From the NCBI RefSeq assembly GCF_015999335.1, contig NZ_JAEACP010000002.1, forward strand, positions 62,001 to 126,000: a stretch of DNA of 64,000 nucleotides. Reading direction: 5' to 3'. Source of the stretch: Tabrizicola soli. GTDB taxonomy: Bacteria; Pseudomonadota; Alphaproteobacteria; Rhodobacterales; Rhodobacteraceae. The notes below the pieces were generated by a model. That model saw nothing but the letters and a program-made list of their open reading frames with translations. It had not been told where the DNA came from and ran no database searches. The number at the start of each line of letters is the position of its first letter. Position 1 is the first letter of the stretch. A program made the translations under genes and the position numbers. Below, piece after piece: positions 1-64,000 of the stretch.

Positions 1-684
1 CGACTGGCCGAAATTCATGATGTCGGCATAGGGGCCGGCCTCGGTCAGCAGGGTGACGGTCGGTGGCACCACCGGCAGGCGCAGGAAGGCGACCTCGGGC
101 TTCATGCCGGCGAAAAGCTCATGCAGGATCGAGGCCGCATCGCGCCCGCGCTCCAGCATGTCGACATGCGGGTTGGTCTGATAGGCAACGATGGCATCCG
201 CACTGGAGACCATCCGTTCCGAGACGTTGCCGTGCAGGTCCAGCGTCGCCACCACCGGCACCTCCGGCCCGACGATCGCCCGCACCGCCGCGAAGATCTC
301 GCCGTCGGGATCGGTGCTGGCCGTGGTGATCATCGCCCCGTGGTTCGAGATGTAGACCGCATCCAGCGGCAGTGCGGCCGTCAGCCGGTCGCGGATCTCC
401 CGCATCGCGGTTTCGAAGAAGGCGTGGTCCAGCGGCCCGCCCGCCTCGACCAGGCCGACGAGGATCGGCACCGGGATCCAGTCGTCGCGGCTGTCCATCT
501 CGGCGCGGAAGCCCCGGATCTCGGTCGGCAGCTTGGGATCCGGGCCGTAGAGGTCCTCGAGGATCTCGTCCCCGGCAAGATAGACCCGCTTGAGATAGTC
601 CTCTTCGGTGACGACGGGAGCGAAGCGGTTGCTCTCGAGCATCAGGCCAAGGATCGCAACGCGGCGGGGGGCGTTCGTGGGCAT
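1..684 (-). CDS. MlrC-like M81 family metallopeptidase (3' part lost at window edge)
   Basis: An open frame runs from an ATG at 684 to base 1 without a stop, so only the first 228 residues are visible. The translation has hallmarks of the M81/MlrC family (DUF1485), named after the enzyme acting on linearised microcystin. These are an N-terminal strand followed by LESNRF, an SNHGAM segment near residue 115, TLDLHGN near 145 and AYQTNPHVD near 170, which supply the His/Asp metal ligands of the family. The gene diverges from an aldehyde dehydrogenase across a 200-bp promoter region carrying candidate LysR sites. In Rhodobacterales such proteins often sit in amino-acid catabolic clusters, and the true substrate is unknown. 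Family call is solid; activity is not known. Confidence 0.82.
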   Translation of the reverse strand, partial: MPTNAPRRVAILGLMLESNRFAPVVTEEDYLKRVYLAGDEILEDLYGPDPKLPTEIRGFRAEMDSRDDWIPVPILVGLVEAGGPLDHAFFETAMREIRDRLTAALPLDAVYISNHGAMITTASTDPDGEIFAAVRAIVGPEVPVVATLDLHGNVSERMVSSADAIVAYQTNPHVDMLERGRDAASILHELFAGMKPEVAFLRLPVVPPTVTLLTEAGPYADIMNFGQS

Positions 685-741
685 TCCTGTATTCCCGGTC
701 CAGGTGTCTGACCCGACGATAGGCCGCGCCAGCGTCGGGCC

Positions 742-809
742 GCCAATGCAAGGTCGGTCTAGCCCGATGCGCCTGCGGCATGGTCGCCGGGGACATGCGT
801 TTCCCGCAT
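742..809. promoter_or_regulatory. Candidate LysR operator cluster in divergent mlrC/aldehyde dehydrogenase promoter
   Basis: Two copies of ATGC-N7-GCAT lie at 767-781 and 795-809, 28 bp apart, and each fits the T-N11-A rule of LysR-type boxes. The first is preceded by GCCAATGCAAG (742-752) at a 14-bp gap. The same arrangement recurs at 5539-5578 beside the local LysR gene. Binding by that LysR is inferred. Confidence 0.6.
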
Positions 810-884
810 GGCGGTATCGGCATTCGGCATTCGCCACGCCTTGCACCCGTGAATACCTTGCGCCAGACGGCGAAGGTGGAGCAG

Positions 885-2330
885 ATGACAGAGACGGTGC
901 GGCCCTACTGGCAGAACTACATCGACGGCGCCTGGGCCGATGGCGGCGATGGGACGCGGATCACCGTGACCGACCCCGCGCTGGACGAGCCCATCGCCGA
1001 GGTCGCGCGCGGGACCGCCGCCGACATCGACCGCGCCGTGGCCGCCGCAAGGCGCTGCTTCGACAGCCGCGCGTTGCGCGACCTGCGCCCGCATCGCCGG
1101 GGCGACCTGATGCTCGAGGTCTCGCGCCACCTGGGCGACCTGGCCGACGAGATCGCGCTGGTCGAATGCCGCGACAACGGCAAGACGCTGGCGGCTGGCC
1201 GGGCCGAGGTGGCGCTGACCCGGCGCTACCTGCAGTATTACGCGGGACTTGCCGACAAGCTGGAGGGCCGCCAGATCCCGCTTGGCGCGGATTACCTGGA
1301 CTATACGCTGCACGAACCCTACGGCGTTTCCGCCCAGATCGTGCCCTGGAACGGTCCCTTGCCGGTGGGCGCGCGCTCGGTCGCCTGCGCCATCGTCACC
1401 GGCAATACCGTCGTGCTGAAATCGCCCGAGGATTCGCCGCTCAGCCTGTTCCTGCTGGCCGAAGCCTGCCACCGCGCGGGCGTCCCGGCGGGTGCGGTGA
1501 ACATCGTCTGCGGCTATGGCTATGAGGCCGGGGCGGCGCTGGTTTCCCACCCGGACATCGACCACATCGTCTTCACCGGCTCGGTCGAGACCGGGAAAAG
1601 CGTGCTGCGCGCCGCGGCCGAACGGGTCATCCCCTGCGTGATGGAGCTTGGCGGCAAGTCCGGCGCCATCGTCTATCCCGATGCCGACCTTGAACGGACC
1701 GCCGCCTCGGCCACGCGGGGCATCTTCCACCACTCCGGGCAGATCTGCTCGGCCGGGTCGCGGCTGATCGTGCATCGCTCGGTGCATGACGAGTTGGTCG
1801 GGCGCATCAAGGCGCTGGCCGAACAGCGCAGCGTCGGGCCGGGAGTCGAAGGCTGCGACATGGGCCCGCTGATCAACGCCCGCCAGCTGGACCGGGTCGA
1901 GGCGCTGTGCCGCGCCGGCATCGAGGAGGGTGCGACCCTGGTGATGGGCGGCGCGCGCGTGGCGCAGCGCAGGGGGCATTTCATGGCCCCCACGATCTTC
2001 ACCGGCGTCCGCCCCGACATGCGCATCGCGCAAAAAGAATTCTTCGGCCCGGTCCTGGTCGTCCTGCCCTTCGACACGCCGGAGGAGGCGCTTTCCATCG
2101 CCAACGGCACCGATTACGGTCTGGCCGCCGGGGTCTATACCCGCGACCTGCGCCTGGCGCACTGGACGGCCGAACGGCTGGTCGCCGGGCAGGTCTATGT
2201 CAACGAATGGTGGGCCGGCGGGGTGGAAACGCCGTTCGGCGGCATGAAACGCTCGGGTTACGGGCGCGAGAAGGGGCAAGAGGCGCTGCTCGGCTATGTC
2301 CAGACCAAGAACGTCGGCATCCGCTTCTGA
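885..2330 (+). CDS. NAD(P)-dependent aldehyde dehydrogenase
   Basis: Encodes a 481-residue aldehyde dehydrogenase of usual length. The general-base Glu is at about 254 (in MELGGKSG), the catalytic Cys at about 288 (in GQICSAGS), with FTGSVETGK before them and a C-terminal PFGGMKRSGYGRE segment. The frame is open upstream to 780, but the ATG at 885 is preferred because GGTGGAG sits just before it and the family fold begins there. The amidohydrolase follows after 14 bp, so the two are probably co-transcribed. In context it may oxidise an aldehyde released by the neighbouring D-threonine-aldolase-like enzymes. Family is certain; substrate is inferred. Confidence 0.9.
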   Translation: MTETVRPYWQNYIDGAWADGGDGTRITVTDPALDEPIAEVARGTAADIDRAVAAARRCFDSRALRDLRPHRRGDLMLEVSRHLGDLADEIALVECRDNGKTLAAGRAEVALTRRYLQYYAGLADKLEGRQIPLGADYLDYTLHEPYGVSAQIVPWNGPLPVGARSVACAIVTGNTVVLKSPEDSPLSLFLLAEACHRAGVPAGAVNIVCGYGYEAGAALVSHPDIDHIVFTGSVETGKSVLRAAAERVIPCVMELGGKSGAIVYPDADLERTAASATRGIFHHSGQICSAGSRLIVHRSVHDELVGRIKALAEQRSVGPGVEGCDMGPLINARQLDRVEALCRAGIEEGATLVMGGARVAQRRGHFMAPTIFTGVRPDMRIAQKEFFGPVLVVLPFDTPEEALSIANGTDYGLAAGVYTRDLRLAHWTAERLVAGQVYVNEWWAGGVETPFGGMKRSGYGREKGQEALLGYVQTKNVGIRF

Positions 2331-2344
2331 ACGGGAGACCAGAA

Positions 2345-3487
2345 TTGCATGACCTGATCCTGAAGGGCGGCCGGGTGATCGACCCGGAACAGGGCCTCGA
2401 TGCCGTGCTGGACGTGGCCTTCGCGGATGGCAAGGTTGCGGCGCTTGGCCCCGATCTGGGGCAGGACGCGCGCGAGGTGCGCAATGTCGCGGGCCGCATC
2501 GTCACCCCGGGGCTGATCGACATGCATTCCCATGTCTACTGGGGCGGCACCTCGCTGGGCGTCGATGCCGAGACCATCGCGAAACGCAGCGGCACCACCA
2601 CCTTCGTCGACGCGGGCAGCGCCGGGGCGGGCAATTTCGCGGGCCTGCGCAAGTTCATCGTCGAACCCGCCGCGCCGCGCATCCTCGCCTATCTCAACAT
2701 CTCCTTCCCCGGCATCTTCGCCTTCTCGAAGAACGTGATGATGGGCGAATGCGAGGACCTGCGGCTTCTGGACAGCCGTGAGTGCCTGGCGCTGGCCGAG
2801 AAGAACCTGGACCTGATCGTCGGGATCAAGGCCCGCGTCGGCGCGCGGGCGGGGGGCAGCTCGGGCCTCGCGCCGCTGCACCTGGCGATCGAGGTGGCCG
2901 AGGAGCTGGACCTGCCGGTCATGGCGCATATCGACTTCCCGCCGCCCGGCCGGAAAGAGGTGCTGGATGCGCTGCGCCCCGGCGACGTGCTGACCCATTG
3001 CTTCCGCCCCTTCCCCAACGCCCCCGTCACCAAGGGCAGCCGCATAAGACAGGACATCCTTGACGCCCATGCCCGGGGGATCATCTTCGACATCGGCCAC
3101 GGCTTCGGCGGTTTTGCCTTCAAATCCGCCCGCCCGATGCTGGCCGAGGGGATCCTGCCCGACGTGATCTCGTCCGACGTCCATGTCCTGTGCTGCGACG
3201 GGCCCGCCTATAACGTGCTGGCGGTCATGTCGAAGTTCATGGCGCTTGGCATGTCCTTGACCGAGGTGATCCGCGCCACCACCCAGAACCCCGCCCACGC
3301 CCTGCGCCGACCCGAGCTTGGATCGCTGACACCCGGCACGCCGGGGGATGCGACGGTCCTTGAACTGGCCGGGGGCCGGTTCGAGCATGTCGATGTCTCG
3401 GGCGAGGTGATCGTGGCCGAGACCGGCCTCGTCAGCCGCGGCATGGTGCTGCGCGGCCAATGGTGGGCCGAAGGCGGCGAGGGCTGA
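2345..3487 (+). CDS. Amidohydrolase/deacetylase-family metallohydrolase (TTG start)
   Basis: A 380-residue amidohydrolase-superfamily enzyme resembling the EF_0837/AHA_3915-type deacetylases and D-aminoacylases. Visible metal-site residues are His61 and His63 (MHSHVYW), probable carboxylated Lys162 (GIKARVG), His195, His218 and Asp278 (SSDVH). The frame is open far upstream inside the aldehyde dehydrogenase. The start is placed at TTG 2345 because GGGAGA lies about 8 bp before it and the first beta strand (LILKGGRVIDP) begins immediately; no ATG or GTG fits. A likely role is removal of an N-acyl group, or opening of a cyclic amide, from an unusual amino acid for the lyases encoded opposite. 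It converges with the SDR at 3506. Confidence 0.8.
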   Translation: MHDLILKGGRVIDPEQGLDAVLDVAFADGKVAALGPDLGQDAREVRNVAGRIVTPGLIDMHSHVYWGGTSLGVDAETIAKRSGTTTFVDAGSAGAGNFAGLRKFIVEPAAPRILAYLNISFPGIFAFSKNVMMGECEDLRLLDSRECLALAEKNLDLIVGIKARVGARAGGSSGLAPLHLAIEVAEELDLPVMAHIDFPPPGRKEVLDALRPGDVLTHCFRPFPNAPVTKGSRIRQDILDAHARGIIFDIGHGFGGFAFKSARPMLAEGILPDVISSDVHVLCCDGPAYNVLAVMSKFMALGMSLTEVIRATTQNPAHALRRPELGSLTPGTPGDATVLELAGGRFEHVDVSGEVIVAETGLVSRGMVLRGQWWAEGGEG

Positions 3488-3505
3488 GGCCCCCCCCGCC
3501 GTCCG

Positions 3506-4288
3506 TCACAGGCAGGTATAGCCGCCGTCGATCACCAGTCCCGCGCCGGTCATGTAGCGTGCGGCATCGCTGGCGAGATAGACCGCGAGCGGGCCCAGAT
3601 CCTCGGGCTCGCCCAGCTTGCCCATCGGGATGGTCTGGACATAGGCCTCGATGATCGCGGGGTTCTTCTCGGCCCAGATCCGGTTCGGCTCGGTCGCGAA
3701 GATGCCGGGGCAGATCGCGTTGACGGTGATGCCGTGCCTGGCCCAATCCACCGCCAGCGAGCGGGTCAGCATCAGGACGCCCGCCTTCGCGGCCTCGTAA
3801 TGGCGGCCCTGGATGTTGCGCCCGGCCACCATCGCGTTGATCGAGGCGAGATTGATGATCCGCCCGCCCTGCCCCCGCCGTATCATCGCGCCGCCCATGT
3901 GCTTGCAGCAGAGGAAGGTCGAGGTCAGGTTCAGGTCGAGAAGCCGATGCCACTGGTCGAGCGGCATCTCCTCCAGTCCGAGATTCACCCGCCGCCCGCC
4001 GATGTTGTTGACGAGGATGTCGAAGCAGCCCGCTTCCTCTACCGCGCGGGCGCAGGCGGCCTCGCAGGTGGCGGGATCGGCCATGTCGGCCACGATCACC
4101 GTCGCCTTCCGGCCCAGGGCGCGGATGTCGCCGGCCGTCCGCTGCAGGCTTTCGGCGCTGCGGGCGGCCAGGGTGATGTCGGCCCCGGCCTCGGCCAGCG
4201 CCAGCGCGATCTCGCGCCCGAGGCCCCGGCTGCCGCCGGTGATGAACACGGTCTTTCCGTCAAGACGGAGGCGGTCGAAGACGCCCAT
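3506..4288 (-). CDS. Short-chain dehydrogenase/reductase (SDR)
   Basis: A 260-residue classical SDR: nucleotide-binding TGGSRGLG at 17-24, NNIGG near 94-98, and catalytic Ser149, Tyr164 and Lys168. The ATG at 4288 is preferred over 4321 because a GGGAG lies just upstream and the fold starts with RLDGKTVFITGG. It is the last gene of a six-gene minus-strand run and follows the PLP enzyme by 29 bp. It could reduce or oxidise a hydroxyl or keto group of a side-chain fragment. Family certain, substrate unknown. Confidence 0.88.
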   Translation of the reverse strand: MGVFDRLRLDGKTVFITGGSRGLGREIALALAEAGADITLAARSAESLQRTAGDIRALGRKATVIVADMADPATCEAACARAVEEAGCFDILVNNIGGRRVNLGLEEMPLDQWHRLLDLNLTSTFLCCKHMGGAMIRRGQGGRIINLASINAMVAGRNIQGRHYEAAKAGVLMLTRSLAVDWARHGITVNAICPGIFATEPNRIWAEKNPAIIEAYVQTIPMGKLGEPEDLGPLAVYLASDAARYMTGAGLVIDGGYTCL

Positions 4289-4317
4289 CCTTGCGCTCCC
4301 TTTGGATTGAAGTGGTG

Positions 4318-5463
4318 TCACCAGCCGTTGACGCGGGGCCAGAAGTCCGCGACGCGCCGCGGATCGTCCATGTCCAGCACGCGGTAGCCGTCATACATCG
4401 CCGCCGTCATGCAGACATGGTTCGGCAGCACCCGCACCCGCGCGCCCACCGGCAGATCGTCGAAGGGGAACAGGCCGTCGCTGACCAGCATGCCGTGTTC
4501 CTGATAGACATGGCCCACCCGTACCCGCCCGATCCGGCGCGCGCAGGTCTCGTCCATGATCATGCCGAAGCCCACATCCTCGGCCAGGCCCGGCGCGCCG
4601 GTGCTGCGGTCCTTGGACAGCGCGAGCCCGCCTGCGTCGATCAGCGCCGCGTTCAGGTCGGGCCGATGCCCGATCACCGTGGCGAGGACCGATACGGCGA
4701 TATCCTCCAACCCGTGCGATGCGATCTCGTGCTGGAAGACGTCGCCGAACATGTAGACGCCGCAGCGCATCTCGGTCAGGCCGTCGAAATTCTGCCCATG
4801 CACCGCCGTCGGGGTCGAGCCGACGCTGACGACCGCACAGGGCAGCCCCGCCGCGCGCAGCTGGTCCGCGGCGGTCACGGCGACCAGGCGCTCCTCCTCG
4901 GCCACCCGGTACAGATCCTCCAGGCTCCGGCAGTGATAGGAGTTCCCGGCATGGGTCAGCACCCCGGCCAGCCGGGTTCCCGGCAGGTCGTGCAGCGCGC
5001 GGCCGAGGTCCACCACCCCGGCGCTGCCCGCGATCAGACCCCCGCGCCGTTCGCCCGAGTCGAGTTCGATCAGCAGGTCGACCATCACCCCTTCCGCCAC
5101 CGCGGCGCGGCTGATCGCCTCGGCCATGGCGGAGCTGTCGGTGATCCCAGTCAGTTGTGCTCCGCGCCGGATCAGGCGCGCGATGCGGGACAGCTTCTCG
5201 GGCACCAGGCCCACGGCATAGATGATGTCGTCGATGCCGTGGTCGGCGAAATACTCCGCCTCCTTCAGGGTCGAGACGGTGATGCCGCCGAAGTTCCCGG
5301 CCAGCGCGATCCGGGCCACGTCGATGGATTTCGCCGTCTTCATATGCGGGCGCAGCTTGACCCCGGTCCCGGCGTAGCGGCCCGTCATCCGGGCGGCGTT
5401 CCGCTCCAGCCGGCCACCGTCAAGGATCAGGCAGGGGGTTTCCAGGCTGGCAAGGGTGGTCAT
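4318..5463 (-). CDS. D-threonine aldolase / D-serine dehydratase-like PLP enzyme, copy 1
   Basis: A 381-residue fold-type III PLP enzyme with an alanine-racemase-like N-terminal barrel and a D-serine-dehydratase-like C-terminal domain. Lys42 in RPHMKT is the expected Schiff-base lysine. His349 and Cys351 in PNHVC match the metal-binding His-X-Cys pair of D-serine dehydratase and D-threonine aldolase. Expected chemistry is metal-assisted cleavage or dehydration of a beta-hydroxy-D-amino acid. It lies downstream of the LysR gene across a 114-bp gap holding the candidate LysR box, so it probably has its own regulated promoter. A second paralogue lies at 6963-8027. Aldolase and dehydratase activity cannot be separated by eye. 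Confidence 0.85.
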   Translation of the reverse strand: MTTLASLETPCLILDGGRLERNAARMTGRYAGTGVKLRPHMKTAKSIDVARIALAGNFGGITVSTLKEAEYFADHGIDDIIYAVGLVPEKLSRIARLIRRGAQLTGITDSSAMAEAISRAAVAEGVMVDLLIELDSGERRGGLIAGSAGVVDLGRALHDLPGTRLAGVLTHAGNSYHCRSLEDLYRVAEEERLVAVTAADQLRAAGLPCAVVSVGSTPTAVHGQNFDGLTEMRCGVYMFGDVFQHEIASHGLEDIAVSVLATVIGHRPDLNAALIDAGGLALSKDRSTGAPGLAEDVGFGMIMDETCARRIGRVRVGHVYQEHGMLVSDGLFPFDDLPVGARVRVLPNHVCMTAAMYDGYRVLDMDDPRRVADFWPRVNGW

Positions 5464-5538
5464 GGCAGGCTCCGGGCAAGGTCTGGCCCGGCAGACGGCG
5501 GGCGGTCCCGGTCAGTTAACCCCGGCGCAGCGACGCTG

Positions 5539-5578
5539 GCCAATGCAAGCTGCGGCACCCGTCATGCCTTTGGCGCAT
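5539..5578. promoter_or_regulatory. Candidate LysR box upstream of D-threonine aldolase-like gene
   Basis: GCCAATGCAAG at 5539-5549, a 14-bp gap, then ATGC-N7-GCAT at 5564-5578. Order, spacing and half-sites match the element at 742-781. It overlaps the stop codon of the LysR gene and precedes the PLP enzyme by about 76 bp. Regulator assignment is inferred from position. Confidence 0.55.
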
Positions 5579-6495
5579 CAGCCCCAGCCGCAATCCTCTT
5601 CGCCCGGCAGAAGGGCCCAGAGCTCCTCGGCCATGTCGGGCAAGGGATCGCGCGAGCGGATCATCCGCACCTCGACCGGAATGTCCCAGCGCTTGTCCCC
5701 GGCCCGCACCAGGGTTCCTTCGGCGAACTCGCGCGTGAGGTGGCTTTCCGGCAGCCAGGCCGTGCCGCGCCCTTCCGAACTCATCGCCTTCAGCACCGCT
5801 GCCATGTGCGAGACAAAGACCCGGTTCAGGTGCAGGGGTTCCTCCCAGATGGCGATCATGTGCTCGACCACCTTGCCGATGGCCGAGGTCTCGGCATAGG
5901 CAAGGTAATGCACCGGCTCCTCCTCGGTGCCGGGCAGCTGGTCGACCGGATGGCCCTCGGTATCGGGCAGCGTCACCGGCACCAGCCGGTCGCGCATCAC
6001 GATCTTCGAGGTGAAGTGCTCGGGCGGCAGCTGCATCGGGATCACGGGATGGGTGTAGCTGATCAGGAACTGGCACTCGCCCCGTTGCAGCATGTGGATG
6101 CATTCGTTGAACTGGCTGGTGTCGAGCCTCGTGTTGAACGTGTGGCTGCGCAGCTCCAGCGCGCGCAGCCAGCCGGGGAAGAAGTTCAGCGACAGGCTGT
6201 GCGTCGCGGCAAAGCGGATGGTCTGCGAGCTGACGTCGCCGATCCGCCGCGCCTCCTCGCGCCCCTGATAGAGGCGCCGCAGCACGTCCTCGGCCACCGG
6301 GCGGAAGCGTTCGCCCGAGAGGGTCAGGGTGATCGGCTGCGTCGTGCGGTTGAACAGCTGCGCACCGACCCATTCCTCCAAGCTCTTTATACGGCGGCTG
6401 AAGGCGGGCTGCGTGGTATAGCGCGCCTGGGCGGATCGCGAGAAGTTCCGGGTATCGACGAGGCTCAGGAAGTCTTCAAGCCAGCGGCTTTCCAT
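5578..6495 (-). CDS. LysR-family transcriptional regulator
   Basis: A 305-residue LysR-type regulator of normal length. The N-terminal winged helix-turn-helix (residues 4-62) shows NFSRSAQARYTTQPAFSRRI and the typical LFNRTTQPITLT wing. An effector-binding domain follows from about 90. It sits inside the run it probably controls, between ridA and a D-threonine-aldolase-like gene. ATGC-N7-GCAT motifs at 767, 795 and 5564 are its likely sites. The coinducer could be the D-amino acid substrate, but nothing in the sequence shows this. Confidence 0.9.
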   Translation of the reverse strand: MESRWLEDFLSLVDTRNFSRSAQARYTTQPAFSRRIKSLEEWVGAQLFNRTTQPITLTLSGERFRPVAEDVLRRLYQGREEARRIGDVSSQTIRFAATHSLSLNFFPGWLRALELRSHTFNTRLDTSQFNECIHMLQRGECQFLISYTHPVIPMQLPPEHFTSKIVMRDRLVPVTLPDTEGHPVDQLPGTEEEPVHYLAYAETSAIGKVVEHMIAIWEEPLHLNRVFVSHMAAVLKAMSSEGRGTAWLPESHLTREFAEGTLVRAGDKRWDIPVEVRMIRSRDPLPDMAEELWALLPGEEDCGWG

Positions 6496-6550
6496 TCCGT
6501 CAACTCCATGCTGTCGCGGCGCGCACTAGATCAAGCACCTGGCCGCAAGT

Positions 6551-6946
6551 CTACCGCGGCTTGCGGTCGGCACGGAATGCGACACAGTCGATCTCGATCT
6601 TGCAGTCCACCATCATCCGCGACTGCACGGTCGAGCGCGCGGGCGGGTTCGCCCCGAAATACTCGGTGAACACGCCGTTGAAACTCCAGAAGTCGCGGGG
6701 ATCGTCCAGCCAGACCCCGACGCGAACCACATCCTCGACGCCATAGCCCGCCTCGTGCAGGATCGCGATCATGTTCTCGATCGCGCGACGGGACTGGGCG
6801 ATGACGCCGCCCTGCACGATTTCGCCGCCTTCCATTGCGACCTGGCCCGAGACATGCAGCCAGCCGTCCGCCTCGACCGCCCGGGCGAAGGGCAAGGGCT
6901 GCTTGCCGGCGCCAGAGGAACCCGATCCGTAACGCGTCAGTGTCAT
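6551..6946 (-). CDS. RidA family enamine/imine deaminase
   Basis: A 131-residue RidA/YjgF/UK114 protein. Arg104 (PARSTV) and Glu118 (KIEIDCVA) correspond to the carboxylate-binding Arg and catalytic Glu of active RidA deaminases. Family members hydrolyse reactive 2-aminoacrylate-type intermediates formed by PLP dehydratases, which suits its place between two D-serine-dehydratase-like genes. It begins 16 bp after the upstream gene, so it is co-transcribed. The local substrate is inferred. Confidence 0.88.
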   Translation of the reverse strand: MTLTRYGSGSSGAGKQPLPFARAVEADGWLHVSGQVAMEGGEIVQGGVIAQSRRAIENMIAILHEAGYGVEDVVRVGVWLDDPRDFWSFNGVFTEYFGANPPARSTVQSRMMVDCKIEIDCVAFRADRKPR

Positions 6947-6962
6947 GCGCTTTCTCCCCCGT

Positions 6963-8027
6963 TCAGGTCACGCGCCCGCGCGCATCGACTGGCACTTGCT
7001 CCAGGCTCCCGTCCGCGCCCTCGATCCAGATCCGGTCGAACAGGTTCGAAACCACGCAGACATGGTTCGGCACGATCCTGAGACGCTGGCCGATCTGCAA
7101 GGGGCGCGCGGGATCAACGGCCAGAACGCCGTGCTCCTCGCTCAGCCCGGTGATCTGGATTTCCGGGTGGCCCATTACATGGCCATGGCCGGTCAGGCCC
7201 AGCAGATCGGAACTCAGCACCTTGGAGCCCGCGTCGATCACCGCCCGGTCTGGCGTGGGCATGCTGACCACTGTCGCGAGGACCTGCCCCGCGCAATCCT
7301 CCCAGCCGCAGGTGCCGCGCTTCACCAGCGAGCGGTCGTTGTAGATGTAGGTTCCTGCGCGATATTCGGTCAGGATATCGGCGGCTTCCGAGGCCCACAT
7401 GTCCGGGGTACCGCCCGAGGTGACGGTCGGGCAGTCCAGCCCGTTCTCGCGCAGCAGACCCCGCGCCGCCCGCAGAAAGCCGGCGGCCTCGCGCGCGCCG
7501 CCGGCGGCGGGATAGGTCATCAGCCCGCCGAAACGCAGGCCGGGCGATGCCGCGATGCCCCGGGCCAGGGCCAGCGCCTCCTCGGGGGTCTGCACCCCGC
7601 AGCGCCGCCCGCCGGTGTCGCATTCGACCAGCACGTCCAGCGGGCGCGGCGCGTCGGCGAAGGCTGCGGACAGCCCGGTTACTACCGCTTGGCCGTCGGC
7701 GGTGACGGCCAGACGGGTCAGCCGGTCCGACAGGGCGCGCAGCCGCGCCAGCTTGGCCGAGCCGAGGATGTTGTAGGTGATCAGGATGTCGTCGAGTCCG
7801 CCCTCCGCCATCACCTCGGCCTCGCCGATCTTCTGGCAGGTGATCCCCTTCGCCCCCGCCGCGACCTGGGCCTTGGCGAAGCGGATCAGCTTGTGGGTCT
7901 TGATATGCGGCCGCAGCCGCAGGCCGACCCGGTCGCAATGGTCCTGCAGCGCGCGGATGTTGCGCCGGGCTATGGTCTCGCTGACGACGAAGGCCGGGGT
8001 TTCGATGCTGTCAATCGTGTCGGGCAT
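6963..8027 (-). CDS. D-threonine aldolase / D-serine dehydratase-like PLP enzyme, copy 2
   Basis: A 354-residue paralogue of the gene at 4318-5463, with clear sequence divergence. Lys43 in RPHIKTHK is the PLP lysine, and His322/Cys324 in PNHVC form the C-terminal metal pair. RPHIKTHK is closer to the canonical DSD1/D-threonine-aldolase motif than the RPHMKTAK of copy 1. It is preceded by an SDR (13-bp gap) and followed by ridA (16-bp gap). Two copies suggest two substrates, or an aldolase and a dehydratase working in one pathway. Confidence 0.87.
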   Translation of the reverse strand: MPDTIDSIETPAFVVSETIARRNIRALQDHCDRVGLRLRPHIKTHKLIRFAKAQVAAGAKGITCQKIGEAEVMAEGGLDDILITYNILGSAKLARLRALSDRLTRLAVTADGQAVVTGLSAAFADAPRPLDVLVECDTGGRRCGVQTPEEALALARGIAASPGLRFGGLMTYPAAGGAREAAGFLRAARGLLRENGLDCPTVTSGGTPDMWASEAADILTEYRAGTYIYNDRSLVKRGTCGWEDCAGQVLATVVSMPTPDRAVIDAGSKVLSSDLLGLTGHGHVMGHPEIQITGLSEEHGVLAVDPARPLQIGQRLRIVPNHVCVVSNLFDRIWIEGADGSLEQVPVDARGRVT

Positions 8028-8040
8028 GGGTTCCCCCGGT

Positions 8041-8883
8041 TCAGACCTTCAGCCATTCCTTGAACAGCTCGCCATATTCCGGGTGCCAGCGCGACAAGGG
8101 CGGCCGGTTCTCGGCGATGTCGCCGGCCGCCCAGAGGATGCGCTTTTCATCCGTGCGTCGGTCTACCTCGTTGTCGGGGCAGAGGATGTAGAAATCCCCC
8201 CGCTCGACCGAGGCGAAGAGGAACTCCACCACCTCCTCGGGCGTCCAGGCCCCGGCGGGCTTTTCCGCGCGCCCGCCCGCGGTCAGCGGCGTCCAGACGA
8301 AGCCGGGGATGAAGAGCCGCGCCTCGACCTTGCCGTCCGGCATGTTGCGCAGGGCGTGCTGCAGCGCCTCGGTGAAGACCTTCACCCCGGCTTTCGAGAC
8401 ATTGTAGGCCGGATCCCCCGGCGGCGTGGTGATCCCCTGTTTCGAGCCGGTGTTGATGATCAGCCCCGGCTCCCCGCTCTCCAGCATCCGCGGCGCGAAG
8501 GTCTGCGCGCCCCGGATCACGCCCATCATGTTGACCGAGAGGATCCGGTCCCAGTTGCCCTCGATGTCGAAGATCGAACTGCCCGGCTGCATCCCGGCGT
8601 TGTTCATCAGCACGTTGACCGCGCCCCAGTCCGCCGCCACCTGGTCGGCCAGCGCCCGAAGCTCTTCGGCCTCGGCCACGTCGATCGGCACCGCCATCAC
8701 CTCGTCCGCCAATGCGCCATCGTCCAGAAGCAGCGCCCGCGCGGCCTCCAGACGGCCATCGTCCAGGTCGGCGAGACAGACCCGCAGCCCCGACCGCGCC
8801 AGATGCCGGGCGGCGGCGAGCCCGATGCCCGAAGCCGCGCCGGTGATGACGGCCACGCCTCCCTTCGCAAGTGCCGGATGCAT
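8041..8883 (-). CDS. Short-chain dehydrogenase/reductase (SDR)
   Basis: A 280-residue SDR: TGAASGIG at 14-21, NNAG at 94-97, and catalytic Ser147, Tyr160 and Lys164. The ATG at 8883 is chosen because GGGAGGT sits 8-13 bp upstream; an in-frame ATG at 8937 adds an arginine-rich stretch unlike an SDR. It is the first gene of the minus-strand catabolic operon and faces the MttB-like gene across 210 bp. Substrate unknown. Confidence 0.86.
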   Translation of the reverse strand: MHPALAKGGVAVITGAASGIGLAAARHLARSGLRVCLADLDDGRLEAARALLLDDGALADEVMAVPIDVAEAEELRALADQVAADWGAVNVLMNNAGMQPGSSIFDIEGNWDRILSVNMMGVIRGAQTFAPRMLESGEPGLIINTGSKQGITTPPGDPAYNVSKAGVKVFTEALQHALRNMPDGKVEARLFIPGFVWTPLTAGGRAEKPAGAWTPEEVVEFLFASVERGDFYILCPDNEVDRRTDEKRILWAAGDIAENRPPLSRWHPEYGELFKEWLKV

Positions 8884-8953
8884 GTCTGACCTCCCTCGCT
8901 GGCGGCCCTCGGACCGGCCGCCCCTGGAATAGACCACGGCCTGCGCCCTGCCG

Positions 8954-8973
8954 CCATATGCAGAATGTTATGG
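8954..8973. promoter_or_regulatory. Imperfect palindrome in divergent SDR/mttB-like promoter region
   Basis: CCATA at 8954-8958 and TATGG at 8969-8973 form a 5-bp inverted repeat with a 10-bp centre inside the 210-bp divergent spacer. It is an A+T-rich spot in otherwise GC-rich DNA and may be an operator. No regulator can be assigned. Confidence 0.3.
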
Positions 8974-9093
8974 CCGCCCCGTCGGCAGAGAGCCGTACCA
9001 TGTCGCAAAATCGCCAGCCCGCTTCGTCGCCGTGACTGTGGCAAGGACCCGGAGGGCGGCAGATGACGCATCCGCATCGCTTGGAGGCAAACC

Positions 9094-10644
9094 ATGAACG
9101 AAGTCACCAGAACCGCCCGCGCCGGGGGCCGTGGCGCCCGCCGCGCGATGCGCTCGGCCCCGGATTTCGAGATGCTCCCCGCCCTCAAGCGCGGCATCCC
9201 GGAATGCGAGGTCATGGACCAGTCCCGGGTCGAGCAGATCGACAATGCGTCCATGTCGATCCTGGAAGAGGTCGGCGTCATCTTCCGCGACGAGATCGCC
9301 TTGGCCGACTGGAAGCGCGCAGGCGCGAAGGTCGAGGGCGAGCGGGTCTACCTCGACCGGGGTCTCGTGCGCGAACTGATCTCGACCATCCCCTCGGACT
9401 GGACCTACCGGGCGCGGAACCCGGAGAAGAGCCTGCCCTTCGGCGGCAAGCATTCGATCTTCGTGCCGATGACCGGCGCGCCCTTCCTGCGCGACCTCGA
9501 CGATGTGCGGCGCTGGCCGACGATCGCCGACCTGAACATGTTCCACAAGCTTTCCCACATGTCGCCCGCGCTGCATTCCACCGCGCACCACATCGTCGAG
9601 CCGATGGACATGAAGGTTTCCCACCGGCACCTGCACATCACCTATTCCTCGATGAAGCATTCCGACAAGACCTTCATGGGCATGACGACCTCGGGCAAGA
9701 ACGCCGAGGACGTGATGGCGATGTGCGAGATCCTGTTCGGCAAGGATGTGATGGAAGAAACGCCGGTAACCACCGGCAACTGCAACGGCAACTCGCCCCT
9801 GGTCTGGGACGAGACGATGCTGTCGGCGATGCGCGCCTTCGTGAAGCGTCGCCAGCCCGTGTTGTGCTCGCCCTTTGTGCTGGGCGGCGCCAATACCCCC
9901 GCCTCGGTCGCCCCCGCCGTGGCGCAGCTGAACGCCGAAGCGCTGTCGGCGCTGGCCTATACCCAGGTCATCCGCAAGGGCGCCCCGGCGATCTACGGGC
10001 ACTACCTGTCGACGGTTTCGATGAAATCCGGGGCACCGATGGCGGGGACGCCGGAGATCAGCCTGATGAACTTCATGATCGGCCAGATGGCGCGCTACTA
10101 CAACGTGCCGTGGCGGACCTCGAACCTGCTGGGGGGCGCGAAGACCTTCGACGCGCAGGCCGGGTATGAAAGCGCGATGACGATGAACGCGGTGCTCCAT
10201 GCCGGGGCCAACTACATCTGGCACTCCGCCGGCTGGAACGAGGCCGGGATGCATTGTTCGGTCGCCAAGTTCGTGGTCGATGCCGAGATGTGCCAGATGG
10301 GCTACCGCATGGCCGAGGGCCCGCGCTGGGACGATTTCGACGAGGCGATGGCAGCAGTGCGCGATGTGGGGCCGGGAGGGCATTACCTGGGCCACCCGCA
10401 TACGCTGGAAAACTTCGAGCGGGCGTTCTTCATGCCGAAGCTCTTCGACAACAACTCGATCGAGCAATGGCAGGCCGAAGGCAGCGTCGAGATCACCCAG
10501 CGGGCGCTGGACCGGGCGCGGCAGTTGCTGGCCGACTACGAGGAGCCGAAGCTGGACGAAGGCGTCAACGAGGCCCTTCTCGACTACATCGCCCGCCGCG
10601 AACGCGAGATCCCGGCGGTGGACGAGTTGAACACCGAACACTGA
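9094..10644 (+). CDS. Trimethylamine methyltransferase (MttB) family protein, non-pyrrolysine type
   Basis: A 516-residue MttB-superfamily protein (COG5598 type) of normal length, read through without any in-frame amber codon, so it is the pyrrolysine-free form. Characterised non-Pyl members in anaerobes demethylate quaternary amines (glycine betaine MtgB, proline betaine MtpB, carnitine MtcB) with a corrinoid protein. Conserved-looking stretches include MSILEEVGV near 50, TGNCNGNSP near 230 and NLLGGAKTFDAQAGYESA near 350. A strong GGAGG precedes the ATG and a terminator follows, so it is probably monocistronic. No corrinoid protein or reactivase gene is in the window. Given the HpbD, hydroxyproline and ProVWX neighbours, a betaine is the likely substrate (inference). 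Confidence 0.85.
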   Translation: MNEVTRTARAGGRGARRAMRSAPDFEMLPALKRGIPECEVMDQSRVEQIDNASMSILEEVGVIFRDEIALADWKRAGAKVEGERVYLDRGLVRELISTIPSDWTYRARNPEKSLPFGGKHSIFVPMTGAPFLRDLDDVRRWPTIADLNMFHKLSHMSPALHSTAHHIVEPMDMKVSHRHLHITYSSMKHSDKTFMGMTTSGKNAEDVMAMCEILFGKDVMEETPVTTGNCNGNSPLVWDETMLSAMRAFVKRRQPVLCSPFVLGGANTPASVAPAVAQLNAEALSALAYTQVIRKGAPAIYGHYLSTVSMKSGAPMAGTPEISLMNFMIGQMARYYNVPWRTSNLLGGAKTFDAQAGYESAMTMNAVLHAGANYIWHSAGWNEAGMHCSVAKFVVDAEMCQMGYRMAEGPRWDDFDEAMAAVRDVGPGGHYLGHPHTLENFERAFFMPKLFDNNSIEQWQAEGSVEITQRALDRARQLLADYEEPKLDEGVNEALLDYIARREREIPAVDELNTEH

Positions 10645-10657
10645 GTTCCCTGCGACT

Positions 10658-10682
10658 GGCCGCCTTCGGGCGGCCTTTTCTT
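10658..10682 (+). terminator. Intrinsic terminator after mttB-like gene
   Basis: Perfect 7-bp stem GGCCGCC / GGCGGCC with a TTCG tetraloop, followed by TTTTCTT, 14 bp after the stop codon. Confidence 0.85.
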
Positions 10683-10684
10683 AA

Positions 10685-10737
10685 GGTAGAGTGATCGCTT
10701 TACTTTTCCTTTGCATAAGTAGAGCGATCATTCTACC
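10685..10737. promoter_or_regulatory. Twin palindromic operator upstream of tetR-type gene
   Basis: Two 21-bp sites (10685-10705 and 10717-10737) form an inverted repeat with 19 of 21 matches and an 11-bp centre. Each site is itself an 18-bp near-palindrome centred on GATC, of the form GTAnAGnGATCnCTnTAC. The second ends 8 bp before the TetR start codon. Autoregulation by that TetR is the natural reading. Confidence 0.75.
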
Positions 10738-10745
10738 CTCTCGCC

Positions 10746-11294
10746 ATGGGCACCAAGGACAGAATCGCCAGCGACCTGGAGCGCAGCTTCGCCGAGGCCG
10801 GCTTTGCCGAGCAGGGGGTCGAGGCTCTGCGTGCCGAGGCGGACGTGTCGCTCCGCACGCTCTACAAGCACTTCCCCAGCCGCGAGGCGATGATCGTCGG
10901 CGCGCTGGAGCATCGCGACGCGACCTATTTCCGCTGGCTGGAGGGCGGGCCGCAGGAGGGTGCCGCGCATGTGCTGCACCCCCTCGTCCGGCTGGGCGAC
11001 TGGCTGGGCGAGGTGGCGAACACCGGCTGCCTGTTCCTGAACGCCTGGGCGCAATACCCCGACAGCGCCGCCATCGAGGCGGTGGTCAAGGACCACAAGG
11101 CTCGGCTTGCCGAGGAATTCCGCCGGCGGCTGGCCCGCGTGGCCCCCGGACGGGACACCGGCCACCTGGCCGAGACGCTGTTCCTGCTGCACGAGGGCAT
11201 GACCCAGGCCGCCCGGCTGCAAGGCCGCGAGATCGCCTATGAAGCCGCGATGCACGCGGCGCGCGCTGCCCTTGCGGCGGCGGAAATCGACTGA
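10746..11294 (+). CDS. TetR/AcrR-family transcriptional regulator
   Basis: A 182-residue TetR-type repressor. The helix-turn-helix is in residues 9-55, with the recognition end VSLRTLYKHFPSREAMI, and an all-alpha ligand domain follows. No good Shine-Dalgarno is seen before the ATG, and the operator ends only 8 bp upstream. It heads a plus-strand operon (11307-15941) with gaps of 12, 16 and 8 bp, then a 4-bp overlap. It probably represses the operon and itself through the twin operator. Inducer unknown; a pathway intermediate is likely. Confidence 0.9.
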   Translation: MGTKDRIASDLERSFAEAGFAEQGVEALRAEADVSLRTLYKHFPSREAMIVGALEHRDATYFRWLEGGPQEGAAHVLHPLVRLGDWLGEVANTGCLFLNAWAQYPDSAAIEAVVKDHKARLAEEFRRRLARVAPGRDTGHLAETLFLLHEGMTQAARLQGREIAYEAAMHAARAALAAAEID

Positions 11295-11306
11295 AAGGGG
11301 AAGGGA

Positions 11307-12398
11307 ATGCCCTCCATGATGTGTGCCGTTCTGCTGACCGGGCACGGCGGCTACGAGAAGCTGGAATACCGCACCGACGTGCCGGTGCCGCAGCCGAAAC
11401 CGGGCGAGGTGCTGATCCGCGTCGCCGCCTCGGCGGTCAACAACACCGACATCAACACTCGCATCGGCTGGTATTCCAAGGCGGTCGGCGAAGGCTCGAA
11501 CGCCGGCGGGGCAGCGGGCTTTGCCGGGGCCGACGACGCCGATGCGAGCTGGACCGGCGAGGCGCTGAAGTTCCCCCGCATCCAGGGCGCGGACGCCTGC
11601 GGGCGGATCGTGGCGGTGGGCGAGGGCGTGGACGCGGGCCGGATCGGCGAGCGGGTGATCGTGCGGAACCTGTTGCGGACCTATGTCGGCTGGAAACCCT
11701 GGGAATGCTGGACCTTCGGCTCCGAATGCGACGGCGGCTTCGCGCAGTTCACCGTCGCGCCCGCGCGCGAAACCTTCGCGGTGAACTGCGACTGGTCGGA
11801 CGCCGAGCTTGCCGCCATCCCCTGCGCCTGGTCCACGGCGGAGAACATGCTCCATCGCGGCAAGGTCGGGGCGGAGACCGTGCTGATCACCGGGGCCTCG
11901 GGTGGCGTGGGCTCTTCCGCCGTACAGCTGGCAAAGCTGCGGGGTGCGACTGTAATCGCACTGGCGGGCAAGTCGAAGACCGAGGAGGTGCTGGCCATCG
12001 GGGCCGACCGGGTGATCGACCGCGATGCGGATCTGGTGAAGGAGCTGGGCAAGGGCAGCGTGGATGTGGTGCTGGACCTCGTCGGGGGACCGGGCTGGCC
12101 GCAGCTTCTCGACGTGCTGAAGAAGGGCGGCCGCTACGTCATCTCCGGCGCCATCGCCGGGCCGCTGGCGCAGATCGACCTGCGTACGCTCTATCTGAAG
12201 GACCTCACCCTCTACGGCGCGACCTTCCAGGAGGACGAGGTGTTCGAGAACCTCATCCGCTACATCGAGGCGGGCCGCATCCGCCCCGTCGTCGCCCGCA
12301 CCTATCCGCTGTCCGAGATCGTCCAGGCCCAGAAGGATTTTCTGGCCAAGGGCCATGTCGGCAAGCTTGTCCTGATCCCCCCTTCCGACAACACCTGA
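11307..12398 (+). CDS. Medium-chain dehydrogenase/reductase, quinone-oxidoreductase-like
   Basis: A 363-residue MDR-superfamily protein: GroES-like N-terminal half, then a Rossmann domain with [19 protein letters not shown] near 192-210. The four-Cys structural zinc loop of classical alcohol dehydrogenases is not evident, so it is nearer the quinone oxidoreductase branch. An alternative ATG lies at 11316. AAAGGGGAAGGG precedes the start. It follows the TetR gene by 12 bp and precedes the HpbD-like gene by 16 bp. The reaction is an NAD(P)H-linked redox step on an unknown carbonyl or enone. Confidence 0.85.
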
Positions 12399-12414
12399 CC
12401 CCGGACCCCTTCCC

Positions 12415-13518
12415 ATGAAAATCAAGGAAATCCACGTCTACGCCCATGACCTGCCGGTCAGGAACGGGCCCTACACGATGGCCAATGCCCAAGTCTGGGC
12501 GCTGGACACGACGCTGGTCAAGATCGTCTCGGACACCGGCCATGTCGGCTGGGGCGAGACCTGCCCGGTCGGCCCCACCTATTGCGCCAGCCACGCCAGG
12601 GGCGCCCGCGCCGCGCTGGAGGAGATGGGGCGGGGCCTGATCGGCGCGTCGCTGCATCCCGTGAGCCTGCGGCGGAAGATGGACAGCCTGCTGAACGGCC
12701 ACCGCTACGCCAAGGCCGCCCTCGACATCGCGGCCTATGACATCATCGGCAAGGCGACGGGCCTGCGCGTGGCCGAGCTTCTGGGCGGCGTGGCGCAGGA
12801 GAACGTGCCCTCCTATTTCGCCACCGGGGTGGGCGAGCCGGATGAGATTGCCCGCATCGCCGCCGAGAAGGTCGCCGAGGGCTATCCCCGGCTCCAGATC
12901 AAGATCGGCGGACGCCCGGTCGAGGTGGACATCGCGGTCCTGCGCAAGGTCTGGGAGGTGATCGGCGGCAAGGGCGTGCGGCTGGCGGCCGATGGCAACC
13001 GCGGCCTGCCGACCCGCGATGCGCTGCGCCTGAGCCGCGAGTGCCAGGAAATTCCCTTCATCATGGAACAGCCCTGCAACACGGTCGAGGAACTGGCGGC
13101 GATCCGGGGACAGGTGCATCACGGCATCTACATGGACGAGAATGGCGAGGATCTGGCGACGGTGATCCGCGCGGCGGGCACGGGGCTGGTCGACGGCTTC
13201 GGCATGAAGGTCACACGGATCGGGGGCCTGCAACAGATGGCCGCTTTCCGCGACATCTGCGAGGCGCGGAGCCTGCCGCATACCTGTGACGACGCCTGGG
13301 GCGGCGACATCATCGCGGCGGCCTGCACCCATATCGGCGCGACGGTGCAGCCTCGGCTGAACGAAGGCGTCTGGCTGGCTGCGCCTTATATCGAAGGCAA
13401 CTACGACAGGACCGGCGTCAACATCGTCGGCGGCCACATCAGGCTGCCGGAAGGGCCGGGTCTGGGCGTGGTGCCCGAGGAAGGCATGTTCGGCAATCCG
13501 GTTCTTTCGTTCGGCTGA
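12415..13518 (+). CDS. hpbD: Enolase-superfamily 4-hydroxyproline betaine 2-epimerase-like protein
   Basis: A 367-residue mandelate-racemase/muconate-lactonising-enzyme family protein. Metal ligands Asp192, Glu217 and Asp240 and opposed catalytic lysines Lys163 (QIKIGG) and Lys264 (GMKVTRIGG) are placed as expected for 1,1-proton-transfer epimerases. From memory the protein, especially [20 protein letters not shown] and [19 protein letters not shown], closely matches HpbD of Pelagibaca bermudensis, which epimerises trans-4-hydroxy-L-proline betaine. The hydroxyproline genes and betaine importer nearby support this. A cis-3-hydroxyproline dehydratase or plain betaine racemase is the main alternative. 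Confidence 0.8.
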
Positions 13519-13526
13519 GGAAGAAG

Positions 13527-14255
13527 ATGAGCGATCTCAAGGGAAAGAAGGCGCTGGTCACGGGGGCCGCGGGCGGCATCGGGGCAGCGGTGGTGCGGGC
13601 GCTGCGGGCGCAAGGCGCGCTGGTGGCGGTGGCGGACCGCGACGTGTCGGGGGTGGAGGCCGAGGCGCATCTGCCGGGGAACCTGCTGGAGCCCGCCTAT
13701 GCCGACGGGCTTCCGGCCGCGGCGAAGGCGGCTCTGGGCGGCCTCGACATCGTCGTCAACAACGCGGGCGTCATCACGCGGGGCAAGGTGGACGAGACCA
13801 CGGACGCCGACTGGGACCTGTCGCTCGGCGTGAACGTGGAAGCGCCGTTCCGCATCTGCCGGGCGGCGATCCCGCTGCTTCCGCCGGGCAGCGCCATCGT
13901 CAACGTCGCCTCCTGCTGGGGGCTGCGGCCGGGGCCGGGGCACGCGGTCTATTGCATGACCAAGGCGGCGATCGCCTCGCTGACGCAGTGCATGGGGATG
14001 GACCATGCGGAGAAGGGCATCCGCATCAACGCGGTCGCGCCGAACGAGGTCAACACGCCGATGCTGCGGACCGGCTTCGCCAAGCGCGGGTTCGATCCGG
14101 ATACCGCCGTTGCCGAACTGGGCAAGACGGTGCCGCTGGGCCGGATTGCCGAGCCCGAGGACATTGCCGACGTGATCCTGTTCCTCGCCTCGGACGCTTC
14201 GCGCTACATGGTCGGCGCGGTGGTCGAGGTGAATGGCGGGAAGCCGGTGAAATGA
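13527..14255 (+). CDS. Short-chain dehydrogenase/reductase (SDR)
   Basis: A 242-residue [11 protein letters not shown] at 12-19, NNAG at 78-81, Ser129, Tyr142 and Lys146. GGAAGAAG precedes the ATG. Its stop overlaps the start of the next SDR (ATGA), so the two are translationally coupled. A pair of coupled SDRs after an epimerase suggests sequential or stereo-complementary alcohol oxidations. Substrate unknown. Confidence 0.88.
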
Positions 14256-14980
14256 GGTTTTCTGGCAAGGTTGCCCTGGTGACCGGGGGGCGGTCGGGTA
14301 TCGGGCAGGCCATCGCGCGCCGTCTTGCCAGCGAAGGCGCGAGGGTCTTCACCGCGCAGCGCGGGGCGGATGCGGAGTTCGAGGGGATCGAGGCCGATTT
14401 CACCGACACCGCCGCCCCGGCGCGGGTCGTCTCCACGATCCTCGCGCGGGCCGGGCGGCTGGACGTGCTGGTGAACAACGCCGGCATGATGCAGGAGGCC
14501 CGGGTCGAGGAGATGAGCCTCGCCGACTGGGAGCGGAACCTGCGGGTGAACCTCACCGCGCCATTCCTGTTCATCCAGGCAGCACTGCCGCATCTGCGGG
14601 CGGCGCAGGGCAGCATCGTCAACATCGGCAGCATCGAGGGGCTGGGGTCGAACCCGAGCCATGCGGCCTATTGCGCCTCGAAGGCGGGGCTGCACGGGTT
14701 GACGCGGGCGGTGGCGGTGGATCACTCGCGCGAGGTGCGCTGCAATGCGGTCGCGCCGGGCTGGATCGACACCGAGCTGAACGAGGCCTTCATCGAGGGG
14801 ATGCCGGACCCGGCCGCCTTCCGCGCCAACATCGGCCGGATCCATCCCGTCGGGCGGACCGGGCGGCCGGAGGAGGTGGCGGCGCTGGTGGCCTGGCTGG
14901 CGAGCGAGGAGGCGGGGTTCGTGACCGGGCAGGTCTGGACGGTGGATGGCGGGCGGATGGCGAAGCTGTCGCTGCCGTGA
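14252..14980 (+). CDS. Short-chain dehydrogenase/reductase (SDR), coupled to upstream SDR
   Basis: A 242-residue [11 protein letters not shown] at 11-18, NNAG at 75-78, Ser127, Tyr140 and Lys144. The start is the ATG of the ATGA overlap at 14252; the frame stays open upstream only as an antisense-like extension through the preceding gene. It differs clearly from its coupled neighbour, so this is not a simple tandem duplication. Substrate unknown. Confidence 0.88.
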
Positions 14981-15053
14981 GCGGGCTTCCAGCCGGACCG
15001 ACGATATGGCATGGCCTGCGCGGACTGACCCTTTGGGACCGCACGAGCAAGCC

Positions 15054-15941
15054 ATGACCCGCCTCAAGGCCCTGCCGGCAGGGGTGCTGGCCATTCTCGG
15101 ATCGGTCTTTGCCATGGCGCTGGCCGATGCGATCATCAAGGCCTCGGCCGGGGGCATGACCCTGTGGCAGATCTGGGTCCTGCGGTCGGCGCTTGTCCTG
15201 CCGGTGCTGTACCTGATGGCGCGGGGGCGCGTCGGCCTGGCCTCGGCCGCCTGGGTTGCCTTGCGCTCTCTGGCGCTGGTCGGGATGTATCTGTCGATGT
15301 ATCCCGCGCTGCCGCTGATCGACATGGCGCTGGCCGGGGCGGCCTTCTACACCGCGCCACTCTTCATCGTCGCGCTGTCGGCGCTGATCCTGGGGAACCG
15401 GGTGACGGCGCGGCACTGGCTGGCGATCCTCACCGGCTTCGCCGGACTTCTGGCCATCGTCCGCCCCTTCGGTGCCGCGTTCACTCCGCTGGTGCTGATG
15501 CCCGTGGCCGCGGCGGCGTTCTATGCCGTCTCGGCGATCCTGACCCGCGCGAAATGCGCCACCGTCGCGCCGGTGGTGCTGGGGTTCTGGCTGAACCTGG
15601 CCTTCCTGGGCTTTGGCCTTGCGGCCCTGACCCTGTTGTCGCTGGGACCGGACCTGCCCTGGGACTACCCGTTCCTCACCGGCGCCTGGGTTCCCGTCAC
15701 GGCCGAGGTCTGGGCGGTCATGGCGACCCTTGCCCTGCTGATGCTGGGGATCGCCATCGGCGTGGCCAAGGCCTACCAGTCCCCGCGCCCCGAGGTCGTG
15801 GCGAGCTTCGACTACGCCTACATGATCTTCGCCGTCTTCTGGGGCTTCATCTTCTTCGGCGAGGTGCCGGACATCTGGACCCTGGTCGGGACGGTGCTGA
15901 TCACCTCGGGCGGGCTTCTCGTGCTGACCGCGCGTGAGTGA
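15054..15941 (+). CDS. EamA/DMT-family inner-membrane transporter
   Basis: A 295-residue drug/metabolite transporter with about ten hydrophobic helices in two EamA repeats, the second starting near 145. The ATG at 15054 begins a short positive N-terminus (MTRLKALPAG) leading straight into helix 1; an ATG at 15006 would add a hydrophilic tail. It closes the TetR-headed operon 73 bp after the SDR, and its stop codon abuts that of the convergent epimerase gene. It could import or export a pathway metabolite. Direction and substrate cannot be read. Confidence 0.85.
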   Translation: MTRLKALPAGVLAILGSVFAMALADAIIKASAGGMTLWQIWVLRSALVLPVLYLMARGRVGLASAAWVALRSLALVGMYLSMYPALPLIDMALAGAAFYTAPLFIVALSALILGNRVTARHWLAILTGFAGLLAIVRPFGAAFTPLVLMPVAAAAFYAVSAILTRAKCATVAPVVLGFWLNLAFLGFGLAALTLLSLGPDLPWDYPFLTGAWVPVTAEVWAVMATLALLMLGIAIGVAKAYQSPRPEVVASFDYAYMIFAVFWGFIFFGEVPDIWTLVGTVLITSGGLLVLTARE

Positions 15942-16994
15942 TCAGGCCCAGATGTCGCCCAGCGTATAGCCGTTCGGCAGCGGGTCCTCGGGGTCGAGGA
16001 CCATGGTGTTGAACCCGTAGATCCAGCTTCTGCCCGAGATCGTCGGCACCACGGCCGCCTTGTCGCCGACCTGTGCCTTCTCCACCAGACGGCCGGTGAA
16101 GACGGTGCCGAGGATGCCCTGGTGGCGGAAATCCCGGTCCAGCGGCAACTCGCCCTTGGCATGGAGGACGGCCATCTTGGCGCAGGTGCCCGTGCCGCAA
16201 GGGCAGCGGTCGATGGCCCCGGTCCAGGTGGCGGGGTCGTCCCAGCTGAGCGGGCCGGTGGCCATGGTGACGGCGTTCTTCCAGTCGGCCTTCGGATCGT
16301 CGCTGGGGCCGGAGAGCTGCGAGATGGTGATGCCGACGCCGGGATAGTCCGGGTGCGCGACGGGGAGCTGCTCGATGGCGGCCTGGCGGATCATGGCGGA
16401 GACGCGGGCGATCTCGCCGCCATGTTCGGGGATCAGCTCAAGGCCCTTGAACTGGCGCACGTCGGCGATGACGTAGAACATGCCGCCCCAGCCGACATCG
16501 ACGCGGACCTTCCCAAGGTGCGGCACGTCGATCTCGGCATCGAGATGCGCGGCGAAGGCGGGGACGTTGCGGAAGGTGACGGACTTGACCTTGCCGCCTT
16601 CGCACTCGGCGCGGATTCGGATCAGCCCGGCGGGGGCTTCGAGGGTCAGCTCGGTCACGGGTTCCTGCATGGGCAGGATGCCGGTCTCCAACAGCACCGT
16701 GGCGACCGAGATCGTGTTGCCGCCCGACATCATCGGATATTCGACCTGCTCCATGATGATGTAGCCGGCCTGAGCCTCGGGGTGGCTGGGCGGGACGAGG
16801 AGGTTGCAGCAATGCGCCGGGTAGCCGCGCGGTTCGCGCAGGACCAGCTGGCGCAGCTGGTCGTCGTTCGCCTCCAGCCATTTCATCTTGTCGTAGACGG
16901 TTGCGCCGGGGATATGGCCGACGCCGCCGGTGATGACCCGCATCGGGATGCCGGAATGGGTGTCGACGGCGGTAATCATGCGCTTGAAGGTCAT
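15942..16994 (-). CDS. Proline racemase-family 4-hydroxyproline 2-epimerase / 3-hydroxyproline dehydratase
   Basis: A 350-residue proline-racemase-superfamily enzyme. The second catalytic Cys is Cys266 (DRCPCGTGTC). The first site is Ser90 in MMSGGNT instead of Cys in the usual CGHG. The family sorts by this pair: Cys/Cys in proline racemase and hydroxyproline epimerase, Cys/Thr in trans-3-hydroxyproline dehydratase, and Ser/Cys in a subgroup with epimerase and sometimes dehydratase activity. With the FAD oxidoreductase, deaminase and semialdehyde dehydrogenase genes upstream, trans-4-hydroxy-L-proline to cis-4-hydroxy-D-proline is the likely reaction. It is the last gene of the GntR operon. 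Confidence 0.8.
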   Translation of the reverse strand: MTFKRMITAVDTHSGIPMRVITGGVGHIPGATVYDKMKWLEANDDQLRQLVLREPRGYPAHCCNLLVPPSHPEAQAGYIIMEQVEYPMMSGGNTISVATVLLETGILPMQEPVTELTLEAPAGLIRIRAECEGGKVKSVTFRNVPAFAAHLDAEIDVPHLGKVRVDVGWGGMFYVIADVRQFKGLELIPEHGGEIARVSAMIRQAAIEQLPVAHPDYPGVGITISQLSGPSDDPKADWKNAVTMATGPLSWDDPATWTGAIDRCPCGTGTCAKMAVLHAKGELPLDRDFRHQGILGTVFTGRLVEKAQVGDKAAVVPTISGRSWIYGFNTMVLDPEDPLPNGYTLGDIWA

Positions 16995-17018
16995 CGGTTC
17001 ATCCTTGGAGATCGGGAC

Positions 17019-17040
17019 GTGGGCAGATTGCCCACCCTAC
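17019..17040. repeat. Degenerate copy of dispersed GGGTGGG palindrome at gene 3' end
   Basis: GTGGGCA and TGCCCAC (7-bp stem, 3-nt loop) followed by CCTAC. The distal end supplies the stop codon of the FAD oxidoreductase read on the minus strand. It resembles the perfect copies at 38490-38516 and 58193-58213 and may act as a transcript-end hairpin. Confidence 0.6.
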
Positions 17041-18377
17041 TCGCGGCCCGCGCGCCATTCCTTGAAGCGCAGGAAGACATTGGCGCCGATGGTCGAGAAG
17101 GGTTTCGGCGGCAGCTTGGCCGGCTGGGCCTCGCGCGCGAAATGGCGGGTGGTGGCGGTGTCCTGCCCCAGGACCAGTTCCGCCGCCGCGATCCCGGTCA
17201 GCGTGCTGCGCGCCGTGCCGAGGCCATTGCAGACGGTGGCGGCGTAAAGCCCCGGCTCAAGCTCGCGCGCGATGGAGACCGCGTTGCGGGTCAGGCACAG
17301 GTGCCCGGCCCAGGTGTATTCCTGTTTCACGTCCTTCAGTGCTGGGAAGCGGTCGGCGAATTTCTGGCGATGGACGGCGGCGGTGCGGCGCAGGGCGGCC
17401 TCGGAGGCCTCCATCCCCGGCAGGAAGCTGGCGCAGGTGCGGGTGACGATGCGGTTGCCGCCAAGGGCGGTGTCGATCCGGCGCATGGTGGTGCCCATCG
17501 GGTCCGAGGGCGTGACGCCCCAGCGCGGGCTGCCGCCAAGGGCTTTCAGCGCCTCCGCGCCAAGGTCCACCGTCATCGAGGCGTAAAGGAAGACATGCAT
17601 CAGCCGGTTCTCGGCAAAGCCGAAGCTTTCCAGATGGCCGTTGTTCGCCAGGATCACCTTGCCCGCCGTCAGCCGGCCCCGCGCGGTGGTCACGGTCCAG
17701 CCCTGGCCCGTCCGCTCGATCGCGGTGACGGGGGTGTTCTCCCAGATGCCCACGCCGGATGCCCGCAGCCCCTCGCCGAAACCGCGCACGAAGCCTGCGG
17801 GTTGCAGCATCACCGTGCCGGGGGTGTAGAGGCCGGAGAGATAGTGGCGGCTGCCGGTCAGCTCCTTCATCCCCTTCGCGTCGAGCCGCTCGTTGGGCTC
17901 GCCCAGGCTGGTCAGATGCTCGGCATAGGAGCGGTTCAGCTTGTCGGCGGTTTCGGAGGCGGCGCCGTTCACCTTGCCCATCGGGTCGAAGTAGTCGGCC
18001 CTGATGCCATAGTCCTGGACCGCGCCGCGCGCGAAGGCGATGGCTTGGCGGTTCAGCGCGATCATCTCGCGGTCGTCGCCGTGGCCGGCGTAGTCGTCCG
18101 AGGTCAGCTCATGCGGCAGGTCGATCATGAAGCCCGAGTTGCGACCCGAGGCGCCCTCGGCGAGGCGCGAGGCTTCGAGGACCGCGACCTTCAGCGCCGG
18201 TTCCATTTCGCGCAGGCGGCGCGCGGCGGCGAGACCGGCGAAACCGCCGCCGACGATCGCCACGTCGACAGTCTGGTCGCCCGGCAGCGGCACCGGCGCG
18301 GGCTGGCCGGGCAGGATCGCGGACCAGGCGGCGGGGCCGCGGTGGACCGGGGTGCGTCTGGCCTGGATGCGGGTCAT
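17037..18377 (-). CDS. FAD-dependent oxidoreductase (DadA/OrdL type), candidate D-hydroxyproline dehydrogenase
   Basis: A 446-residue DAO-family flavoprotein with the dinucleotide-binding VAIVGGGFAGLAAARRL at about 39-55, then an SGRNSGFM flavin motif near 85. Members of this family oxidise D-amino acids or secondary amines to imines. In a hydroxyproline operon the expected step is cis-4-hydroxy-D-proline to pyrroline-4-hydroxy-2-carboxylate. A single polypeptide, rather than a multisubunit HypO complex, is present. The gene overlaps the ProC-like gene by 4 bp. An N-demethylating (sarcosine-oxidase-like) role cannot be excluded. Confidence 0.83.
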   Translation of the reverse strand: MTRIQARRTPVHRGPAAWSAILPGQPAPVPLPGDQTVDVAIVGGGFAGLAAARRLREMEPALKVAVLEASRLAEGASGRNSGFMIDLPHELTSDDYAGHGDDREMIALNRQAIAFARGAVQDYGIRADYFDPMGKVNGAASETADKLNRSYAEHLTSLGEPNERLDAKGMKELTGSRHYLSGLYTPGTVMLQPAGFVRGFGEGLRASGVGIWENTPVTAIERTGQGWTVTTARGRLTAGKVILANNGHLESFGFAENRLMHVFLYASMTVDLGAEALKALGGSPRWGVTPSDPMGTTMRRIDTALGGNRIVTRTCASFLPGMEASEAALRRTAAVHRQKFADRFPALKDVKQEYTWAGHLCLTRNAVSIARELEPGLYAATVCNGLGTARSTLTGIAAAELVLGQDTATTRHFAREAQPAKLPPKPFSTIGANVFLRFKEWRAGRE

Positions 18378-19138
18378 GTCTCTGTCTTCCGTTCGTCAAG
18401 GCCGAGGCGGGAACGGAAACCGTCCAGCCCCCGGCGCAGGTCGTCCTTCGCCGGGGCCATGGCGGCGCGCAGCGTGGCGTTCAGACCGCCCTCGGTGGAA
18501 AGCTTCTGCAGCGCCCCAGCCAGATCGCCGCCATTCGCCCGTTCGGGCAGGTAGCCGCGGATCATCGCGGCGACATAGGCCTCGGCCGCCCCCGGATTAC
18601 CAGTAAAGCCCGCCAGCCAGTCCACCGCCGTCAGGATCTGGTCCAGGATCGGCGAGCAGAGGGCGGAAACGCCGAGATGGGCGTTCAGCGCGGCCTCGGA
18701 CGGCTGCGGCAGGATCAGGTTGCGGGCGCCGAACAGGGTCTCCAGCGCCGGCGAGGCCGGGTAGACCGGCAGCGGGCAGCCGCCCACCGCGATGGGCGGC
18801 AGCGGTATGGTGATGGCGATGTCGGTCGCGGGCGCGCAGAGCCGTTGCAGCGTCGCGATGGGCGCATCGACCATGACGGAGATGATGCTCTGGCCCTGGC
18901 GGAACGGCAGGCCGGGCAGCACCTCCCCGGCCACACGGGCCAGAAGGCAGAGGAACACCACCTCCGAGCCCGCCACCACCTCATCGTTCGGCGCGATGGT
19001 GACTTCGGCCACCTCGGCGGCAAGCTGCGCCGCCATGCCGGCGTTGCGGGGCGAGACCAGGATCCGGTGACCCTGGCCCTTCAGCCCCCGCACCATGGCG
19101 GCGGTGATCTCGCCGGTGCCGAGAAAGCCGATGCGCAT
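18374..19138 (-). CDS. ProC-like NAD(P)-binding pyrroline-5-carboxylate reductase family protein
   Basis: A 254-residue protein starting with the Rossmann motif GFLGTGEITAAMVRGL (4-19), an arrangement typical of pyrroline-5-carboxylate reductase/F420-dependent NADP oxidoreductase proteins. A C-terminal helical domain with GNPGAAEAYVAAMIRGY near 195 corresponds to the ProC dimerisation region. It overlaps the genes on both sides by 4 bp and 1 bp, so it belongs to the hydroxyproline operon. A housekeeping proC is unlikely here; reduction of a cyclic imine intermediate, such as a hydroxypyrroline carboxylate, is a fair guess. Confidence 0.75.
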   Translation of the reverse strand: MRIGFLGTGEITAAMVRGLKGQGHRILVSPRNAGMAAQLAAEVAEVTIAPNDEVVAGSEVVFLCLLARVAGEVLPGLPFRQGQSIISVMVDAPIATLQRLCAPATDIAITIPLPPIAVGGCPLPVYPASPALETLFGARNLILPQPSEAALNAHLGVSALCSPILDQILTAVDWLAGFTGNPGAAEAYVAAMIRGYLPERANGGDLAGALQKLSTEGGLNATLRAAMAPAKDDLRRGLDGFRSRLGLDERKTET

Positions 19139-20631
19139 CAGCCGACAGCCTCGTCCGCGTCGTCGGCCAGGTCGACCCAGATCGTCTTGACTTGGGTATA
19201 CTGGTCATGCGCCTGGATGCCGTTGTCCCGGCCGCCGAAGCCCGACTGCTTGAACCCGCCGAAGGGGGTGGAGATATCGCCCTCGCCGAAGGAATTCACC
19301 GTGACGGTCCCGGCCCGCAGGGCGCGGGCGCCGCGCAGGGCGCGCTTGACGTTGGCGGTGAAGATGCTTGCGGCAAGGCCGTATTCGGTGTCGTTGGCCA
19401 GCGCGATGGCCTCGTCGAAGCTGTCGACGGTCAGGACCGAGAGGACGGGGCCGAAGATTTCCTCCCGGGCCTGCTTCGCCTCGCGCGAGACTTCCAGGAT
19501 CGTGGGTTCGACGAAGCCCTTGTCGGCCTTGCCGCCGAGGACGACCTTCGGCCCCTTCTCGAGGTAGCTGCACACCTTGTCGTAATGGCCCTTCGAGACC
19601 AGCGCACCCACCCGGTTCACCGGGTCGAGCGGATCGCCCATCGGCCATTCGCGGGCATGGGCGACGATGCGCTTCAGAAGCTCGTCCTTCACGCCCTTCT
19701 GCACGATCAGGCGCGAGGAGGCCGAACAGTTCTCGCCCATGTTCCAGAAGGCGCCGTTGACGACATGCGCGGCGACGCGGTCGAGGTTCTCGGCATCGTC
19801 GAGGACCACGGCGGGGTTCTTGCCGCCCATTTCCAGCGTGACTTCCTTGAGGTTCGATTCCGCCGCATAGCGCAGGAAGCGGCGGCCGGTCTCGGTGCTG
19901 CCGGTGAAGGAGACGGCGTCGATGTCCATGTGGCGGCCGATGGGTTCGCCCACGTCCGGGCCGCTGCCGGGGACGACGTTGAAGACGCCGGCGGGGATGC
20001 CGGCCTCCATCGCGAGTTCGGCCATGCGGAGGGTGGTGAGCGGGGTCTCCTCGGCCGGTTTGACGATCACCGAGCAGCCGGCAGCGAGGGCGGGGCCGAT
20101 CTTCCAGGCGAGCATCAGGAGCGGGAAGTTCCAGGGCAGCACCAGACCCACGACGCCCACGGGTTCGCGGACGATCATGGCGATGTGGTTGTCCGACGCC
20201 GGGGCGACCTGGTCGTAGATCTTGTCGATCAGTTCGGCGTGCCAGGCCAGGCAGTTGACAGTTTCCGGCACGTCGACCTGTTCGCAATCATAGATCGTCT
20301 TGCCGGAATCGAGGCTTTCCAGCACCGCCAGTTCGCGGGCGTTGCGCTTGACCAGCTTCGCCAGCTTGATCAGCACCTCTTTCCGTTCCTTCGGGTGCAG
20401 GCGCGACCAGCGGCCGTCCTCGAAGGCGTCGCGGGCCTTCTGGACGGCGAGGTCCACATCCTCGGGCCCGCAGGCGGCGACCTTGGCCAGCACGTCGCCC
20501 GTGGCCGGGTTGATCGTGTCGAAGGTCTTGCCAGAGATCGCGGGGCGGAAGTGGCCGTCGATGAAGGCGGTCGTGGGGAAGGACAGACCGGCGGCGATGG
20601 CCTTGTATTCTTCGGTGGTGAGAAGGGACAT
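19138..20631 (-). CDS. Aldehyde dehydrogenase, candidate 2-oxoglutarate semialdehyde dehydrogenase
   Basis: A 497-residue aldehyde dehydrogenase: substrate-positioning VLPWNFP near 164-170, FTGSTETG near 242-249, general-base Glu267 (LEMGGKN) and nucleophile Cys302 (GENCSASS). The ATG at 20631 is preferred to 20646 because GCGGAG sits about 8 bp before it. It starts 4 bp after the stop of the DHDPS-family gene. The known bacterial hydroxyproline route ends by oxidising alpha-ketoglutarate semialdehyde to 2-oxoglutarate, which fits this position. Confidence 0.85.
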   Translation of the reverse strand: MSLLTTEEYKAIAAGLSFPTTAFIDGHFRPAISGKTFDTINPATGDVLAKVAACGPEDVDLAVQKARDAFEDGRWSRLHPKERKEVLIKLAKLVKRNARELAVLESLDSGKTIYDCEQVDVPETVNCLAWHAELIDKIYDQVAPASDNHIAMIVREPVGVVGLVLPWNFPLLMLAWKIGPALAAGCSVIVKPAEETPLTTLRMAELAMEAGIPAGVFNVVPGSGPDVGEPIGRHMDIDAVSFTGSTETGRRFLRYAAESNLKEVTLEMGGKNPAVVLDDAENLDRVAAHVVNGAFWNMGENCSASSRLIVQKGVKDELLKRIVAHAREWPMGDPLDPVNRVGALVSKGHYDKVCSYLEKGPKVVLGGKADKGFVEPTILEVSREAKQAREEIFGPVLSVLTVDSFDEAIALANDTEYGLAASIFTANVKRALRGARALRAGTVTVNSFGEGDISTPFGGFKQSGFGGRDNGIQAHDQYTQVKTIWVDLADDADEAVG

Positions 20632-20635
20632 GGGC

Positions 20636-21538
20636 TTACTCCGCAACGATCTGGGCGATGGTGGTCTTGAGGACGCGCACGGTCTGTTCCAGCTGGCGCT
20701 TGTCGTCCTTGTTGAGCGGTTTCAGCGGCGGGCGCGGCGGGCCGGCATATTGGCCCATCATCTCGCAGCCGTGCTTGATGCACTGGATGAACTTGCCGCC
20801 CTGTTCCAGGACCCGCATCAGCGGCATCAGGGCGGACATGATCCGGCGGCCCTTGTCGAAATTGCCCTCGACCGCGCAGGCCTGCCAGAGCGCCAGGTGT
20901 TCGGCGGGCAGGAAGTTGGACCCGCCGCAGACCCAGCTGCGGGCGCCCCAGGCGAAGAATTCCAGCGCCTGGTCGTCCATGCCGCAGGACATCTGGACAT
21001 GCGGGTAGTCGCGGGCGAGGAGGTGGACGCGGTTGATGTCGCCCGAGCTTTCCTTGATGGCGCAGAAATTGCGGCTGCGGCCGACGCGGTCGAGGAATTC
21101 CTCGCCCATGTTGATGCCCATCCGGCCGGGGTAGTTGTAGAGCATGATCGGCAGGTCGGCGGCGCGGTCGATGGCGAGCGCGTTCAAGGCGTTCTCGCGT
21201 TCGGTCGGGACCGAATAGGGCGGCGAGCCGACGAGGATGCTGTCGGCCCCGATCTTCGCGGCATGTTCGGCCATGGTGAGGCTGTCTTCCAGCCGGATCG
21301 CCACGGTGCCGACCATCAGATGCGTGCGGCCCTTGGTGACCTCGCGGGCGAGCGAGGCCATTTCCAGCCGCTCTTCCATCGACTGGGCGTAATATTCGCC
21401 GGTCGAACCGCCGTTGATGATGCCATGAACGCCCTGGGCGATCAGGTATTCCAGCTGGGCGACGAATGCGTCGCGGTCGATCGAGCCGTCCTCGCGATGC
21501 GGCGTGATGGCGGGGGTGTAGATGCCTTCGAAGTTCAT
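20636..21538 (-). CDS. Dihydrodipicolinate synthase-family lyase, candidate hydroxypyrroline-carboxylate deaminase
   Basis: A 300-residue class I aldolase-fold protein. The Schiff-base Lys is in CAIKESSGD, the catalytic Tyr in MLYNYPGRMG and the GGSTGEYY loop near residue 40 mirrors GTTGE of DapA. The frame is open to 21871, but the ATG at 21538 follows GAGGAG and begins the fold; it overlaps the GntR stop as ATGA. Within this operon its likely role is HypD: deamination and ring opening of delta1-pyrroline-4-hydroxy-2-carboxylate to the 2-oxoglutarate semialdehyde. DapA-type synthase activity is less likely. Confidence 0.83.
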   Translation of the reverse strand: MNFEGIYTPAITPHREDGSIDRDAFVAQLEYLIAQGVHGIINGGSTGEYYAQSMEERLEMASLAREVTKGRTHLMVGTVAIRLEDSLTMAEHAAKIGADSILVGSPPYSVPTERENALNALAIDRAADLPIMLYNYPGRMGINMGEEFLDRVGRSRNFCAIKESSGDINRVHLLARDYPHVQMSCGMDDQALEFFAWGARSWVCGGSNFLPAEHLALWQACAVEGNFDKGRRIMSALMPLMRVLEQGGKFIQCIKHGCEMMGQYAGPPRPPLKPLNKDDKRQLEQTVRVLKTTIAQIVAE

Positions 21539-22257
21539 GCGGCTCCTCGTTGATCGCCAGCCTCGGGCGCCCGGCCAAGCGGGCTCTGGATGCTGGGGGG
21601 GGTGACAAAGCTTTCGATCTGGGCGCGCGACAGCTCCCAATGGGCCACCGCCAGGTCGGCGGCGGCGTCGGCATCGCCGGCCTCGATCAGGGCGATGAAG
21701 GTGTCGTGCTGGTCGGCGGCGGTGGCCGAGACACAGGCCATCGCCTCCTTGCGCGGATTGTAGAAGGTCATCCCGATGCGGGTATGGTCGATCAAGAGCC
21801 GGCGGAGGCTGGGCATCAGGAACTCGTTGTCGGCCATCTCGCCGATCACGGAATGGAACCGCTGGTTCCACAACGCCCGGTCCGAGGCATTGCCCGAGGC
21901 AATGGCCTTGCGGAAGGAAACCTGCGTGTCCTTCAGCCAGGCGATCTGGGCCGGGGTGGCATGTTCGGCCGCCAGCCGCGTCACGGCGGCATAGATCATC
22001 GGGGCGGCGACGAAAAAATTGCGCAGCGTCTTGTGCGACATCGGGGCCACTTGCGCGCCCCGGTTCTCATGCAGCACAACATAACCCTCACCCTGCAACT
22101 GGCGCAGGACCTCGCGCAGCGGAGGGCGCGAGATACCATAGGTCTCGGCCAGCTCGGTCTCGTCGAGATAGGCGCCGGGCTCCAGAATCTGGGTCAGGAC
22201 CTTGCGGCGCAGGTCCTCGATGCACTGGGTCTTCTTGCTGCGCGGTTCTGCGTTCAC
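21535..22257 (-). CDS. GntR-family (FCD domain) transcriptional regulator, GTG start
   Basis: A 240-residue regulator: N-terminal winged helix (YLDETELAETYGISRPPLRE within about 35-55) and an all-helical FCD ligand domain with His residues for metal or ligand binding. The GTG at 22257 is chosen because CAGGAG lies 7 bp upstream; an in-frame ATG at 22293 lacks a ribosome site. It heads the minus-strand hydroxyproline operon, coupled to the deaminase gene by ATGA, and faces the ABC importer. It probably controls both directions from the intervening 138 bp. Confidence 0.88.
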   Translation of the reverse strand: MNAEPRSKKTQCIEDLRRKVLTQILEPGAYLDETELAETYGISRPPLREVLRQLQGEGYVVLHENRGAQVAPMSHKTLRNFFVAAPMIYAAVTRLAAEHATPAQIAWLKDTQVSFRKAIASGNASDRALWNQRFHSVIGEMADNEFLMPSLRRLLIDHTRIGMTFYNPRKEAMACVSATAADQHDTFIALIEAGDADAAADLAVAHWELSRAQIESFVTPPSIQSPLGRAPEAGDQRGAA

Positions 22258-22339
22258 TGGATGATCTCCTGCCTGACCCTGGATTGACGCCATTGGTGAA
22301 TCAGGTAGCCCGACCTCTGTGTAGTCGGATAAAATACAT

Positions 22340-22378
22340 ATTGTCTACAGCAAAGTTTTGTGTTTTTAGTCGACCAAA
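22340..22378. promoter_or_regulatory. Candidate GntR operators between gntR and proV-like gene
   Basis: Two motifs lie in an A+T-rich stretch. ATTGTCTACAG (22340-22350) resembles the TTGTnnACAA type used by FCD-GntR proteins. TTT-A-GTCGAC-C-AAA (22365-22378) is a 12 of 14 palindrome located 18 bp before the proV-like start. Which one is the operator is unknown. Confidence 0.45.
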
Positions 22379-22395
22379 CCGGGGGGAGATTCTGC

Positions 22396-23466
22396 ATGGC
22401 CGAGGCCCGAGAGGACGTGATCCGCTGCGAAGGCATCTGGAAGATATTCGGCGACAAGTCGCGCCAGGCGATGGAGGCCGTGCGGTCCCAGGGCCTGTCG
22501 AAGAAGGACATTCGCGAGAAATTCGACTGCGTGGTGGGCGTCCAGAACGCCAGCTTCACCGTCGGCCGGGGCGAGATCTTCTGCATCATGGGCCTGTCGG
22601 GATCGGGCAAGTCGACGCTGATCCGCCACATCAACCGGCTGATCGAGCCGACCTCGGGCGCGGTCTATATCGAGGGCCAGAACGTCAATGCGATGAACGC
22701 CGAGGCGCTGCGCAAGCTGCGGGCCGAGAAGATCGGCATGGTGTTCCAGTCGATGGCGCTGATGCCGCACCGCACCGTGCGCGATAATGTCGCCTTCAGC
22801 CTGGAGGTGCGCGGCAAATCGGAGGCCGAGCGCGCGAGGGTCGCGGCCAGGGCGATCGAGATGGTGGACCTCACCGGCTGGGACGCGAAATATCCCGACG
22901 AACTGTCGGGGGGCATGCAGCAGCGCGTGGGCCTGGCCCGGGCGCTGGCGGCAGATCCGACGATCCTCTTGATGGACGAACCCTTCAGCGCGCTCGACCC
23001 GCTGATCCGGCGGCAGTTGCAGGGCACCTTCATGGAGCTCTCGGCCGAACTCCACAAGACCACGGTCTTCATCACCCATGACCTCGACGAGGCGATCCGC
23101 ATCGGCGACCGCATCGCAATCATGAAGGACGGGGTGCTGGTGCAGATCGGTACTCCGGAAGAGATCGTGACCGAGCCGGCGGATGACTATGTCGCCGAAT
23201 TCGTGGCCGGGATTTCCAAGCTGGACCTGGTGACGGCGGCGCGGATCATGCAGCCCTTCGCGGCCCATGTGCAGGCGCAGGGGCCGCAGGATACCGCGAG
23301 CTGGCCGGTCGGGCGGCCGGAGATGAACCTGAACGAACTCGTCGACCTGGCGGTCGGCACCGACCATCCGATCCTGATCGCCTCCGAGGGCAAGCCCGTC
23401 GGCGTGGTGACCAAGCGCGCGCTTCTGCGCGGCATCCAGGGACGCGAAGAAGAGAGGGCTGCCTGA
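22396..23466 (+). CDS. proV: Betaine/proline ABC importer ATPase (ProV/OpuAA type)
   Basis: A 356-residue quaternary-amine-transport ATPase. Walker A GLSGSGKS is at 66-73, signature LSGGMQQR near 175 and Walker [13 protein letters not shown] near 195. The ProV-specific N-terminal insertion (residues 22-46, with LSKKDI) is present. The C-terminal tail past 290 is only a remnant of the CBS-type region. The ATG at 22396 follows a strong GGGGGGAG. It overlaps the permease gene by 1 bp (TGATG). Energises uptake of glycine betaine, proline or related betaines. Confidence 0.92.
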
Positions 23467-24404
23467 TGGCCGACAAGACCTTCGACTGGCTGAACCCCTT
23501 CGGCTCGATCGATCTCGGCATCGCCAACTGGGCGGACGGGATCAAGCAGTGGGCGATTTCCAACCGGGACCTGATCCAGCCGACCAAACGGTTCTTCGAG
23601 ACGGTGATCACCGGCATCGAGAGCGCGCTGCACTCGGTGCCGCCCCTGGTGATGCTGGCGGTGCTGGTGCTTGTGGCCTGGCAGACCGCGGGGCGGCGCA
23701 CCGCGATCCTGGTCGGAGCCTGCCTGCTGATCCTCGGGATCCTGGCGCCCGAGGCCTGGGGCCTGGCGATGACCACGCTGGCCATCGTGATCGCCTCGGT
23801 CATCCTTTGCGTGCTGATCGGCCTGCCCCTGGGCGTGCTGGCCGGAAAGAGCGATCGGTTCGAGGCCTTCATCCGCCCGATTCTGGACACGATGCAGACG
23901 ATCCCCGCCTTCGTCTATCTGGTTCCGGTCGTGATGATGATCGGGATCGGCAACGTCTCCGGCGTCATCGTCACCATCATCTTCGCCCTGCCGCCGCTGG
24001 TCCGCCTGACCTCGCTGGGCATCCGCGGCGTGAACCCCTCGGTGGTCGAGGCCGCGCGGGCCTTCGGGGCCTCGCCGGGCCAGATCCTGCGCAAGGTCGA
24101 GCTGCCGCTGGCCACGCCGACGATCCTCGCGGGGCTGAACCAGACGATCATGCTGTCGCTCTCGATGGTGGTGATCGCCTCGATGATCGCGGTCAAGGGC
24201 CTGGGCAACGAGGTGCTGCGGGCGATGGGGCGGCTGGATGCCGGCAAGGCCATCGTCGGCGGCCTCGGGATCGTGATGCTGGCCATCGTGCTGGACCGCA
24301 TCACCCAGGGTCTGGGCCGTTCCGGCCGCGACAAGGGACACCGCCACTGGTGGCAGACCGGGCCCGTCGGCCTGCTGACCGGGCTTTTCGCAAAACGCGG
24401 CTGA
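23466..24404 (+). CDS. proW: Betaine/proline ABC importer permease (ProW type)
   Basis: A 312-residue inner-membrane permease with six or so helices. The EAA loop carries [27 protein letters not shown] spacing around 185-205 for ATPase docking. The hydrophilic N-terminus (1-60) is typical of ProW. It is coupled to proV and is followed 54 bp later by the binding protein. The order ATPase-permease-binding protein matches proVWX. Confidence 0.92.
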
Positions 24405-24458
24405 AGAACCTGCGAGCAACAAGAATCTGACTGTAAAATCAACAAGGAGACACCACTG

Positions 24459-25454
24459 ATGAAGATGTTTACCCTCACCACCGCGCTGGCGCTCTTGCTG
24501 GCGGGGCCGTCCCTGGCGCAAGATCCGAACAAGCCCGGCGAGGGCAAGGATCCGGTCCGCGTCGTGATGCCGGCGCAGATCGAGGAGCACTTCCACCACT
24601 ACGTGCTGCTGCGCGCGCTGCAGGAACTGGGCTACGAGACCGCCGAGCCGATGGAAGCCGAATACCAGACCATGCACATCGCCATCGGCGGCGGGGATGC
24701 GGATTTCACGGCCAACCACTGGCACGCGCTGCATGCCGCCTTCTTCGAGGAATCCGGCGGCGCCGCGGTGATGTCCAAGGTCGGCGTCCTGATCGAGGGC
24801 GCCCTGCAGGGCTATCTGGTCGACAAGGCCAGCTATGACGCGGGCGTCACCGATTTCACCATGCTGAAGGACCCCGAGGTCGCCAAGCGCTTCGACGCCG
24901 ACGGCGACGGCAAGGCCGATCTGGTCGGCTGCACCCCCGGCTGGGGCTGCGAGCGGGCGATCGAGTTCCAGCTGACCGAATACGGCCTGCGCGACACCGT
25001 GACCCACAACCAGGGCGCCTATCAGGCGATCATCGGCGACGCCATCGCGCGGCATGCCAACGGCGAGCCGATCCTCTACTATACCTGGACGCCCTACTGG
25101 GTCTCGGGCGTGCTGGTCCCGGGCAAGGATGTGGAATGGCTGAGCGTGCCCTATACCGCGCTGCCCGAAGGCAGCGAGGGCCTGAACACCATCGTCGACG
25201 GCAAGAACGTGGGCTTCGGGGTCGAAAGCGTCGGCGTCCTGGCCCGCAACGACTTCCTCGAAGCCAACCCGGCCGCCGCGAAACTGTTCGAAGTGGCGAA
25301 GATCCCGGTCAACGACGTCTCGGCCCAGGCGCTGGAAGTGTCGAAGGGCGCCAATACCGACGAGGCGATCTGGGCCCTGGCCGACAAGTGGATCGTGGAC
25401 AACCGCGCCACCTTCGACGGCTGGCTGACCGAAGCCCGCGCCGTGGCGCAGTGA
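24459..25454 (+). CDS. proX: Betaine/proline ABC importer substrate-binding protein (ProX type)
   Basis: A 331-residue periplasmic binding protein (OpuAC domain) with a signal peptide cleaved near residue 21 (GPSLAQ). Aromatic residues that could form the betaine cage include HYW-type contexts such as ANHWHA and YYTWTPYW. AAGGAG precedes the ATG. A strong terminator follows. The exact ligand (glycine betaine, proline betaine, hydroxyproline betaine) cannot be read, but the neighbours favour a proline-derived betaine. Confidence 0.9.
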   Translation: MKMFTLTTALALLLAGPSLAQDPNKPGEGKDPVRVVMPAQIEEHFHHYVLLRALQELGYETAEPMEAEYQTMHIAIGGGDADFTANHWHALHAAFFEESGGAAVMSKVGVLIEGALQGYLVDKASYDAGVTDFTMLKDPEVAKRFDADGDGKADLVGCTPGWGCERAIEFQLTEYGLRDTVTHNQGAYQAIIGDAIARHANGEPILYYTWTPYWVSGVLVPGKDVEWLSVPYTALPEGSEGLNTIVDGKNVGFGVESVGVLARNDFLEANPAAAKLFEVAKIPVNDVSAQALEVSKGANTDEAIWALADKWIVDNRATFDGWLTEARAVAQ

Positions 25455-25472
25455 CGCCGTCCGACTGAGCCT

Positions 25473-25503
25473 GGGGGCCGCCCGTCGCGGGCGGCCCCCT
25501 TTT
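25473..25503 (+). terminator. Intrinsic terminator after proVWX
   Basis: Perfect 12-bp stem GGGGGCCGCCCG / CGGGCGGCCCCC with a TCG loop, followed by TTTT, 18 bp after the proX stop. The T-run ends just before the start region of the next gene. Confidence 0.92.
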
Positions 25504-25520
25504 GCATGGAGCGAAGGCAG

Positions 25521-26471
25521 ATGACCGGGACCACGCACTACACCTTCTTCCTCCTGCGCGAATTCACCCACCTCGCCTTTTCCTGCGCCGTGGAACCGCT
25601 TCGCATCGCCAACTACGTCTCGGGCCGGCCGCTCTACCGCTGGACGCTGGCCAGCGAGGACGGCCACAGCGCCACCTGCTCGAACGGCTCGGTCACGCTG
25701 ACCGATCAGGGGCTGGAGCCGACGCGCCATGCCGACCGGCTGTTCGTCATCTCGGGCACCAACGTGCAGAACCTGACCTCTGCGCCGGTGCTGTCCTGGC
25801 TGCGGCGCGAGCGGGCGGCGGGTACGCCGCTCGGCGCGATCTGCTCGGGCGCCTATGTGCTGGCGAAGGCGGGGTTCCTGGACGATGTGGAGACGGCGGT
25901 CCACTGGGCCTGGCACGACCTTTTCACCGAAGAGTTTCCCGACGTCCGCCTCGTGCGCAATGTCTTCGCCGCGCGCGAGAAGATCATCACCGCCTCGGGC
26001 GGCACGGCGGCCGCGGACCTGATGCTGCACCTGATCGGCCGCGACCACGGCAAGGACCTCGCGACCGAGGTCGCCGACCAGATGGTCTACAACGCCGTGC
26101 GCGAGGGGACGGCGGCGCAGCGCGTCTCGATCCAGTCGCGGCATGGGATGCGCAACCAGCATCTGATGCGGGCGATCGCGATGATGGAGGAGACGATCGA
26201 GACCCCGATCTCGCCCAGCCTGATCGCCGAGGACCTCGGGATTTCCACCCGGCAGCTGGAGCGGCTGTTCGGGCGCTACCTGAACTCCACGCCGAAGCAC
26301 TACTTCATGGAGATGCGGCTGCACCGGGCGCAGAACCTGCTGCTGCAGACCGAACAGTCGATCACCGAGATCGCGATGGCCTGCGGGTTCCAGACCACCT
26401 CGCATTTCTCGCGCGTGTTCCGCGCGCATTTCGGCACCTCGCCGGTGCAGAAGCGCGCCACGCGGGGCTGA
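25521..26471 (+). CDS. GlxA-family AraC regulator with DJ-1/PfpI-like domain (GbdR-like)
   Basis: A 316-residue regulator: an N-terminal class I glutamine-amidotransferase-like domain (with AICSGAYVLAKAG near 110) and a C-terminal double AraC helix-turn-helix (about 215-312). The ATG at 25521 follows GAAGG; an ATG at 25506 lies too close to the terminator. GbdR of Pseudomonas, which activates glycine betaine and dimethylglycine catabolism, has this architecture. Position right after a betaine importer supports a betaine-sensing role, by inference. Confidence 0.87.
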   Translation: MTGTTHYTFFLLREFTHLAFSCAVEPLRIANYVSGRPLYRWTLASEDGHSATCSNGSVTLTDQGLEPTRHADRLFVISGTNVQNLTSAPVLSWLRRERAAGTPLGAICSGAYVLAKAGFLDDVETAVHWAWHDLFTEEFPDVRLVRNVFAAREKIITASGGTAAADLMLHLIGRDHGKDLATEVADQMVYNAVREGTAAQRVSIQSRHGMRNQHLMRAIAMMEETIETPISPSLIAEDLGISTRQLERLFGRYLNSTPKHYFMEMRLHRAQNLLLQTEQSITEIAMACGFQTTSHFSRVFRAHFGTSPVQKRATRG

Positions 26472-26477
26472 GCGGGA

Positions 26478-27236
<759 letters not shown>

Positions 27237-27315
27237 CTAGCCGGGAGGAAACCGACATGCCAGTTCCCTTGCTGGTCCCGTGGGGCTAGCCTGCCCCGGA
27301 AAGCGAGGCCCCCCG

Positions 27316-28419
27316 ATGCTCCACAAGATCAGCGCCCAAGGCATCACCGCCAGCTTCGCCGCAAGGGGCGGTGTGCTGCGGCAGTTCGCCGTGACGGACG
27401 AGGGGGGCGAGATCGCCCCCCTGCACCACGCCCCCTGGGCGGCCGAAGAGGTTCCTGCCGATGCCCCGCCGCACCAGGCCTGGCTCGCCGGGGATTTCCT
27501 CGCCGCACCGATGGGGCCGGGCCCGGAGGGGCTGCACGGGCTGGCGGCGAACGGCGACTGGCGGGTGCAGCCCACGGACCCCGGCACGGTGCGCGCGGTC
27601 CTGGACGGTGCGGTCCATGGCGCGACCCTGGTCAAGGAGCTTGCCGTCGCCGACGGCCAGCCCTTTGTCTACCAGCGCCACCTCTTCATCGGCGGCACCG
27701 GCGCGCTGCCGGTCTCGAATCACGCGATGGTCCATGTCCCGAACGGCGCGAAACTCTCCTTCTCGCGCAAACGCTGGTGGGAAACCCTGGCGGGGCCGCT
27801 GGAGACGGTGAACGGCCGCTCCTGCCTCGCCTATCCCCGCCGGGCCGAGGACGCGGCCGAGTTTCCCGGCGCCGACGGCGGCACGGTGAACCTGCACCGC
27901 TATCCCTGGGGCGAGCGGCACGAGGATTTCGTCTCCGGCATCGAGGACCCGGCCTCGTCCCTGGGCTGGACCGCCGTGGTCCGGCCAAAGGAGGGCGACC
28001 TTTTCCTGTCGCTGCGCAACCCGGCGCAACTGCCGATGACCATGCTCTGGCATTCGAACGGCGGCAGGGATTACGCGCCCTGGAACGGCAGGCACAGGGC
28101 CTGCCTTGGGGTCGAGGAGGGCGCGGTCCTGCCGGTGCTCGGACTTTCCTCGCGCGAGGAACCCGATCCCCTGACCGCCGCCGGCCAGCCCGCGCTCCTC
28201 CGGCTCGACCCGCAGGGAACGGCCGAGGTCCGCCACATCCTGGGCGCGATCCACTGGCCCTCGGGCCAGTCGGTGGCCGGGGTGATGCTGGAGGGCGACG
28301 TGCTGACCGTCACCGGCGACTGGGGGGCGGAACGCAAGCTGCCGATCCGGGGCGGTTGGCTGGGCTTGGCCGCAGCAGGCCAGGGCGGGAAGCCCCCCAG
28401 GCTGGACTGGGACCTTTGA
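27316..28419 (+). CDS. Aldose-1-epimerase-like (galactose mutarotase fold) protein
   Basis: A 367-residue protein dominated by beta structure. Landmarks typical of mutarotase-fold proteins are FVYQRHLFIGG near 120, NHAMVHVP near 138 and MLWHSNGGRDY-like motifs near 245. Classical catalytic His/Glu residues of GalM cannot be assigned with certainty. The ATG at 27316 is preferred to 27280 because AAGCGAGG precedes it. It lies alone between an SDR and a convergent galE. Function is uncertain; a sugar-binding or epimerase role is inferred from fold only. Confidence 0.6.
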   Translation: MLHKISAQGITASFAARGGVLRQFAVTDEGGEIAPLHHAPWAAEEVPADAPPHQAWLAGDFLAAPMGPGPEGLHGLAANGDWRVQPTDPGTVRAVLDGAVHGATLVKELAVADGQPFVYQRHLFIGGTGALPVSNHAMVHVPNGAKLSFSRKRWWETLAGPLETVNGRSCLAYPRRAEDAAEFPGADGGTVNLHRYPWGERHEDFVSGIEDPASSLGWTAVVRPKEGDLFLSLRNPAQLPMTMLWHSNGGRDYAPWNGRHRACLGVEEGAVLPVLGLSSREEPDPLTAAGQPALLRLDPQGTAEVRHILGAIHWPSGQSVAGVMLEGDVLTVTGDWGAERKLPIRGGWLGLAAAGQGGKPPRLDWDL

Positions 28420-28442
28420 CCTGTCGGCCGATCTCAGCAGAT

Positions 28443-28472
28443 GTTAAGAAGTCCTGAACGTCTTCTCTTAAC
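28443..28472. terminator. Hairpin between convergent mutarotase-like gene and galE
   Basis: GTTAAGAAG and CTTCTCTTAAC form an imperfect A+T-rich stem around a 10-nt loop in the 117-bp convergent spacer. There is no clear T-run, so terminator function is tentative. Confidence 0.35.
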
Positions 28473-28536
28473 CTGTTGAAATTGCACACGCTGAGTTTCC
28501 CGCCACGATGGCCACTCATCCCCGCATGTCCACAGG

Positions 28537-29523
28537 TCACGCGCCGAACCCCGGTTTCTGCGCCCAGGCCCAGGCGTCGCCGATCATCTGCCGCAGCGTC
28601 GAATGGCGTGGCTCCCAGCCCAGTTCCTGCACCGCCCGGCTTGAGGAGGAGACCAGCGCCGCCGCGTCCCCCGGCCGCCGCCCGGCGATCAGCACCGGCA
28701 CCTCCCGGTTGGTGACGGCGCGGCTGGCCTCGATCACCTCGCGCACCGAAAAGCCCCGCCCCGTCCCCAGGCAGAAGACGCCGTTGCCCCGGCCCTGCAT
28801 GAGATGCCGCAGGCCCAGGACATGCGCCTCCGCAAGGTCGGCCACATGGACGTAATCCCGCACGCAGGTGCCGTCCGGCGTCGGGTAATCCGTACCGAAG
28901 ACGCTCAGTGCCGGACGCCTGCCCGCCACGGCATCCAGCATCAGCGGAATGAGATGGGTCTCGGGCCGGTGCTGCTCGCCGATCTCGCCCTCGGGGTCGG
29001 CCCCGGCCACGTTGAAATAGCGGAAGATCACATGCGCAATCCCGAAGGCCGCGCCGAAATCGCGCAGCATCCCCTCGATCGCCAGTTTCGAGCCGCCATA
29101 GGCGTTGATCGGGCGTTGCGGCGTCTCCTCGGTCAGCAGCACGCCGTCCTGGTCGCCATAGGTCGCGCAGGTCGAGGAGAAGACGAAGTTCCGCACCCCC
29201 GCCGCCGCACATCCCTCCAGCAGGTTCAGCGCGCCGCCGATGTTCACGCGCCAGTAGCGGCCGGGATCCCGCATCGACTCGCCCACCAGCGACAGCGCCG
29301 CGAAATGCATCACCGCAACCGGGCGGTGTTCGGCCAGCGCGGCGTCGATCGCGGCGCGGTCCATCAGATCGCCCCGGACCAGCGGGCCCCATTTCACCGC
29401 CTCGGCCCAGCCGGTCGAGAGGTTGTCGAACACCACCGGCGTAAAGCCCGCCCGCGCCAGCGCCTTGCAGGCATGCGCTCCGACATAGCCCGCCCCGCCC
29501 GTCACCAGCACCTTGCCCGCCAT
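28537..29523 (-). CDS. galE: UDP-glucose 4-epimerase
   Basis: A 328-residue extended SDR of normal GalE length. NAD-binding TGGAGYVG is at 8-15, FSSTCATYG supplies the catalytic Ser/Thr near 118-126 and YGGSK near 142-146 the Tyr/Lys pair. RYFNVAGADP and DYPTPDGTCVRDYVHV are GalE signatures. It interconverts UDP-glucose and UDP-galactose for surface polysaccharide. It follows the RTX gene by 18 bp on the same strand and may share its transcript; ugd lies beyond. Confidence 0.95.
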   Translation of the reverse strand: MAGKVLVTGGAGYVGAHACKALARAGFTPVVFDNLSTGWAEAVKWGPLVRGDLMDRAAIDAALAEHRPVAVMHFAALSLVGESMRDPGRYWRVNIGGALNLLEGCAAAGVRNFVFSSTCATYGDQDGVLLTEETPQRPINAYGGSKLAIEGMLRDFGAAFGIAHVIFRYFNVAGADPEGEIGEQHRPETHLIPLMLDAVAGRRPALSVFGTDYPTPDGTCVRDYVHVADLAEAHVLGLRHLMQGRGNGVFCLGTGRGFSVREVIEASRAVTNREVPVLIAGRRPGDAAALVSSSSRAVQELGWEPRHSTLRQMIGDAWAWAQKPGFGA

Positions 29524-29541
29524 CTTCCGACCTAACCCGCG

Positions 29542-32500
29542 TCACAGGAACTGGATCTCGTCCACCAGAAATGTTGCGTCGAAAATCCCCCGGATGTCCA
29601 GCGATCCCGCCGCACCGAAGTCCAGCATCAGCCCCGAATCGGTGACCGTCGCCCCCGCCAGCAGCGCGGCAAGCGGCGGCGGGTCGCCCGGCCAGAGCGC
29701 CGCCGACAGCAGGATCCGGTCCTCGCCCCCGGTGAAATCGGCCAGCACATCGCATCCGCCGGTGAAGACGAACGTATCCGCGCCCGAACCGCCGGAAAGC
29801 CAGTCGTTCCCCCCACCGCCATCCAGCCAGTCGCCTCCCTCGCGTCCCGAAAGGCTGTCATCGCCCGCCCCGCCTGCAAGCCGGTTGGCAAGAGCATCCC
29901 CCGCCAGCCGATCCGCAAAGCGCGAGCCCTCCAGATCCTCGATCGAGATATGGCTGTCGCCCTTCGCATCGCCCTGGTTCTGCGCGGGCAGCGCGAGATC
30001 CACCACCACCCCGGCCGCCGCATCGGCGTATGAGGCGAGATCCTGCCCCGCCCCCCCGTCCAGCCGGTCGGCCCCCGCCCCGCCGATCAGCAGGTCATCC
30101 CCCTCCCCGCCCAAGAGCGAATCATTTCCCGCCCCGCCCGCCAGCCAGTCGTCCCCCGCGCGGCCCTCCAGCCAGTCGTTGCCGGTCAGGCCCCAGACCC
30201 GGTCGCCGTTCGCACTGCCTAGGAAGCGGTCCGCGCCCTGGCCCAGTTCATGGGCCTCGATCCCCAGGTAGAGGTCGCCCAGCGCGTCGCCGCTGTTGGC
30301 CGAGGGCAGCGCCAGGTCGATCCGCAGCGCAGCGGTCGAAGTCCGGTAGCTGGCAAGGTCGTACCCGTCGCCCCCGTCCAGAAGGTCACTGCCCGCGCCG
30401 CCGATCAGCAGGTCATCCCCCGCGCCGCCGTAAAGCATGTCGTTGCCCGCCCCGCCGCTCAGGGTGTCGATCCCCGCATCTCCGTCGAGAACGTCATTGC
30501 CTGCGTCGCCCTCCAGCCGGTCGTCGCCCCCGCGCCCGTGCAAGAGGTCGTTGCCGCCACCGCCGATCAGCAGGTTTGCCAGGTGGTCCCCGTAAAGCGA
30601 GTCCGCGGCCGCGGTGCCGGTGATCTGTTCGATCTCCACCAGCCGGTCCAGCGCCGCCTCGCCCAGGTTGCGGGCGGGATCGGCCAGGTCGACCAGGATC
30701 GCGGCGGTCATGTCGGCAAAGCTCGCCATGTCCAGTCCCGCGCCGCCGATCAGCAGGTCCGCCCCCGCGCCGCCGGCCAGCGTGTCGTCGCCCGCGCCGC
30801 CGTCCAGCGTGTCGTTGCCGGCCCGGCCCGCAAGACTGTCGGCGCCGTCCAGCCCGAGGATCAGGTTCGCCGCCGCGTCGCCCAGCAGCGTGTCGGCATA
30901 GGCCGAGCCTTCCAGTTCCTCGATCCCGAAATAGCTGTCGCCCTTGGCATCGCCGAGGTTGCCCCTCGGCGATGCCAGGTCCACCCTCACCGCGGCAAAG
31001 GCATCGGCATGGCTCACCCGGTCGCACCCCGACCCGCCCTCCAACCGATCCGCGCCCGCACCGCCGATCAGCGTGTCATCCCCCTCGCCGCCCAGAAGGC
31101 TGTCGTTGCCCGCGCCCCCCGAGAGCCAGTCGTTGCCGCCCTCGCCGCGCAGAAGGTTGGCCAGCCCGTCGCCCGCCAGGCTGTCGGCGAAGGCACTTGC
31201 CACCACCGCCTCCACCCCCAGCAGCATGTCGCCCGCCGCGGCCCCGGCGTTGCGGCCCGGATCGGACAGATCGAGCACCAGCCCCGCCCCCGCATCGCTG
31301 TAGAAGACGGTATCCAGACCCGCCCCGCCCTCCAGCCAGTCGGCCCCCTCGCCGCCCCAGAGACTGTCGTTGCCGTCGCCGCCCGAGAGGCGGTCGCCGC
31401 CCTCCTCGCCGTGCAAGAGGTCATTGCCCGCCCCGCCCGCAAGGCTGTCCTCCCCCGCGCCGCCCCAGAGGGAATCGTTGCCAAGCCCGCCGTCCAGACT
31501 GTCCTCGCCCTCGCGGCCGTGGATCTGGTCATTGCCCGCGCCGCCGATCAGCCGGTTCGCGCCCCCGTCGCCGCCGATCGTGTCGGCACCCGCGCCGCCG
31601 ATCAGCCCCTCGATCCCGGCGTAGACATCCCCCGCCGCCTCGCCCGTGTTCAGCGGCGGCGCGGCAAGGTCCAGCCGCAGGGCGGTGGCGACCTCGTAGG
31701 CGGCCATGTCCAGCCCCGCACCGCCGATCAGCAGGTCCGCCCCCGCGCCGCCGGCCAGCGTGTCGTCGCCCGCGCCGCCGTCCAGCGTGTCGTTGCCCGC
31801 CCGGCCCGCAAGACTGTCGGCGCCGTCCAGCCCGAGGATCAGGTTCGCCGCCGCATCGCCCAACAGCGTGTCGGCATGGGCCGAGCCTTCCAGTTCCTCG
31901 ATCCCGAAATAGCTGTCGCCCTTGGCATCGCCGAGGTTGCCCCTCGGCGATGCCAGGTCCACCTTCACCGCAGCAAAGGCATCGGCATGGCTCACCCGGT
32001 CGCACCCCGACCCGCCCTCCAGCCGATCCGCGCCCGCACCGCCGATCAGCGTGTCATCCCCCTCGCCGCCCAGAAGGCTGTCGTTGCCCGCGCCGCCCGA
32101 CAGAAGGTCGTTGCCGGCGCCTCCGTCCAGAAGATCATTGCCCGCGCCGCTCTCGGCGAGGTCATTGCCCGAGGCGCCGAAGAAACGATCGCCGAACGCG
32201 GTCAGCAGGAAGCCTTCGAGGGTGACGAATGTGTCGCCCAGCGCATCGCCGGTCGAGAGGCCGGGCGTGCGCAGGTCCAGCGTCAGGGCGGAGGGACTGT
32301 CGGCATAACTCGCGAAATCCACGCCGGCATTGCCCTCCAGCCGGTCGGCCCCGGCCCCGCCGACCAGCGTGTCGGACCCGTCGTTGCCATAAAGCGAATC
32401 ATTACCGCCGCGACCGAAGATCAGGTCATTGCCGCCGACGCCATGCAGGATATTGGCCAGATGATCGCCATGCAGCGTATCGGCATGGGTGCTGGCCTCG

Positions 32501-34536
32501 ATCTCCTCGATCCCGATGAAAAGATCGCCCGCCGCCTCGCCGGTATTGCGCTGGGGTTCGGCGAGGTCGAGAAGGATCCCCTCCGTCGCCTCGCGATAGC
32601 TGGCCCGGTCGCGGCCCGCGCCACCATCCAGCATATCCGCACCCGCCCCGCCCGAAAGCGTGTCGTTCCCCGCGCCGCCATACAGGCTGTCGTTGTCCAG
32701 AAGCCCCCAGAGCCGGTCGTTCCCCTCGCCCCCGTCGATCCAGTTCCGGCCACTGTCGCCGGTAAGGCTGTCGGCGAAGCCCGAACCGATGATCCCCTCG
32801 ATCCCCGAATAGCCTTGCCCCTGGGCGAGCCCGGTGTTCAGGCCCGGCGATTGCAGGTTGACCCGCAGGCCCGTGGGCGACTCGGAAAAGGCGATCCGGT
32901 CCAGCCCCGCCCCGCCCGTGATCGTGTCGGCGCCGGGGGTGGCGATGAAAAGGTCGTCCTCTCCGGTGCCGTCAAGCCGGTCGTCCTGTGCGGTGCCGCG
33001 GATCTGCCCGCCGGAATGGGCCGGATCGGGCAGGCTGTGCCAGAGACCGACGAAATCCGTCAGGCGGAAGCTCTGCGGCAGGATCGGCAGGCCGTTGGCC
33101 GAGTGGATCTCCAGCACCTCGTCGCCATGGGCGATGCGGGCCCCCGTCGCGGTGGCGGCGATCGTCAGGCTGGCCAGCGAATGTACCCGCCCCCAGGCCG
33201 ACAGGTCGATCCGGTCGATCCCCGGCTGGAAATCGGCGATCACGTCGACCGCCCCGTCGCGCCCCAGGACGAAGAGATCGGCCCCCGCGCCACCATGCAG
33301 CACATCCGCTCCGCCGCCGTCGCCCAGGATGTCGTCGCCGCCCTCGCCCCGAATGGTCTCGTCGCCCTCGCCGCCCAGGATCATGTCGCCGGATGCCCCG
33401 CCGTCCAGGCTGGCCGGCCCCTCGCCGCCCGTGATCATGGGGGCCAGCGGGCCGGGGTCGATCCGCAGCCGGGTGATCCCCGTGCCCTCGCCCGCGACGA
33501 AAAGGTCGACCTGACCGTCCACCACCCGCGCGGTCATCGCGGTGATGTTGTCCAGCGCCAGCCCCGGCAGCTGCAGTTGCTGGCCCACCGGCAGCAGCTG
33601 CCCGTCCGGCGCAAGCAGCATCACCGTGATTCCGCCATCCGCGCCGCCCGCGATCACCAGCGCCCGGTCGCCGACGGTCACCACCTCCAGCGCCAGCACA
33701 CCCTGGAAGCGGGTGTCCAGCGTGTCGATCACGTGATCCGTCGCCCGCATCAGCCCGCCCGCCGCGATCTCGATCACGCTGACCGAGGACGAGCCGCGAG
33801 AGGCGACCAGCAGGTAGGAATGGCCCCAGACCTCCACCGCCTCGACCGCCGAGGGATCGCCCAGCCCCAGCCCCTGCGGCACGCCGATCATCGTCGGGCT
33901 GGCCAGCGTCCCGTCGGGCAGGACCTTGAAGGCGCGGACCACATCGGCGGCAAGCGAGAGGCTGACCAAAAAGGTCTCGGCCCCGACCCGCACCGGGGCC
34001 AGGGCCGAGATGTCGATCCCCGCCTGGGCGCCCGAGACAACCATCGGCGCCAGCCGCGTCATCGCGCCGTTCGCCGCGACGGCATGGGCGTGGACCGTCG
34101 CCTCACCCGGTCGGGCGGCATAGAAGAAGGTCGCGGCGCCGACCTCCACCACCGCCTGGGCGCAGATCGTCCCTGCCAGGCTTCCCGGCAGCTGCAAGCC
34201 CGCGCCCAGCGTCCCGTCGCCCTGAACCGCCAGCGTCCGCACCCCGGCCTGGTTCGCGCCCGAGACGACAAGATGCGGCGCACCATTGACCTGCAGCAGC
34301 TCCAGTCCCGCCGGGGCGGGCAGCGTGGTTCCGGGGGCCAACCCCTCCTGGTCGATCAGCGCCATCGCGCCGTCGACATCCAGCGCCAGCACCCCCCCGC
34401 CCGCGCGCGTCGCCGTATACAGCACGAGGTTCCCGCCCCGCACCGCCAGCTGCATGTCACAAATACCGGAGACCAGGTTCAGCGGCGCAGCCGTGAACGT
34501 CTCCACAACATGGACTTTGAACACCCGAGGCCCCAC
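29542..34536 (-). CDS. Large RTX (haemolysin-type calcium-binding repeat) secreted protein with N-terminal beta-propeller-like domain
   Basis: A 1664-residue protein with no Sec signal. Residues about 1-370 form repeated strands with ALDVDG-like and LVVSG-like segments, suggesting a beta-propeller. From about 390 on come many RTX nonapeptides (GGxGxDxLx), grouped in blocks separated by SYADA...DLA...GDA.GD...IE.LEGS segments. The C-terminal 60 residues are hydrophobic and glycine/aspartate rich, as in type I secretion signals. Two blocks are nearly identical at DNA level (see repeats). No type I secretion genes are in the window. Location between galE and ugd suggests a surface or matrix role, for example Ca-dependent adhesion. 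Confidence 0.9.
30725..31116. repeat. Long direct repeat within RTX gene, copy A
   Basis: A 392-bp segment repeated at 31703-32094, about 97 percent identical by eye (roughly ten differences). The 978-bp offset equals 326 codons, so the duplication is in frame and copies whole RTX blocks. Confidence 0.9.
31703..32094. repeat. Long direct repeat within RTX gene, copy B
   Basis: Second copy of the 392-bp element at 30725-31116. Both copies contain a perfect 14-bp inverted repeat (31923-31955 here, 30945-30977 in copy A). Confidence 0.9.
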
Positions 34537-34624
34537 ACAGACCCTATTTACCCAAGGATCAGGGTTGCCCGAACGTCCTTACTTTCCGCTGAAGCCATCC
34601 GGGCCGAATTGGGACCTTTCCACC

Positions 34625-34641
34625 GGATTTTCGGAAAATCC
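34625..34641 (-). terminator. Perfect hairpin just after ugd
   Basis: GGATTTTC and GAAAATCC form an 8-bp perfect inverted repeat with a single central base, 3 bp past the ugd stop on the minus strand. The T-rich flank is built into the stem. It may end the ugd transcript before the RTX promoter. Confidence 0.5.
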
Positions 34642-34644
34642 CGC

Positions 34645-35949
34645 CTAGCGGCCGACGCCGACATAGGCGGTGAAACCCGCCTCCAGCACCTCGTCGCGGT
34701 CGTAGATGTTGCGCAGGTCCGCCATGCGCGGCATCGCCATCTTCCGCGCCATCCTGGCCAGGTCGAGGCCCCGGAACTCGTTCCACTCGGTCAGGAGCAC
34801 CACCAGATCGGCCCCTGTCGCGGCCTGGTAGGGGTTCTCGATCCACTTCACCCCCGGCAGCAGCGCCTCGCCCTCGTGCCGGCCCTGGGGGTCGCTGATC
34901 CGCACCTTCGCCCCGGCCCCCACCAGCGCCGGCACGATGGTCAGCGCCGGCGCGTCGCGCATGTCGTCGGTGTTGGGCTTGAAGGTCACGCCCAGCACCG
35001 CGATCGTCCGGTCGCGCAGGCTGCCTTCGCAAAGGTCGAGGATCTTGTCGATCATCCGCCGCTTCACCTCGTCGTTGACCTTGATCACGGTCTCGACGAT
35101 CTGCACCGGCGCGGCATGCTCCTGCCCGATCCGGGCCAGCGCCCTGGTGTCCTTGGGAAAACAGCTGCCGCCATAGCCGGGTCCCGCATGCAGGAACTTG
35201 TCGCCGATGCGCCCGTCCATGCCGATGCCGCGGGCCACGGCCTTCACATCCGCCCCCACCCTCTCGCATAGGGCAGCGATCTCGTTGATGAAGGTGATCT
35301 TGGTCGCAAGGAAGGCATTGGCCGCGTATTTGATCATCTCCGCGCTTTCCAGCCCGGTATAGACAACCGGAAACTCGCGCAGCGAGAGCGGCCGGTAAAG
35401 CTCGGCCATGACCTTCCTCGCGCGCTCCGATTCCACGCCGACGACCACCCGGTCGGGATGCATGAAATCGTCGATCGCCGCGCCTTCGCGCAGGAACTCG
35501 GGGTTCGATGCGACATCGAACTCGGCCTGGGGATTGGCGGCGCGGATCGCATCGGCCACCTTGCGGTTGGTGCCGACCGGGACGGTGGACTTGGTGACCA
35601 CCACCGCCGGGCCGGTCAGCGCCCGCCCGATCTCCTGGGCCGCGCCCATCACATAGGTCAGGTCGGCGTGGCCGTCGCCCCGGCGGGTGGGCGTGCCCAC
35701 GGCGATGAACACCGCCTCGGCCCCGTCCACCGCCTGCGCCAGATCGGTGGTGAACGACAGCCGACCGGCCGCGATGTTCTTTTCCAGCAGCGCCTCCAGC
35801 CCCGGCTCGAAGATCGGCACCTCGCCGGCCCGCAGCCGCTCGATCTTGCCCACGTCCCTGTCGACGCAGACCACCTCATGCCCGAAATCCGAAAAACAGG
35901 CCCCCGAGACCAGCCCCACATAGCCCGTCCCGATCATCGCAATGCGCAT
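34645..35949 (-). CDS. ugd: UDP-glucose 6-dehydrogenase
   Basis: A 434-residue UDP-glucose/GDP-mannose dehydrogenase. The Rossmann motif GTGYVGL is at 8-14, GTPTRRGDGHADL near 85, the nucleophile Cys263 in GYGGSCFPKD and the C-terminal GVTFKPNTDDMRDAP segment. The open frame reaches 36096, but the ATG at 35949 begins the canonical MRIAMIGTGYVG. It makes UDP-glucuronate for exopolysaccharide or LPS. It precedes the RTX gene, with galE beyond, forming a surface-carbohydrate neighbourhood. Confidence 0.95.
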   Translation of the reverse strand: MRIAMIGTGYVGLVSGACFSDFGHEVVCVDRDVGKIERLRAGEVPIFEPGLEALLEKNIAAGRLSFTTDLAQAVDGAEAVFIAVGTPTRRGDGHADLTYVMGAAQEIGRALTGPAVVVTKSTVPVGTNRKVADAIRAANPQAEFDVASNPEFLREGAAIDDFMHPDRVVVGVESERARKVMAELYRPLSLREFPVVYTGLESAEMIKYAANAFLATKITFINEIAALCERVGADVKAVARGIGMDGRIGDKFLHAGPGYGGSCFPKDTRALARIGQEHAAPVQIVETVIKVNDEVKRRMIDKILDLCEGSLRDRTIAVLGVTFKPNTDDMRDAPALTIVPALVGAGAKVRISDPQGRHEGEALLPGVKWIENPYQAATGADLVVLLTEWNEFRGLDLARMARKMAMPRMADLRNIYDRDEVLEAGFTAYVGVGR

Positions 35950-36022
35950 GAAGCATCCCCAAATGCAGCCGAGGGCCTGTCTATGGAGGCCGATGGCGGC
36001 TGTCAAATGGCCAAAAGGCAAT

Positions 36023-36048
36023 CCGGACCGCATCCTCATGCGGTCCGG
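36023..36048 (-). terminator. Terminator after DUF2793 gene
   Basis: A perfect 11-bp stem CCGGACCGCAT / ATGCGGTCCGG with a 4-nt loop. Reading the minus strand, it begins 10 bp past the DUF2793 stop and is followed by a short T-run (CCTTTTGG). Confidence 0.75.
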
Positions 36049-36058
36049 GTAGAGATCG

Positions 36059-38389
36059 TCAGTAATCCGTCTCGATGTAGATGCTGGTGATCGCAAGGCC
36101 GATGGTCGCGCTGACCCCGCCCACGCTCATCTGCAACGTCGGCGCAAGCAGCGAGGTCGTGCCGGGCAGGTCGGCCGTGATCAAGCCCGCATCCTCGGCT
36201 CCGGTGGTCAGGTTGCGGAACCGCCACGACACCGACTGGACCGTGCCCGGCGGCGAGAACAGCGCCAGCTCATAGGCATCCGCATTGTCGACGTTGGGCT
36301 TCGGAAAGGAGGCGCCGAGGCTGATCTTCGTGGCCGCGCCGGCCCCGTCATTGGCCATGATCTGCCAGGTGGAATCACCTGCGTCATAACCCGCGCCAAC
36401 CATGTTCTGCAGGGTGGACGGGTTCACATCGGTCGGCGTGTTCTGCGGCCGCAGGCCGGCGAAGGCGCGGTGGCTGGCGTTTGCCATCCCCAGGCTGCCG
36501 TTGAAGCGGGTGATGAAATGGAACCCGCCAAGGCCGGCCACCGAGCCACCGACCGAGAACTGGTTGGCGTTGCAGCGCCAGCCGACAACGGCAGAGGCGG
36601 AGGCGGTGGTGACGTGATAGCCTAGGCGGCGCATCATGCCCACAATGGAGCCGGCTGCCACATTGGTTGCCGTCGCGGTGCCGGCCGTGCTCGCCGTCAT
36701 CCCCATCGCAGAGATCGCCGTGCCGTTGCCGTGCGGCACCCACCAGGCCGCGCGGTTCAGCCCGACATGCGGCTGCAGCGGCGAATCCAGCCCGGACGGC
36801 CCCATCGACGCAGGCAGGATCCGCCCCCCCACGTCCCGTCCGAACAGCTTCAGCCCCCCGGCGGCCGGGACCGAGGGAATGGCGATGGCGGGAAGGCGCA
36901 GCTGGCCGCCCTCGATCTCCACATCCGCCGCGCCGGCGAAGACCCCGGCATTGTTGTACTGGATTTCGCCGGAGCTCCCGCCGGGGGAACCGCCGCCGCC
37001 CGCCGGGGCCGCCCATGTTCCGTCCGCCCGCAGGAAATTCGCTGTCCCCCCGCCCGAGGCCGGAACCACCCCCTTCGTCGCGGCGCCGAACGGATCGAGC
37101 AGCGCCGTCACCTGCGCCCCGGTCAGATCCTCCGGCGCGCCGGCCCCGGCCGTCACGCGCCCCTTGACCGTGCCCGCCCCGACGCTTGCCAGCTTGGCAT
37201 TGGTCACGGCTCCGGCCGCGATGGTCAGGGCCGTCGCCCCGGTCACATCCCCGGTATGGGTCGCGTTGCCGGCCACGTCGCCGACATAAAGCGGATCGCC
37301 GTCCGTGACGGCGGCGCTCAGCTCCGCCTTCGTCAGGCTCAGCCGCGCCGCCGGAAGGGTGCCCGCTGCAAGGTCGCCGGCCGAGCCGCTGGTCGCCACC
37401 GCGGCCAGCCCCGCGACGTCGCCCGCGGCAATCGCCAACAGCGCCTTGACCTGCGCCGGGCTCAGCGCGAGCGGGGCCGCCGCCGCACCCGTATCGTTGC
37501 CGAGGATCGAGCCGGCCGCAAGGTCCGCCATCTTCGCCAGCCCCACCGCGCCCGCCCCGATGGTCCATGTCGCGCCGCCGCCCGAGACGGTCACGTCCCC
37601 CTTGTCGCCATCCGTCACCCCGCCGCCGCCGCCCAGCGCCAGCGTCGCCCCGCCCGAGCGGACACGGACCTCGCCCGTGGCCGCGTCCAGCCACAGGGTC
37701 CCGTCCGCCGGGGCTGGCGGATCCGCCGCCTGCCCGCCCAGATGCAAGGGCTGCGGCAACGTGACCTCGCCGGTGGCAGCTGCCGCCTGCAGCGCTGTGG
37801 ACCAGGCCGCGCCATCCGCGCTCACCTTGACGCCGAAGTCGTCCGCCCCCGCCGTCCCCATCTCGGCCCGCCCGGAAAAGCCGGTCTGGAACAGCAGGCT
37901 CGCTGTATCGCCCGGCGCGGCCTTGTTCAGCTTCAGCTGATGCCCCGCTCCCGCATGGTTCAGAAGCGTCGCCGGAGAGGAGATCGCCAGCCGGTTCGTC
38001 GCATCGGCCGTGGCCGAGACGCCAAGCCCGCCCACGCTCAGCGGCCCGTCGGTCGGCGCGCACCAGCCCAGCCCGTCGAAGACCGCCGTCTGCCCCTCGG
38101 CCAGCACATGCGCCCGCCAGCCGGGCAGCGGCTGGGTGAACTCCCAGCCGGTCGCCGAATACAGCGCGATGCGCCCGGACTGGCCGGCCCAGGGGCCGGT
38201 GGCGCCCGGCGCGACGATATGCCGGTCGCCGACCGAGGACAGGGCCGGGGCGGTGCTCCGCACCCGGTCGATCACCGCCAGTTGCACGATCAGATCCAGC
38301 TGCGCCAGGGCCTCGTTATGGGTGACATGCTTCTGCGCCTGCGCCGGAAGGATCAGGGGCAGCGACAGGATCGTCGTTTCGTCGGGCAT
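36059..38389 (-). CDS. DUF2793 domain-containing phage-tail-fibre-like protein
   Basis: A 776-residue protein. The first about 110 residues match DUF2793 (LPAQAQKHVTHNEALAQLD and DRHIVAPGATGPWAG), a domain of phage and gene-transfer-agent-like tail proteins common in Rhodobacterales. The middle (about 225-480) is low-complexity Gly/Ala/Asp repeats with GDVTG and FLRADGTWAAP motifs typical of tail fibres. The C-terminal 280 residues form a beta-rich domain of unknown type. No capsid, terminase or integrase gene is nearby, so this is an isolated tail-like gene, perhaps domesticated or a remote part of a GTA. Confidence 0.75.
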   Translation of the reverse strand: MPDETTILSLPLILPAQAQKHVTHNEALAQLDLIVQLAVIDRVRSTAPALSSVGDRHIVAPGATGPWAGQSGRIALYSATGWEFTQPLPGWRAHVLAEGQTAVFDGLGWCAPTDGPLSVGGLGVSATADATNRLAISSPATLLNHAGAGHQLKLNKAAPGDTASLLFQTGFSGRAEMGTAGADDFGVKVSADGAAWSTALQAAAATGEVTLPQPLHLGGQAADPPAPADGTLWLDAATGEVRVRSGGATLALGGGGGVTDGDKGDVTVSGGGATWTIGAGAVGLAKMADLAAGSILGNDTGAAAAPLALSPAQVKALLAIAAGDVAGLAAVATSGSAGDLAAGTLPAARLSLTKAELSAAVTDGDPLYVGDVAGNATHTGDVTGATALTIAAGAVTNAKLASVGAGTVKGRVTAGAGAPEDLTGAQVTALLDPFGAATKGVVPASGGGTANFLRADGTWAAPAGGGGSPGGSSGEIQYNNAGVFAGAADVEIEGGQLRLPAIAIPSVPAAGGLKLFGRDVGGRILPASMGPSGLDSPLQPHVGLNRAAWWVPHGNGTAISAMGMTASTAGTATATNVAAGSIVGMMRRLGYHVTTASASAVVGWRCNANQFSVGGSVAGLGGFHFITRFNGSLGMANASHRAFAGLRPQNTPTDVNPSTLQNMVGAGYDAGDSTWQIMANDGAGAATKISLGASFPKPNVDNADAYELALFSPPGTVQSVSWRFRNLTTGAEDAGLITADLPGTTSLLAPTLQMSVGGVSATIGLAITSIYIETDY

Positions 38390-38489
38390 GGATACCTCCG
38401 CAGGATCGCCGTGGCCCGCGACCCTAGGAGAGCAGCCTCAACACCGCCTGACCGCACCGCGCGCCGCCCGATACCCCGCGCAACGCCAG

Positions 38490-38516
38490 GTAGGGTGGGT
38501 GATTTACCCACCCTAC
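38490..38516. repeat. Dispersed palindromic repeat after cytochrome c gene
   Basis: Perfect 11-bp stem GTAGGGTGGGT / ACCCACCCTAC with a 5-nt loop, 9 bp past the stop of the cytochrome gene on the minus strand. The same family occurs at 17019-17040 and 58193-58213. Confidence 0.85.
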
Positions 38517-38524
38517 GCCCGCGC

Positions 38525-38914
38525 CTATTCCTGGATCGACTTCAGGTATTCCGCCAGTTGCACCAGCCGCACCGGCGTCGGCGTCTGGATCCCGTCGCCG
38601 CCGTCATAGGGCACCAGCTCGCCCTGCAGGAGCGGCCCGAATTCCGGCATCGGCGAGGCCCCGTCGCGCCCGCCGGTATAGCCCCAGATCTTCGCCATCA
38701 CCTGAGTTCCCGGAAAGGTCCCGCCATTGCGGGCCGAGATCCGGGTCAGGTCGGCCGGCTTGCGTTCCAGATGCGCCGCGGCCTCGCCGTCGCCCTTGCC
38801 GGACAGCCCGTGGCAACTGGCGCAGAAATCGCCGAAATCGGCCCTGCCGGTGGGCACATCGGGTTCGATGCAGGCGGCAAGCACCAGGGGCAGGGCCAGG
38901 ATCAGGAGTCGCAT
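38525..38914 (-). CDS. Lipoprotein class I cytochrome c
   Basis: A 129-residue exported monohaem cytochrome. It has a lipobox ending in Cys15 (LVLAAC), the haem motif CASCH at 31-35 and a candidate axial Met in SPMPEF near 88. The ATG at 38914 follows AAAGGA; the frame opens at 38941, but that start would precede the signal peptide. It is tethered to a membrane facing the periplasm. It lies 23 bp downstream of lolD and may be co-transcribed. Electron partner unknown. Confidence 0.85.
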   Translation of the reverse strand: MRLLILALPLVLAACIEPDVPTGRADFGDFCASCHGLSGKGDGEAAAHLERKPADLTRISARNGGTFPGTQVMAKIWGYTGGRDGASPMPEFGPLLQGELVPYDGGDGIQTPTPVRLVQLAEYLKSIQE

Positions 38915-38937
38915 GGGATGTCCTTTGCTGTCTTGCA

Positions 38938-39615
38938 TCAACTCACCGCCCCGGCCGAAAGCCGGACGATACGGTCCATCCGCGCCGCCAGTTCCAGGTT
39001 ATGCGTCGCGATCAGCGCCGAAAGGCCCGTGGCCCGCACCAGCTCCATCAGCACGCCGAACACCTGGTCCGAGGTCGCGGGGTCGAGGTTCCCCGTCGGC
39101 TCGTCCGCCAGCAGGAGTTTCGGCGCATTGGCCAGCGCCCGGCAAAAGGCGACCCGCTGCTGCTCGCCCCCCGAAAGCGCCGCCGGGCGATGCCCCGCCC
39201 GCGCGCCGACGCCGACCTTCTCCAGAAGCTCGCGCGCCCGCGCCTCGGCCTTTGCCCGGGGGGCGCCATTGGCAAGCTGCGGGATCATCACGTTTTCCAG
39301 CGCCGTGAACTCGGGCAGGAGATGGTGGAACTGGTAGATGAACCCCACCTCCTCGCGCCGCGCCTCGGTCCGCGCGCGGTCGGACAGCCCGCCCATCGCG
39401 CGCCCGCCCAGCCGGACCGTGCCCGCATCCGGCACGTCCAGCAGCCCCGCGATATGCAGAAGCGTCGACTTCCCCGCCCCGCTCGGCGCGACCAGCGCCA
39501 CGACCTCGCCCTTGGCGACGCTCAGCGTCGCCCCGCGCAGGACCAGCACCTCGGAGGGCTTGCCCCGGTTGTAGCCCTTCTTGACGCCCTCGAGCTCCAG
39601 CATCGTCTCACTCAT
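38938..39615 (-). CDS. lolD: Lipoprotein-releasing ABC transporter ATPase
   Basis: A 225-residue LolD/MacB-type ATPase. Walker A APSGAGKS is near 43-50, the LolD-typical [16 protein letters not shown] near 90, signature LSGGEQQR near 145 and Walker [12 protein letters not shown] near 165. It overlaps the permease gene by 8 bp. Together they lift lipoproteins from the inner membrane to LolA. The downstream lipoprotein cytochrome fits the theme but is probably incidental. Confidence 0.93.
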
Positions 39616-40894
39616 AGCGCAGGGCCTCGACCGGGTTCATCCGCGCGGCGCGGCGGGCCGGGAAGAAGGTGACGACGAAGGACAGGCCCAGCGACAGTGC
39701 CACCGCCGAGAGCACGTCGCCGAGTTGCAGCTTCGCGGGCAGCGAGTAGATGCCGCGGATCGAGGGGTCCCAGACCTCGGAGCCGTTGATCCAGTTGATG
39801 AAGGACATGATCTGGTCGATGTTCAGCGCCGAGAGACAGCCCAGCGCCACCCCGGCGATGGTGCCGATCACCCCGGTGAAGGCGCCGCAGATGAAGAACA
39901 CCCGCAGGACCGAGCCTTCGGTCAGGCCCATGGTGCGCAGGATGCCGATGTCGCGGCCCTTGTTCTTGACCAGCATGATCAGGCCGGAAACGATGTTCAT
40001 CGCCGCGATCAGCACCAGGACCGAGAGGATCACGAACATGACGTTATCCTCGATATCCAGCGCGCGCAGGAAGGCGCCGGACGAGTCCTTCCAGGTCCAG
40101 AGCAGCGCGGTCGGCCCGGCCGCGTTCAGGATCGGCAGGCTGTAGTCGTCGATGGCGTCGGGATCCTCCACCATGACCTCGACCTCGTCGGCGAGGCCCT
40201 CCTTGTTGAAGAAGCTCTGCGCCTCGATGAAGGGCATGTAGATCCGGGTCGAGTCGATGTCGTAGCGGCCGGCGGTGAAGATGTAGACGACCTCATAGGC
40301 GTTCACGCGCGGGCTGGTGCCCATCGCGGTCTTGACGCCCCCCGGCGCGATCAGGCGGACGCGGTCGCCCACGGTCACGCCCAGCTCGCGCGCGACGCCG
40401 GAGCCCAGGGCAATCCCCTCGGGGAAGCGGTCCAGTTCGCCGATCGCGTCCGAGCCGCGGCCGATCCGGGGGATCGAGGCGAAGTCCTCGGGCAGGAGGC
40501 CGTAGACCTCGGCCCCGGTGGTGTCCTCGCCGTCCGAGACCATCAGCTTGCCCCGGATCAACGGCGCGGCGCGGGTCACGCCCGGCACCTTGGCGATGGC
40601 GGCTGCCATGGCCTCGGGCTGCGAGAAGCCGCGGATCAGCTGGCCTTCGGGTCCGACCTCGCCGGAGGAATAGACGGTGACATGGGCATTCGCGCCCAGG
40701 ATCGTGTCCACGAACTCGGCCCGGAAGCCGGCGCGGACCGCGAGCGTCAGGATCAGGGCGAAGACCGCGAGCGTGATGCCGATCAGGCTGATCCAGGTCA
40801 TCACGCTGACCCCGCCCTCAGCCCGCCGGGCGCGCAGGTAGCGCCAGGCGATCATGAATTCAAAGCCCGAGAAAGGTGCCGTTTTCGTTGCCAT
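39608..40894 (-). CDS. lolC: Lipoprotein-releasing ABC transporter permease (LolC/E type)
   Basis: A 428-residue permease with the FtsX/MacB topology: helix 1 near 28-50, a periplasmic domain to about 270, and three C-terminal helices. The N-terminal [14 protein letters not shown] and C-terminal [16 protein letters not shown] are family signatures. Only one permease gene accompanies lolD, as in many alphaproteobacteria that use a LolC/E hybrid. A 227-bp spacer separates it from the divergent repair gene. Confidence 0.92.
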
Positions 40895-40960
40895 CTGCCC
40901 CGCCTGTCCGTCGCGCGACCTTCTGCGAGCGGCCGGAAAAGGTCAAGTCACGCCAGCGGG

Positions 40961-40976
40961 TGTCCACGCGTGGACA
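40961..40976. promoter_or_regulatory. Perfect 16-bp palindrome in lolC/alkD-like divergent spacer
   Basis: TGTCCACGCGTGGACA is fully self-complementary, and GCGGG and CCCGC flank it. It lies 67 bp upstream of lolC and about 146 bp upstream of the repair gene. Operator function is inferred from symmetry only. Confidence 0.5.
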
Positions 40977-41121
40977 GGATCCCGCCACAAAGGAAATCAA
41001 TGCCTTGGACGCGGACGTTCAGATCTGATTAATCCTTATCCCGGTGCGGCTTGCCCTTCCCGGCCCCGGCTGGCAGTCTTTGCCCCCTGTGCAACCGGCA
41101 AGCCGCATCGGCGGCCTGCCC

Positions 41122-41814
41122 ATGGGGATCGAGGCCAGGCCCGTGACACCGCTTCAGGAACTCCAGTCGCTGGCCGATCCCGCGAAGGCCGCCGGGATGC
41201 AGGCCTATCACAAGGTCGAGCGGCCCTATCTCGGCCTTTCCGTCCCGCAGATCGACGAGTTGGCCGATCGCTGGCGCGCCGAGCGGACGCTGGAGGAGCG
41301 CCTCCAGCTGGCCGCCGACCTCTGGCAGACGAATATCCACGAGGCCCGGATCGCCGCCGCCAAGCTGCTCACCCAGGCCCGCATCCGGCCCGATCAGGCG
41401 GCCTGGGAGCTGATCGCCGGATGGGTGCCGGAGTTCGACGCCTGGGCCATCGCCGACCATGCCGCCATCGCCGGGCAAAAGCGGCTGGTGGCCGATCCGG
41501 CGCGGCTGGAGACGGTCGCGGACTGGATCGCCAGCCCGAGGATGTGGACCCGCCGCGCGGCGCTGGTGATGACCCTGCCCTGGACCAAGCAGAACTTTCC
41601 CAAGCCCGAGGAGATTGCGATCCGCGACCGGGTGCTTGGCTGGTGCGCGACCCTGGCCACGGACCCGGACTGGTTCATCCAGAAGGCGGTCGCCTGGTGG
41701 GTCCGCGACCTGTCGAAACACGACGCCCCGCGCGCCCGCGCCTTCCTGGCCGAGCACGGGGCGGCGCTGAAACCCTTTGCCCGCAAGGAGTCCGCGCGGC
41801 ATCTGCAGGGGTAA
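41122..41814 (+). CDS. DNA alkylation repair protein (AlkD-like HEAT-repeat family)
   Basis: A 230-residue all-helical protein of the DNA-alkylation-repair family (AlkD/AlkC-type HEAT-like repeats), with YLGLSVPQIDELA near 34 and WTRRAALVMTLPW plus DWFIQKAVAWWVRDL in the later repeats, rich in Trp. The ATG at 41122 is preferred to the ORF start at 41044; a GTG at 41143 (before TPLQELQSL) is also plausible. Family members excise bulky or cationic N-alkylated bases. Activity of this member is not certain. It ends 10 bp from the convergent lipoprotein gene. Confidence 0.78.
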   Translation: MGIEARPVTPLQELQSLADPAKAAGMQAYHKVERPYLGLSVPQIDELADRWRAERTLEERLQLAADLWQTNIHEARIAAAKLLTQARIRPDQAAWELIAGWVPEFDAWAIADHAAIAGQKRLVADPARLETVADWIASPRMWTRRAALVMTLPWTKQNFPKPEEIAIRDRVLGWCATLATDPDWFIQKAVAWWVRDLSKHDAPRARAFLAEHGAALKPFARKESARHLQG

Positions 41815-41824
41815 GGTCCGCCGG

Positions 41825-42307
41825 TCAGCGGGTGTAGACCGTGACCTCGGGCAGCTCGGTCAGCGACAGGCCCAGCGCCTGGAAGGCGGCCAGCGACAGA
41901 AGCGCGCCGCCGCTGCCGGGGCGCAGCTCGAGCGTCAGGCTTTTGCCCGCCGCCGTCTCGATCCGGCCCTGAACCGGCTTGTCCACCAGCGCGGTCGAAA
42001 GCCAGATCCCCTGCTCGGCCGGGGGGCCGAGCGCGACGACGGCCTTGCCCAGCGCCCGTTCGCCGCTGGCGGCGGGGGCGGAAAGGGCGGCGGCCTTCTG
42101 CTCGGCCGTGGTGCTGTCGAGTGCGGCCGCGCTGACTGCCCGCGCGCCCAGCGCCGTGGTCGAGACCGCAGGAGCGATCCCGGTCGCGGGCTGCGGGGCC
42201 GAGGGGCCGGTCACGGAGCCAGTAACGGGGCCGGGGCGCTCGTCGAAGGCAGGGAACAGGCCGCAGCCGGCCAGGGCGAGAAGCGGGACAAGCAGGAAAT
42301 GGCGCAT
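41825..42307 (-). CDS. Predicted lipoprotein of unknown function
   Basis: A 160-residue protein with a clear lipobox (LLALAGC, Cys15). A Pro/Ala/Thr/Val-rich linker follows (about 24-90), then a small C-terminal domain (about 95-160) with SLTLELRPGSGGALLSLAAF. I do not recognise the domain. Divergent from moaA across 85 bp. The linker suggests a domain held away from the membrane. Confidence 0.65.
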   Translation of the reverse strand: MRHFLLVPLLALAGCGLFPAFDERPGPVTGSVTGPSAPQPATGIAPAVSTTALGARAVSAAALDSTTAEQKAAALSAPAASGERALGKAVVALGPPAEQGIWLSTALVDKPVQGRIETAAGKSLTLELRPGSGGALLSLAAFQALGLSLTELPEVTVYTR

Positions 42308-42392
42308 GGCCGAAGCCTAGCCTGACGCCAACAGCGCCGCAATCGCCGCTTTCCCGCTTGTGCGGGGACCCGCCCGATCCTACCTTTCCGGC

Positions 42393-43394
42393 ATGGAACA
42401 GCTTGTCGATCCCTTCGCCCGCCGGATCAGCTATCTGCGCGTCTCGGTCACGGACCGCTGCGATTTCCGCTGCACCTATTGCATGTCAGAGCACATGACC
42501 TTCCTGCCCAAGGCCGAGCTTCTCAGCCTTGAGGAGTTGGACCGGCTGTGTTCGGCCTTCGTGCGGCTTGGCGTGGAAAAGCTGCGCATCACCGGGGGCG
42601 AGCCCCTGGTGCGCAAGGGAATCCTGACCTTCTTCGAGGCAATGTCGCGCCATCTGGCCTCGGGCGCGCTGAAGGAGCTGACGCTGACCACGAACGGCAG
42701 CCAGCTGGCGAAATTCGCCCGGCCCCTGGCCGACCTAGGGGTGAGGCGGGTCAATGTCTCGCTGGACACGCTGGATCCGGCCAAGTTCGCCGAGATCACC
42801 CGCTGGGGCCGCCTGCCGCAGGTGCTGGAGGGGATCGGGGCCGCGAAGGCCGCGGGGCTGCGGGTCAAGATCAACGCGGTGGCGCTGAAGGGCTTCAACG
42901 AGGACGAGCTGTTCCCGCTGCTGGACTGGTGTGCGACCGAGGGCCACGACCTGACCTTCATCGAGGTCATGCCGATGGGCGAGGACATGACGGCCGGCCG
43001 GCTGGACCAGTACTGGCCGCTCAAGGACCTGCGCGCCCGGCTGGCCGGACGCCTGACGCTGACCGACCTGGCCGAGCGCACAGGCGGCCCCGCGCGCTAT
43101 GTCCGCATCGAGGAGACGGGGCAGAAGGTCGGCTTCATCACGCCGCTGACGCATAATTTCTGCGAAAGCTGCAACCGGGTGCGTCTTACCTGCACCGGGC
43201 AGCTTTACATGTGCCTCGGGCAGGAGGACGTGGCCGACCTGCGCGCGCCGCTGCGCGCCAGCCCCGCGGATGCGGCGCTGGACCAGGCGATCCGCGCCGC
43301 GATCGCGCGCAAGCCGAAGGGCCATGACTTCGATTACTCGCGGCAGAAGGTGCAGGGCCAGATCACCCGGCACATGAGCCATACCGGCGGGTGA
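42393..43394 (+). CDS. moaA: GTP 3',8-cyclase (molybdenum cofactor biosynthesis)
   Basis: A 333-residue radical-SAM enzyme. The SAM-cluster cysteines are Cys23, Cys27 and Cys30 (CDFRCTYC). The second [4Fe-4S] cluster motif [11 protein letters not shown]...C lies near 256-273, and ITGGEPL near 67. The ATG at 42393 is chosen because the fold begins with [11 protein letters not shown]; 42360 adds an unlike extension. The C-terminus ends in HMSHTGG, retaining the Gly-Gly tail needed for activity. Other moa genes are absent here; modABC lies 6.5 kb away. Confidence 0.95.
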
Positions 43395-43460
43395 CGGGCG
43401 CCAAATCCTTTCGAAAGGCTCTGCAAGATCCGTCGAAGGATTCTCGGCCGGTCGCCGCCG

Positions 43461-43619
43461 TCACTTGGTCAGGATCAGCTTGCCCGCCCGGGTGATCCGC
43501 AGGGAATAGACCTGCCCGTCCAGCACGATCCGCGCGAGGCTGCCGCCCTCGGTCAGGACGCGGGCGTCATGCGCCGGGGTCGCATCGGCGGTAAGCCAGG
43601 TTTCCACGAAAGCGTTCAT
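43461..43619 (-). CDS. hemP: Hemin uptake protein HemP
   Basis: A 52-residue protein. HDARVLTEGGSLARIVLDG followed by QVYSLRITRAGKLILTK covers nearly the whole HemP domain, including the SLRITRxGKLILTK core. Its ATG overlaps the stop of the upstream 60-codon gene (ATGA), so they are co-translated. HemP proteins usually stand beside haem receptors and help activate haem uptake in some bacteria; no receptor gene is in this window. Confidence 0.88.
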   Translation of the reverse strand: MNAFVETWLTADATPAHDARVLTEGGSLARIVLDGQVYSLRITRAGKLILTK

Positions 43620-43798
43620 CGCCCGGTCTCCATCCGCGCGAGCAGCGTCTCGATCATCGCGCCGGGGAAGGCCCCGGACATGCTGAACAGGAATTCCAGA
43701 AGATCGCCCCGCAGGGCCTGGCGGTCGGGCATGGTGAACTCCATCTGTTCGAAGGACACCGGGGCTGGCCCCGGTCGGGGCTGGCTGGGCTCGATCAC
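43616..43798 (-). CDS. Small hypothetical protein coupled to hemP
   Basis: A 60-residue protein. The N-terminal 18 residues are proline rich; the rest (MEFTMPDRQALRGDLLEFLF to the end) looks like two amphipathic helices. An internal ATG at 43744 is an alternative start. A TTGACA-like -35 (43822-43827) with a weak -10 lies upstream on the minus strand. I do not recognise a family. The 4-bp overlap with hemP implies a joint role in haem or iron acquisition. Confidence 0.65.
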   Translation of the reverse strand: MIEPSQPRPGPAPVSFEQMEFTMPDRQALRGDLLEFLFSMSGAFPGAMIETLLARMETGR

Positions 43799-43821
43799 AT
43801 CCTTAGTGAAATACTCAGGTA

Positions 43822-43827
43822 TGTCAA
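43822..43827 (-). promoter_or_regulatory. Candidate -35 box for the hemP pair
   Basis: TTGACA on the minus strand, 24 bp upstream of the 60-codon gene. The best -10 at about 17 bp spacing (AAGGAT) matches only weakly, and TGA-N5-TCA symmetry lies between them, a possible iron-responsive site. Confidence 0.35.
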
Positions 43828-43897
43828 CCGCACATTCCGCTGGCCCCCGGCGGGCAAGCGGCTATCCTGCCGCTCCCGCCTTGCGAAAGCCCCTGCC

Positions 43898-45214
43898 ATG
43901 ACCCGCCAGACCACGATGCTGAACGCCTATACCCCCGGAGCGGGGCATCTGTCGCCCGAGGACCGGGCGCTGGCCGAGCGGCGCAGCCGGGCGCTTGGGC
44001 CCGCCTACCGGCTCTTCTACGAAACGCCGGTGCATCTGGTCCGGGGCGAGGGCGTCCATCTCTATGACCGGGAGGGCAAGGCCTATCTCGACACCTACAA
44101 CAACGTGGCCTCGGTCGGCCATTGCCATCCCCGCGTGGTCGAGGCGATGGCGCGGCAGGCCGCGACGCTGGCCACCCATACCCGCTATCTGCACGAGGGG
44201 ATCCTGGCCTATGCCGAGCGGCTGCTGGCGCTGTTTCCGGCCGGGCTTGCGCATGTGATGTTCACCTGCACCGGGTCGGAGGCGAACGACCTCGCGCTGC
44301 GGATCGCACGGGCCTGCACCGGCGGGACCGGGGTGATCGTGACCGACAACGCCTATCACGGCGTCACGCTGGCCACGGCCGAGATGTCGATGTCGATCGG
44401 CCCGGCCGTCGCCCCGGGGCCTGCGGTCTTTCCGGTCCCCGCGCCTTCGGCCGCGAACTACCCGGAAGGCGTCGCGGCGGGCTTTGCGCGGGCGGTGAAC
44501 GATGCCTGCGACCGGATGGCGGCGCAGGGAATCCGGCCGGCGCTGCTGATCGCCGACACGATCTTTTCCTCGGACGGGGTCCATCCCGACCCCGAGGGCT
44601 TCCTCGCCCCCGCCGCCGCCGCGATCCGGGCGCGGGGCGGGCTGTTCCTGGCCGACGAGGTGCAGCCCGGCTTTGGCCGCACCGGCAGCCGGTTCTGGGG
44701 CTTCCAGCGGCATGGGCTGGTCCCGGACATGGTGAGCCTGGGCAAGCCGATGGGCAATGGCTATCCGCTGGCGGGGTTGGTGCTGCAGCCGGGGACGATT
44801 GCCGAGTTCGGCGCGAAGGCGCGGTATTTCAACACGTTCGGCGGCAATGCCGTGGCCGCCGCCGTGGGCCTGGCGGTGCTGGACGTGATCCGCGACGAGG
44901 GGCTGCAGGAGAATGCCGACCGCGTCGGCCGGGCCTTTGCCGAGGGGCTGCGGGCGCTGGCCTCGCGCCACGAGGCCCTGGGCGAGACCCGGGCGGCGGG
45001 GCTGTTCCTGGGCCAGACGATCCTGAGCGACGGCAGGCCCGACCCCGCCCGCACCGCGCGGTTGGTCAATGCGCTGCGCGAGGAGCGGATCCTGATCAGT
45101 TCGACCGGGCCGGCAGGCGACAGCCTGAAGATCCGCCCGCCGCTGCCGTTCTCGATGGCGAACCTCGACCAGTTCCTGACCACGCTGGACAAGGTGCTGG
45201 CGCGCGACGGCTAA
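43898..45214 (+). CDS. Class III (omega) aminotransferase
   Basis: A 438-residue fold-type I PLP enzyme. The PLP Lys283 lies in SLGKPMGNGYPLAGL, LADEVQPGFGRTG supplies the Asp for PLP nitrogen, and CTGSEANDLALR is near 125. It resembles the AGXT2-like/phospholyase branch as much as classic omega-transaminases. Start could also be ATG 43916. The 99-bp gap from the divergent hemP pair holds its promoter. Its stop overlaps that of the convergent hydrolase. Substrate unknown. Confidence 0.88.
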   Translation: MTRQTTMLNAYTPGAGHLSPEDRALAERRSRALGPAYRLFYETPVHLVRGEGVHLYDREGKAYLDTYNNVASVGHCHPRVVEAMARQAATLATHTRYLHEGILAYAERLLALFPAGLAHVMFTCTGSEANDLALRIARACTGGTGVIVTDNAYHGVTLATAEMSMSIGPAVAPGPAVFPVPAPSAANYPEGVAAGFARAVNDACDRMAAQGIRPALLIADTIFSSDGVHPDPEGFLAPAAAAIRARGGLFLADEVQPGFGRTGSRFWGFQRHGLVPDMVSLGKPMGNGYPLAGLVLQPGTIAEFGAKARYFNTFGGNAVAAAVGLAVLDVIRDEGLQENADRVGRAFAEGLRALASRHEALGETRAAGLFLGQTILSDGRPDPARTARLVNALREERILISSTGPAGDSLKIRPPLPFSMANLDQFLTTLDKVLARDG

Positions 45215-46008
45215 AGCCCGGCGAGCAGGGTCCGGCAGAGGGGGGAATCGGGTCTCTCCAGCCCTTCGACCACATCGAAATGGTGGCGGAGGGGTTCCGG
45301 GGTCCAGGCGCAGGACCATTCCTCGGACAGGGTCCGCGCCTGCCAGAGGAAGGCGGGGCGTTCCTCGGCGCCGACCCAGACATGGGCGGTGACGCCGGGA
45401 CGAAGCGGCAGCCGGGCGGGGCTTTCGCTTGCGGCCTCGGCCGCGTCGATCTTCAATGTCGCGTTCATCGTGGTGGCCATCAGCGGCCCGAGCTCGGCCA
45501 GGGGCGAGACCGGCACCACCCGCGCCACCGGCAGGTCGAGGTCGGCGCAGCCCATCCGGGCGGCGAGGTGGCCACCAGCGGAATGGCCGGTCACCACCAG
45601 TGGGCCGGTGAAACGCGCAGCGAGGAAACGGCAGGCGCGGGCGATCTCGGCGGTGATTCCGGCCAGCCGCGCCTCGGGCGCCAGGGTGTAGCCCGGCAGC
45701 GCCACGGCATAGCCCTGCGCCAGCGGCCCGGCGGCGAGATGCGACCAGTCCGCCTTGCCCAGCGCCAGCCAGTAGCCACCATGGACAAAGGCCACCACGC
45801 CGCGCGGCGCGCCTTCGGGCAGAAAGAGGTCGAGCCTTTCGCGCGGGGCGGGACCATAGGGCAGGTCGAGCTCGGCCCGGCGGCAGGCAGCGCGGAAGGC
45901 AGCGGCGCGCCAGGCCCAGCGGGCGGGATAATCCTCGGCACCGGGGATGAAGGCCCCGTTCATGTGCTCGCGGTCGGGATCGGGCCAGGCATAGGGCGGT
46001 CGGGTCAC
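45211..46008 (-). CDS. Alpha/beta hydrolase, arylformamidase-like
   Basis: A 265-residue alpha/beta hydrolase. The oxyanion-hole motif HGGYW (near 74-78) is typical of kynurenine formamidases of the eukaryotic type, and the nucleophile elbow GHSAGG is near 140. A late His (HHFDVVEGL near 243) completes the triad. It may hydrolyse N-formylkynurenine or another formamide. No kynurenine genes are in the window, so the substrate is open. Confidence 0.82.
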   Translation of the reverse strand: MTRPPYAWPDPDREHMNGAFIPGAEDYPARWAWRAAAFRAACRRAELDLPYGPAPRERLDLFLPEGAPRGVVAFVHGGYWLALGKADWSHLAAGPLAQGYAVALPGYTLAPEARLAGITAEIARACRFLAARFTGPLVVTGHSAGGHLAARMGCADLDLPVARVVPVSPLAELGPLMATTMNATLKIDAAEAASESPARLPLRPGVTAHVWVGAEERPAFLWQARTLSEEWSCAWTPEPLRHHFDVVEGLERPDSPLCRTLLAGL

Positions 46009-46206
46009 GGCTTTTGCCCGATCCCGCCGGGCGGAACGGAAATGTGGCTTGCGGTGATCATGCGGACCCCCCTCCCTGGTGTCGGCCCATCAGGGAGGGT
46101 GCGACCGGGGATGTCCAGACGGCATCGCACGGGGCCTTTGCAACCGGGGAGGAAAAGGTGCAATCCTTCCGCCGATGCGCGATCCGACAAGGCCGGGGAG
46201 GGCCGG

Positions 46207-46659
46207 ATGCTGAAGGGAATCGACCACCGGCTGAACGCCGAGGTGCTGGCCTGCCTGCGCGCCATGGGGCATGGCGACATGCTGATCCTGGCGGATGCCA
46301 ATTTCCCCGCCGAGGCGCTGGCGCGGGCGACGGTGACGGGAAGATCCCTGCGGATGGAGAATCTGCGCGCGGCCGAGGCGGCAGCGGCGATCCTCTCGGT
46401 CCTGCCGCTGGACACCTTCGTCGCGGATTTTGCCGGGCGGATGGAGGTGGTGGGCGCGCCGGACGAGATTCCGCCGGTGCAGAAGGAAGTCCAGGCCGAG
46501 ATCGACCGCGCCGAGGGGCGGGCGCGACCGATGGCCGGCATCGAACGCTTCGCCTTCTACGACCTTGCCCGCCAGTCCTTTGCCGTGATCCAGACCGGAG
46601 AGCGGCGGTTCTACGGCTGCTTCATGTTCCGCAAGGGCGTGATCCCGCCTGAGGTATGA
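46207..46659 (+). CDS. RbsD/FucU family sugar mutarotase
   Basis: A 150-residue FucU/RbsD-type protein, of normal length, with MGHGDMLILADANFP (about 18-32) carrying the catalytic His and the C-terminal YGCFMFRKGV. GGGGAGG precedes the ATG. These cytosolic enzymes interconvert anomers of ribose or fucose. It overlaps a ribokinase-type gene by 4 bp, forming a two-gene sugar unit without a transporter in the window. Confidence 0.9.
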   Translation: MLKGIDHRLNAEVLACLRAMGHGDMLILADANFPAEALARATVTGRSLRMENLRAAEAAAAILSVLPLDTFVADFAGRMEVVGAPDEIPPVQKEVQAEIDRAEGRARPMAGIERFAFYDLARQSFAVIQTGERRFYGCFMFRKGVIPPEV

Positions 46660-47585
46660 GACCCATGAAACCCATCGTCATCCTTGGCATCTTCGTCGCC
46701 GACACCAGCTTTCGCGCCGAGCGGATGCCGCGCATGGGCGAGACCGTCCTGGGGCAAGGCTTCGCGCTCGGGCCCGGCGGCAAGGGGTCGAACCAGTCGG
46801 TCGCCGCCGCCATGGCGGGGGGCGAGACGCATTTCATCACCCGGCTGGGACGGGACGACTTTGCGCGGATCGCGTGGGCGACCTGGGAGAAGGCGGGAGT
46901 GCGGCCCGAGGTGACGGAGGATGGCGAAAGCTATACCGGCGCGGCCTTCATCTTCCTGGAGGCGGCCACGGGGGACAATGCGATCATCGTCTCGCCGGGG
47001 GCGGCGGCGCGGATCACGGAGGAGGATCTGGAAACGCGGGCGGAGTTGATCCGGGGGGCCTCGGTCTTCGTCACCCAGTTGGAGCAGCCGATCCCGGCCG
47101 CGAAGCGCGGGCTGGAGATCGCCCGCGCGGCCGGAGTGCCGACGATCCTGAACCCGGCGCCGGCGGCGGCGCTGGACGATGCGATGCTGGCGCTTTGCGA
47201 CTATCTGACCCCGAACGAGTCGGAGGCCGAGGGGCTGACCGGCCTGAAGGTGACCAGCCTCGCCGAGGCCGAGGCGGCGGCGGATGCGCTGCTGGACCGG
47301 GGCGTCGGGGCGGTGGTGATCACGCTGGGGGCGAAGGGCGCGCTGTATCGCGACCGCAGCCGCAGCGTGCATGTGCCGGCCGTCAGCGCGGGCCCGGTGG
47401 TCGAGACGACGGGCGCGGGCGATGCCTTCAACGGCGGCTTCGCCGTGGCCCTGGCGGAAGGACGCGACGTGGTCGAGGCGGTACGCTTCGGCTGCGCCAC
47501 CGCCGGGATCAGCGTCACCCGGCCGGGAGCCGCGCGCTCGATGCCCGCGCGGGCCGAGATCGAGGCCCTTCTGGCGCGCGGGTGA
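46656..47585 (+). CDS. rbsK: Ribokinase (PfkB family)
   Basis: A 309-residue PfkB-family kinase: GPGGKGSNQSVAAA at about 39-52 (first PfkB signature) and TTGAGDAFNGGFAVAL near 250-265 (second signature, with the catalytic Asp). It overlaps the fucU-like gene by ATGA; a second ATG at 46665 is also possible. It phosphorylates ribose or a related pentose at C5. A Pho-box promoter for the next operon begins right after its stop. Confidence 0.9.
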   Translation: MRPMKPIVILGIFVADTSFRAERMPRMGETVLGQGFALGPGGKGSNQSVAAAMAGGETHFITRLGRDDFARIAWATWEKAGVRPEVTEDGESYTGAAFIFLEAATGDNAIIVSPGAAARITEEDLETRAELIRGASVFVTQLEQPIPAAKRGLEIARAAGVPTILNPAPAAALDDAMLALCDYLTPNESEAEGLTGLKVTSLAEAEAAADALLDRGVGAVVITLGAKGALYRDRSRSVHVPAVSAGPVVETTGAGDAFNGGFAVALAEGRDVVEAVRFGCATAGISVTRPGAARSMPARAEIEALLARG

Positions 47586-47589
47586 CGGG

Positions 47590-47625
47590 CTGTCACCCGG
47601 CTGTTACACTTCTGTCGCATAGACT
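47590..47625 (+). promoter_or_regulatory. Pho box and promoter of pstB-phoU-phoB
   Basis: Three CTGTnAC-type repeats at exact 11-bp spacing: CTGTCAC (47590), CTGTTAC (47601), CTGTCGC (47612). They are followed by a TAGACT -10-like box at 47620-47625. This is a textbook PhoB-binding array, starting 5 bp after the ribokinase stop. Confidence 0.88.
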
Positions 47626-47689
47626 TCACCGGGCCGGCCTATAGGGGCCGGGCGCGGGCTGCGGTCTCGCAGCGGCAAGGAGCGGAAAG

Positions 47690-48487
47690 ATGGACGGGAT
47701 GCAGACGGCAGAGCAGGACATCGCGACGCGGGCAGCGAAGATCTCGGCCAGGGGCGTGCAGGTCTGGTATGGCCAGAACCATGCGCTGCGCGACGTGGAC
47801 ATCGACATTCCCGAACGCGCGGTCACTGCGTTCATCGGGCCATCGGGCTGCGGCAAGTCGACCTTCCTGCGCTGCCTGAACCGGATGAACGACACCGTGG
47901 CCACGGCGCGGATCGAGGGGCGGATCCTGCTGGACGGCGAGGACATCTATGACGCCCGCGTCGATCCGGTGCAGCTGCGCGCAAGGGTCGGGATGGTGTT
48001 CCAGAAGCCCAACCCCTTCCCGAAATCGATCTACGACAACGTGGCCTATGGCCCGCGCATCCACGGCATGACGCGAACCCGGGCCGAGCTTGACCAGGTC
48101 GTCGAGACCGCCCTGCGCAAGGCCGCGCTGTGGAACGAGGTCAAGGACCGGCTGGATGCGCCCGGCACCGGGCTGTCGGGCGGGCAGCAGCAACGGCTGT
48201 GCATCGCGCGCGCCATCGCCACCGCGCCCGAGGTCCTTCTGATGGACGAGCCCTGCTCGGCGCTGGACCCGATCGCCACCGCCCAGGTCGAGGAGCTGAT
48301 CGACGAGCTGCGCGACCAGTTCTCGGTGGTGATCGTGACCCATTCGATGCAGCAGGCCGCGCGCGTGAGCCAGAAGACCGCCTTCTTCCACCTGGGCAAT
48401 CTGGTGGAATACGACAGCACGACCCGGATCTTCACCAACCCGAAGGACCCCCGGACCGAATCCTACATCACCGGCCGGATCGGCTGA
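47690..48487 (+). CDS. pstB: Phosphate ABC importer ATPase
   Basis: A 265-residue PstB of normal length. Walker A GPSGCGKS is at 50-57, [10 protein letters not shown] follows, signature LSGGQQQR near 163 and Walker [13 protein letters not shown] near 185. It is the first gene after the Pho box, so its expression should rise in phosphate limitation. The pstS, pstC and pstA genes normally preceding it are absent from this place, so the pst operon is split or the others lie elsewhere. Confidence 0.95.
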
Positions 48488-48497
48488 GGAGAGCGCG

Positions 48498-49199
48498 ATG
48501 AGCACCGCACATATCGTTTCCGCCTTCGACCGCGACCTGGAAGCGGCGCAGGCCCTGGTCATGCGCATGGGCGGGCTGGTCGAGACCGCGCTTCTGGACG
48601 CGGCCGAGGCGCTGGACACCCGCGACGAGGAACTGGCGCAGAAGGTGCGGACGGGCGATGCCGCCATCGACGCGCTGGAGGAGGAGATCCACAGCCAATG
48701 CGCCCGGCTTCTGGCGCTGCGCGGGCCGACGGCGGGCGATCTGCGCACGGTGCTGACCGTCATGCGCATCGCCGGCGCGCTGGAGCGGTCGGGGGATTAC
48801 GCGAAGAACCTGGCCAAGCGGACCGCGGTGCTGGGGCAGATGACCCAGGTCCCCGGCGCCTCGGGCGCGATCCGGCGGCTGGCGAAGGCGGTGGTGCAGA
48901 TGATGGCCGACGCGCTGGACGCCTATATCCGGCGCGACGTGAAGCTGGCCGGCGACGTGCGCCAGCGCGACCGCGAGATCGACCAGATGTACAACTCGAT
49001 CTTCCGCGAGTTCCTGACCCACATGATGGAGGACCCGCGCAACATCGGCCCCTGCATGCATCTGCACTTCATCGCCAAGAACATCGAACGGGTGGGCGAC
49101 CATGCCACCGCCGTGGCCGAGCAGGTGATCTACCTCGTCACCGGCGAGATGCCGGGCGACGAGCGGCCGAAGTTCGACGCCACCGCCACGGGGGGCTGA
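48498..49199 (+). CDS. phoU: Phosphate signalling complex protein PhoU
   Basis: A 233-residue helical protein with two PhoU repeats. Each has the acidic metal-binding signature: RIAGALERSGDYAKNLA near 90-106 and KNIERVGDHATAVAEQ near 195-210. It couples Pst status to the PhoR-PhoB system and restrains Pho activation. It lies 10 bp after pstB and 4 bp before phoB. Confidence 0.95.
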   Translation: MSTAHIVSAFDRDLEAAQALVMRMGGLVETALLDAAEALDTRDEELAQKVRTGDAAIDALEEEIHSQCARLLALRGPTAGDLRTVLTVMRIAGALERSGDYAKNLAKRTAVLGQMTQVPGASGAIRRLAKAVVQMMADALDAYIRRDVKLAGDVRQRDREIDQMYNSIFREFLTHMMEDPRNIGPCMHLHFIAKNIERVGDHATAVAEQVIYLVTGEMPGDERPKFDATATGG

Positions 49200-49203
49200 G
49201 GCG

Positions 49204-49896
49204 ATGGCGCGCAGCGGGCAGCCGCGGGTGCTGTTGGTCGAGGACGAGCCCGCGCAGCGGACGGTCCTGGCCTACAACCTGGAAGCCGAGGGCTTTGCCG
49301 TGACCCAGGCCGACAACGGCGAGGACGCGCTGGTGCTGGTCGACGAGGAGGATCCCGACATCATCATCCTGGACTGGATGATGCCGAGGGTCAGCGGCAT
49401 CGAGGTCTGCCGGCGGCTGAAGATGCGGCCCGAGACCCGGGGGATCCCGATCATCATGCTGAGCGCGCGGGCCGAGGAGGTGGACCGGATCCGCGGGCTG
49501 GAGACCGGGGCGGACGATTACGTGGTGAAGCCCTATTCGGTGCTGGAACTGATGGCGCGCGCCCGGGCGCAGCTGCGGCGCGTCCGGCCCTCGACCGCCG
49601 GGGTGGTGCTGGAGCACGAGGATATCCGGCTGGATCCCGAAAGCCACCGGGTCTACCGCGCCGACAAGGTGCTGAAGCTGGGACCGACCGAGTTCAAGCT
49701 TCTCGTCACGCTGATGGAGCGGCCGGGGCGGGTCTTCAGCCGCGAGCAGCTGCTGGATCTGGTCTGGGGGCGGGACATCTATGTCGACACCAGGACGGTG
49801 GACGTCCATGTCGGGCGGCTGCGGAAAAGCCTGATGCAGTTCGGCGGCTCGGATCCGGTGCGGACGGTGCGGGGCGCGGGCTACGCGCTGGGTTGA
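49204..49896 (+). CDS. phoB: Phosphate regulon response regulator PhoB
   Basis: A 230-residue OmpR-type response regulator. The acidic pocket is at 13-15 (VEDE), phosphoacceptor Asp57 in IILDWMMP, the conserved Lys in DDYVVKPY near 102-109, and a winged helix from about 135 ending in RTVRGAGYALG. It is the last gene of the operon and should bind the Pho box at 47590. The sensor kinase PhoR is not in the window. Confidence 0.94.
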   Translation: MARSGQPRVLLVEDEPAQRTVLAYNLEAEGFAVTQADNGEDALVLVDEEDPDIIILDWMMPRVSGIEVCRRLKMRPETRGIPIIMLSARAEEVDRIRGLETGADDYVVKPYSVLELMARARAQLRRVRPSTAGVVLEHEDIRLDPESHRVYRADKVLKLGPTEFKLLVTLMERPGRVFSREQLLDLVWGRDIYVDTRTVDVHVGRLRKSLMQFGGSDPVRTVRGAGYALG

Positions 49897-49904
49897 GGCC
49901 GAAG

Positions 49905-49925
49905 CCGGGGGCATTCTGCCCCCGG
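49905..49925. terminator. Bidirectional hairpin between phoB and modC
   Basis: A perfect 9-bp stem CCGGGGGCA / TGCCCCCGG with a TTC loop, followed by ACCCCCCGAGAGTATTTG. It sits between convergent genes. Similar GC-rich hairpins with this kind of trailer are, from memory, common in Rhodobacterales. Confidence 0.65.
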
Positions 49926-49970
49926 ACCCCCCGAGAGTATTTGTCCCAAGAGGAAGCAGCGGGTTTCGCG

Positions 49971-51056
49971 TCACGGCGTGACGGCATGGCCGACGCTGTC
50001 GCGGGCGACGGCGACGGATTTGACGATGGCGAAGACCGGCTGGCCGGGGGCGAGAGCCAGCGCCTCGGCCGAGCGGCGGGTGACGCGGGCGAGAAGGTGC
50101 TGGCCGCCGAGGTCGAGCCGCACCAGCGCGCCCGGCCCGCTGCCCAGATGCAGGGCCGAGACGCGGGCGGGCAGGATGTTCAGGGCCGACAGGCCTTCGG
50201 GCCGGGACAGCGACAGGATCACGTCCTGCGCCGCGATGCGCAGACGCAGCGTCTGGCCCGGCGCGCCCAGGACGCGCGGGAGCCAGAGGGGCAGCCTGAG
50301 CGGGCCGGCGGCAAGCTCCAGCCGGGACAGGCCGTCGCCCTCATGCGCGGCGATGCGGGCGGTCAGGATGGCGCCCGCATCGCCCAGCCCCAGAACCGGC
50401 GCGATCTGCGGATCGGACAGCAGGTCGGCCGCCGGCCCCTGGGCGACCAGATGCCCGGCCTCGATCACGGCGATGGTGGTGGCAAGGCGCGCGACCTCGG
50501 GCAGGGAATGGCTGACATAGAGGATCGGCAGGGCAAGCTCGTCGCGCAGCGTCTCGATATAGGGCAGGATCTCGGCCTTGCGCGCCTCGTCCAGGGCGGC
50601 GAGGGGTTCGTCCATCAGGATCAGCCGGGGCTCGGAGAGGAGAGCCCGGCCGATGGCGACGCGCTGACGCTCGCCCCCCGAAAGCGCGCCGGGACGGCGG
50701 TCGAGGAGTGCTGCGAGGCCGAGAAGCGCCACGATCCGGTCGAAGCCGGGCGGCCGCCTGCGGCGGATGCGGGCGGCATAGCCGAGGTTGCCGCGCACGG
50801 TCAGGTGCGGGAACAGGCGGGCGTCCTGGAAGACATAGCCGATGCGGCGCCTGTGCGGCGGCAGGTGATGGAGGGGCTCGTTGTCCAGGAGGATCTCGGC
50901 CCGGTCCGGCCGGAGGAGCCCCGCGACGGCATTGATCACCGTGGTCTTGCCCGAACCGGAGCGGCCGAAGAGACAGGTCAGGCCGGGCGGCGCGGTCAGG
51001 TCCACCTCGAGCCGGAAGCCGGGAAGAGAATGGGAGAGGCGGATTTCCAGCGTCAT
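49971..51056 (-). CDS. modC: Molybdate ABC importer ATPase
   Basis: A 361-residue ModC. Walker A GRSGSGKT is at 31-38, VFQDARLFPHLTV near 78, signature LSGGERQR near 123 and Walker B LILMDEPLAALD near 145. A C-terminal mop-like domain (about 280-355, with LNILPARV) can bind molybdate and restrain transport. The ATG at 51056 overlaps the modB stop (ATGA). Confidence 0.94.
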   Translation of the reverse strand: MTLEIRLSHSLPGFRLEVDLTAPPGLTCLFGRSGSGKTTVINAVAGLLRPDRAEILLDNEPLHHLPPHRRRIGYVFQDARLFPHLTVRGNLGYAARIRRRRPPGFDRIVALLGLAALLDRRPGALSGGERQRVAIGRALLSEPRLILMDEPLAALDEARKAEILPYIETLRDELALPILYVSHSLPEVARLATTIAVIEAGHLVAQGPAADLLSDPQIAPVLGLGDAGAILTARIAAHEGDGLSRLELAAGPLRLPLWLPRVLGAPGQTLRLRIAAQDVILSLSRPEGLSALNILPARVSALHLGSGPGALVRLDLGGQHLLARVTRRSAEALALAPGQPVFAIVKSVAVARDSVGHAVTP

Positions 51057-51751
51057 CGCCCGGCGATCCTTGCGGCGATGCGGCGCGAGAGCCATTCGGA
51101 CAGGGCGAGCGCCAGCGTGGCGATGGCGACCGAGACCAGCACCAGGCGCAGGGCGCCCGCATCGCCGCCGGGAACCTGGAGGAAGCTGTAGATCGCGGTG
51201 GGCAGGGTCTGGGTCTCGCCGGGGATGTTGGCGACGAAGGTGATGGTGGCGCCGAACTCGCCCATCGCCTTGGCGAAGGCGAGGACCGCGCCCGCGAGGA
51301 GGCCGGGCAGGATCAGCGGCAGGGTCACGGTCAGGTAAACCATGCCGCGCGAGGCGCCGAGGGTGGCGGCGGCCTCTTCAAGGCGGGGATCCACCGCCTC
51401 GAGCGCGAGGCGGATGGCGCGGACGAGGAGCGGGAAGGCCATGACGGCGGCGGCGAGGGCGGCGCCAGTCCAGCGGAAGGCGAAGGTGAAGCCGAACCAG
51501 TCCCAGAGCGCCGCGCCGGCCCAGCCCTGCCGCCCGAAGCTGAGCAGAAGCAGGTAGCCGGTGACCACCGGCGGCAGGATCAGCGGCAGGTGGACGATCA
51601 GGTTCAGCAGGCCATGGCCGGGAAAGCGCCAGCGCGCAAGGGCATGGGCCGCCAGAAGCCCGAGAGGCAGGCTGGTGAGCGTGGCCCAGAACGAGACCCG
51701 CAGCGAAAGCAGGAGCGCCTGGGTCTCGGCGGGCGACAGTCCGTCAAACAT
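51053..51751 (-). CDS. modB: Molybdate ABC importer permease
   Basis: A 232-residue five- or six-helix permease. The EAA loop LEEAAATLGASRGMVYL-like region near 133-150 docks ModC. The N-terminus MFDGLSPAETQALLLSLRVS is typical of ModB. It starts 12 bp after the modA stop and overlaps modC by 4 bp. Confidence 0.94.
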   Translation of the reverse strand: MFDGLSPAETQALLLSLRVSFWATLTSLPLGLLAAHALARWRFPGHGLLNLIVHLPLILPPVVTGYLLLLSFGRQGWAGAALWDWFGFTFAFRWTGAALAAAVMAFPLLVRAIRLALEAVDPRLEEAAATLGASRGMVYLTVTLPLILPGLLAGAVLAFAKAMGEFGATITFVANIPGETQTLPTAIYSFLQVPGGDAGALRLVLVSVAIATLALALSEWLSRRIAARIAGR

Positions 51752-51763
51752 GCGCCGATCGTG

Positions 51764-52510
51764 TCACGGCGCGGCGGTCAGGGGCAAGAAGCCGTTGGCG
51801 GAAAAGACACCGGCCGCCTCGGGCGAGGCGAGATGGTCGAGGAAGTCCGCCGCCTCGGGCGAGGCGGTCAGGGTCAGCGCGCCGGGGTAGGTGATGGGCT
51901 GGTGGCTGTCCTCGGGGAAGGTGCCGACCAGACTGACGCCGGGCTCGGCCACGGCATCAGAGGCGTAGACGATGCCGTAGGGTGCTTCGCCCAGCGCCAC
52001 CAGTTGCAGCGCGGCGCGGACGTTCTCGGACTGCACGACGCCGGGTTCGACCGCGGCCCAGAGGCCGAGGCTTTCCAGCGCCTCCTTGCCGTATTGCCCG
52101 GCGGGGACGGAATCGACCATGGCCATCGCGAGCTTGCCCCCGGCCAGAAGTGCCGCCAGGTCGAGGGTCTTGTCGATGGTGACCGGGGCGGCATCGGGCG
52201 GGCCGACGAGGATCAGCCGGTTGCCCAGGAGGTCGCGGCGGCTGTCGGGCTGGATCAGCGCCTTGTCGGCGAGATCGTCCATCCAGGCGGTCGAGGCGGA
52301 GAGGAAGACGTCGGCCGGCGCGCCCTCGGCGATCTGCCGGGCCAGCGTCGAGCTGCCGCCATAGGAAAGGGTCACCGGGGTGCCCGTCTCGGCGGTGTAA
52401 TCGGCCGCGATCTCGTCCAGCGCGGTCTTGAGGCTGGCGGCGGCGAAGACGGTGACCTCGGCGGCGGCGGCGTGGGCGGAGAGCAGCAGGGCGAAGAGGG
52501 CAAGACGCAT
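51764..52510 (-). CDS. modA: Molybdate ABC importer periplasmic binding protein
   Basis: A 248-residue ModA. The signal peptide ends near 17 (HAAAAEV), FAAASLKTALDEIA near 22-35 and GGSSTLARQIAEGAPADVF near 50-68 hold oxyanion-binding serines. The C-terminal ADFLDHLASPEAAGVF is typical. Its promoter region carries the Mo-box palindrome 12-31 bp upstream of the ATG. Confidence 0.94.
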   Translation of the reverse strand: MRLALFALLLSAHAAAAEVTVFAAASLKTALDEIAADYTAETGTPVTLSYGGSSTLARQIAEGAPADVFLSASTAWMDDLADKALIQPDSRRDLLGNRLILVGPPDAAPVTIDKTLDLAALLAGGKLAMAMVDSVPAGQYGKEALESLGLWAAVEPGVVQSENVRAALQLVALGEAPYGIVYASDAVAEPGVSLVGTFPEDSHQPITYPGALTLTASPEAADFLDHLASPEAAGVFSANGFLPLTAAP

Positions 52511-52521
52511 TGGGGGCTCCG

Positions 52522-52541
52522 ATATGTTTGGCGGAACATAT
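52522..52541. promoter_or_regulatory. Mo-box (ModE operator) upstream of modABC
   Basis: ATATGTT-N6-AACATAT, a perfect 7-bp inverted repeat, in the 58-bp gap between the modE-like gene and modA. It matches the TAT-rich symmetric ModE target. Repression of modABC when molybdate is plentiful is the expected effect. Confidence 0.8.
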
Positions 52542-52568
52542 GGCCCGAAGGGTCGCGCGAGGCAAGCG

Positions 52569-52931
52569 TTATTTCCCTCCAGACATATCGCAAAGCAGCG
52601 CCGCGATCCGCGCGATCTCGGGGGCGGCGGCGGTCTCGGCGCGGGCCAGCATCGACTGGTAGGCCGACAGGACCTCGGCTCCGGTGTCGGTCAGGCTGGC
52701 GCCGCCGCCCCCTGCCCCGCCCCGCACGCTGGTGACGAGGGGGGTGCGGAAGGCGGCGTTCATCTCCTCGACCAGGGCCCAGGCGCGGCGATAGCTCATC
52801 CCCATGGCGCGACCCGCGGCGGCGATCGAGCCGGTCTCGGCGATCCGGACCAGAAGTGCCGCCTTGCCGGGGCCGAAGACCAGCCTGTCGCCGATGAGAA
52901 GCCGCAGCTTCAATGTCGCCTGTTCCGTCAT
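52569..52931 (-). CDS. modE: ModE-type winged-helix regulator, DNA-binding domain only
   Basis: A 120-residue protein: LLIGDRLVFGPGKAALLVRI and ETGSIAAAGRAMGMSYRRAWAL form the ModE N-terminal helix-turn-helix. The molybdate-binding Mop domains of full-length (about 260-residue) ModE are missing, so it is a stand-alone DNA-binding domain, as in some alphaproteobacteria. The ATG at 52931 begins MTEQATLKL; the longer open frame upstream is non-coding. It may sense molybdate through dimerisation or a partner. It lies just upstream of modABC. Confidence 0.85.
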   Translation of the reverse strand: MTEQATLKLRLLIGDRLVFGPGKAALLVRIAETGSIAAAGRAMGMSYRRAWALVEEMNAAFRTPLVTSVRGGAGGGGASLTDTGAEVLSAYQSMLARAETAAAPEIARIAALLCDMSGGK

Positions 52932-53045
52932 CCCGCCAGCATCCCCTGCCCCGCCCGCAGGCGCAAGGGAACAAGCGGGCGGGGGCCGCGTTGACTCGGG
53001 GCCTTTTGCAACCCAGGCTTCCGGCATCAGGGAAGGGAGACCGCC

Positions 53046-53831
53046 ATGCAGCTCCGCGTCACCGTCTGGGGCGAGAACGTCCATGAACAGAAGAACCGCA
53101 TCGTGGCAGGGGTTTATCCGAAGACCATGCATGGCACGATCGCCGAGGCCTTGAACCGCGAGCACGGGATCCAGGCCGGCACCGCCACGCTGCAGGACCC
53201 CGAGCACGGGTTGACGGCGGCGCGGCTGGCCGAGACGGATGTGCTGGTCTGGTGGGGCCATGCCGCGCATGGCGAGGTCTCGGACAAGGTGACCGAGCGT
53301 GTGGTCGAGGCGGTCTGGTCGGGCATGGGGATCATCTTCCTGCATTCGGCGCATTTCTCGAAACCCTTCAAGCGGCTGATGGGCACGCCCTGCAACCTGA
53401 CCTGGCGCGAGGCGGGCGAGCGCGAGCGGATCTGGGTCGCCGCGCGCCAGCATCCGATCGCGCACGGCATCCCCGACCATTTCGAGCTGGAATACGAGGA
53501 GATGTATGGGGAGCCCTTCGGCGTGCCGGAACCGCTGGAGACGGTGTTCATCAGCTGGTTCCAGGGTGGCGAGGTGTTCCGCTCGGGCCTGACATGGCGG
53601 CGGGGGGCGGGGAATGTGTTCTACTTCCGGCCGGGGCACGAGACCTATCCGACCTATCACCAGCCCTTGGTACAGAAGGTGATCTGCAATGCCGTCCGCT
53701 GGGCGCACAACCCCGAGGCGCGGGTTCCGAACGTGACGGCGGCCCCGAACACACCCGTTGCCAAGGCGCTGGAACCGATCGTCGAACGCGGGCCGCGCCT
53801 GCATCAGGACGGCGAGGCGGGCTATCGCTGA
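53046..53831 (+). CDS. ThuA-like domain protein (trehalose-utilisation type)
   Basis: A 261-residue protein of the ThuA/class I glutamine-amidotransferase-like fold: [11 protein letters not shown] near 4-14, [14 protein letters not shown] near 64-77 and [16 protein letters not shown] near 95-110. It lacks the Cys nucleophile of true amidotransferases at the usual place. It overlaps the oxidoreductase gene by 1 bp (TGATG). ThuA/ThuB-type pairs convert disaccharides to 3-keto derivatives in rhizobia. Confidence 0.87.
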
Positions 53832-54886
53832 TGCAGCCGGTACGGCTTTTGATCCTGGGCACGGGGGGCATGGCCAAGAACCATGCCGCGCATTTCGCGG
53901 CGATCCCCGGCGTGACGCTGGTCGCGGGCGTCGACACGCGGCCCGAGCCGCTGGCGGCCTTCCAGGCGGCGCATGGCATCGCGCATGGCTTCGCCTCGCT
54001 GGGCGAGGCGCTGGCCTGGGGCGGGTTCGACGCGGTGACAAATGTCACGCCGGATGCGGCGCATCATGCCACCACCCTGCCGCTGCTGGCGGCGGGCAAG
54101 CATGTGCTGTGCGAAAAGCCCCTGGCCACCAATGCCGCCCATGCCGAGGAGATGGCCGAGGCGGCACGGCTGGCAGCTGTGGTGAACATGGTCAACCTGT
54201 CGTACCGCAACGTGGCGGCGCTGCAGAAGGCGGCGGCGATGGTGCGCGAGGGGGCCATCGGCGAGGTCCGGCATTTCGAGGCCTCATATCTGCAAAGCTG
54301 GCTGACGCAGCCCGCCTGGGGCCAGTGGGACCGCGAGCCGCAATGGCTCTGGCGGCTGTCGACGGCGCATGGCTCCAAGGGGGTGCTGGGGGATGTGGGT
54401 ATCCATATCCTGGATTTCGCCACCTTCATCGCCGGGCTGGACGCGCGGGAGGTGTCCTGCCTGCTGCAAACCTTCGACAAGGTGCCGGAGGGGCGGATCG
54501 GGGAATATGTGCTGGACGCCAACGACAGCGCCACGCTGCAACTGCGGCTAGCCAATGGCGCGCTGGGGACGGTGGCGGCGACGCGCTTTGCGACCGGCCA
54601 TCTGAACGACCTGCGGCTGCGGATCTTCGGGCTGGCGGGAGGGCTGGAGGTGAGCTTCGAGAAGGCGGAAAGCCGGTTGCGCGCCTGTCTTGGCCCGGAT
54701 GCGCAGACCGCGACCTGGACCGAAATCGACTGCCCGCCGGTGCCCACGATCTACCAGCGGTTCATCGCGGCGATCCGGGGCGAGGGCCCCTGCGAGCCCG
54801 ACTTTGCCCGTGGCGCGGGCCTGCAGCGGCTTCTGGACCGGGCCGAGGCTTCGGCGCGCGAGGGGGGCTGCCTTCTGCCGCTGTGA
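53831..54886 (+). CDS. Gfo/Idh/MocA-family NAD(P)-dependent oxidoreductase
   Basis: A 351-residue oxidoreductase. The N-terminal Rossmann GTGGMAKNHAAHF is at 11-23, the family motif EKPLATN near 95-101 and a C-terminal substrate domain with GDVGIHILDFATF near 190-202 carrying the catalytic His. The start at 53831 lies in the stop codon of the ThuA-like gene. The pair is expected to oxidise and process a sugar or inositol derivative. It converges with the NYN nuclease gene across 1 bp. Confidence 0.88.
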   Translation: MQPVRLLILGTGGMAKNHAAHFAAIPGVTLVAGVDTRPEPLAAFQAAHGIAHGFASLGEALAWGGFDAVTNVTPDAAHHATTLPLLAAGKHVLCEKPLATNAAHAEEMAEAARLAAVVNMVNLSYRNVAALQKAAAMVREGAIGEVRHFEASYLQSWLTQPAWGQWDREPQWLWRLSTAHGSKGVLGDVGIHILDFATFIAGLDAREVSCLLQTFDKVPEGRIGEYVLDANDSATLQLRLANGALGTVAATRFATGHLNDLRLRIFGLAGGLEVSFEKAESRLRACLGPDAQTATWTEIDCPPVPTIYQRFIAAIRGEGPCEPDFARGAGLQRLLDRAEASAREGGCLLPL

Positions 54887-54887
54887 G

Positions 54888-55466
54888 TCAGCCCTTGCGG
54901 GCGGGGACCGGCAACCCCTCCAGCCGGAGCTTGCCGCCCTGCATCGCGCCGGGGATCAGGAAGCCCGGCTCCTCGACTTCGGGATGGTCCGCCGCCCAGT
55001 CGCGGAAACGGTCGTTGGTCACGATCCGGGCCCCGAACTCGCGCGCGGTCTGCAACAGGAACGGGTCGGCCGGGCTGCCCGCCTCCACCACAAGCACCTG
55101 GGCAGGCTCGATATCCAGAAGCTGCGCGAAATCGCCGTCGTGCATGTAACGGCCTTCCAGCTTCCACCCGGCATTGGCGTCGAACACCACGCCGGGCAGA
55201 TAGCCCTTCTTCCGCACCTCGGCGATCACCGCGCGGACCGGGTCCAGCCGGGGAGTGTTGTCCTGCCAGTGCATCACGTTGGAACCGTCGATCAGGATCC
55301 AGTTCTGTGGCGCCGCCTTCGCCTTGGGGCGGGGGCGCAGGAAGACGAGGAGGAGGACCAGCAGCACCCCCCCGGCGACCGCCAGTTCGGTGCCCAGATG
55401 CGACACCGGCGCTTCGGTGGGTGTCGGCTCGACCGTGATCGTCTTGAAATCCGCAAGCGGTAACAT
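54888..55466 (-). CDS. Membrane-anchored NYN/Zc3h12a-like ribonuclease
   Basis: A 192-residue protein: a short N-terminal segment, one hydrophobic helix (about 27-43), a basic linker (RPRPKAKA) and an NYN/PIN-like nuclease domain from 54. Acidic residues fit the metal site: Asp60 (LIDGSNV), Asp96, Asp134, Asp152 and Asp156 (TNDRFRDW). The helix implies attachment to the inner membrane with the nuclease facing the cytoplasm. It follows murD by 18 bp in the cell-wall run. RNase activity is inferred from the domain; the role is unknown. Confidence 0.78.
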   Translation of the reverse strand: MLPLADFKTITVEPTPTEAPVSHLGTELAVAGGVLLVLLLVFLRPRPKAKAAPQNWILIDGSNVMHWQDNTPRLDPVRAVIAEVRKKGYLPGVVFDANAGWKLEGRYMHDGDFAQLLDIEPAQVLVVEAGSPADPFLLQTAREFGARIVTNDRFRDWAADHPEVEEPGFLIPGAMQGGKLRLEGLPVPARKG

Positions 55467-55484
55467 CTGTCACTCTCTCCGATG

Positions 55485-56894
55485 TCAGGCCCCCGGCCCG
55501 ATAAGCGCCTGCACCCGCGCGGTGAAATCCTCGCCCCGCTTCTCGAAGTTCGGATATTGGTCGAAGCTGGCGGCCGCGGGGGCAAGCAGGACGACCTCGC
55601 CCGGCTCGGCCTCGGCCGCGGCGCGGGCGACGGCGCGGTCCATCGTCTCGCAAAGCTCGTGCGGGGTCTCGCCCAGCTGCAGCGCGAAGTCGCGGGCGGA
55701 ATGGCCGATGAGATAGGCCTTGACCACCGGGCCGAGGAGCGGCCGGAGCGCGGCGATCCCGCCCTCTTTCCCCAGGCCCCCGGCGATCCAGCGGATGCGG
55801 GGGAAGGCCTGCAGCGCCTTGGCCGCGCTGTCGACATTGGTGGCCTTCGAGTCGTTGACGAAGCGCACCCCGCCCCTTTCGCCCACCAGCTGGCTGCGGT
55901 GCGGCAGGCCCGCGAAGCTGTGCAGCGCGCCCTCGATCAGCTTCGGCGCCAGGCCAAGCGCGCGGCAGGCGGCATAGGCGGCGCAGGCGTTCTGGTGGTT
56001 GTGCGCGCCGGGCAGACCCTTGACCTCGCGCAGGTCGATCGAGGCGACCTGGCGGCCCTTGCGCCATTCGGCGAGAAAGCCCTTGCGGGCGAAGACCGAC
56101 CAGCCGAAATCCTCCAGCTTCGTGCCCGAGGAGATGCGGATCACCCGGTCGTCCTGCGGCCCCTGCCCCAGCTGCCCGGCCAGGAAACGGCCCTCGGCCT
56201 CGTCCACGCCGATCACCGCGCGGTCGGGGCCGCCGAGGGTGAAAAGCCGGGCCTTGGCGGCGAAATAGCCGCCCATGCCGCCGTGGCGGTCCAGGTGGTC
56301 GGGCGAGAGATTGGTGAAGACCGCGACATCGGGGGTCAGCGCGCGGGCAAGCTCGGTCTGGTACGAGGACAGTTCCAGCACGATGACCTCGCCATCCTGC
56401 GGTGGGGCGATGGAGAGGACGCCGGTACCGATGTTGCCCGCCATCTGCGTGGGCCGGCCGGCGACCTGGAGGATGTGGTGGATCAGCGCCGTCGTCGTGG
56501 ACTTGCCGTTCGAGCCGGTGACCGCGATGACCTTGGGCGGGGTCTCCATCTCGGCCCAGCTGCTGTCGGCGGCGCTCTGGAAGAAGAGGCCGATGTCGTT
56601 GTCGACCGGGACCCCGGCCTGCAGCGCGCGGGCGATGACGGGATGCGGCGCGGGATAGAGATGCGGGATGCCGGGCGAGGTGACGAGGCAGGCCAGCCCC
56701 TCGAACGCGGTGTTCCGGGTCAGGTCGGTCAGGGTGAACCCCTCGGCCTCGGCCCCGGCGCGGGCCTCGGGGCTGTCGTCCCAGAGGAGCGGTTCGGCCC
56801 CCCCGGCGCGCAACGCGGCGGCGGTGGCAAGGCCCGACCGGCCCAGCCCCAGCACCGCCACCTTCGCGCCCCTGTAACCCTTGACCGGGATCAT
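55485..56894 (-). CDS. murD: UDP-N-acetylmuramoylalanine--D-glutamate ligase
   Basis: A 469-residue Mur ligase. The N-terminal Rossmann [10 protein letters not shown] is near 12-21, ATP-loop TGSNGKST near 122-129, and the central/third domain motifs [11 protein letters not shown] and NDSKATN. The ATG at 56894 is chosen over 56942, which would add an unlike N-terminus. It adds D-Glu to UDP-MurNAc-L-Ala. A LysM solute-binding gene separates it from mraY, and ftsW-murG do not follow. Confidence 0.95.
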
Positions 56895-56951
56895 GCCTGC
56901 CCCCTGAATGCCCTGCGCATGGGATAGGTCAGGACGCGGCAAAGGGGAAGG

Positions 56952-58046
56952 CTACTCCTGCGACTTGTTCCATTCCGCAAGCCCCGTGGCGACGAGGTCG
57001 TACCATTCGCCGCTCTCGCGCATCTCGGCGATGCCGCGGTTGATCATTTCCATGTATTCCGCCGCGCGCGGGTTCTTCTTCGAGATCACGATGTGATGCG
57101 TGTTGAACGTGGCCAGCGCCGGGTTCAGCGCCACCTTGTCGGTCGCCCCCAGCGCCTCGAAATTCGCGGTCGAGGTCTCGATCTCGATCGAATAGAGGTC
57201 GACCTCACCCGCCAGCAGCATCTTGGCACATTCCATCGGCGTCTTGGGATGAAGGAAGGTCACCGTCGGCTCGGCCAGGCCCTCGACCTCGAGATCCGAG
57301 GTCGGCCAGCCTTCGGGACGGCAGATCCGGGCCCCGGCATAATCGCCGAAACTGCGGGCCTCGGCATATTTGCTGTCGATCAGCGTGTGGTAGGAATAGG
57401 CGACCTCGTAGATCGGCAGCGAGAAGTCGAACTCGGTGCACATCTTGACCGCGAATTCGCCCAGAAGGTCGATGCGCGAGCAATCGGGCCGCGACCAGGC
57501 GATCGACATGTCGAAGGCGTTGGTCGGCAGGAGCGTCTCGATATGCGAGCCCCAGTCGTCGACATAGTTGATGGTATAGTCGCGGTCGTTGCCGCCGCGC
57601 TGCATGGCGGTGGCGGCCATCTGCACATAGATCCCGCCGCCCGGCAGGCTTTGGTCGGTGAAGGGCTTCCAGTCGTTCGCGGTGACGAATTTCAGCTTGG
57701 GCGCATAGGGCCGGTCGGCCGAGCGGGTGGTTTCCTGCTTCTCGGTCTCGGCGGCGATGACGGCGGAAAGCTCGCTGTCGGCAGTGAGGCGGCCGTCCTC
57801 GCAGGGCAGGATCAGTTGCAGCCCGGCGGGGAGGTTGTTGAAATTCTGCCCCAGCGCGTCGCGGTTGGCGTTGAAGATCATCTGGTAGTTGTAGGAGCCA
57901 TAGGCGGCATAGGCGATCTCGCCCAGGGTGTCCCCCTCCTGGACGGTATAGGTGGTGCATGCCTCCTGCGCGGCGGCGGAGAAGGGGGCGAGCGCGCCGA
58001 GCGCGATCAGGGCGGGGCGCAGGAACTTGCGGATGGCAGTCGGCAT
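56952..58046 (-). CDS. LysM domain fused to periplasmic solute-binding domain
   Basis: A 364-residue exported protein. The signal peptide is cleaved near 27 (SAAAQE), a LysM domain spans about 31-82 (YTVQEGDTLGEIAYAAYG), and a family 3 solute-binding-like domain spans about 112-355 (FVTANDWKPF, DWGSHIETLLP, TFLHPKTPMECAKMLLAG). LysM should bind peptidoglycan, anchoring the binding domain in the periplasm. No ABC permease is nearby. It lies inside the mur run between mraY and murD. Sensing of a cell-wall fragment or amino acid is possible. Confidence 0.82.
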   Translation of the reverse strand: MPTAIRKFLRPALIALGALAPFSAAAQEACTTYTVQEGDTLGEIAYAAYGSYNYQMIFNANRDALGQNFNNLPAGLQLILPCEDGRLTADSELSAVIAAETEKQETTRSADRPYAPKLKFVTANDWKPFTDQSLPGGGIYVQMAATAMQRGGNDRDYTINYVDDWGSHIETLLPTNAFDMSIAWSRPDCSRIDLLGEFAVKMCTEFDFSLPIYEVAYSYHTLIDSKYAEARSFGDYAGARICRPEGWPTSDLEVEGLAEPTVTFLHPKTPMECAKMLLAGEVDLYSIEIETSTANFEALGATDKVALNPALATFNTHHIVISKKNPRAAEYMEMINRGIAEMRESGEWYDLVATGLAEWNKSQE

Positions 58047-58192
58047 GGTGAACCCCCGGGATCGGTTTCTTGCAGGTAGGAGCCTTCAGGATTGGGCCAT
58101 TACTGCTGCAAGTTTGTGGCAGAACCAAGGAAACTGCGGTCAGTGTTTCCGCTGGGGGAACTTTGATCACGCCGGGGTTGCGCGCCCGGGTG

Positions 58193-58213
58193 GGGTGGGT
58201 GATTCACCCACCC
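58193..58213. repeat. Dispersed palindromic repeat after mraY
   Basis: GGGTGGGTGA / TCACCCACCC, perfect 10-bp arms around one base, ending 7 bp from the mraY stop on the minus strand. Third member of the family at 17019 and 38490. Confidence 0.85.
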
Positions 58214-58220
58214 AATGCCT

Positions 58221-59303
58221 TCACCTGACCTTCAGCGTGGCCAGCCCGATCAGCGCCAGGATCACGCTGATGATCCAGAACCGGATCACGATCTGCGGCT
58301 CGGCCCAGCCCTTCTTCTCGAAATGGTGGTGGATCGGCGCCATCAGGAAGATGCGTTTCTTCGTGCGCTTGTAGTAGAGCACCTGGATGATCACGCTCAG
58401 CGCCTCGACCACGAAGAGGCCGCCGACGATGGCCAGCACGATCTCGTGCTTGGTGCAGACCGCGATCGCGCCCAGCGCGCCGCCCAGGGCCAGGCTGCCG
58501 GTATCGCCCATGAACACCGCCGCCGGGGGCGCGTTGTACCACAGGAAGCCGAGCCCGGCACCAAAAAGGGCGGCGGTGAAGACCAGAAGGTCGCCGGTGC
58601 CGGGTACGAAATGCACGCCTAGGTATTCGGTGAAGTTCGAGTTGCCGACCACATAGGCGATGATCCCCAGCGTGCCGCCCGCGATCATCACCGGCATGAT
58701 CGCCAGCCCGTCCAGCCCGTCGGTCAGGTTCACCGCATTGGCCGCGCCGACGATCACCACCATGCCGAAGGGCACGAAGAAGATGCCAAGGTCGAGAAGC
58801 GCGTCCTTGAAGAAGGGGAAGGCCAGCTGGTCGGTCAGCGCGGCCGGATGGAACATCGAGGCCGCATAGCTGGCCAGCGCCGCGATCAGGAGGCCCAGCC
58901 CCATGCGCAGCTTGCCCGAGACGCCCTTGGTGTTCTGCTTCGTCACCTTGGCATAGTCGTCGGCGAAGCCGATCAGGCCGAAGGCCAGCGTCACCAGGAT
59001 CACGATCCAGACGAAGGGATTGTCGAGCCGCGCCCAGAGCAGCGTCGAGACCATCAGCGCCGACAGGATCAGAAGCCCGCCCATCGTCGGCGTGCCCGCC
59101 TTGGACAGGTGGCTTTGCGGCCCGTCGTCGCGGATCGGCTGGCCCTTGCCCTGCTTGCGGCGCAAGAGGTCGATCAGCGGGCGGCCGAAGAGGAAGCCGA
59201 AGACCAGCGCGGTCACGAAGGCGCCGCCGGCCCGGACGGTGATGTAGCGGAACAGGTTGAAGATGCCGCCGCCGTCAGCGAATTCGGCCAGCCAGTAGAA
59301 CAT
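58221..59303 (-). CDS. mraY: Phospho-N-acetylmuramoyl-pentapeptide transferase
   Basis: A 360-residue polytopic membrane enzyme with about ten helices. The catalytic Asp pair is in GFADDYAKV near 113-121, [13 protein letters not shown] near 190-202, and HHHFEKKG near 326-333. It transfers phospho-MurNAc-pentapeptide to undecaprenyl phosphate, making lipid I. Its ATG is 1 bp from the murF stop, so they are coupled. Confidence 0.96.
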
Positions 59304-60737
59304 TTACGGGGTTCCTTCTTTCGGGGCTGCGGCCTGCCCCATTTTCCGCAGCGCGTCAACGACAAGGCTGACCTTCGATCCCTTGGAGCCCTTCACGAGC
59401 AGGATATCCCCCGCGTCGATCAGGCTGCGGGCGCGGGCCGCCAGTTCGGCCGCGCCTTCGGTCCATTCGCCGCGCATCTGGCGGGGCAAGGCCGCGTGCA
59501 GCGCCCGCATCCGGGGGCCGACGCAATGGATCAGATGGACCGCCGAAAGGCCGGGATGACGGGCGATGGCGGCGTGCAGCTCGGCCTCGGTCGGGCCCAG
59601 CTCCAGCATGTCGCCGAGGATGGCGATGCGCCGCCCGCCGCCGACCCGGCCGATCCCGTCGGTGGGTTTCGCGGCGATGAGCACGTCCAGCGCCGCCGCC
59701 ATCGAGGCCGGGTTGGCGTTGAAGGCGTCGTCGATCAGGTCGAAGAAGGTCTCTTCCACCAGATCCAGCACGATCCTTTCGCGCTGGCCCCGGCCGGCGG
59801 GCGGGGCCCAGCGGCCGAGGTCATGCGCCGAGATCATCGGATCGGCCCCCAGCGCCTCGGCGGCGGCAAGGGCGCCCAGCGCATTCAGCGCGAAATGGCG
59901 ACCGGGCGAGGCGACCTTGTAGAGGAGCGGCTCGCCCCGGCGGGTGGCGCGGCAGACGGTGGTCTCATCCACGATCCGCGCCTCGATCAGGCGGTAGTCG
60001 GCGGCCTCGGCGGCGCCGAAGGTGACAGGCTTGGCGCCCTGCGCCCCGGCCAGAAGGATCGGCGTGGTGGGCAGGTCGGCGTTGACGATCGCGGTGCCGC
60101 CGGGCTTGAGCCCCTGGAAGATCGCGGCCTTTTCGCGGGCGATCTCCTCGACGCTGGCGAAGGCCTCCAGATGCGCCGGCGCGACGGTGGTGACCAGCGC
60201 CACGTCCTGCCGCGCCAGCCGCGCCAGCGGCGCGATCTCGCCGGGGTGGTTCATGCCGATCTCGATCACGGCGAAATCGGCGTCGGCGGGCATCCGGGCC
60301 AGGGTCAGCGGCACGCCCCAATGGTTGTTGTAGCTGGCTTCCGCGGCATGGGTCCGGCCCTGCCCGGACAGGATCGCGCGCAGCATCTCCTTGGTCGAGG
60401 TCTTGCCGACCGAGCCGGTGATGCCGACGACCTTCGCCTTCGTCCGCGCGCGGGCAAAGGCCCCCATCGCCTCCAGCGCCCGCAGCACATCGGGGACGAC
60501 CAGCAGCGGCGCGTCCGGGGCCAGGCCCTCGGGGATGCGGGAGACGAGGGCGGCCGCCGCCCCCTTCTCCAGCGCCTGCGCCACGAATTCATGCCCGTCG
60601 CGGAGGTCCTTCAGCGCGACGAAAAGGTCGCCGGGCTGCAGCGTGCGGGTGTCGATCGAGACGCCGGACGCCTGCCAGCCGGCGGTCGGGCGGCCCCCGG
60701 TGGCCTTGGCCGCCTCTGCTGAGGTCCAGAGGGTCAT
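59304..60737 (-). CDS. murF: UDP-N-acetylmuramoyl-tripeptide--D-alanyl-D-alanine ligase
   Basis: A 477-residue Mur ligase with the ATP loop TGSVGKTS near 110-117, YNNHWGVPLTLARMP near 138 and IEIGMNHPGEI near 160. The ATG at 60737 begins MTLWTSAEAAKATGG; the longer open frame runs into the hairpin-rich spacer and is not real. It adds D-Ala-D-Ala to the UDP-MurNAc-tripeptide. A 178-bp spacer with a palindromic element separates it from murE. Confidence 0.95.
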   Translation of the reverse strand: MTLWTSAEAAKATGGRPTAGWQASGVSIDTRTLQPGDLFVALKDLRDGHEFVAQALEKGAAAALVSRIPEGLAPDAPLLVVPDVLRALEAMGAFARARTKAKVVGITGSVGKTSTKEMLRAILSGQGRTHAAEASYNNHWGVPLTLARMPADADFAVIEIGMNHPGEIAPLARLARQDVALVTTVAPAHLEAFASVEEIAREKAAIFQGLKPGGTAIVNADLPTTPILLAGAQGAKPVTFGAAEAADYRLIEARIVDETTVCRATRRGEPLLYKVASPGRHFALNALGALAAAEALGADPMISAHDLGRWAPPAGRGQRERIVLDLVEETFFDLIDDAFNANPASMAAALDVLIAAKPTDGIGRVGGGRRIAILGDMLELGPTEAELHAAIARHPGLSAVHLIHCVGPRMRALHAALPRQMRGEWTEGAAELAARARSLIDAGDILLVKGSKGSKVSLVVDALRKMGQAAAPKEGTP

Positions 60738-60775
60738 CGAGCGACCTCGGCGCAGGCGACCGGCGATTGCAGTGG

Positions 60776-60898
60776 GCGCTTCCCTCCCCCCTCGTGGGGG
60801 AGGGAGAGGGAGGGGGGGAGCGCCGCATTGCAGGCGCGGAACGCCAGGCGGGGAGCCCCCCACCCCCATCCCCACCCCACGAGGGGGAGGGGAGGCGC
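60776..60898. repeat. Multi-hairpin palindromic element between murE and murF
   Basis: A 123-bp imperfect palindrome. The outer arms of about 43 bp (GCGC...CCCTC...CTCGTGGGG on the left and the complement on the right) enclose an inner GCGCC / GGCGC hairpin near 60820-60837; the left arm alone can also fold (CTCCCCC...GGGGGAG). It is nearly all G/C, unlike the mur genes, and looks like a small dispersed repeat lodged in the spacer. Confidence 0.75.
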
Positions 60899-60915
60899 AT
60901 CGCTCGGATCGTTCC

Positions 60916-62400
60916 TCATGGCCTCTCCCCGGGCAGCGCGGCGACGGCGACGCTGGCCTGTTCCACGTCATCAAAGGGATAGACATCGGTCCCGACCACC
61001 TGCCCGCTTTCATGGCCCTTGCCGGCGATCAGCAGGGCATCGCCCGGCAGCAGGGCATCCACCGCCCGCAGGATCGCCTCGGCCCGGTCGCCGACCTCAT
61101 GCGCCTCGGGGCAGGCCGCCAGGATCGCTGCGCGGATCGAGGCGGGGTCCTCGGTACGGGGGTTGTCGTCGGTGACGTAGAGCACATCGGCATTGGCCTT
61201 CGCCGCCGCCCCCATCAGCGGGCGCTTGGTCCGATCCCGGTCGCCGCCCGCGCCGAAGACCACGACGATCCGGCCCATCACATGCGGGCGCAAGGCGCGC
61301 AGCGCGGTCTCCAGCGCATCCGGCGTATGGGCGTAATCGACATAGACCGCCGCCCCGTTCCTGCGGGTGGCGGCCAGTTGCATCCGGCCCCGCACCCCCG
61401 TCAGGCGCGGCAGCACGGCAAGCACCGCGTCGGGCGCATCGCCGGCGGCAATCGCCAGCCCTGCCGCCACGGCGACGTTCTCGGCCTGGAAGGCGCCGAT
61501 CAGGTTCAGCCGGGTCTGGAACGCCCTGCCCTGCCAGAGGTAGCGCACCTCCTGCCCGGTCGCATCAGGCCGCGTCGCGGCGATCTGCAGGTCGGCCCCC
61601 GGCCCCTTGCCCACCGTCAGCACACGCAACCCGCGTGCCAGCGCAAGTTCCGCCATGTCGTCGCCGCGCGCGCCGTCGAGGTTGACCACGGCCACCCCGT
61701 CCTCGGGCAGGAGGCGGGTGAAAAGCTGGGCCTTGGCCTGGAAATAGGCCGCCATCGTGCCGTGATAGTCGAGGTGATCCTGCGTCAGGTTGGTGAAGCC
61801 CGCCGCGCAGAGCCGGACCCCGTCCAGCCGGCGCTGGTCGATCCCGTGCGAGGAGGCCTCCATCGCGGCATGGGTCACCCCGGCCGAAGCCGCCGCCGCC
61901 AGAAGCTTCTGCAATGCGATCGCATCCGGCGTGGTGTGGCTGGAGGGCGCGGACCATGCCCCCTCGATCCCGGTGGTGCCGATGTTGATCGCCTCGTGCC
62001 CCAGCGCGGCCCAGATCTGCCGGGTGAAGGTCGCGACGCTGGTCTTGCCGTTGGTGCCGGTCACCGCGACCATGCACTCCGGCTGCGGCCCGAACCAGAG
62101 CGCGGCCGCACAGGCCAGCGCGGCGCGGGGGTCCTCGGCCAGGACCAGGGCCGCGTCGCTGTCGGCCAGTTCTGCGGCCGCAAGCCGCGCCCCCTCGGCA
62201 TCGGTCAGGATCGCGGCCGCGCCCTGTTCCAGCGCAGCGGGGATGAAGCGGGCGCCATGGGTCGCGCTGCCGGGCAGTGCTGCGAAAAGCATTCCCGCCC
62301 GGACCGCGCGGCTGTCCGCGGTCACGCCGGAAAGCGCCGGGTCGCGTCCGGCCCGGGCGGTCAGGCCCAGGTCCGATAACCGTATCGCGCGCGAAGTCAT
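60916..62400 (-). CDS. murE: UDP-N-acetylmuramoyl-tripeptide synthetase (meso-diaminopimelate-adding)
   Basis: A 494-residue Mur ligase. The ATP loop TGTNGKTS is near 112-119, HTTPDAIALQ near 150, YVDYAHTPDALE near 345 and the diaminopimelate-recognition motif DNPRTEDP near 405. The last one marks the meso-DAP type of Gram-negative bacteria. It starts 13 bp after the ftsI stop. It adds meso-DAP to UDP-MurNAc-L-Ala-D-Glu. Confidence 0.96.
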   Translation of the reverse strand: MTSRAIRLSDLGLTARAGRDPALSGVTADSRAVRAGMLFAALPGSATHGARFIPAALEQGAAAILTDAEGARLAAAELADSDAALVLAEDPRAALACAAALWFGPQPECMVAVTGTNGKTSVATFTRQIWAALGHEAINIGTTGIEGAWSAPSSHTTPDAIALQKLLAAAASAGVTHAAMEASSHGIDQRRLDGVRLCAAGFTNLTQDHLDYHGTMAAYFQAKAQLFTRLLPEDGVAVVNLDGARGDDMAELALARGLRVLTVGKGPGADLQIAATRPDATGQEVRYLWQGRAFQTRLNLIGAFQAENVAVAAGLAIAAGDAPDAVLAVLPRLTGVRGRMQLAATRRNGAAVYVDYAHTPDALETALRALRPHVMGRIVVVFGAGGDRDRTKRPLMGAAAKANADVLYVTDDNPRTEDPASIRAAILAACPEAHEVGDRAEAILRAVDALLPGDALLIAGKGHESGQVVGTDVYPFDDVEQASVAVAALPGERP

Positions 62401-62413
62401 CCGCCGCCCCCTG

Positions 62414-64000
62414 TCAGTTGCTGGCGGCTGTTACCGCATCCGGAGCAGGGGGTTCAAGCTTGGGACGCAGCCCCATGAGCGGCGCGACGCGACGGATGAT
62501 CTCGGAGGCGACGGGAACGGCGGTCCAGCCGGCGGTGCGGCGGGCCTGCGACAGCGTGGTGTCCATCGGCTCGTCCAGGGTCACGATCAGCACATATTGC
62601 GGGTTCGAGGCCGGAAACACCGAGGCGAAGGTGTTGACCACCTTGTCCTTGTAGTAGCCGCCGGTCTTCTTCGGCTTGTCCGCCGTCCCGGTCTTGCCCG
62701 CGACCTCGTAGCCCGGCACCTCGCCAAGGCTGGCGGTGCCTTCGGTCACCACACGGCGCAGCATGGTGACGGCATCATGGGCGGTCTTCTCGCTCATCAC
62801 CCGGACGCCGGTGGTCGGCCCCTCGCGTTTCAGGAGCGTGGGCTTGATCATCACCCCGCCGTTGGCGATCGCCGCATAGGCGGCGGCCAGGTGCATCGGG
62901 CTGGCCGACATGCCGTGCCCGTAAGAGGTGGTAATGGTGACGATCTCGGGCCATTTCTTCGGGATCAGCGGCCGCGCGCCCGGCGCCTCGACCAGTTCCA
63001 GCGGCGTCGGCTCGAAGAAACCCAAAGATTTCAGGAAGGCCTGCTGGCGCAAGGGACCGATCATCAGCGCGATATGCGCCGTGCCGACGTTCGACGACTT
63101 GGCGATGACATCCGTCACCGACAGGAGCGGGCCATAGTTCTTGCCCTCGAACTCCTTGATCTTGTGCTTGCCCCAGACCATCGGCGCATTGGCGTCGACC
63201 ATGGTGGCGGGCGTGACCAGGCCCAGTTCCATCGCCTGGGCCACGGCAAAGATCTTGAAGGTGGACCCCAACTCGTAGACCCCCTGCACCGCGCGGTTGA
63301 ACAGCGGACTGTCGCCGGGTTCGGCGTTCTTGTCGACCAGGGGATTGGGCCGGTCGTTCGGATCGAAATTCGGCAAGGAGGCCAGGGCAAGGATCTCGCC
63401 GGTGCGCACGTCCATCAGGATCGCCGCCGCACCCTTGGCGTTCAGCATCTGCATCCCGGCGAAGAGGACCTCCTCGATCGTGGCCTGCAGCGAGAGGTCC
63501 AGCGAAAGCGTCAGCGCCCTGCCCGCCTGGGCCGGGTCGCGCAGCCGCGCGTCCAGCGCCTTCTCGACGCCCGCCGTGCCGATCACCTCGGCCGAATGCA
63601 CGCCCTCGGCCCCGAAGGAAGTGCCGCCAAGGACATGCGCGGCCAGCGTGCCATTCGGATAAAGCCGCATCTCGCGCGGGCCGAAGAGAAGGCCGGGGTC
63701 GCCGATCTCGTGCACGAGCTGCATCTGTTCGGGGCTGAGGACCTTCTTGATCCAGACGAAGCTGCGCCCGTCGGTGAACCGCCGCTCCAGCGCCTTGGCG
63801 TCGAGGTCGGGGAAGATTTCGGCCAGCTTCACGGCCACGCCCTTGGGGTCCACCATGACCTTGGGATGCGCGTAAAGCGCGTGGGTGGTCATGTTGGTGG
63901 CCAGGATCCGGCCGTTGCGGTCGGTGATGTCGGCGCGTTGCGCGATGATCTCGGCGCCGGGGGCGGAGGCGCGCGGCTCCACCGGCTCGGTCGCGGCCAT
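62414..64000 (-). CDS. ftsI: Peptidoglycan D,D-transpeptidase FtsI (PBP3), 5' end beyond window
   Basis: At least 528 residues of a class B penicillin-binding protein. The nucleophile Ser is in ELGSTFKIF (near 244), the SxN motif in AKSSNVGT (near 293) and the KTG motif in GKTGTAD (near 435). The frame remains open at the window end. The first visible residues (TDRNGRILATN) belong to the N-terminal non-catalytic domain, so the cytoplasmic tail and membrane helix (probably 40-70 residues) are missing. It makes septal peptidoglycan and heads the mur run. Confidence 0.93.
   Translation of the reverse strand: MAATEPVEPRASAPGAEIIAQRADITDRNGRILATNMTTHALYAHPKVMVDPKGVAVKLAEIFPDLDAKALERRFTDGRSFVWIKKVLSPEQMQLVHEIGDPGLLFGPREMRLYPNGTLAAHVLGGTSFGAEGVHSAEVIGTAGVEKALDARLRDPAQAGRALTLSLDLSLQATIEEVLFAGMQMLNAKGAAAILMDVRTGEILALASLPNFDPNDRPNPLVDKNAEPGDSPLFNRAVQGVYELGSTFKIFAVAQAMELGLVTPATMVDANAPMVWGKHKIKEFEGKNYGPLLSVTDVIAKSSNVGTAHIALMIGPLRQQAFLKSLGFFEPTPLELVEAPGARPLIPKKWPEIVTITTSYGHGMSASPMHLAAAYAAIANGGVMIKPTLLKREGPTTGVRVMSEKTAHDAVTMLRRVVTEGTASLGEVPGYEVAGKTGTADKPKKTGGYYKDKVVNTFASVFPASNPQYVLIVTLDEPMDTTLSQARRTAGWTAVPVASEIIRRVAPLMGLRPKLEPPAPDAVTAASN

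Follow-up and report, generated by a model that had tools for sequence, protein, structure and literature searches.

The cluster lies in a 64,000-nucleotide stretch of Tabrizicola soli DNA, here called the window, and extends from the start of an MttB gene at 9094 to the stop of proX at 25454. These are the limits given in the first-pass annotation, and every gene that it named is present (gene limits are those set by a codon-usage caller). On the forward strand, a non-pyrrolysine MttB-superfamily methyltransferase (9094..10644), our proposed (hydroxy)proline-betaine:corrinoid methyltransferase, is followed by a TetR-family regulator (10746..11294, PF00440), a Zn-type ADH/quinone-reductase family protein (11307..12398, PF00107/PF08240), an HpbD-type betaine 2-epimerase (12415..13518, MR_MLE), two SDR proteins (13527..14255 and 14252..14980, both PF13561) and an EamA-family transporter (15054..15941; PF00892, scored on the longer frame 14946-15941). 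The run from the TetR gene to the second SDR is operon-like, with intergenic gaps of 12, 16, 8 and -4 bases. The reverse strand then carries a 4HypE-like protein of the proline-racemase family (15942..16994, PF05544) and a second operon-like run, with gaps of -4, -1, 4 and -4 bases: a DAO-family FAD oxidoreductase (17037..18377, PF01266), a P5CR-like reductase (18374..19138; NF005063 at 144.6 bits, below its cut-off of 254), an aldehyde dehydrogenase (ALDH; 19138..20631; PF00171, scored on the frame from 20646), a DHDPS-family protein, DapA (20636..21538, PF00701), and a GntR/FCD regulator (21535..22257, PF00392/PF07729). Forward again are a ProV-type ATPase (22396..23466, PF00005), a ProW-type permease (23466..24404, PF00528) and a ProX-type betaine-binding protein (24459..25454), whose best PDB match is 1r9l at 296 bits (1r9q has the same sequence) and which has three Trp motifs in common with it. 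An AraC/DJ-1-type regulator (25521..26471, forward strand, PF12833/PF01965) is a possible further member; its homologs, at 57-78% identity, are found at many HpbD loci.

The Pfam domains agree with the ProVWX importer and the candidate genes for the HypD and semialdehyde-dehydrogenase steps named earlier, with DapA as the proposed HypD-type deaminase and the ALDH as the proposed 2-oxoglutarate-semialdehyde dehydrogenase. For ten proteins compared with NCBIfam, no model scored above its cut-off among the matches listed (the best 25 for four of the proteins). The TetR, Zn-ADH, two SDR, EamA, DAO, P5CR-like and GntR genes are members beyond those originally listed.

The PF06253 profile covered MttB over positions 1-500 of 500, at 727 bits, and the frame is open for 525 residues with no internal stop, and hence no in-frame amber codon, in agreement with the earlier reading of a non-pyrrolysine enzyme. 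Its orthologs form a single clade with a support of 100, at an identity of at least 71%, the next match being at 48%; long branches were flagged among the paralogs in these trees, and the paralog branching order there is unsure. The window protein does not cluster with glycine-betaine MtgB, for which the reference was D. hafniense MtgB (2qne, 39% identity, in a separate clade). The genome holds eight MttB genes, and none of the seven other loci has the DAO, DapA and ALDH set, the nearest being single ALDH homologs at 36% (contig C55) and 29% (C6). According to the passages on MtyB in PMC8604678, the quaternary amine is the main substrate of MttB enzymes without pyrrolysine. For this reason the enzyme probably removes the first N-methyl only, and the second probably needs another enzyme. 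At two loci (L012 and L014) a homocysteine methyltransferase, which might be a dedicated acceptor, lies upstream of MttB; none was seen among the window gene calls, to part of which Pfam was applied.

The HpbD-like betaine epimerase was correctly recognised: 281 of its 366 residues (77%) are identical to PDB 4e8g. The matches to 4e8g, 2pmq and 4h2h, which we take to be HpbD structures, score 645, 519 and 519 bits, and the best outside this group 215 bits. Lys 163 and Lys 265, presumably the catalytic pair, are present, as is Trp 320 at what we assume to be the Trp cage position. Of 198 family genomes, 12 have an HpbD ortholog (at least 60% identity), that of Tabrizicola soli among them, and 53 have the MttB ortholog, including 11 of those 12 (Fisher p 2e-6, a value that ignores kinship). 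The other 42 of the 53 have no HpbD at this threshold, so that the substrate of MttB need not be that of HpbD.

The linkage of these genes was also compared locus by locus. An MttB ortholog accompanies HpbD at 54 of 80 loci, in 45 of them within 2.5 kb and on the same strand, and the association spans 25 named genera, Rhizobiales included; the remaining 26 loci have no MttB ortholog within the stretch of DNA covered. Among 38 MttB loci that lack HpbD, 31 have DAO, DapA and ALDH together, with MttB often sitting between ALDH and DAO, one has one or two of these genes, three (L142, L144 and L150) have an OYE-type gene without DAO, DapA or ALDH, and three have none of these. Taken together, the two patterns place MttB in (hydroxy)proline-betaine catabolism, and make HpbD and the SDR pair accessories. 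The SDR pair is present at 49 of the 54 loci with both MttB and HpbD, compared with five of the 26 without MttB, and may possibly act as a C4 oxidoreductive epimerase pair. OYE-type genes at four of the 54 loci, and P450 genes in five of 138 stretches searched, are second-demethylase candidates only.

The proline-racemase-family epimerase had been counted as a step of the route. The gene is indeed present and encodes a Ser/Cys dyad, such as is reported for a 4HypE in the consulted part of PMC4113996, but it is not a core step, since only three of the 54 MttB and HpbD loci have it. HpbD would already produce the D form, and the racemase-family gene is a local addition. As an essential step it was ruled out; it is linked to one of the 38 HpbD-less MttB loci. 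At these 38 loci, with no HpbD and this single racemase-family gene, the stereochemistry of the substrate is unaccounted for.

A DAAO, a DHDPS and an ALDH co-occur in the window, which gives it the gene content of the c4Hyp module, and DapA has a KESSGD motif with Lys at 162. We propose that DAO is the oxidase of (N-methyl-)cis-4-hydroxy-D-proline. The same enzyme superfamilies, and the Ser/Cys dyad, are found in the trans-4-hydroxy-L-proline pathway of 4HypE, DAAO, DHDPS and ALDH, as outlined in the consulted part of PMC4113996. Two further clusters in the genome (C1 and C2) pair a racemase-family gene with a DAO, and in this same-genome comparison they differ strongly from the window: the DAO alignments are short and weak, and both DAO and DapA are strongly unlike their counterparts.

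A search of the whole genome for corrinoid proteins, suggested in the first-pass annotation, returned one MtgC-type protein together with MtgD-like, RamA-like and DUF1638 genes. The corrinoid protein, the single one with PF02607 and PF02310, is on another contig (C6) and adjoins a homocysteine methyltransferase gene; its top NCBIfam model is MtgC, at 199.6 bits against a cut-off of 370. The other components are this homocysteine methyltransferase, which is MtgE-like (L101:11835-12842, PF02574), a DUF1638 protein (L101:8922-9554, PF07796), the C1 copy of an MtgD-like pterin protein (L165:7465-8445, PF00809) and a RamA-like protein (L162:4590-6638, RACo domains), all assigned, like MtgC, by domain and context rather than against Ruegeria sequences. 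The gene beside that for the MtgD-like protein (L165:8461-9399), where MetF2 would be expected, had no Pfam match. A second pterin protein, on C13, was rejected as MtgD; it is FolP-like and lies between FolB-domain and phosphoglucomutase-family genes. MtgC is present in 185 of the 198 family genomes, and its presence therefore discriminates weakly. Of 174 near-complete genomes, eight are without MtgC and eight without any MttB match, with five common to both (p 2e-6); over all 198 the figures are 13, eight and five (p 3e-5), both p values ignoring kinship. A case of one corrinoid protein working with several MttBs is known, that of MtqC in Eubacterium limosum (passages of PMC8604678), and MtgC and MtgD of Ruegeria are needed for glycine-betaine demethylation (passages of PMC12478193).

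These data suggest that the cluster probably demethylates hydroxyproline betaine once by B12-dependent methyl transfer through MttB, and not by an oxygen-using enzyme. What the sequence shows is the parts, their spacing and conservation, and the corrinoid-set homologs; from these we infer the substrate, the pairing of MttB with MtgC and each of the catalytic steps. The betaine would be taken up by ProVWX and epimerised at C2 by HpbD to cis-4-hydroxy-D-proline betaine, from which MttB would pass a single N-methyl group to the cob(I)alamin carried by the only MtgC-type protein of the genome. The methyl would then pass to tetrahydrofolate via the MtgD-like protein, or to methionine via the homocysteine methyltransferase, with the cobalamin kept reduced by the RamA-like and DUF1638 proteins. 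The last methyl, of N-methyl-cis-4-hydroxy-D-proline, could be removed by an unlinked flavin enzyme, the best candidate being an OYE-type protein at C1:343455, or by the cluster's own DAO, after which DAO, DapA and ALDH would convert the ring to 2-oxoglutarate. We consider this full route, as read from the genes, to be likely. A rather doubtful variant is that the N-methylated ring itself is the module's substrate: after MttB and MtgC have taken one methyl, DAO would oxidise N-methyl-cis-4-hydroxy-D-proline, the DapA-type enzyme would open the N-methyl iminium, freeing methylamine, and the SDRs would interconvert C4 epimers, admitting all hydroxyproline-betaine stereoisomers. If so, one methyl would enter the B12/folate/methionine pool and the other would leave as methylamine, with no second demethylase.

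It is improbable that MttB acts, like MtpB, on plain proline betaine, while HpbD, the SDRs and DAO serve a hydroxylated form handled by something else. The three HpbD-less loci with an OYE-type gene, read as N-methylproline-demethylase-like, would fit this; however, 32 of the 38 have at least one of DAO, DapA and ALDH, nearly always all three, and these should be superfluous for free proline. We regard as quite improbable that MttB is a general quaternary-amine methyltransferase, for glycine betaine, choline, carnitine or another compound, and a mere neighbour of the hydroxyproline genes. Family members use many quaternary amines, ProX resembles the glycine-betaine binder 1r9l, and Ruegeria MtgB belongs to the same Pfam family (passages of PMC12478193), but the separate clade and the linkage of MttB to HpbD, or to the full module where HpbD is missing, argue against it.

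The earlier statement that the window has no Rieske gene is true for the window proteins examined. Genome-wide, a search with PF00848 gave two Rieske proteins, one (C4:~119.7 kb) with a weak likeness to carnitine monooxygenase and the other (C57:~16.5 kb) VanA/dicamba-demethylase-like, with a reductase. The HpbB/HpbC-type enzymes proposed as a search target were not among them: with a Paracoccus HpbD-linked Rieske enzyme as query, no ortholog was found in the genome at E<=1e-60; this query has matches in 48 of the 198 family genomes, 36 of them at 53% identity or more. In the 20 kb around either gene, no homolog of MttB, of HpbD or of the module genes reaches 40%. That one of these two oxygenases performs the demethylation, leaving MttB dispensable, is very improbable.

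MttB as a substitute for the Rieske step, the central suggestion of the first-pass annotation, stands in part. It is linked to HpbD and to the DAO, DapA and ALDH module, the corrinoid set is present and an HpbD-linked Rieske ortholog was not found in the genome; the substitution would probably cover the first N-methyl only. Near HpbD, Rieske genes occur at three of the 54 loci with MttB compared with seven of the 26 others (p 0.011, the loci being phylogenetically non-independent), one of the seven (L042) having its Rieske gene 9 kb away. Strict exclusivity of the two enzymes was ruled out, both being found at three of 80 HpbD loci and in six of 198 genomes; replacement is thus a tendency, not a rule. 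Genome-wide avoidance is not significant (six in common of 53 and 36, p 0.15).

The HpbD/Rieske route for hydroxyproline betaine was reportedly described by Zhao in 2013 and Kumar in 2014, in Pelagibaca and Paracoccus; PMC4113996 cites both studies. The present locus resembles it in the HpbD ortholog, the betaine importer and the DAO/DapA/ALDH-type ring degradation, and differs in having MttB in the HpbD operon, an added SDR pair and no HpbD-linked Rieske ortholog in the genome. MtpB of Eubacterium limosum, a proline betaine:MtqC methyltransferase (passages of PMC8604678), is likened to the window enzyme by description, not sequence: it shares the MttB superfamily, the proline-betaine type of substrate and the use of one common corrinoid protein, but its host is an acetogen. 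The placing of an anaerobe-type methyltransferase in a likely aerobe holds in that MttB is present and linked, but is not new, being preceded by the MtgBCD proteins of Ruegeria pomeroyi. There, MtgBCDE is a split methionine synthase doubling as a glycine-betaine demethylase (PNAS 2025, PMC12478193). The two systems are alike in belonging to Rhodobacterales, in the PF06253 enzyme and in having homologs of MtgC, MtgD, MtgE, RamA and DUF1638, so that the use of corrinoid chemistry by an aerobe is of a known kind; the window MttB is distinguished by its ties to HpbD, DAO, DapA and ALDH, and by a clade apart from D. hafniense MtgB. The Ruegeria paper (passages of PMC12478193) suggests other methylated substrates for its PF06253 ORFs, which number up to seven, and names proline betaine once, for Eubacterium.

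The hydroxyproline-betaine branch of corrinoid demethylation looks new. Among titles and abstract openings, with most subscription papers outside the scope, we found no description of MttB beside HpbD or acting on hydroxyproline betaine, and, among the papers listed for the two terms, none in which 'MttB' and 'hydroxyproline' appear together. If the proposed route is correct, hydroxyproline betaine has a second turnover route, dependent on vitamin B12 rather than on an oxygenase, and in aerobic Alphaproteobacteria different MttBs deliver methyls from different osmolytes, glycine betaine being one among others, to the split methionine synthase, which acts as a hub. For one of the many MttB genes that have no assigned substrate, the route also predicts what that substrate is. 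Cluster loci were seen in cultured relatives, in Ruegeria, Leisingera and Tabrizicola.

All of the genes named in the first-pass annotation were found where it had placed them. The host genome comprises 4.68 Mb in 57 contigs, the window being C12:62001-126000, and the organism, judged from its Rhodobacterales relatives, is presumably an aerobe. On the + strand the genes run MttB (9094-10644), TetR, Zn-ADH, HpbD (12415-13518), SDR1 (13527-14255), SDR2 (14252-14980) and EamA, and on the - strand GntR, DapA, ALDH, P5CR-like, DAO and Pro_racemase, after which come ProVWX and an AraC regulator. Spacing is operon-like from TetR through SDR2 and from GntR through DAO; the gap between MttB and TetR is 101 bases. 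ProX matches E. coli ProX (PDB 1r9l/1r9q, 296 bits, of which we take 1r9q to have proline betaine bound), and three Trp-containing motifs, presumably the betaine cage, are common to both. The MR/MLE protein is identical to PDB 4e8g at 281 of 366 residues, and scores 519–645 bits against the PDB entries that we take to be HpbD, compared with 215 for the next best. The KIGG lysine (163), a second lysine (265) and Trp320, presumably the functional HpbD positions, are present, and the NCBIfam cis-3-hydroxyproline dehydratase model gives 263, below its cut-off of 500. The nearest HpbD relatives are in Rhodobacterales records, e.g. Tabrizicola, Fuscovulum and Fuscibacter. In eight other loci (L035, L036, L037, L044, L050, L059, L063 and L087), a second MR/MLE homolog, 28–33% identical to HpbD, adjoins HpbD together with a Zn-ADH. 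The P5CR-like reductase (18374-19138) adjoins MttB or the DAO/DapA/ALDH module in scattered genomes (L128, L135, L137 and L142-L144).

The window MttB is a full-length PF06253 member with no in-frame stops, 47% identical to 4yyc and 39% to D. hafniense MtgB (2qne). The genome encodes eight PF06253 members, the closest paralog, on contig C26, being 45% identical. Orthologs at ≥71% identity occur in 53 of the 198 family genomes (two partial), where the next best match is 48%, and they form one clade with a support of 100. It had been proposed that MttB-like corrinoid demethylation stands in for the Rieske step on (hydroxy)proline betaine. This is well supported as a reading of the genome, and can be refined in that the methyl acceptor is very probably MtgC, the corrinoid protein of a split methionine synthase. 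A profile search of the whole genome gave one PF02607 protein, and therefore no classical MetH was seen. The PF02607 protein is grouped with genes for DUF1638 and radical-SAM proteins and for an MtgE-like homocysteine S-methyltransferase; the full-genome search also located the MtgD-like pterin protein (C1, L165:7465-8445) and a RamA-like reactivase (C1, L162:4590-6638). The same partner set is described for Phaeobacter methionine synthesis (PMC5764234) and Ruegeria glycine-betaine demethylation (PMC12478193). The proposal is less novel for this, since an aerobe has already been reported to use the same machinery on glycine betaine. Within the literature searched, it is the substrate branch that appears new, with an MttB clade tied to a ring-degradation module of hydroxyproline type and, in some of its members, also to HpbD. 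The Ruegeria paper suggests other methylated compounds as substrates of its up to seven PF06253 ORFs, and names proline betaine once, for Eubacterium (PMC12478193). The use of one common corrinoid protein by several MttBs is established for MtqC (PMC8604678).

MtgC is near-universal in the family (185/198). Among the 174 near-complete genomes, MtgC is absent from eight and any MttB match from eight, with an overlap of five (p 2e-6); over all 198 the figures are 13, eight and five (p 3e-5). An MttB ortholog without MtgC occurs in two genomes, one 76% complete (G068) and one in 460 contigs (G160). On C1, the MtgD-like gene and a gene of the 'Virulence_fact' family (PF13769) flank a 312-aa protein with no Pfam match (L165:8461-9399), which possibly has a connection with methyl transfer by cobalamin.

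The full-genome search for HpbB/HpbC-type Rieske genes gave two Ring_hydroxyl_A proteins, a count by PF00848 that a Rieske protein outside this family could escape. One is a distant carnitine monooxygenase relative and the other is VanA/dicamba-demethylase-like, with a reductase; neither matches the HpbD-linked Paracoccus Rieske enzyme at E≤1e-60. At this threshold that enzyme has matches in 48 of the 198 family genomes, 36 of them at ≥53%.

Linkage was assessed in named loci of the best 80 of 165 HpbD relatives, with thresholds of ≥65% for an MttB ortholog and ≥50% for a Paracoccus-type Rieske gene; the flank was <7 kb on at least one side in 15. An MttB ortholog was present in 54 loci, in 45 of them within 2.5 kb and on the same strand, leaving out three with an MttB piece by gene call (L013, L056 and L061; in L013 and L061 a contig end is close by). 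A Rieske gene was present in 10, both in three and neither in 19. The SDR pair accompanies HpbD in 49/54 loci with MttB versus 5/26 without, and the full DAO/ALDH/DapA set in 44/54 versus 5/26; with full flanks only, the values are 45/47 versus 3/18 and 41/47 versus 2/18. The tandem SDR pair, which is tightly tied to MttB plus HpbD and found as a pair in 0/7 Rieske-only loci, could possibly carry out oxidoreductive C4 epimerisation. Loci with both MttB and HpbD range over Roseobacteraceae, Paracoccaceae, Rhizobiaceae, Phyllobacteriaceae and Stappiaceae, and 11 of the 12 family genomes with HpbD (own genome included, n=198) have the MttB ortholog (p 2e-6). In L012 and L014, a homocysteine S-methyltransferase homolog (∼4.8–5.9 kb; 26–27% to the MtgE-like protein) lies ∼2.5 kb upstream of MttB.

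The distribution of the MttB clade extends beyond that of HpbD, 42 family genomes having the ortholog without HpbD. Neighbourhoods read in 38 of these contained DAO in 31, ALDH in 32, DapA in 32 and GntR in 29, with DAO, DapA and ALDH together in 31, an OYE-type gene without these in three, and none of these in three; in one (L145) there is an HpbD homolog of lower identity (48%). A recurrent order is GntR-DapA-ALDH-MttB-DAO. Mapping the HpbD label onto the MttB tree requires 12–13 changes, at least nine forced by well-supported branches. From this HpbD-less linkage and these label changes, MttB and the DAO/DapA/ALDH module together make up the core unit, which HpbD and the SDR pair have repeatedly joined or from which they have been lost. 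As a within-genome control, the set was found at 0/7 of the other MttB loci (14–20 kb each), the nearest being single ALDH homologs (36% on C55, 29% on C6). Other hydroxyproline-type clusters, which we infer serve free amino acids, lie on C1 (DapA, DAO, a Ser/Cys racemase-family gene), C2 (DAO, Cys/Cys) and C34 (DapA, Ser/Thr); their DAOs align weakly with the window DAO and their DapAs are 26–33% identical to its DapA. In L142, L144 and L150 the MttB ortholog stands beside an OYE-type gene without DAO/DapA/ALDH, with a P5CR-like gene also in L142 and L144, possibly a plain proline-betaine variant.

The non-pyrrolysine MttB MtyB had no detectable activity on its own tertiary product, and was weak on a secondary amine (PMC8604678). 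One candidate for removal of the second N-methyl is the cluster's own DAO. In its favour, among the 31 HpbD-less loci that carry all three enzymes, 28 have neither an OYE-type gene nor the P450 gene described below within the stretch read, L115, L119 and L145 being the exceptions. Against it, such genes occupy the slot between HpbD and SDR1 in other species, OYE in L048 and P450 in L022-L024 and L040, where they are candidates themselves. Another candidate is an OYE/trimethylamine-dehydrogenase-type protein (C1:343455), 67% identical to a Paracoccus one 7 kb from HpbD; two further homologs are on C19 and C26. The P450 gene (∼11.1–12.3 kb in L022, L023, L024 and L040; ∼6.2–7.4 kb in L145) is possibly an alternative N-demethylase or a ring hydroxylase. 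An MttB paralog on C26 (L095, 3.4–11.3 kb) shares what appears to be an operon with ProX, ProV and ProW, a dehydrogenase of OYE type and an AraC regulator, suggesting a second MttB system specific for betaines.
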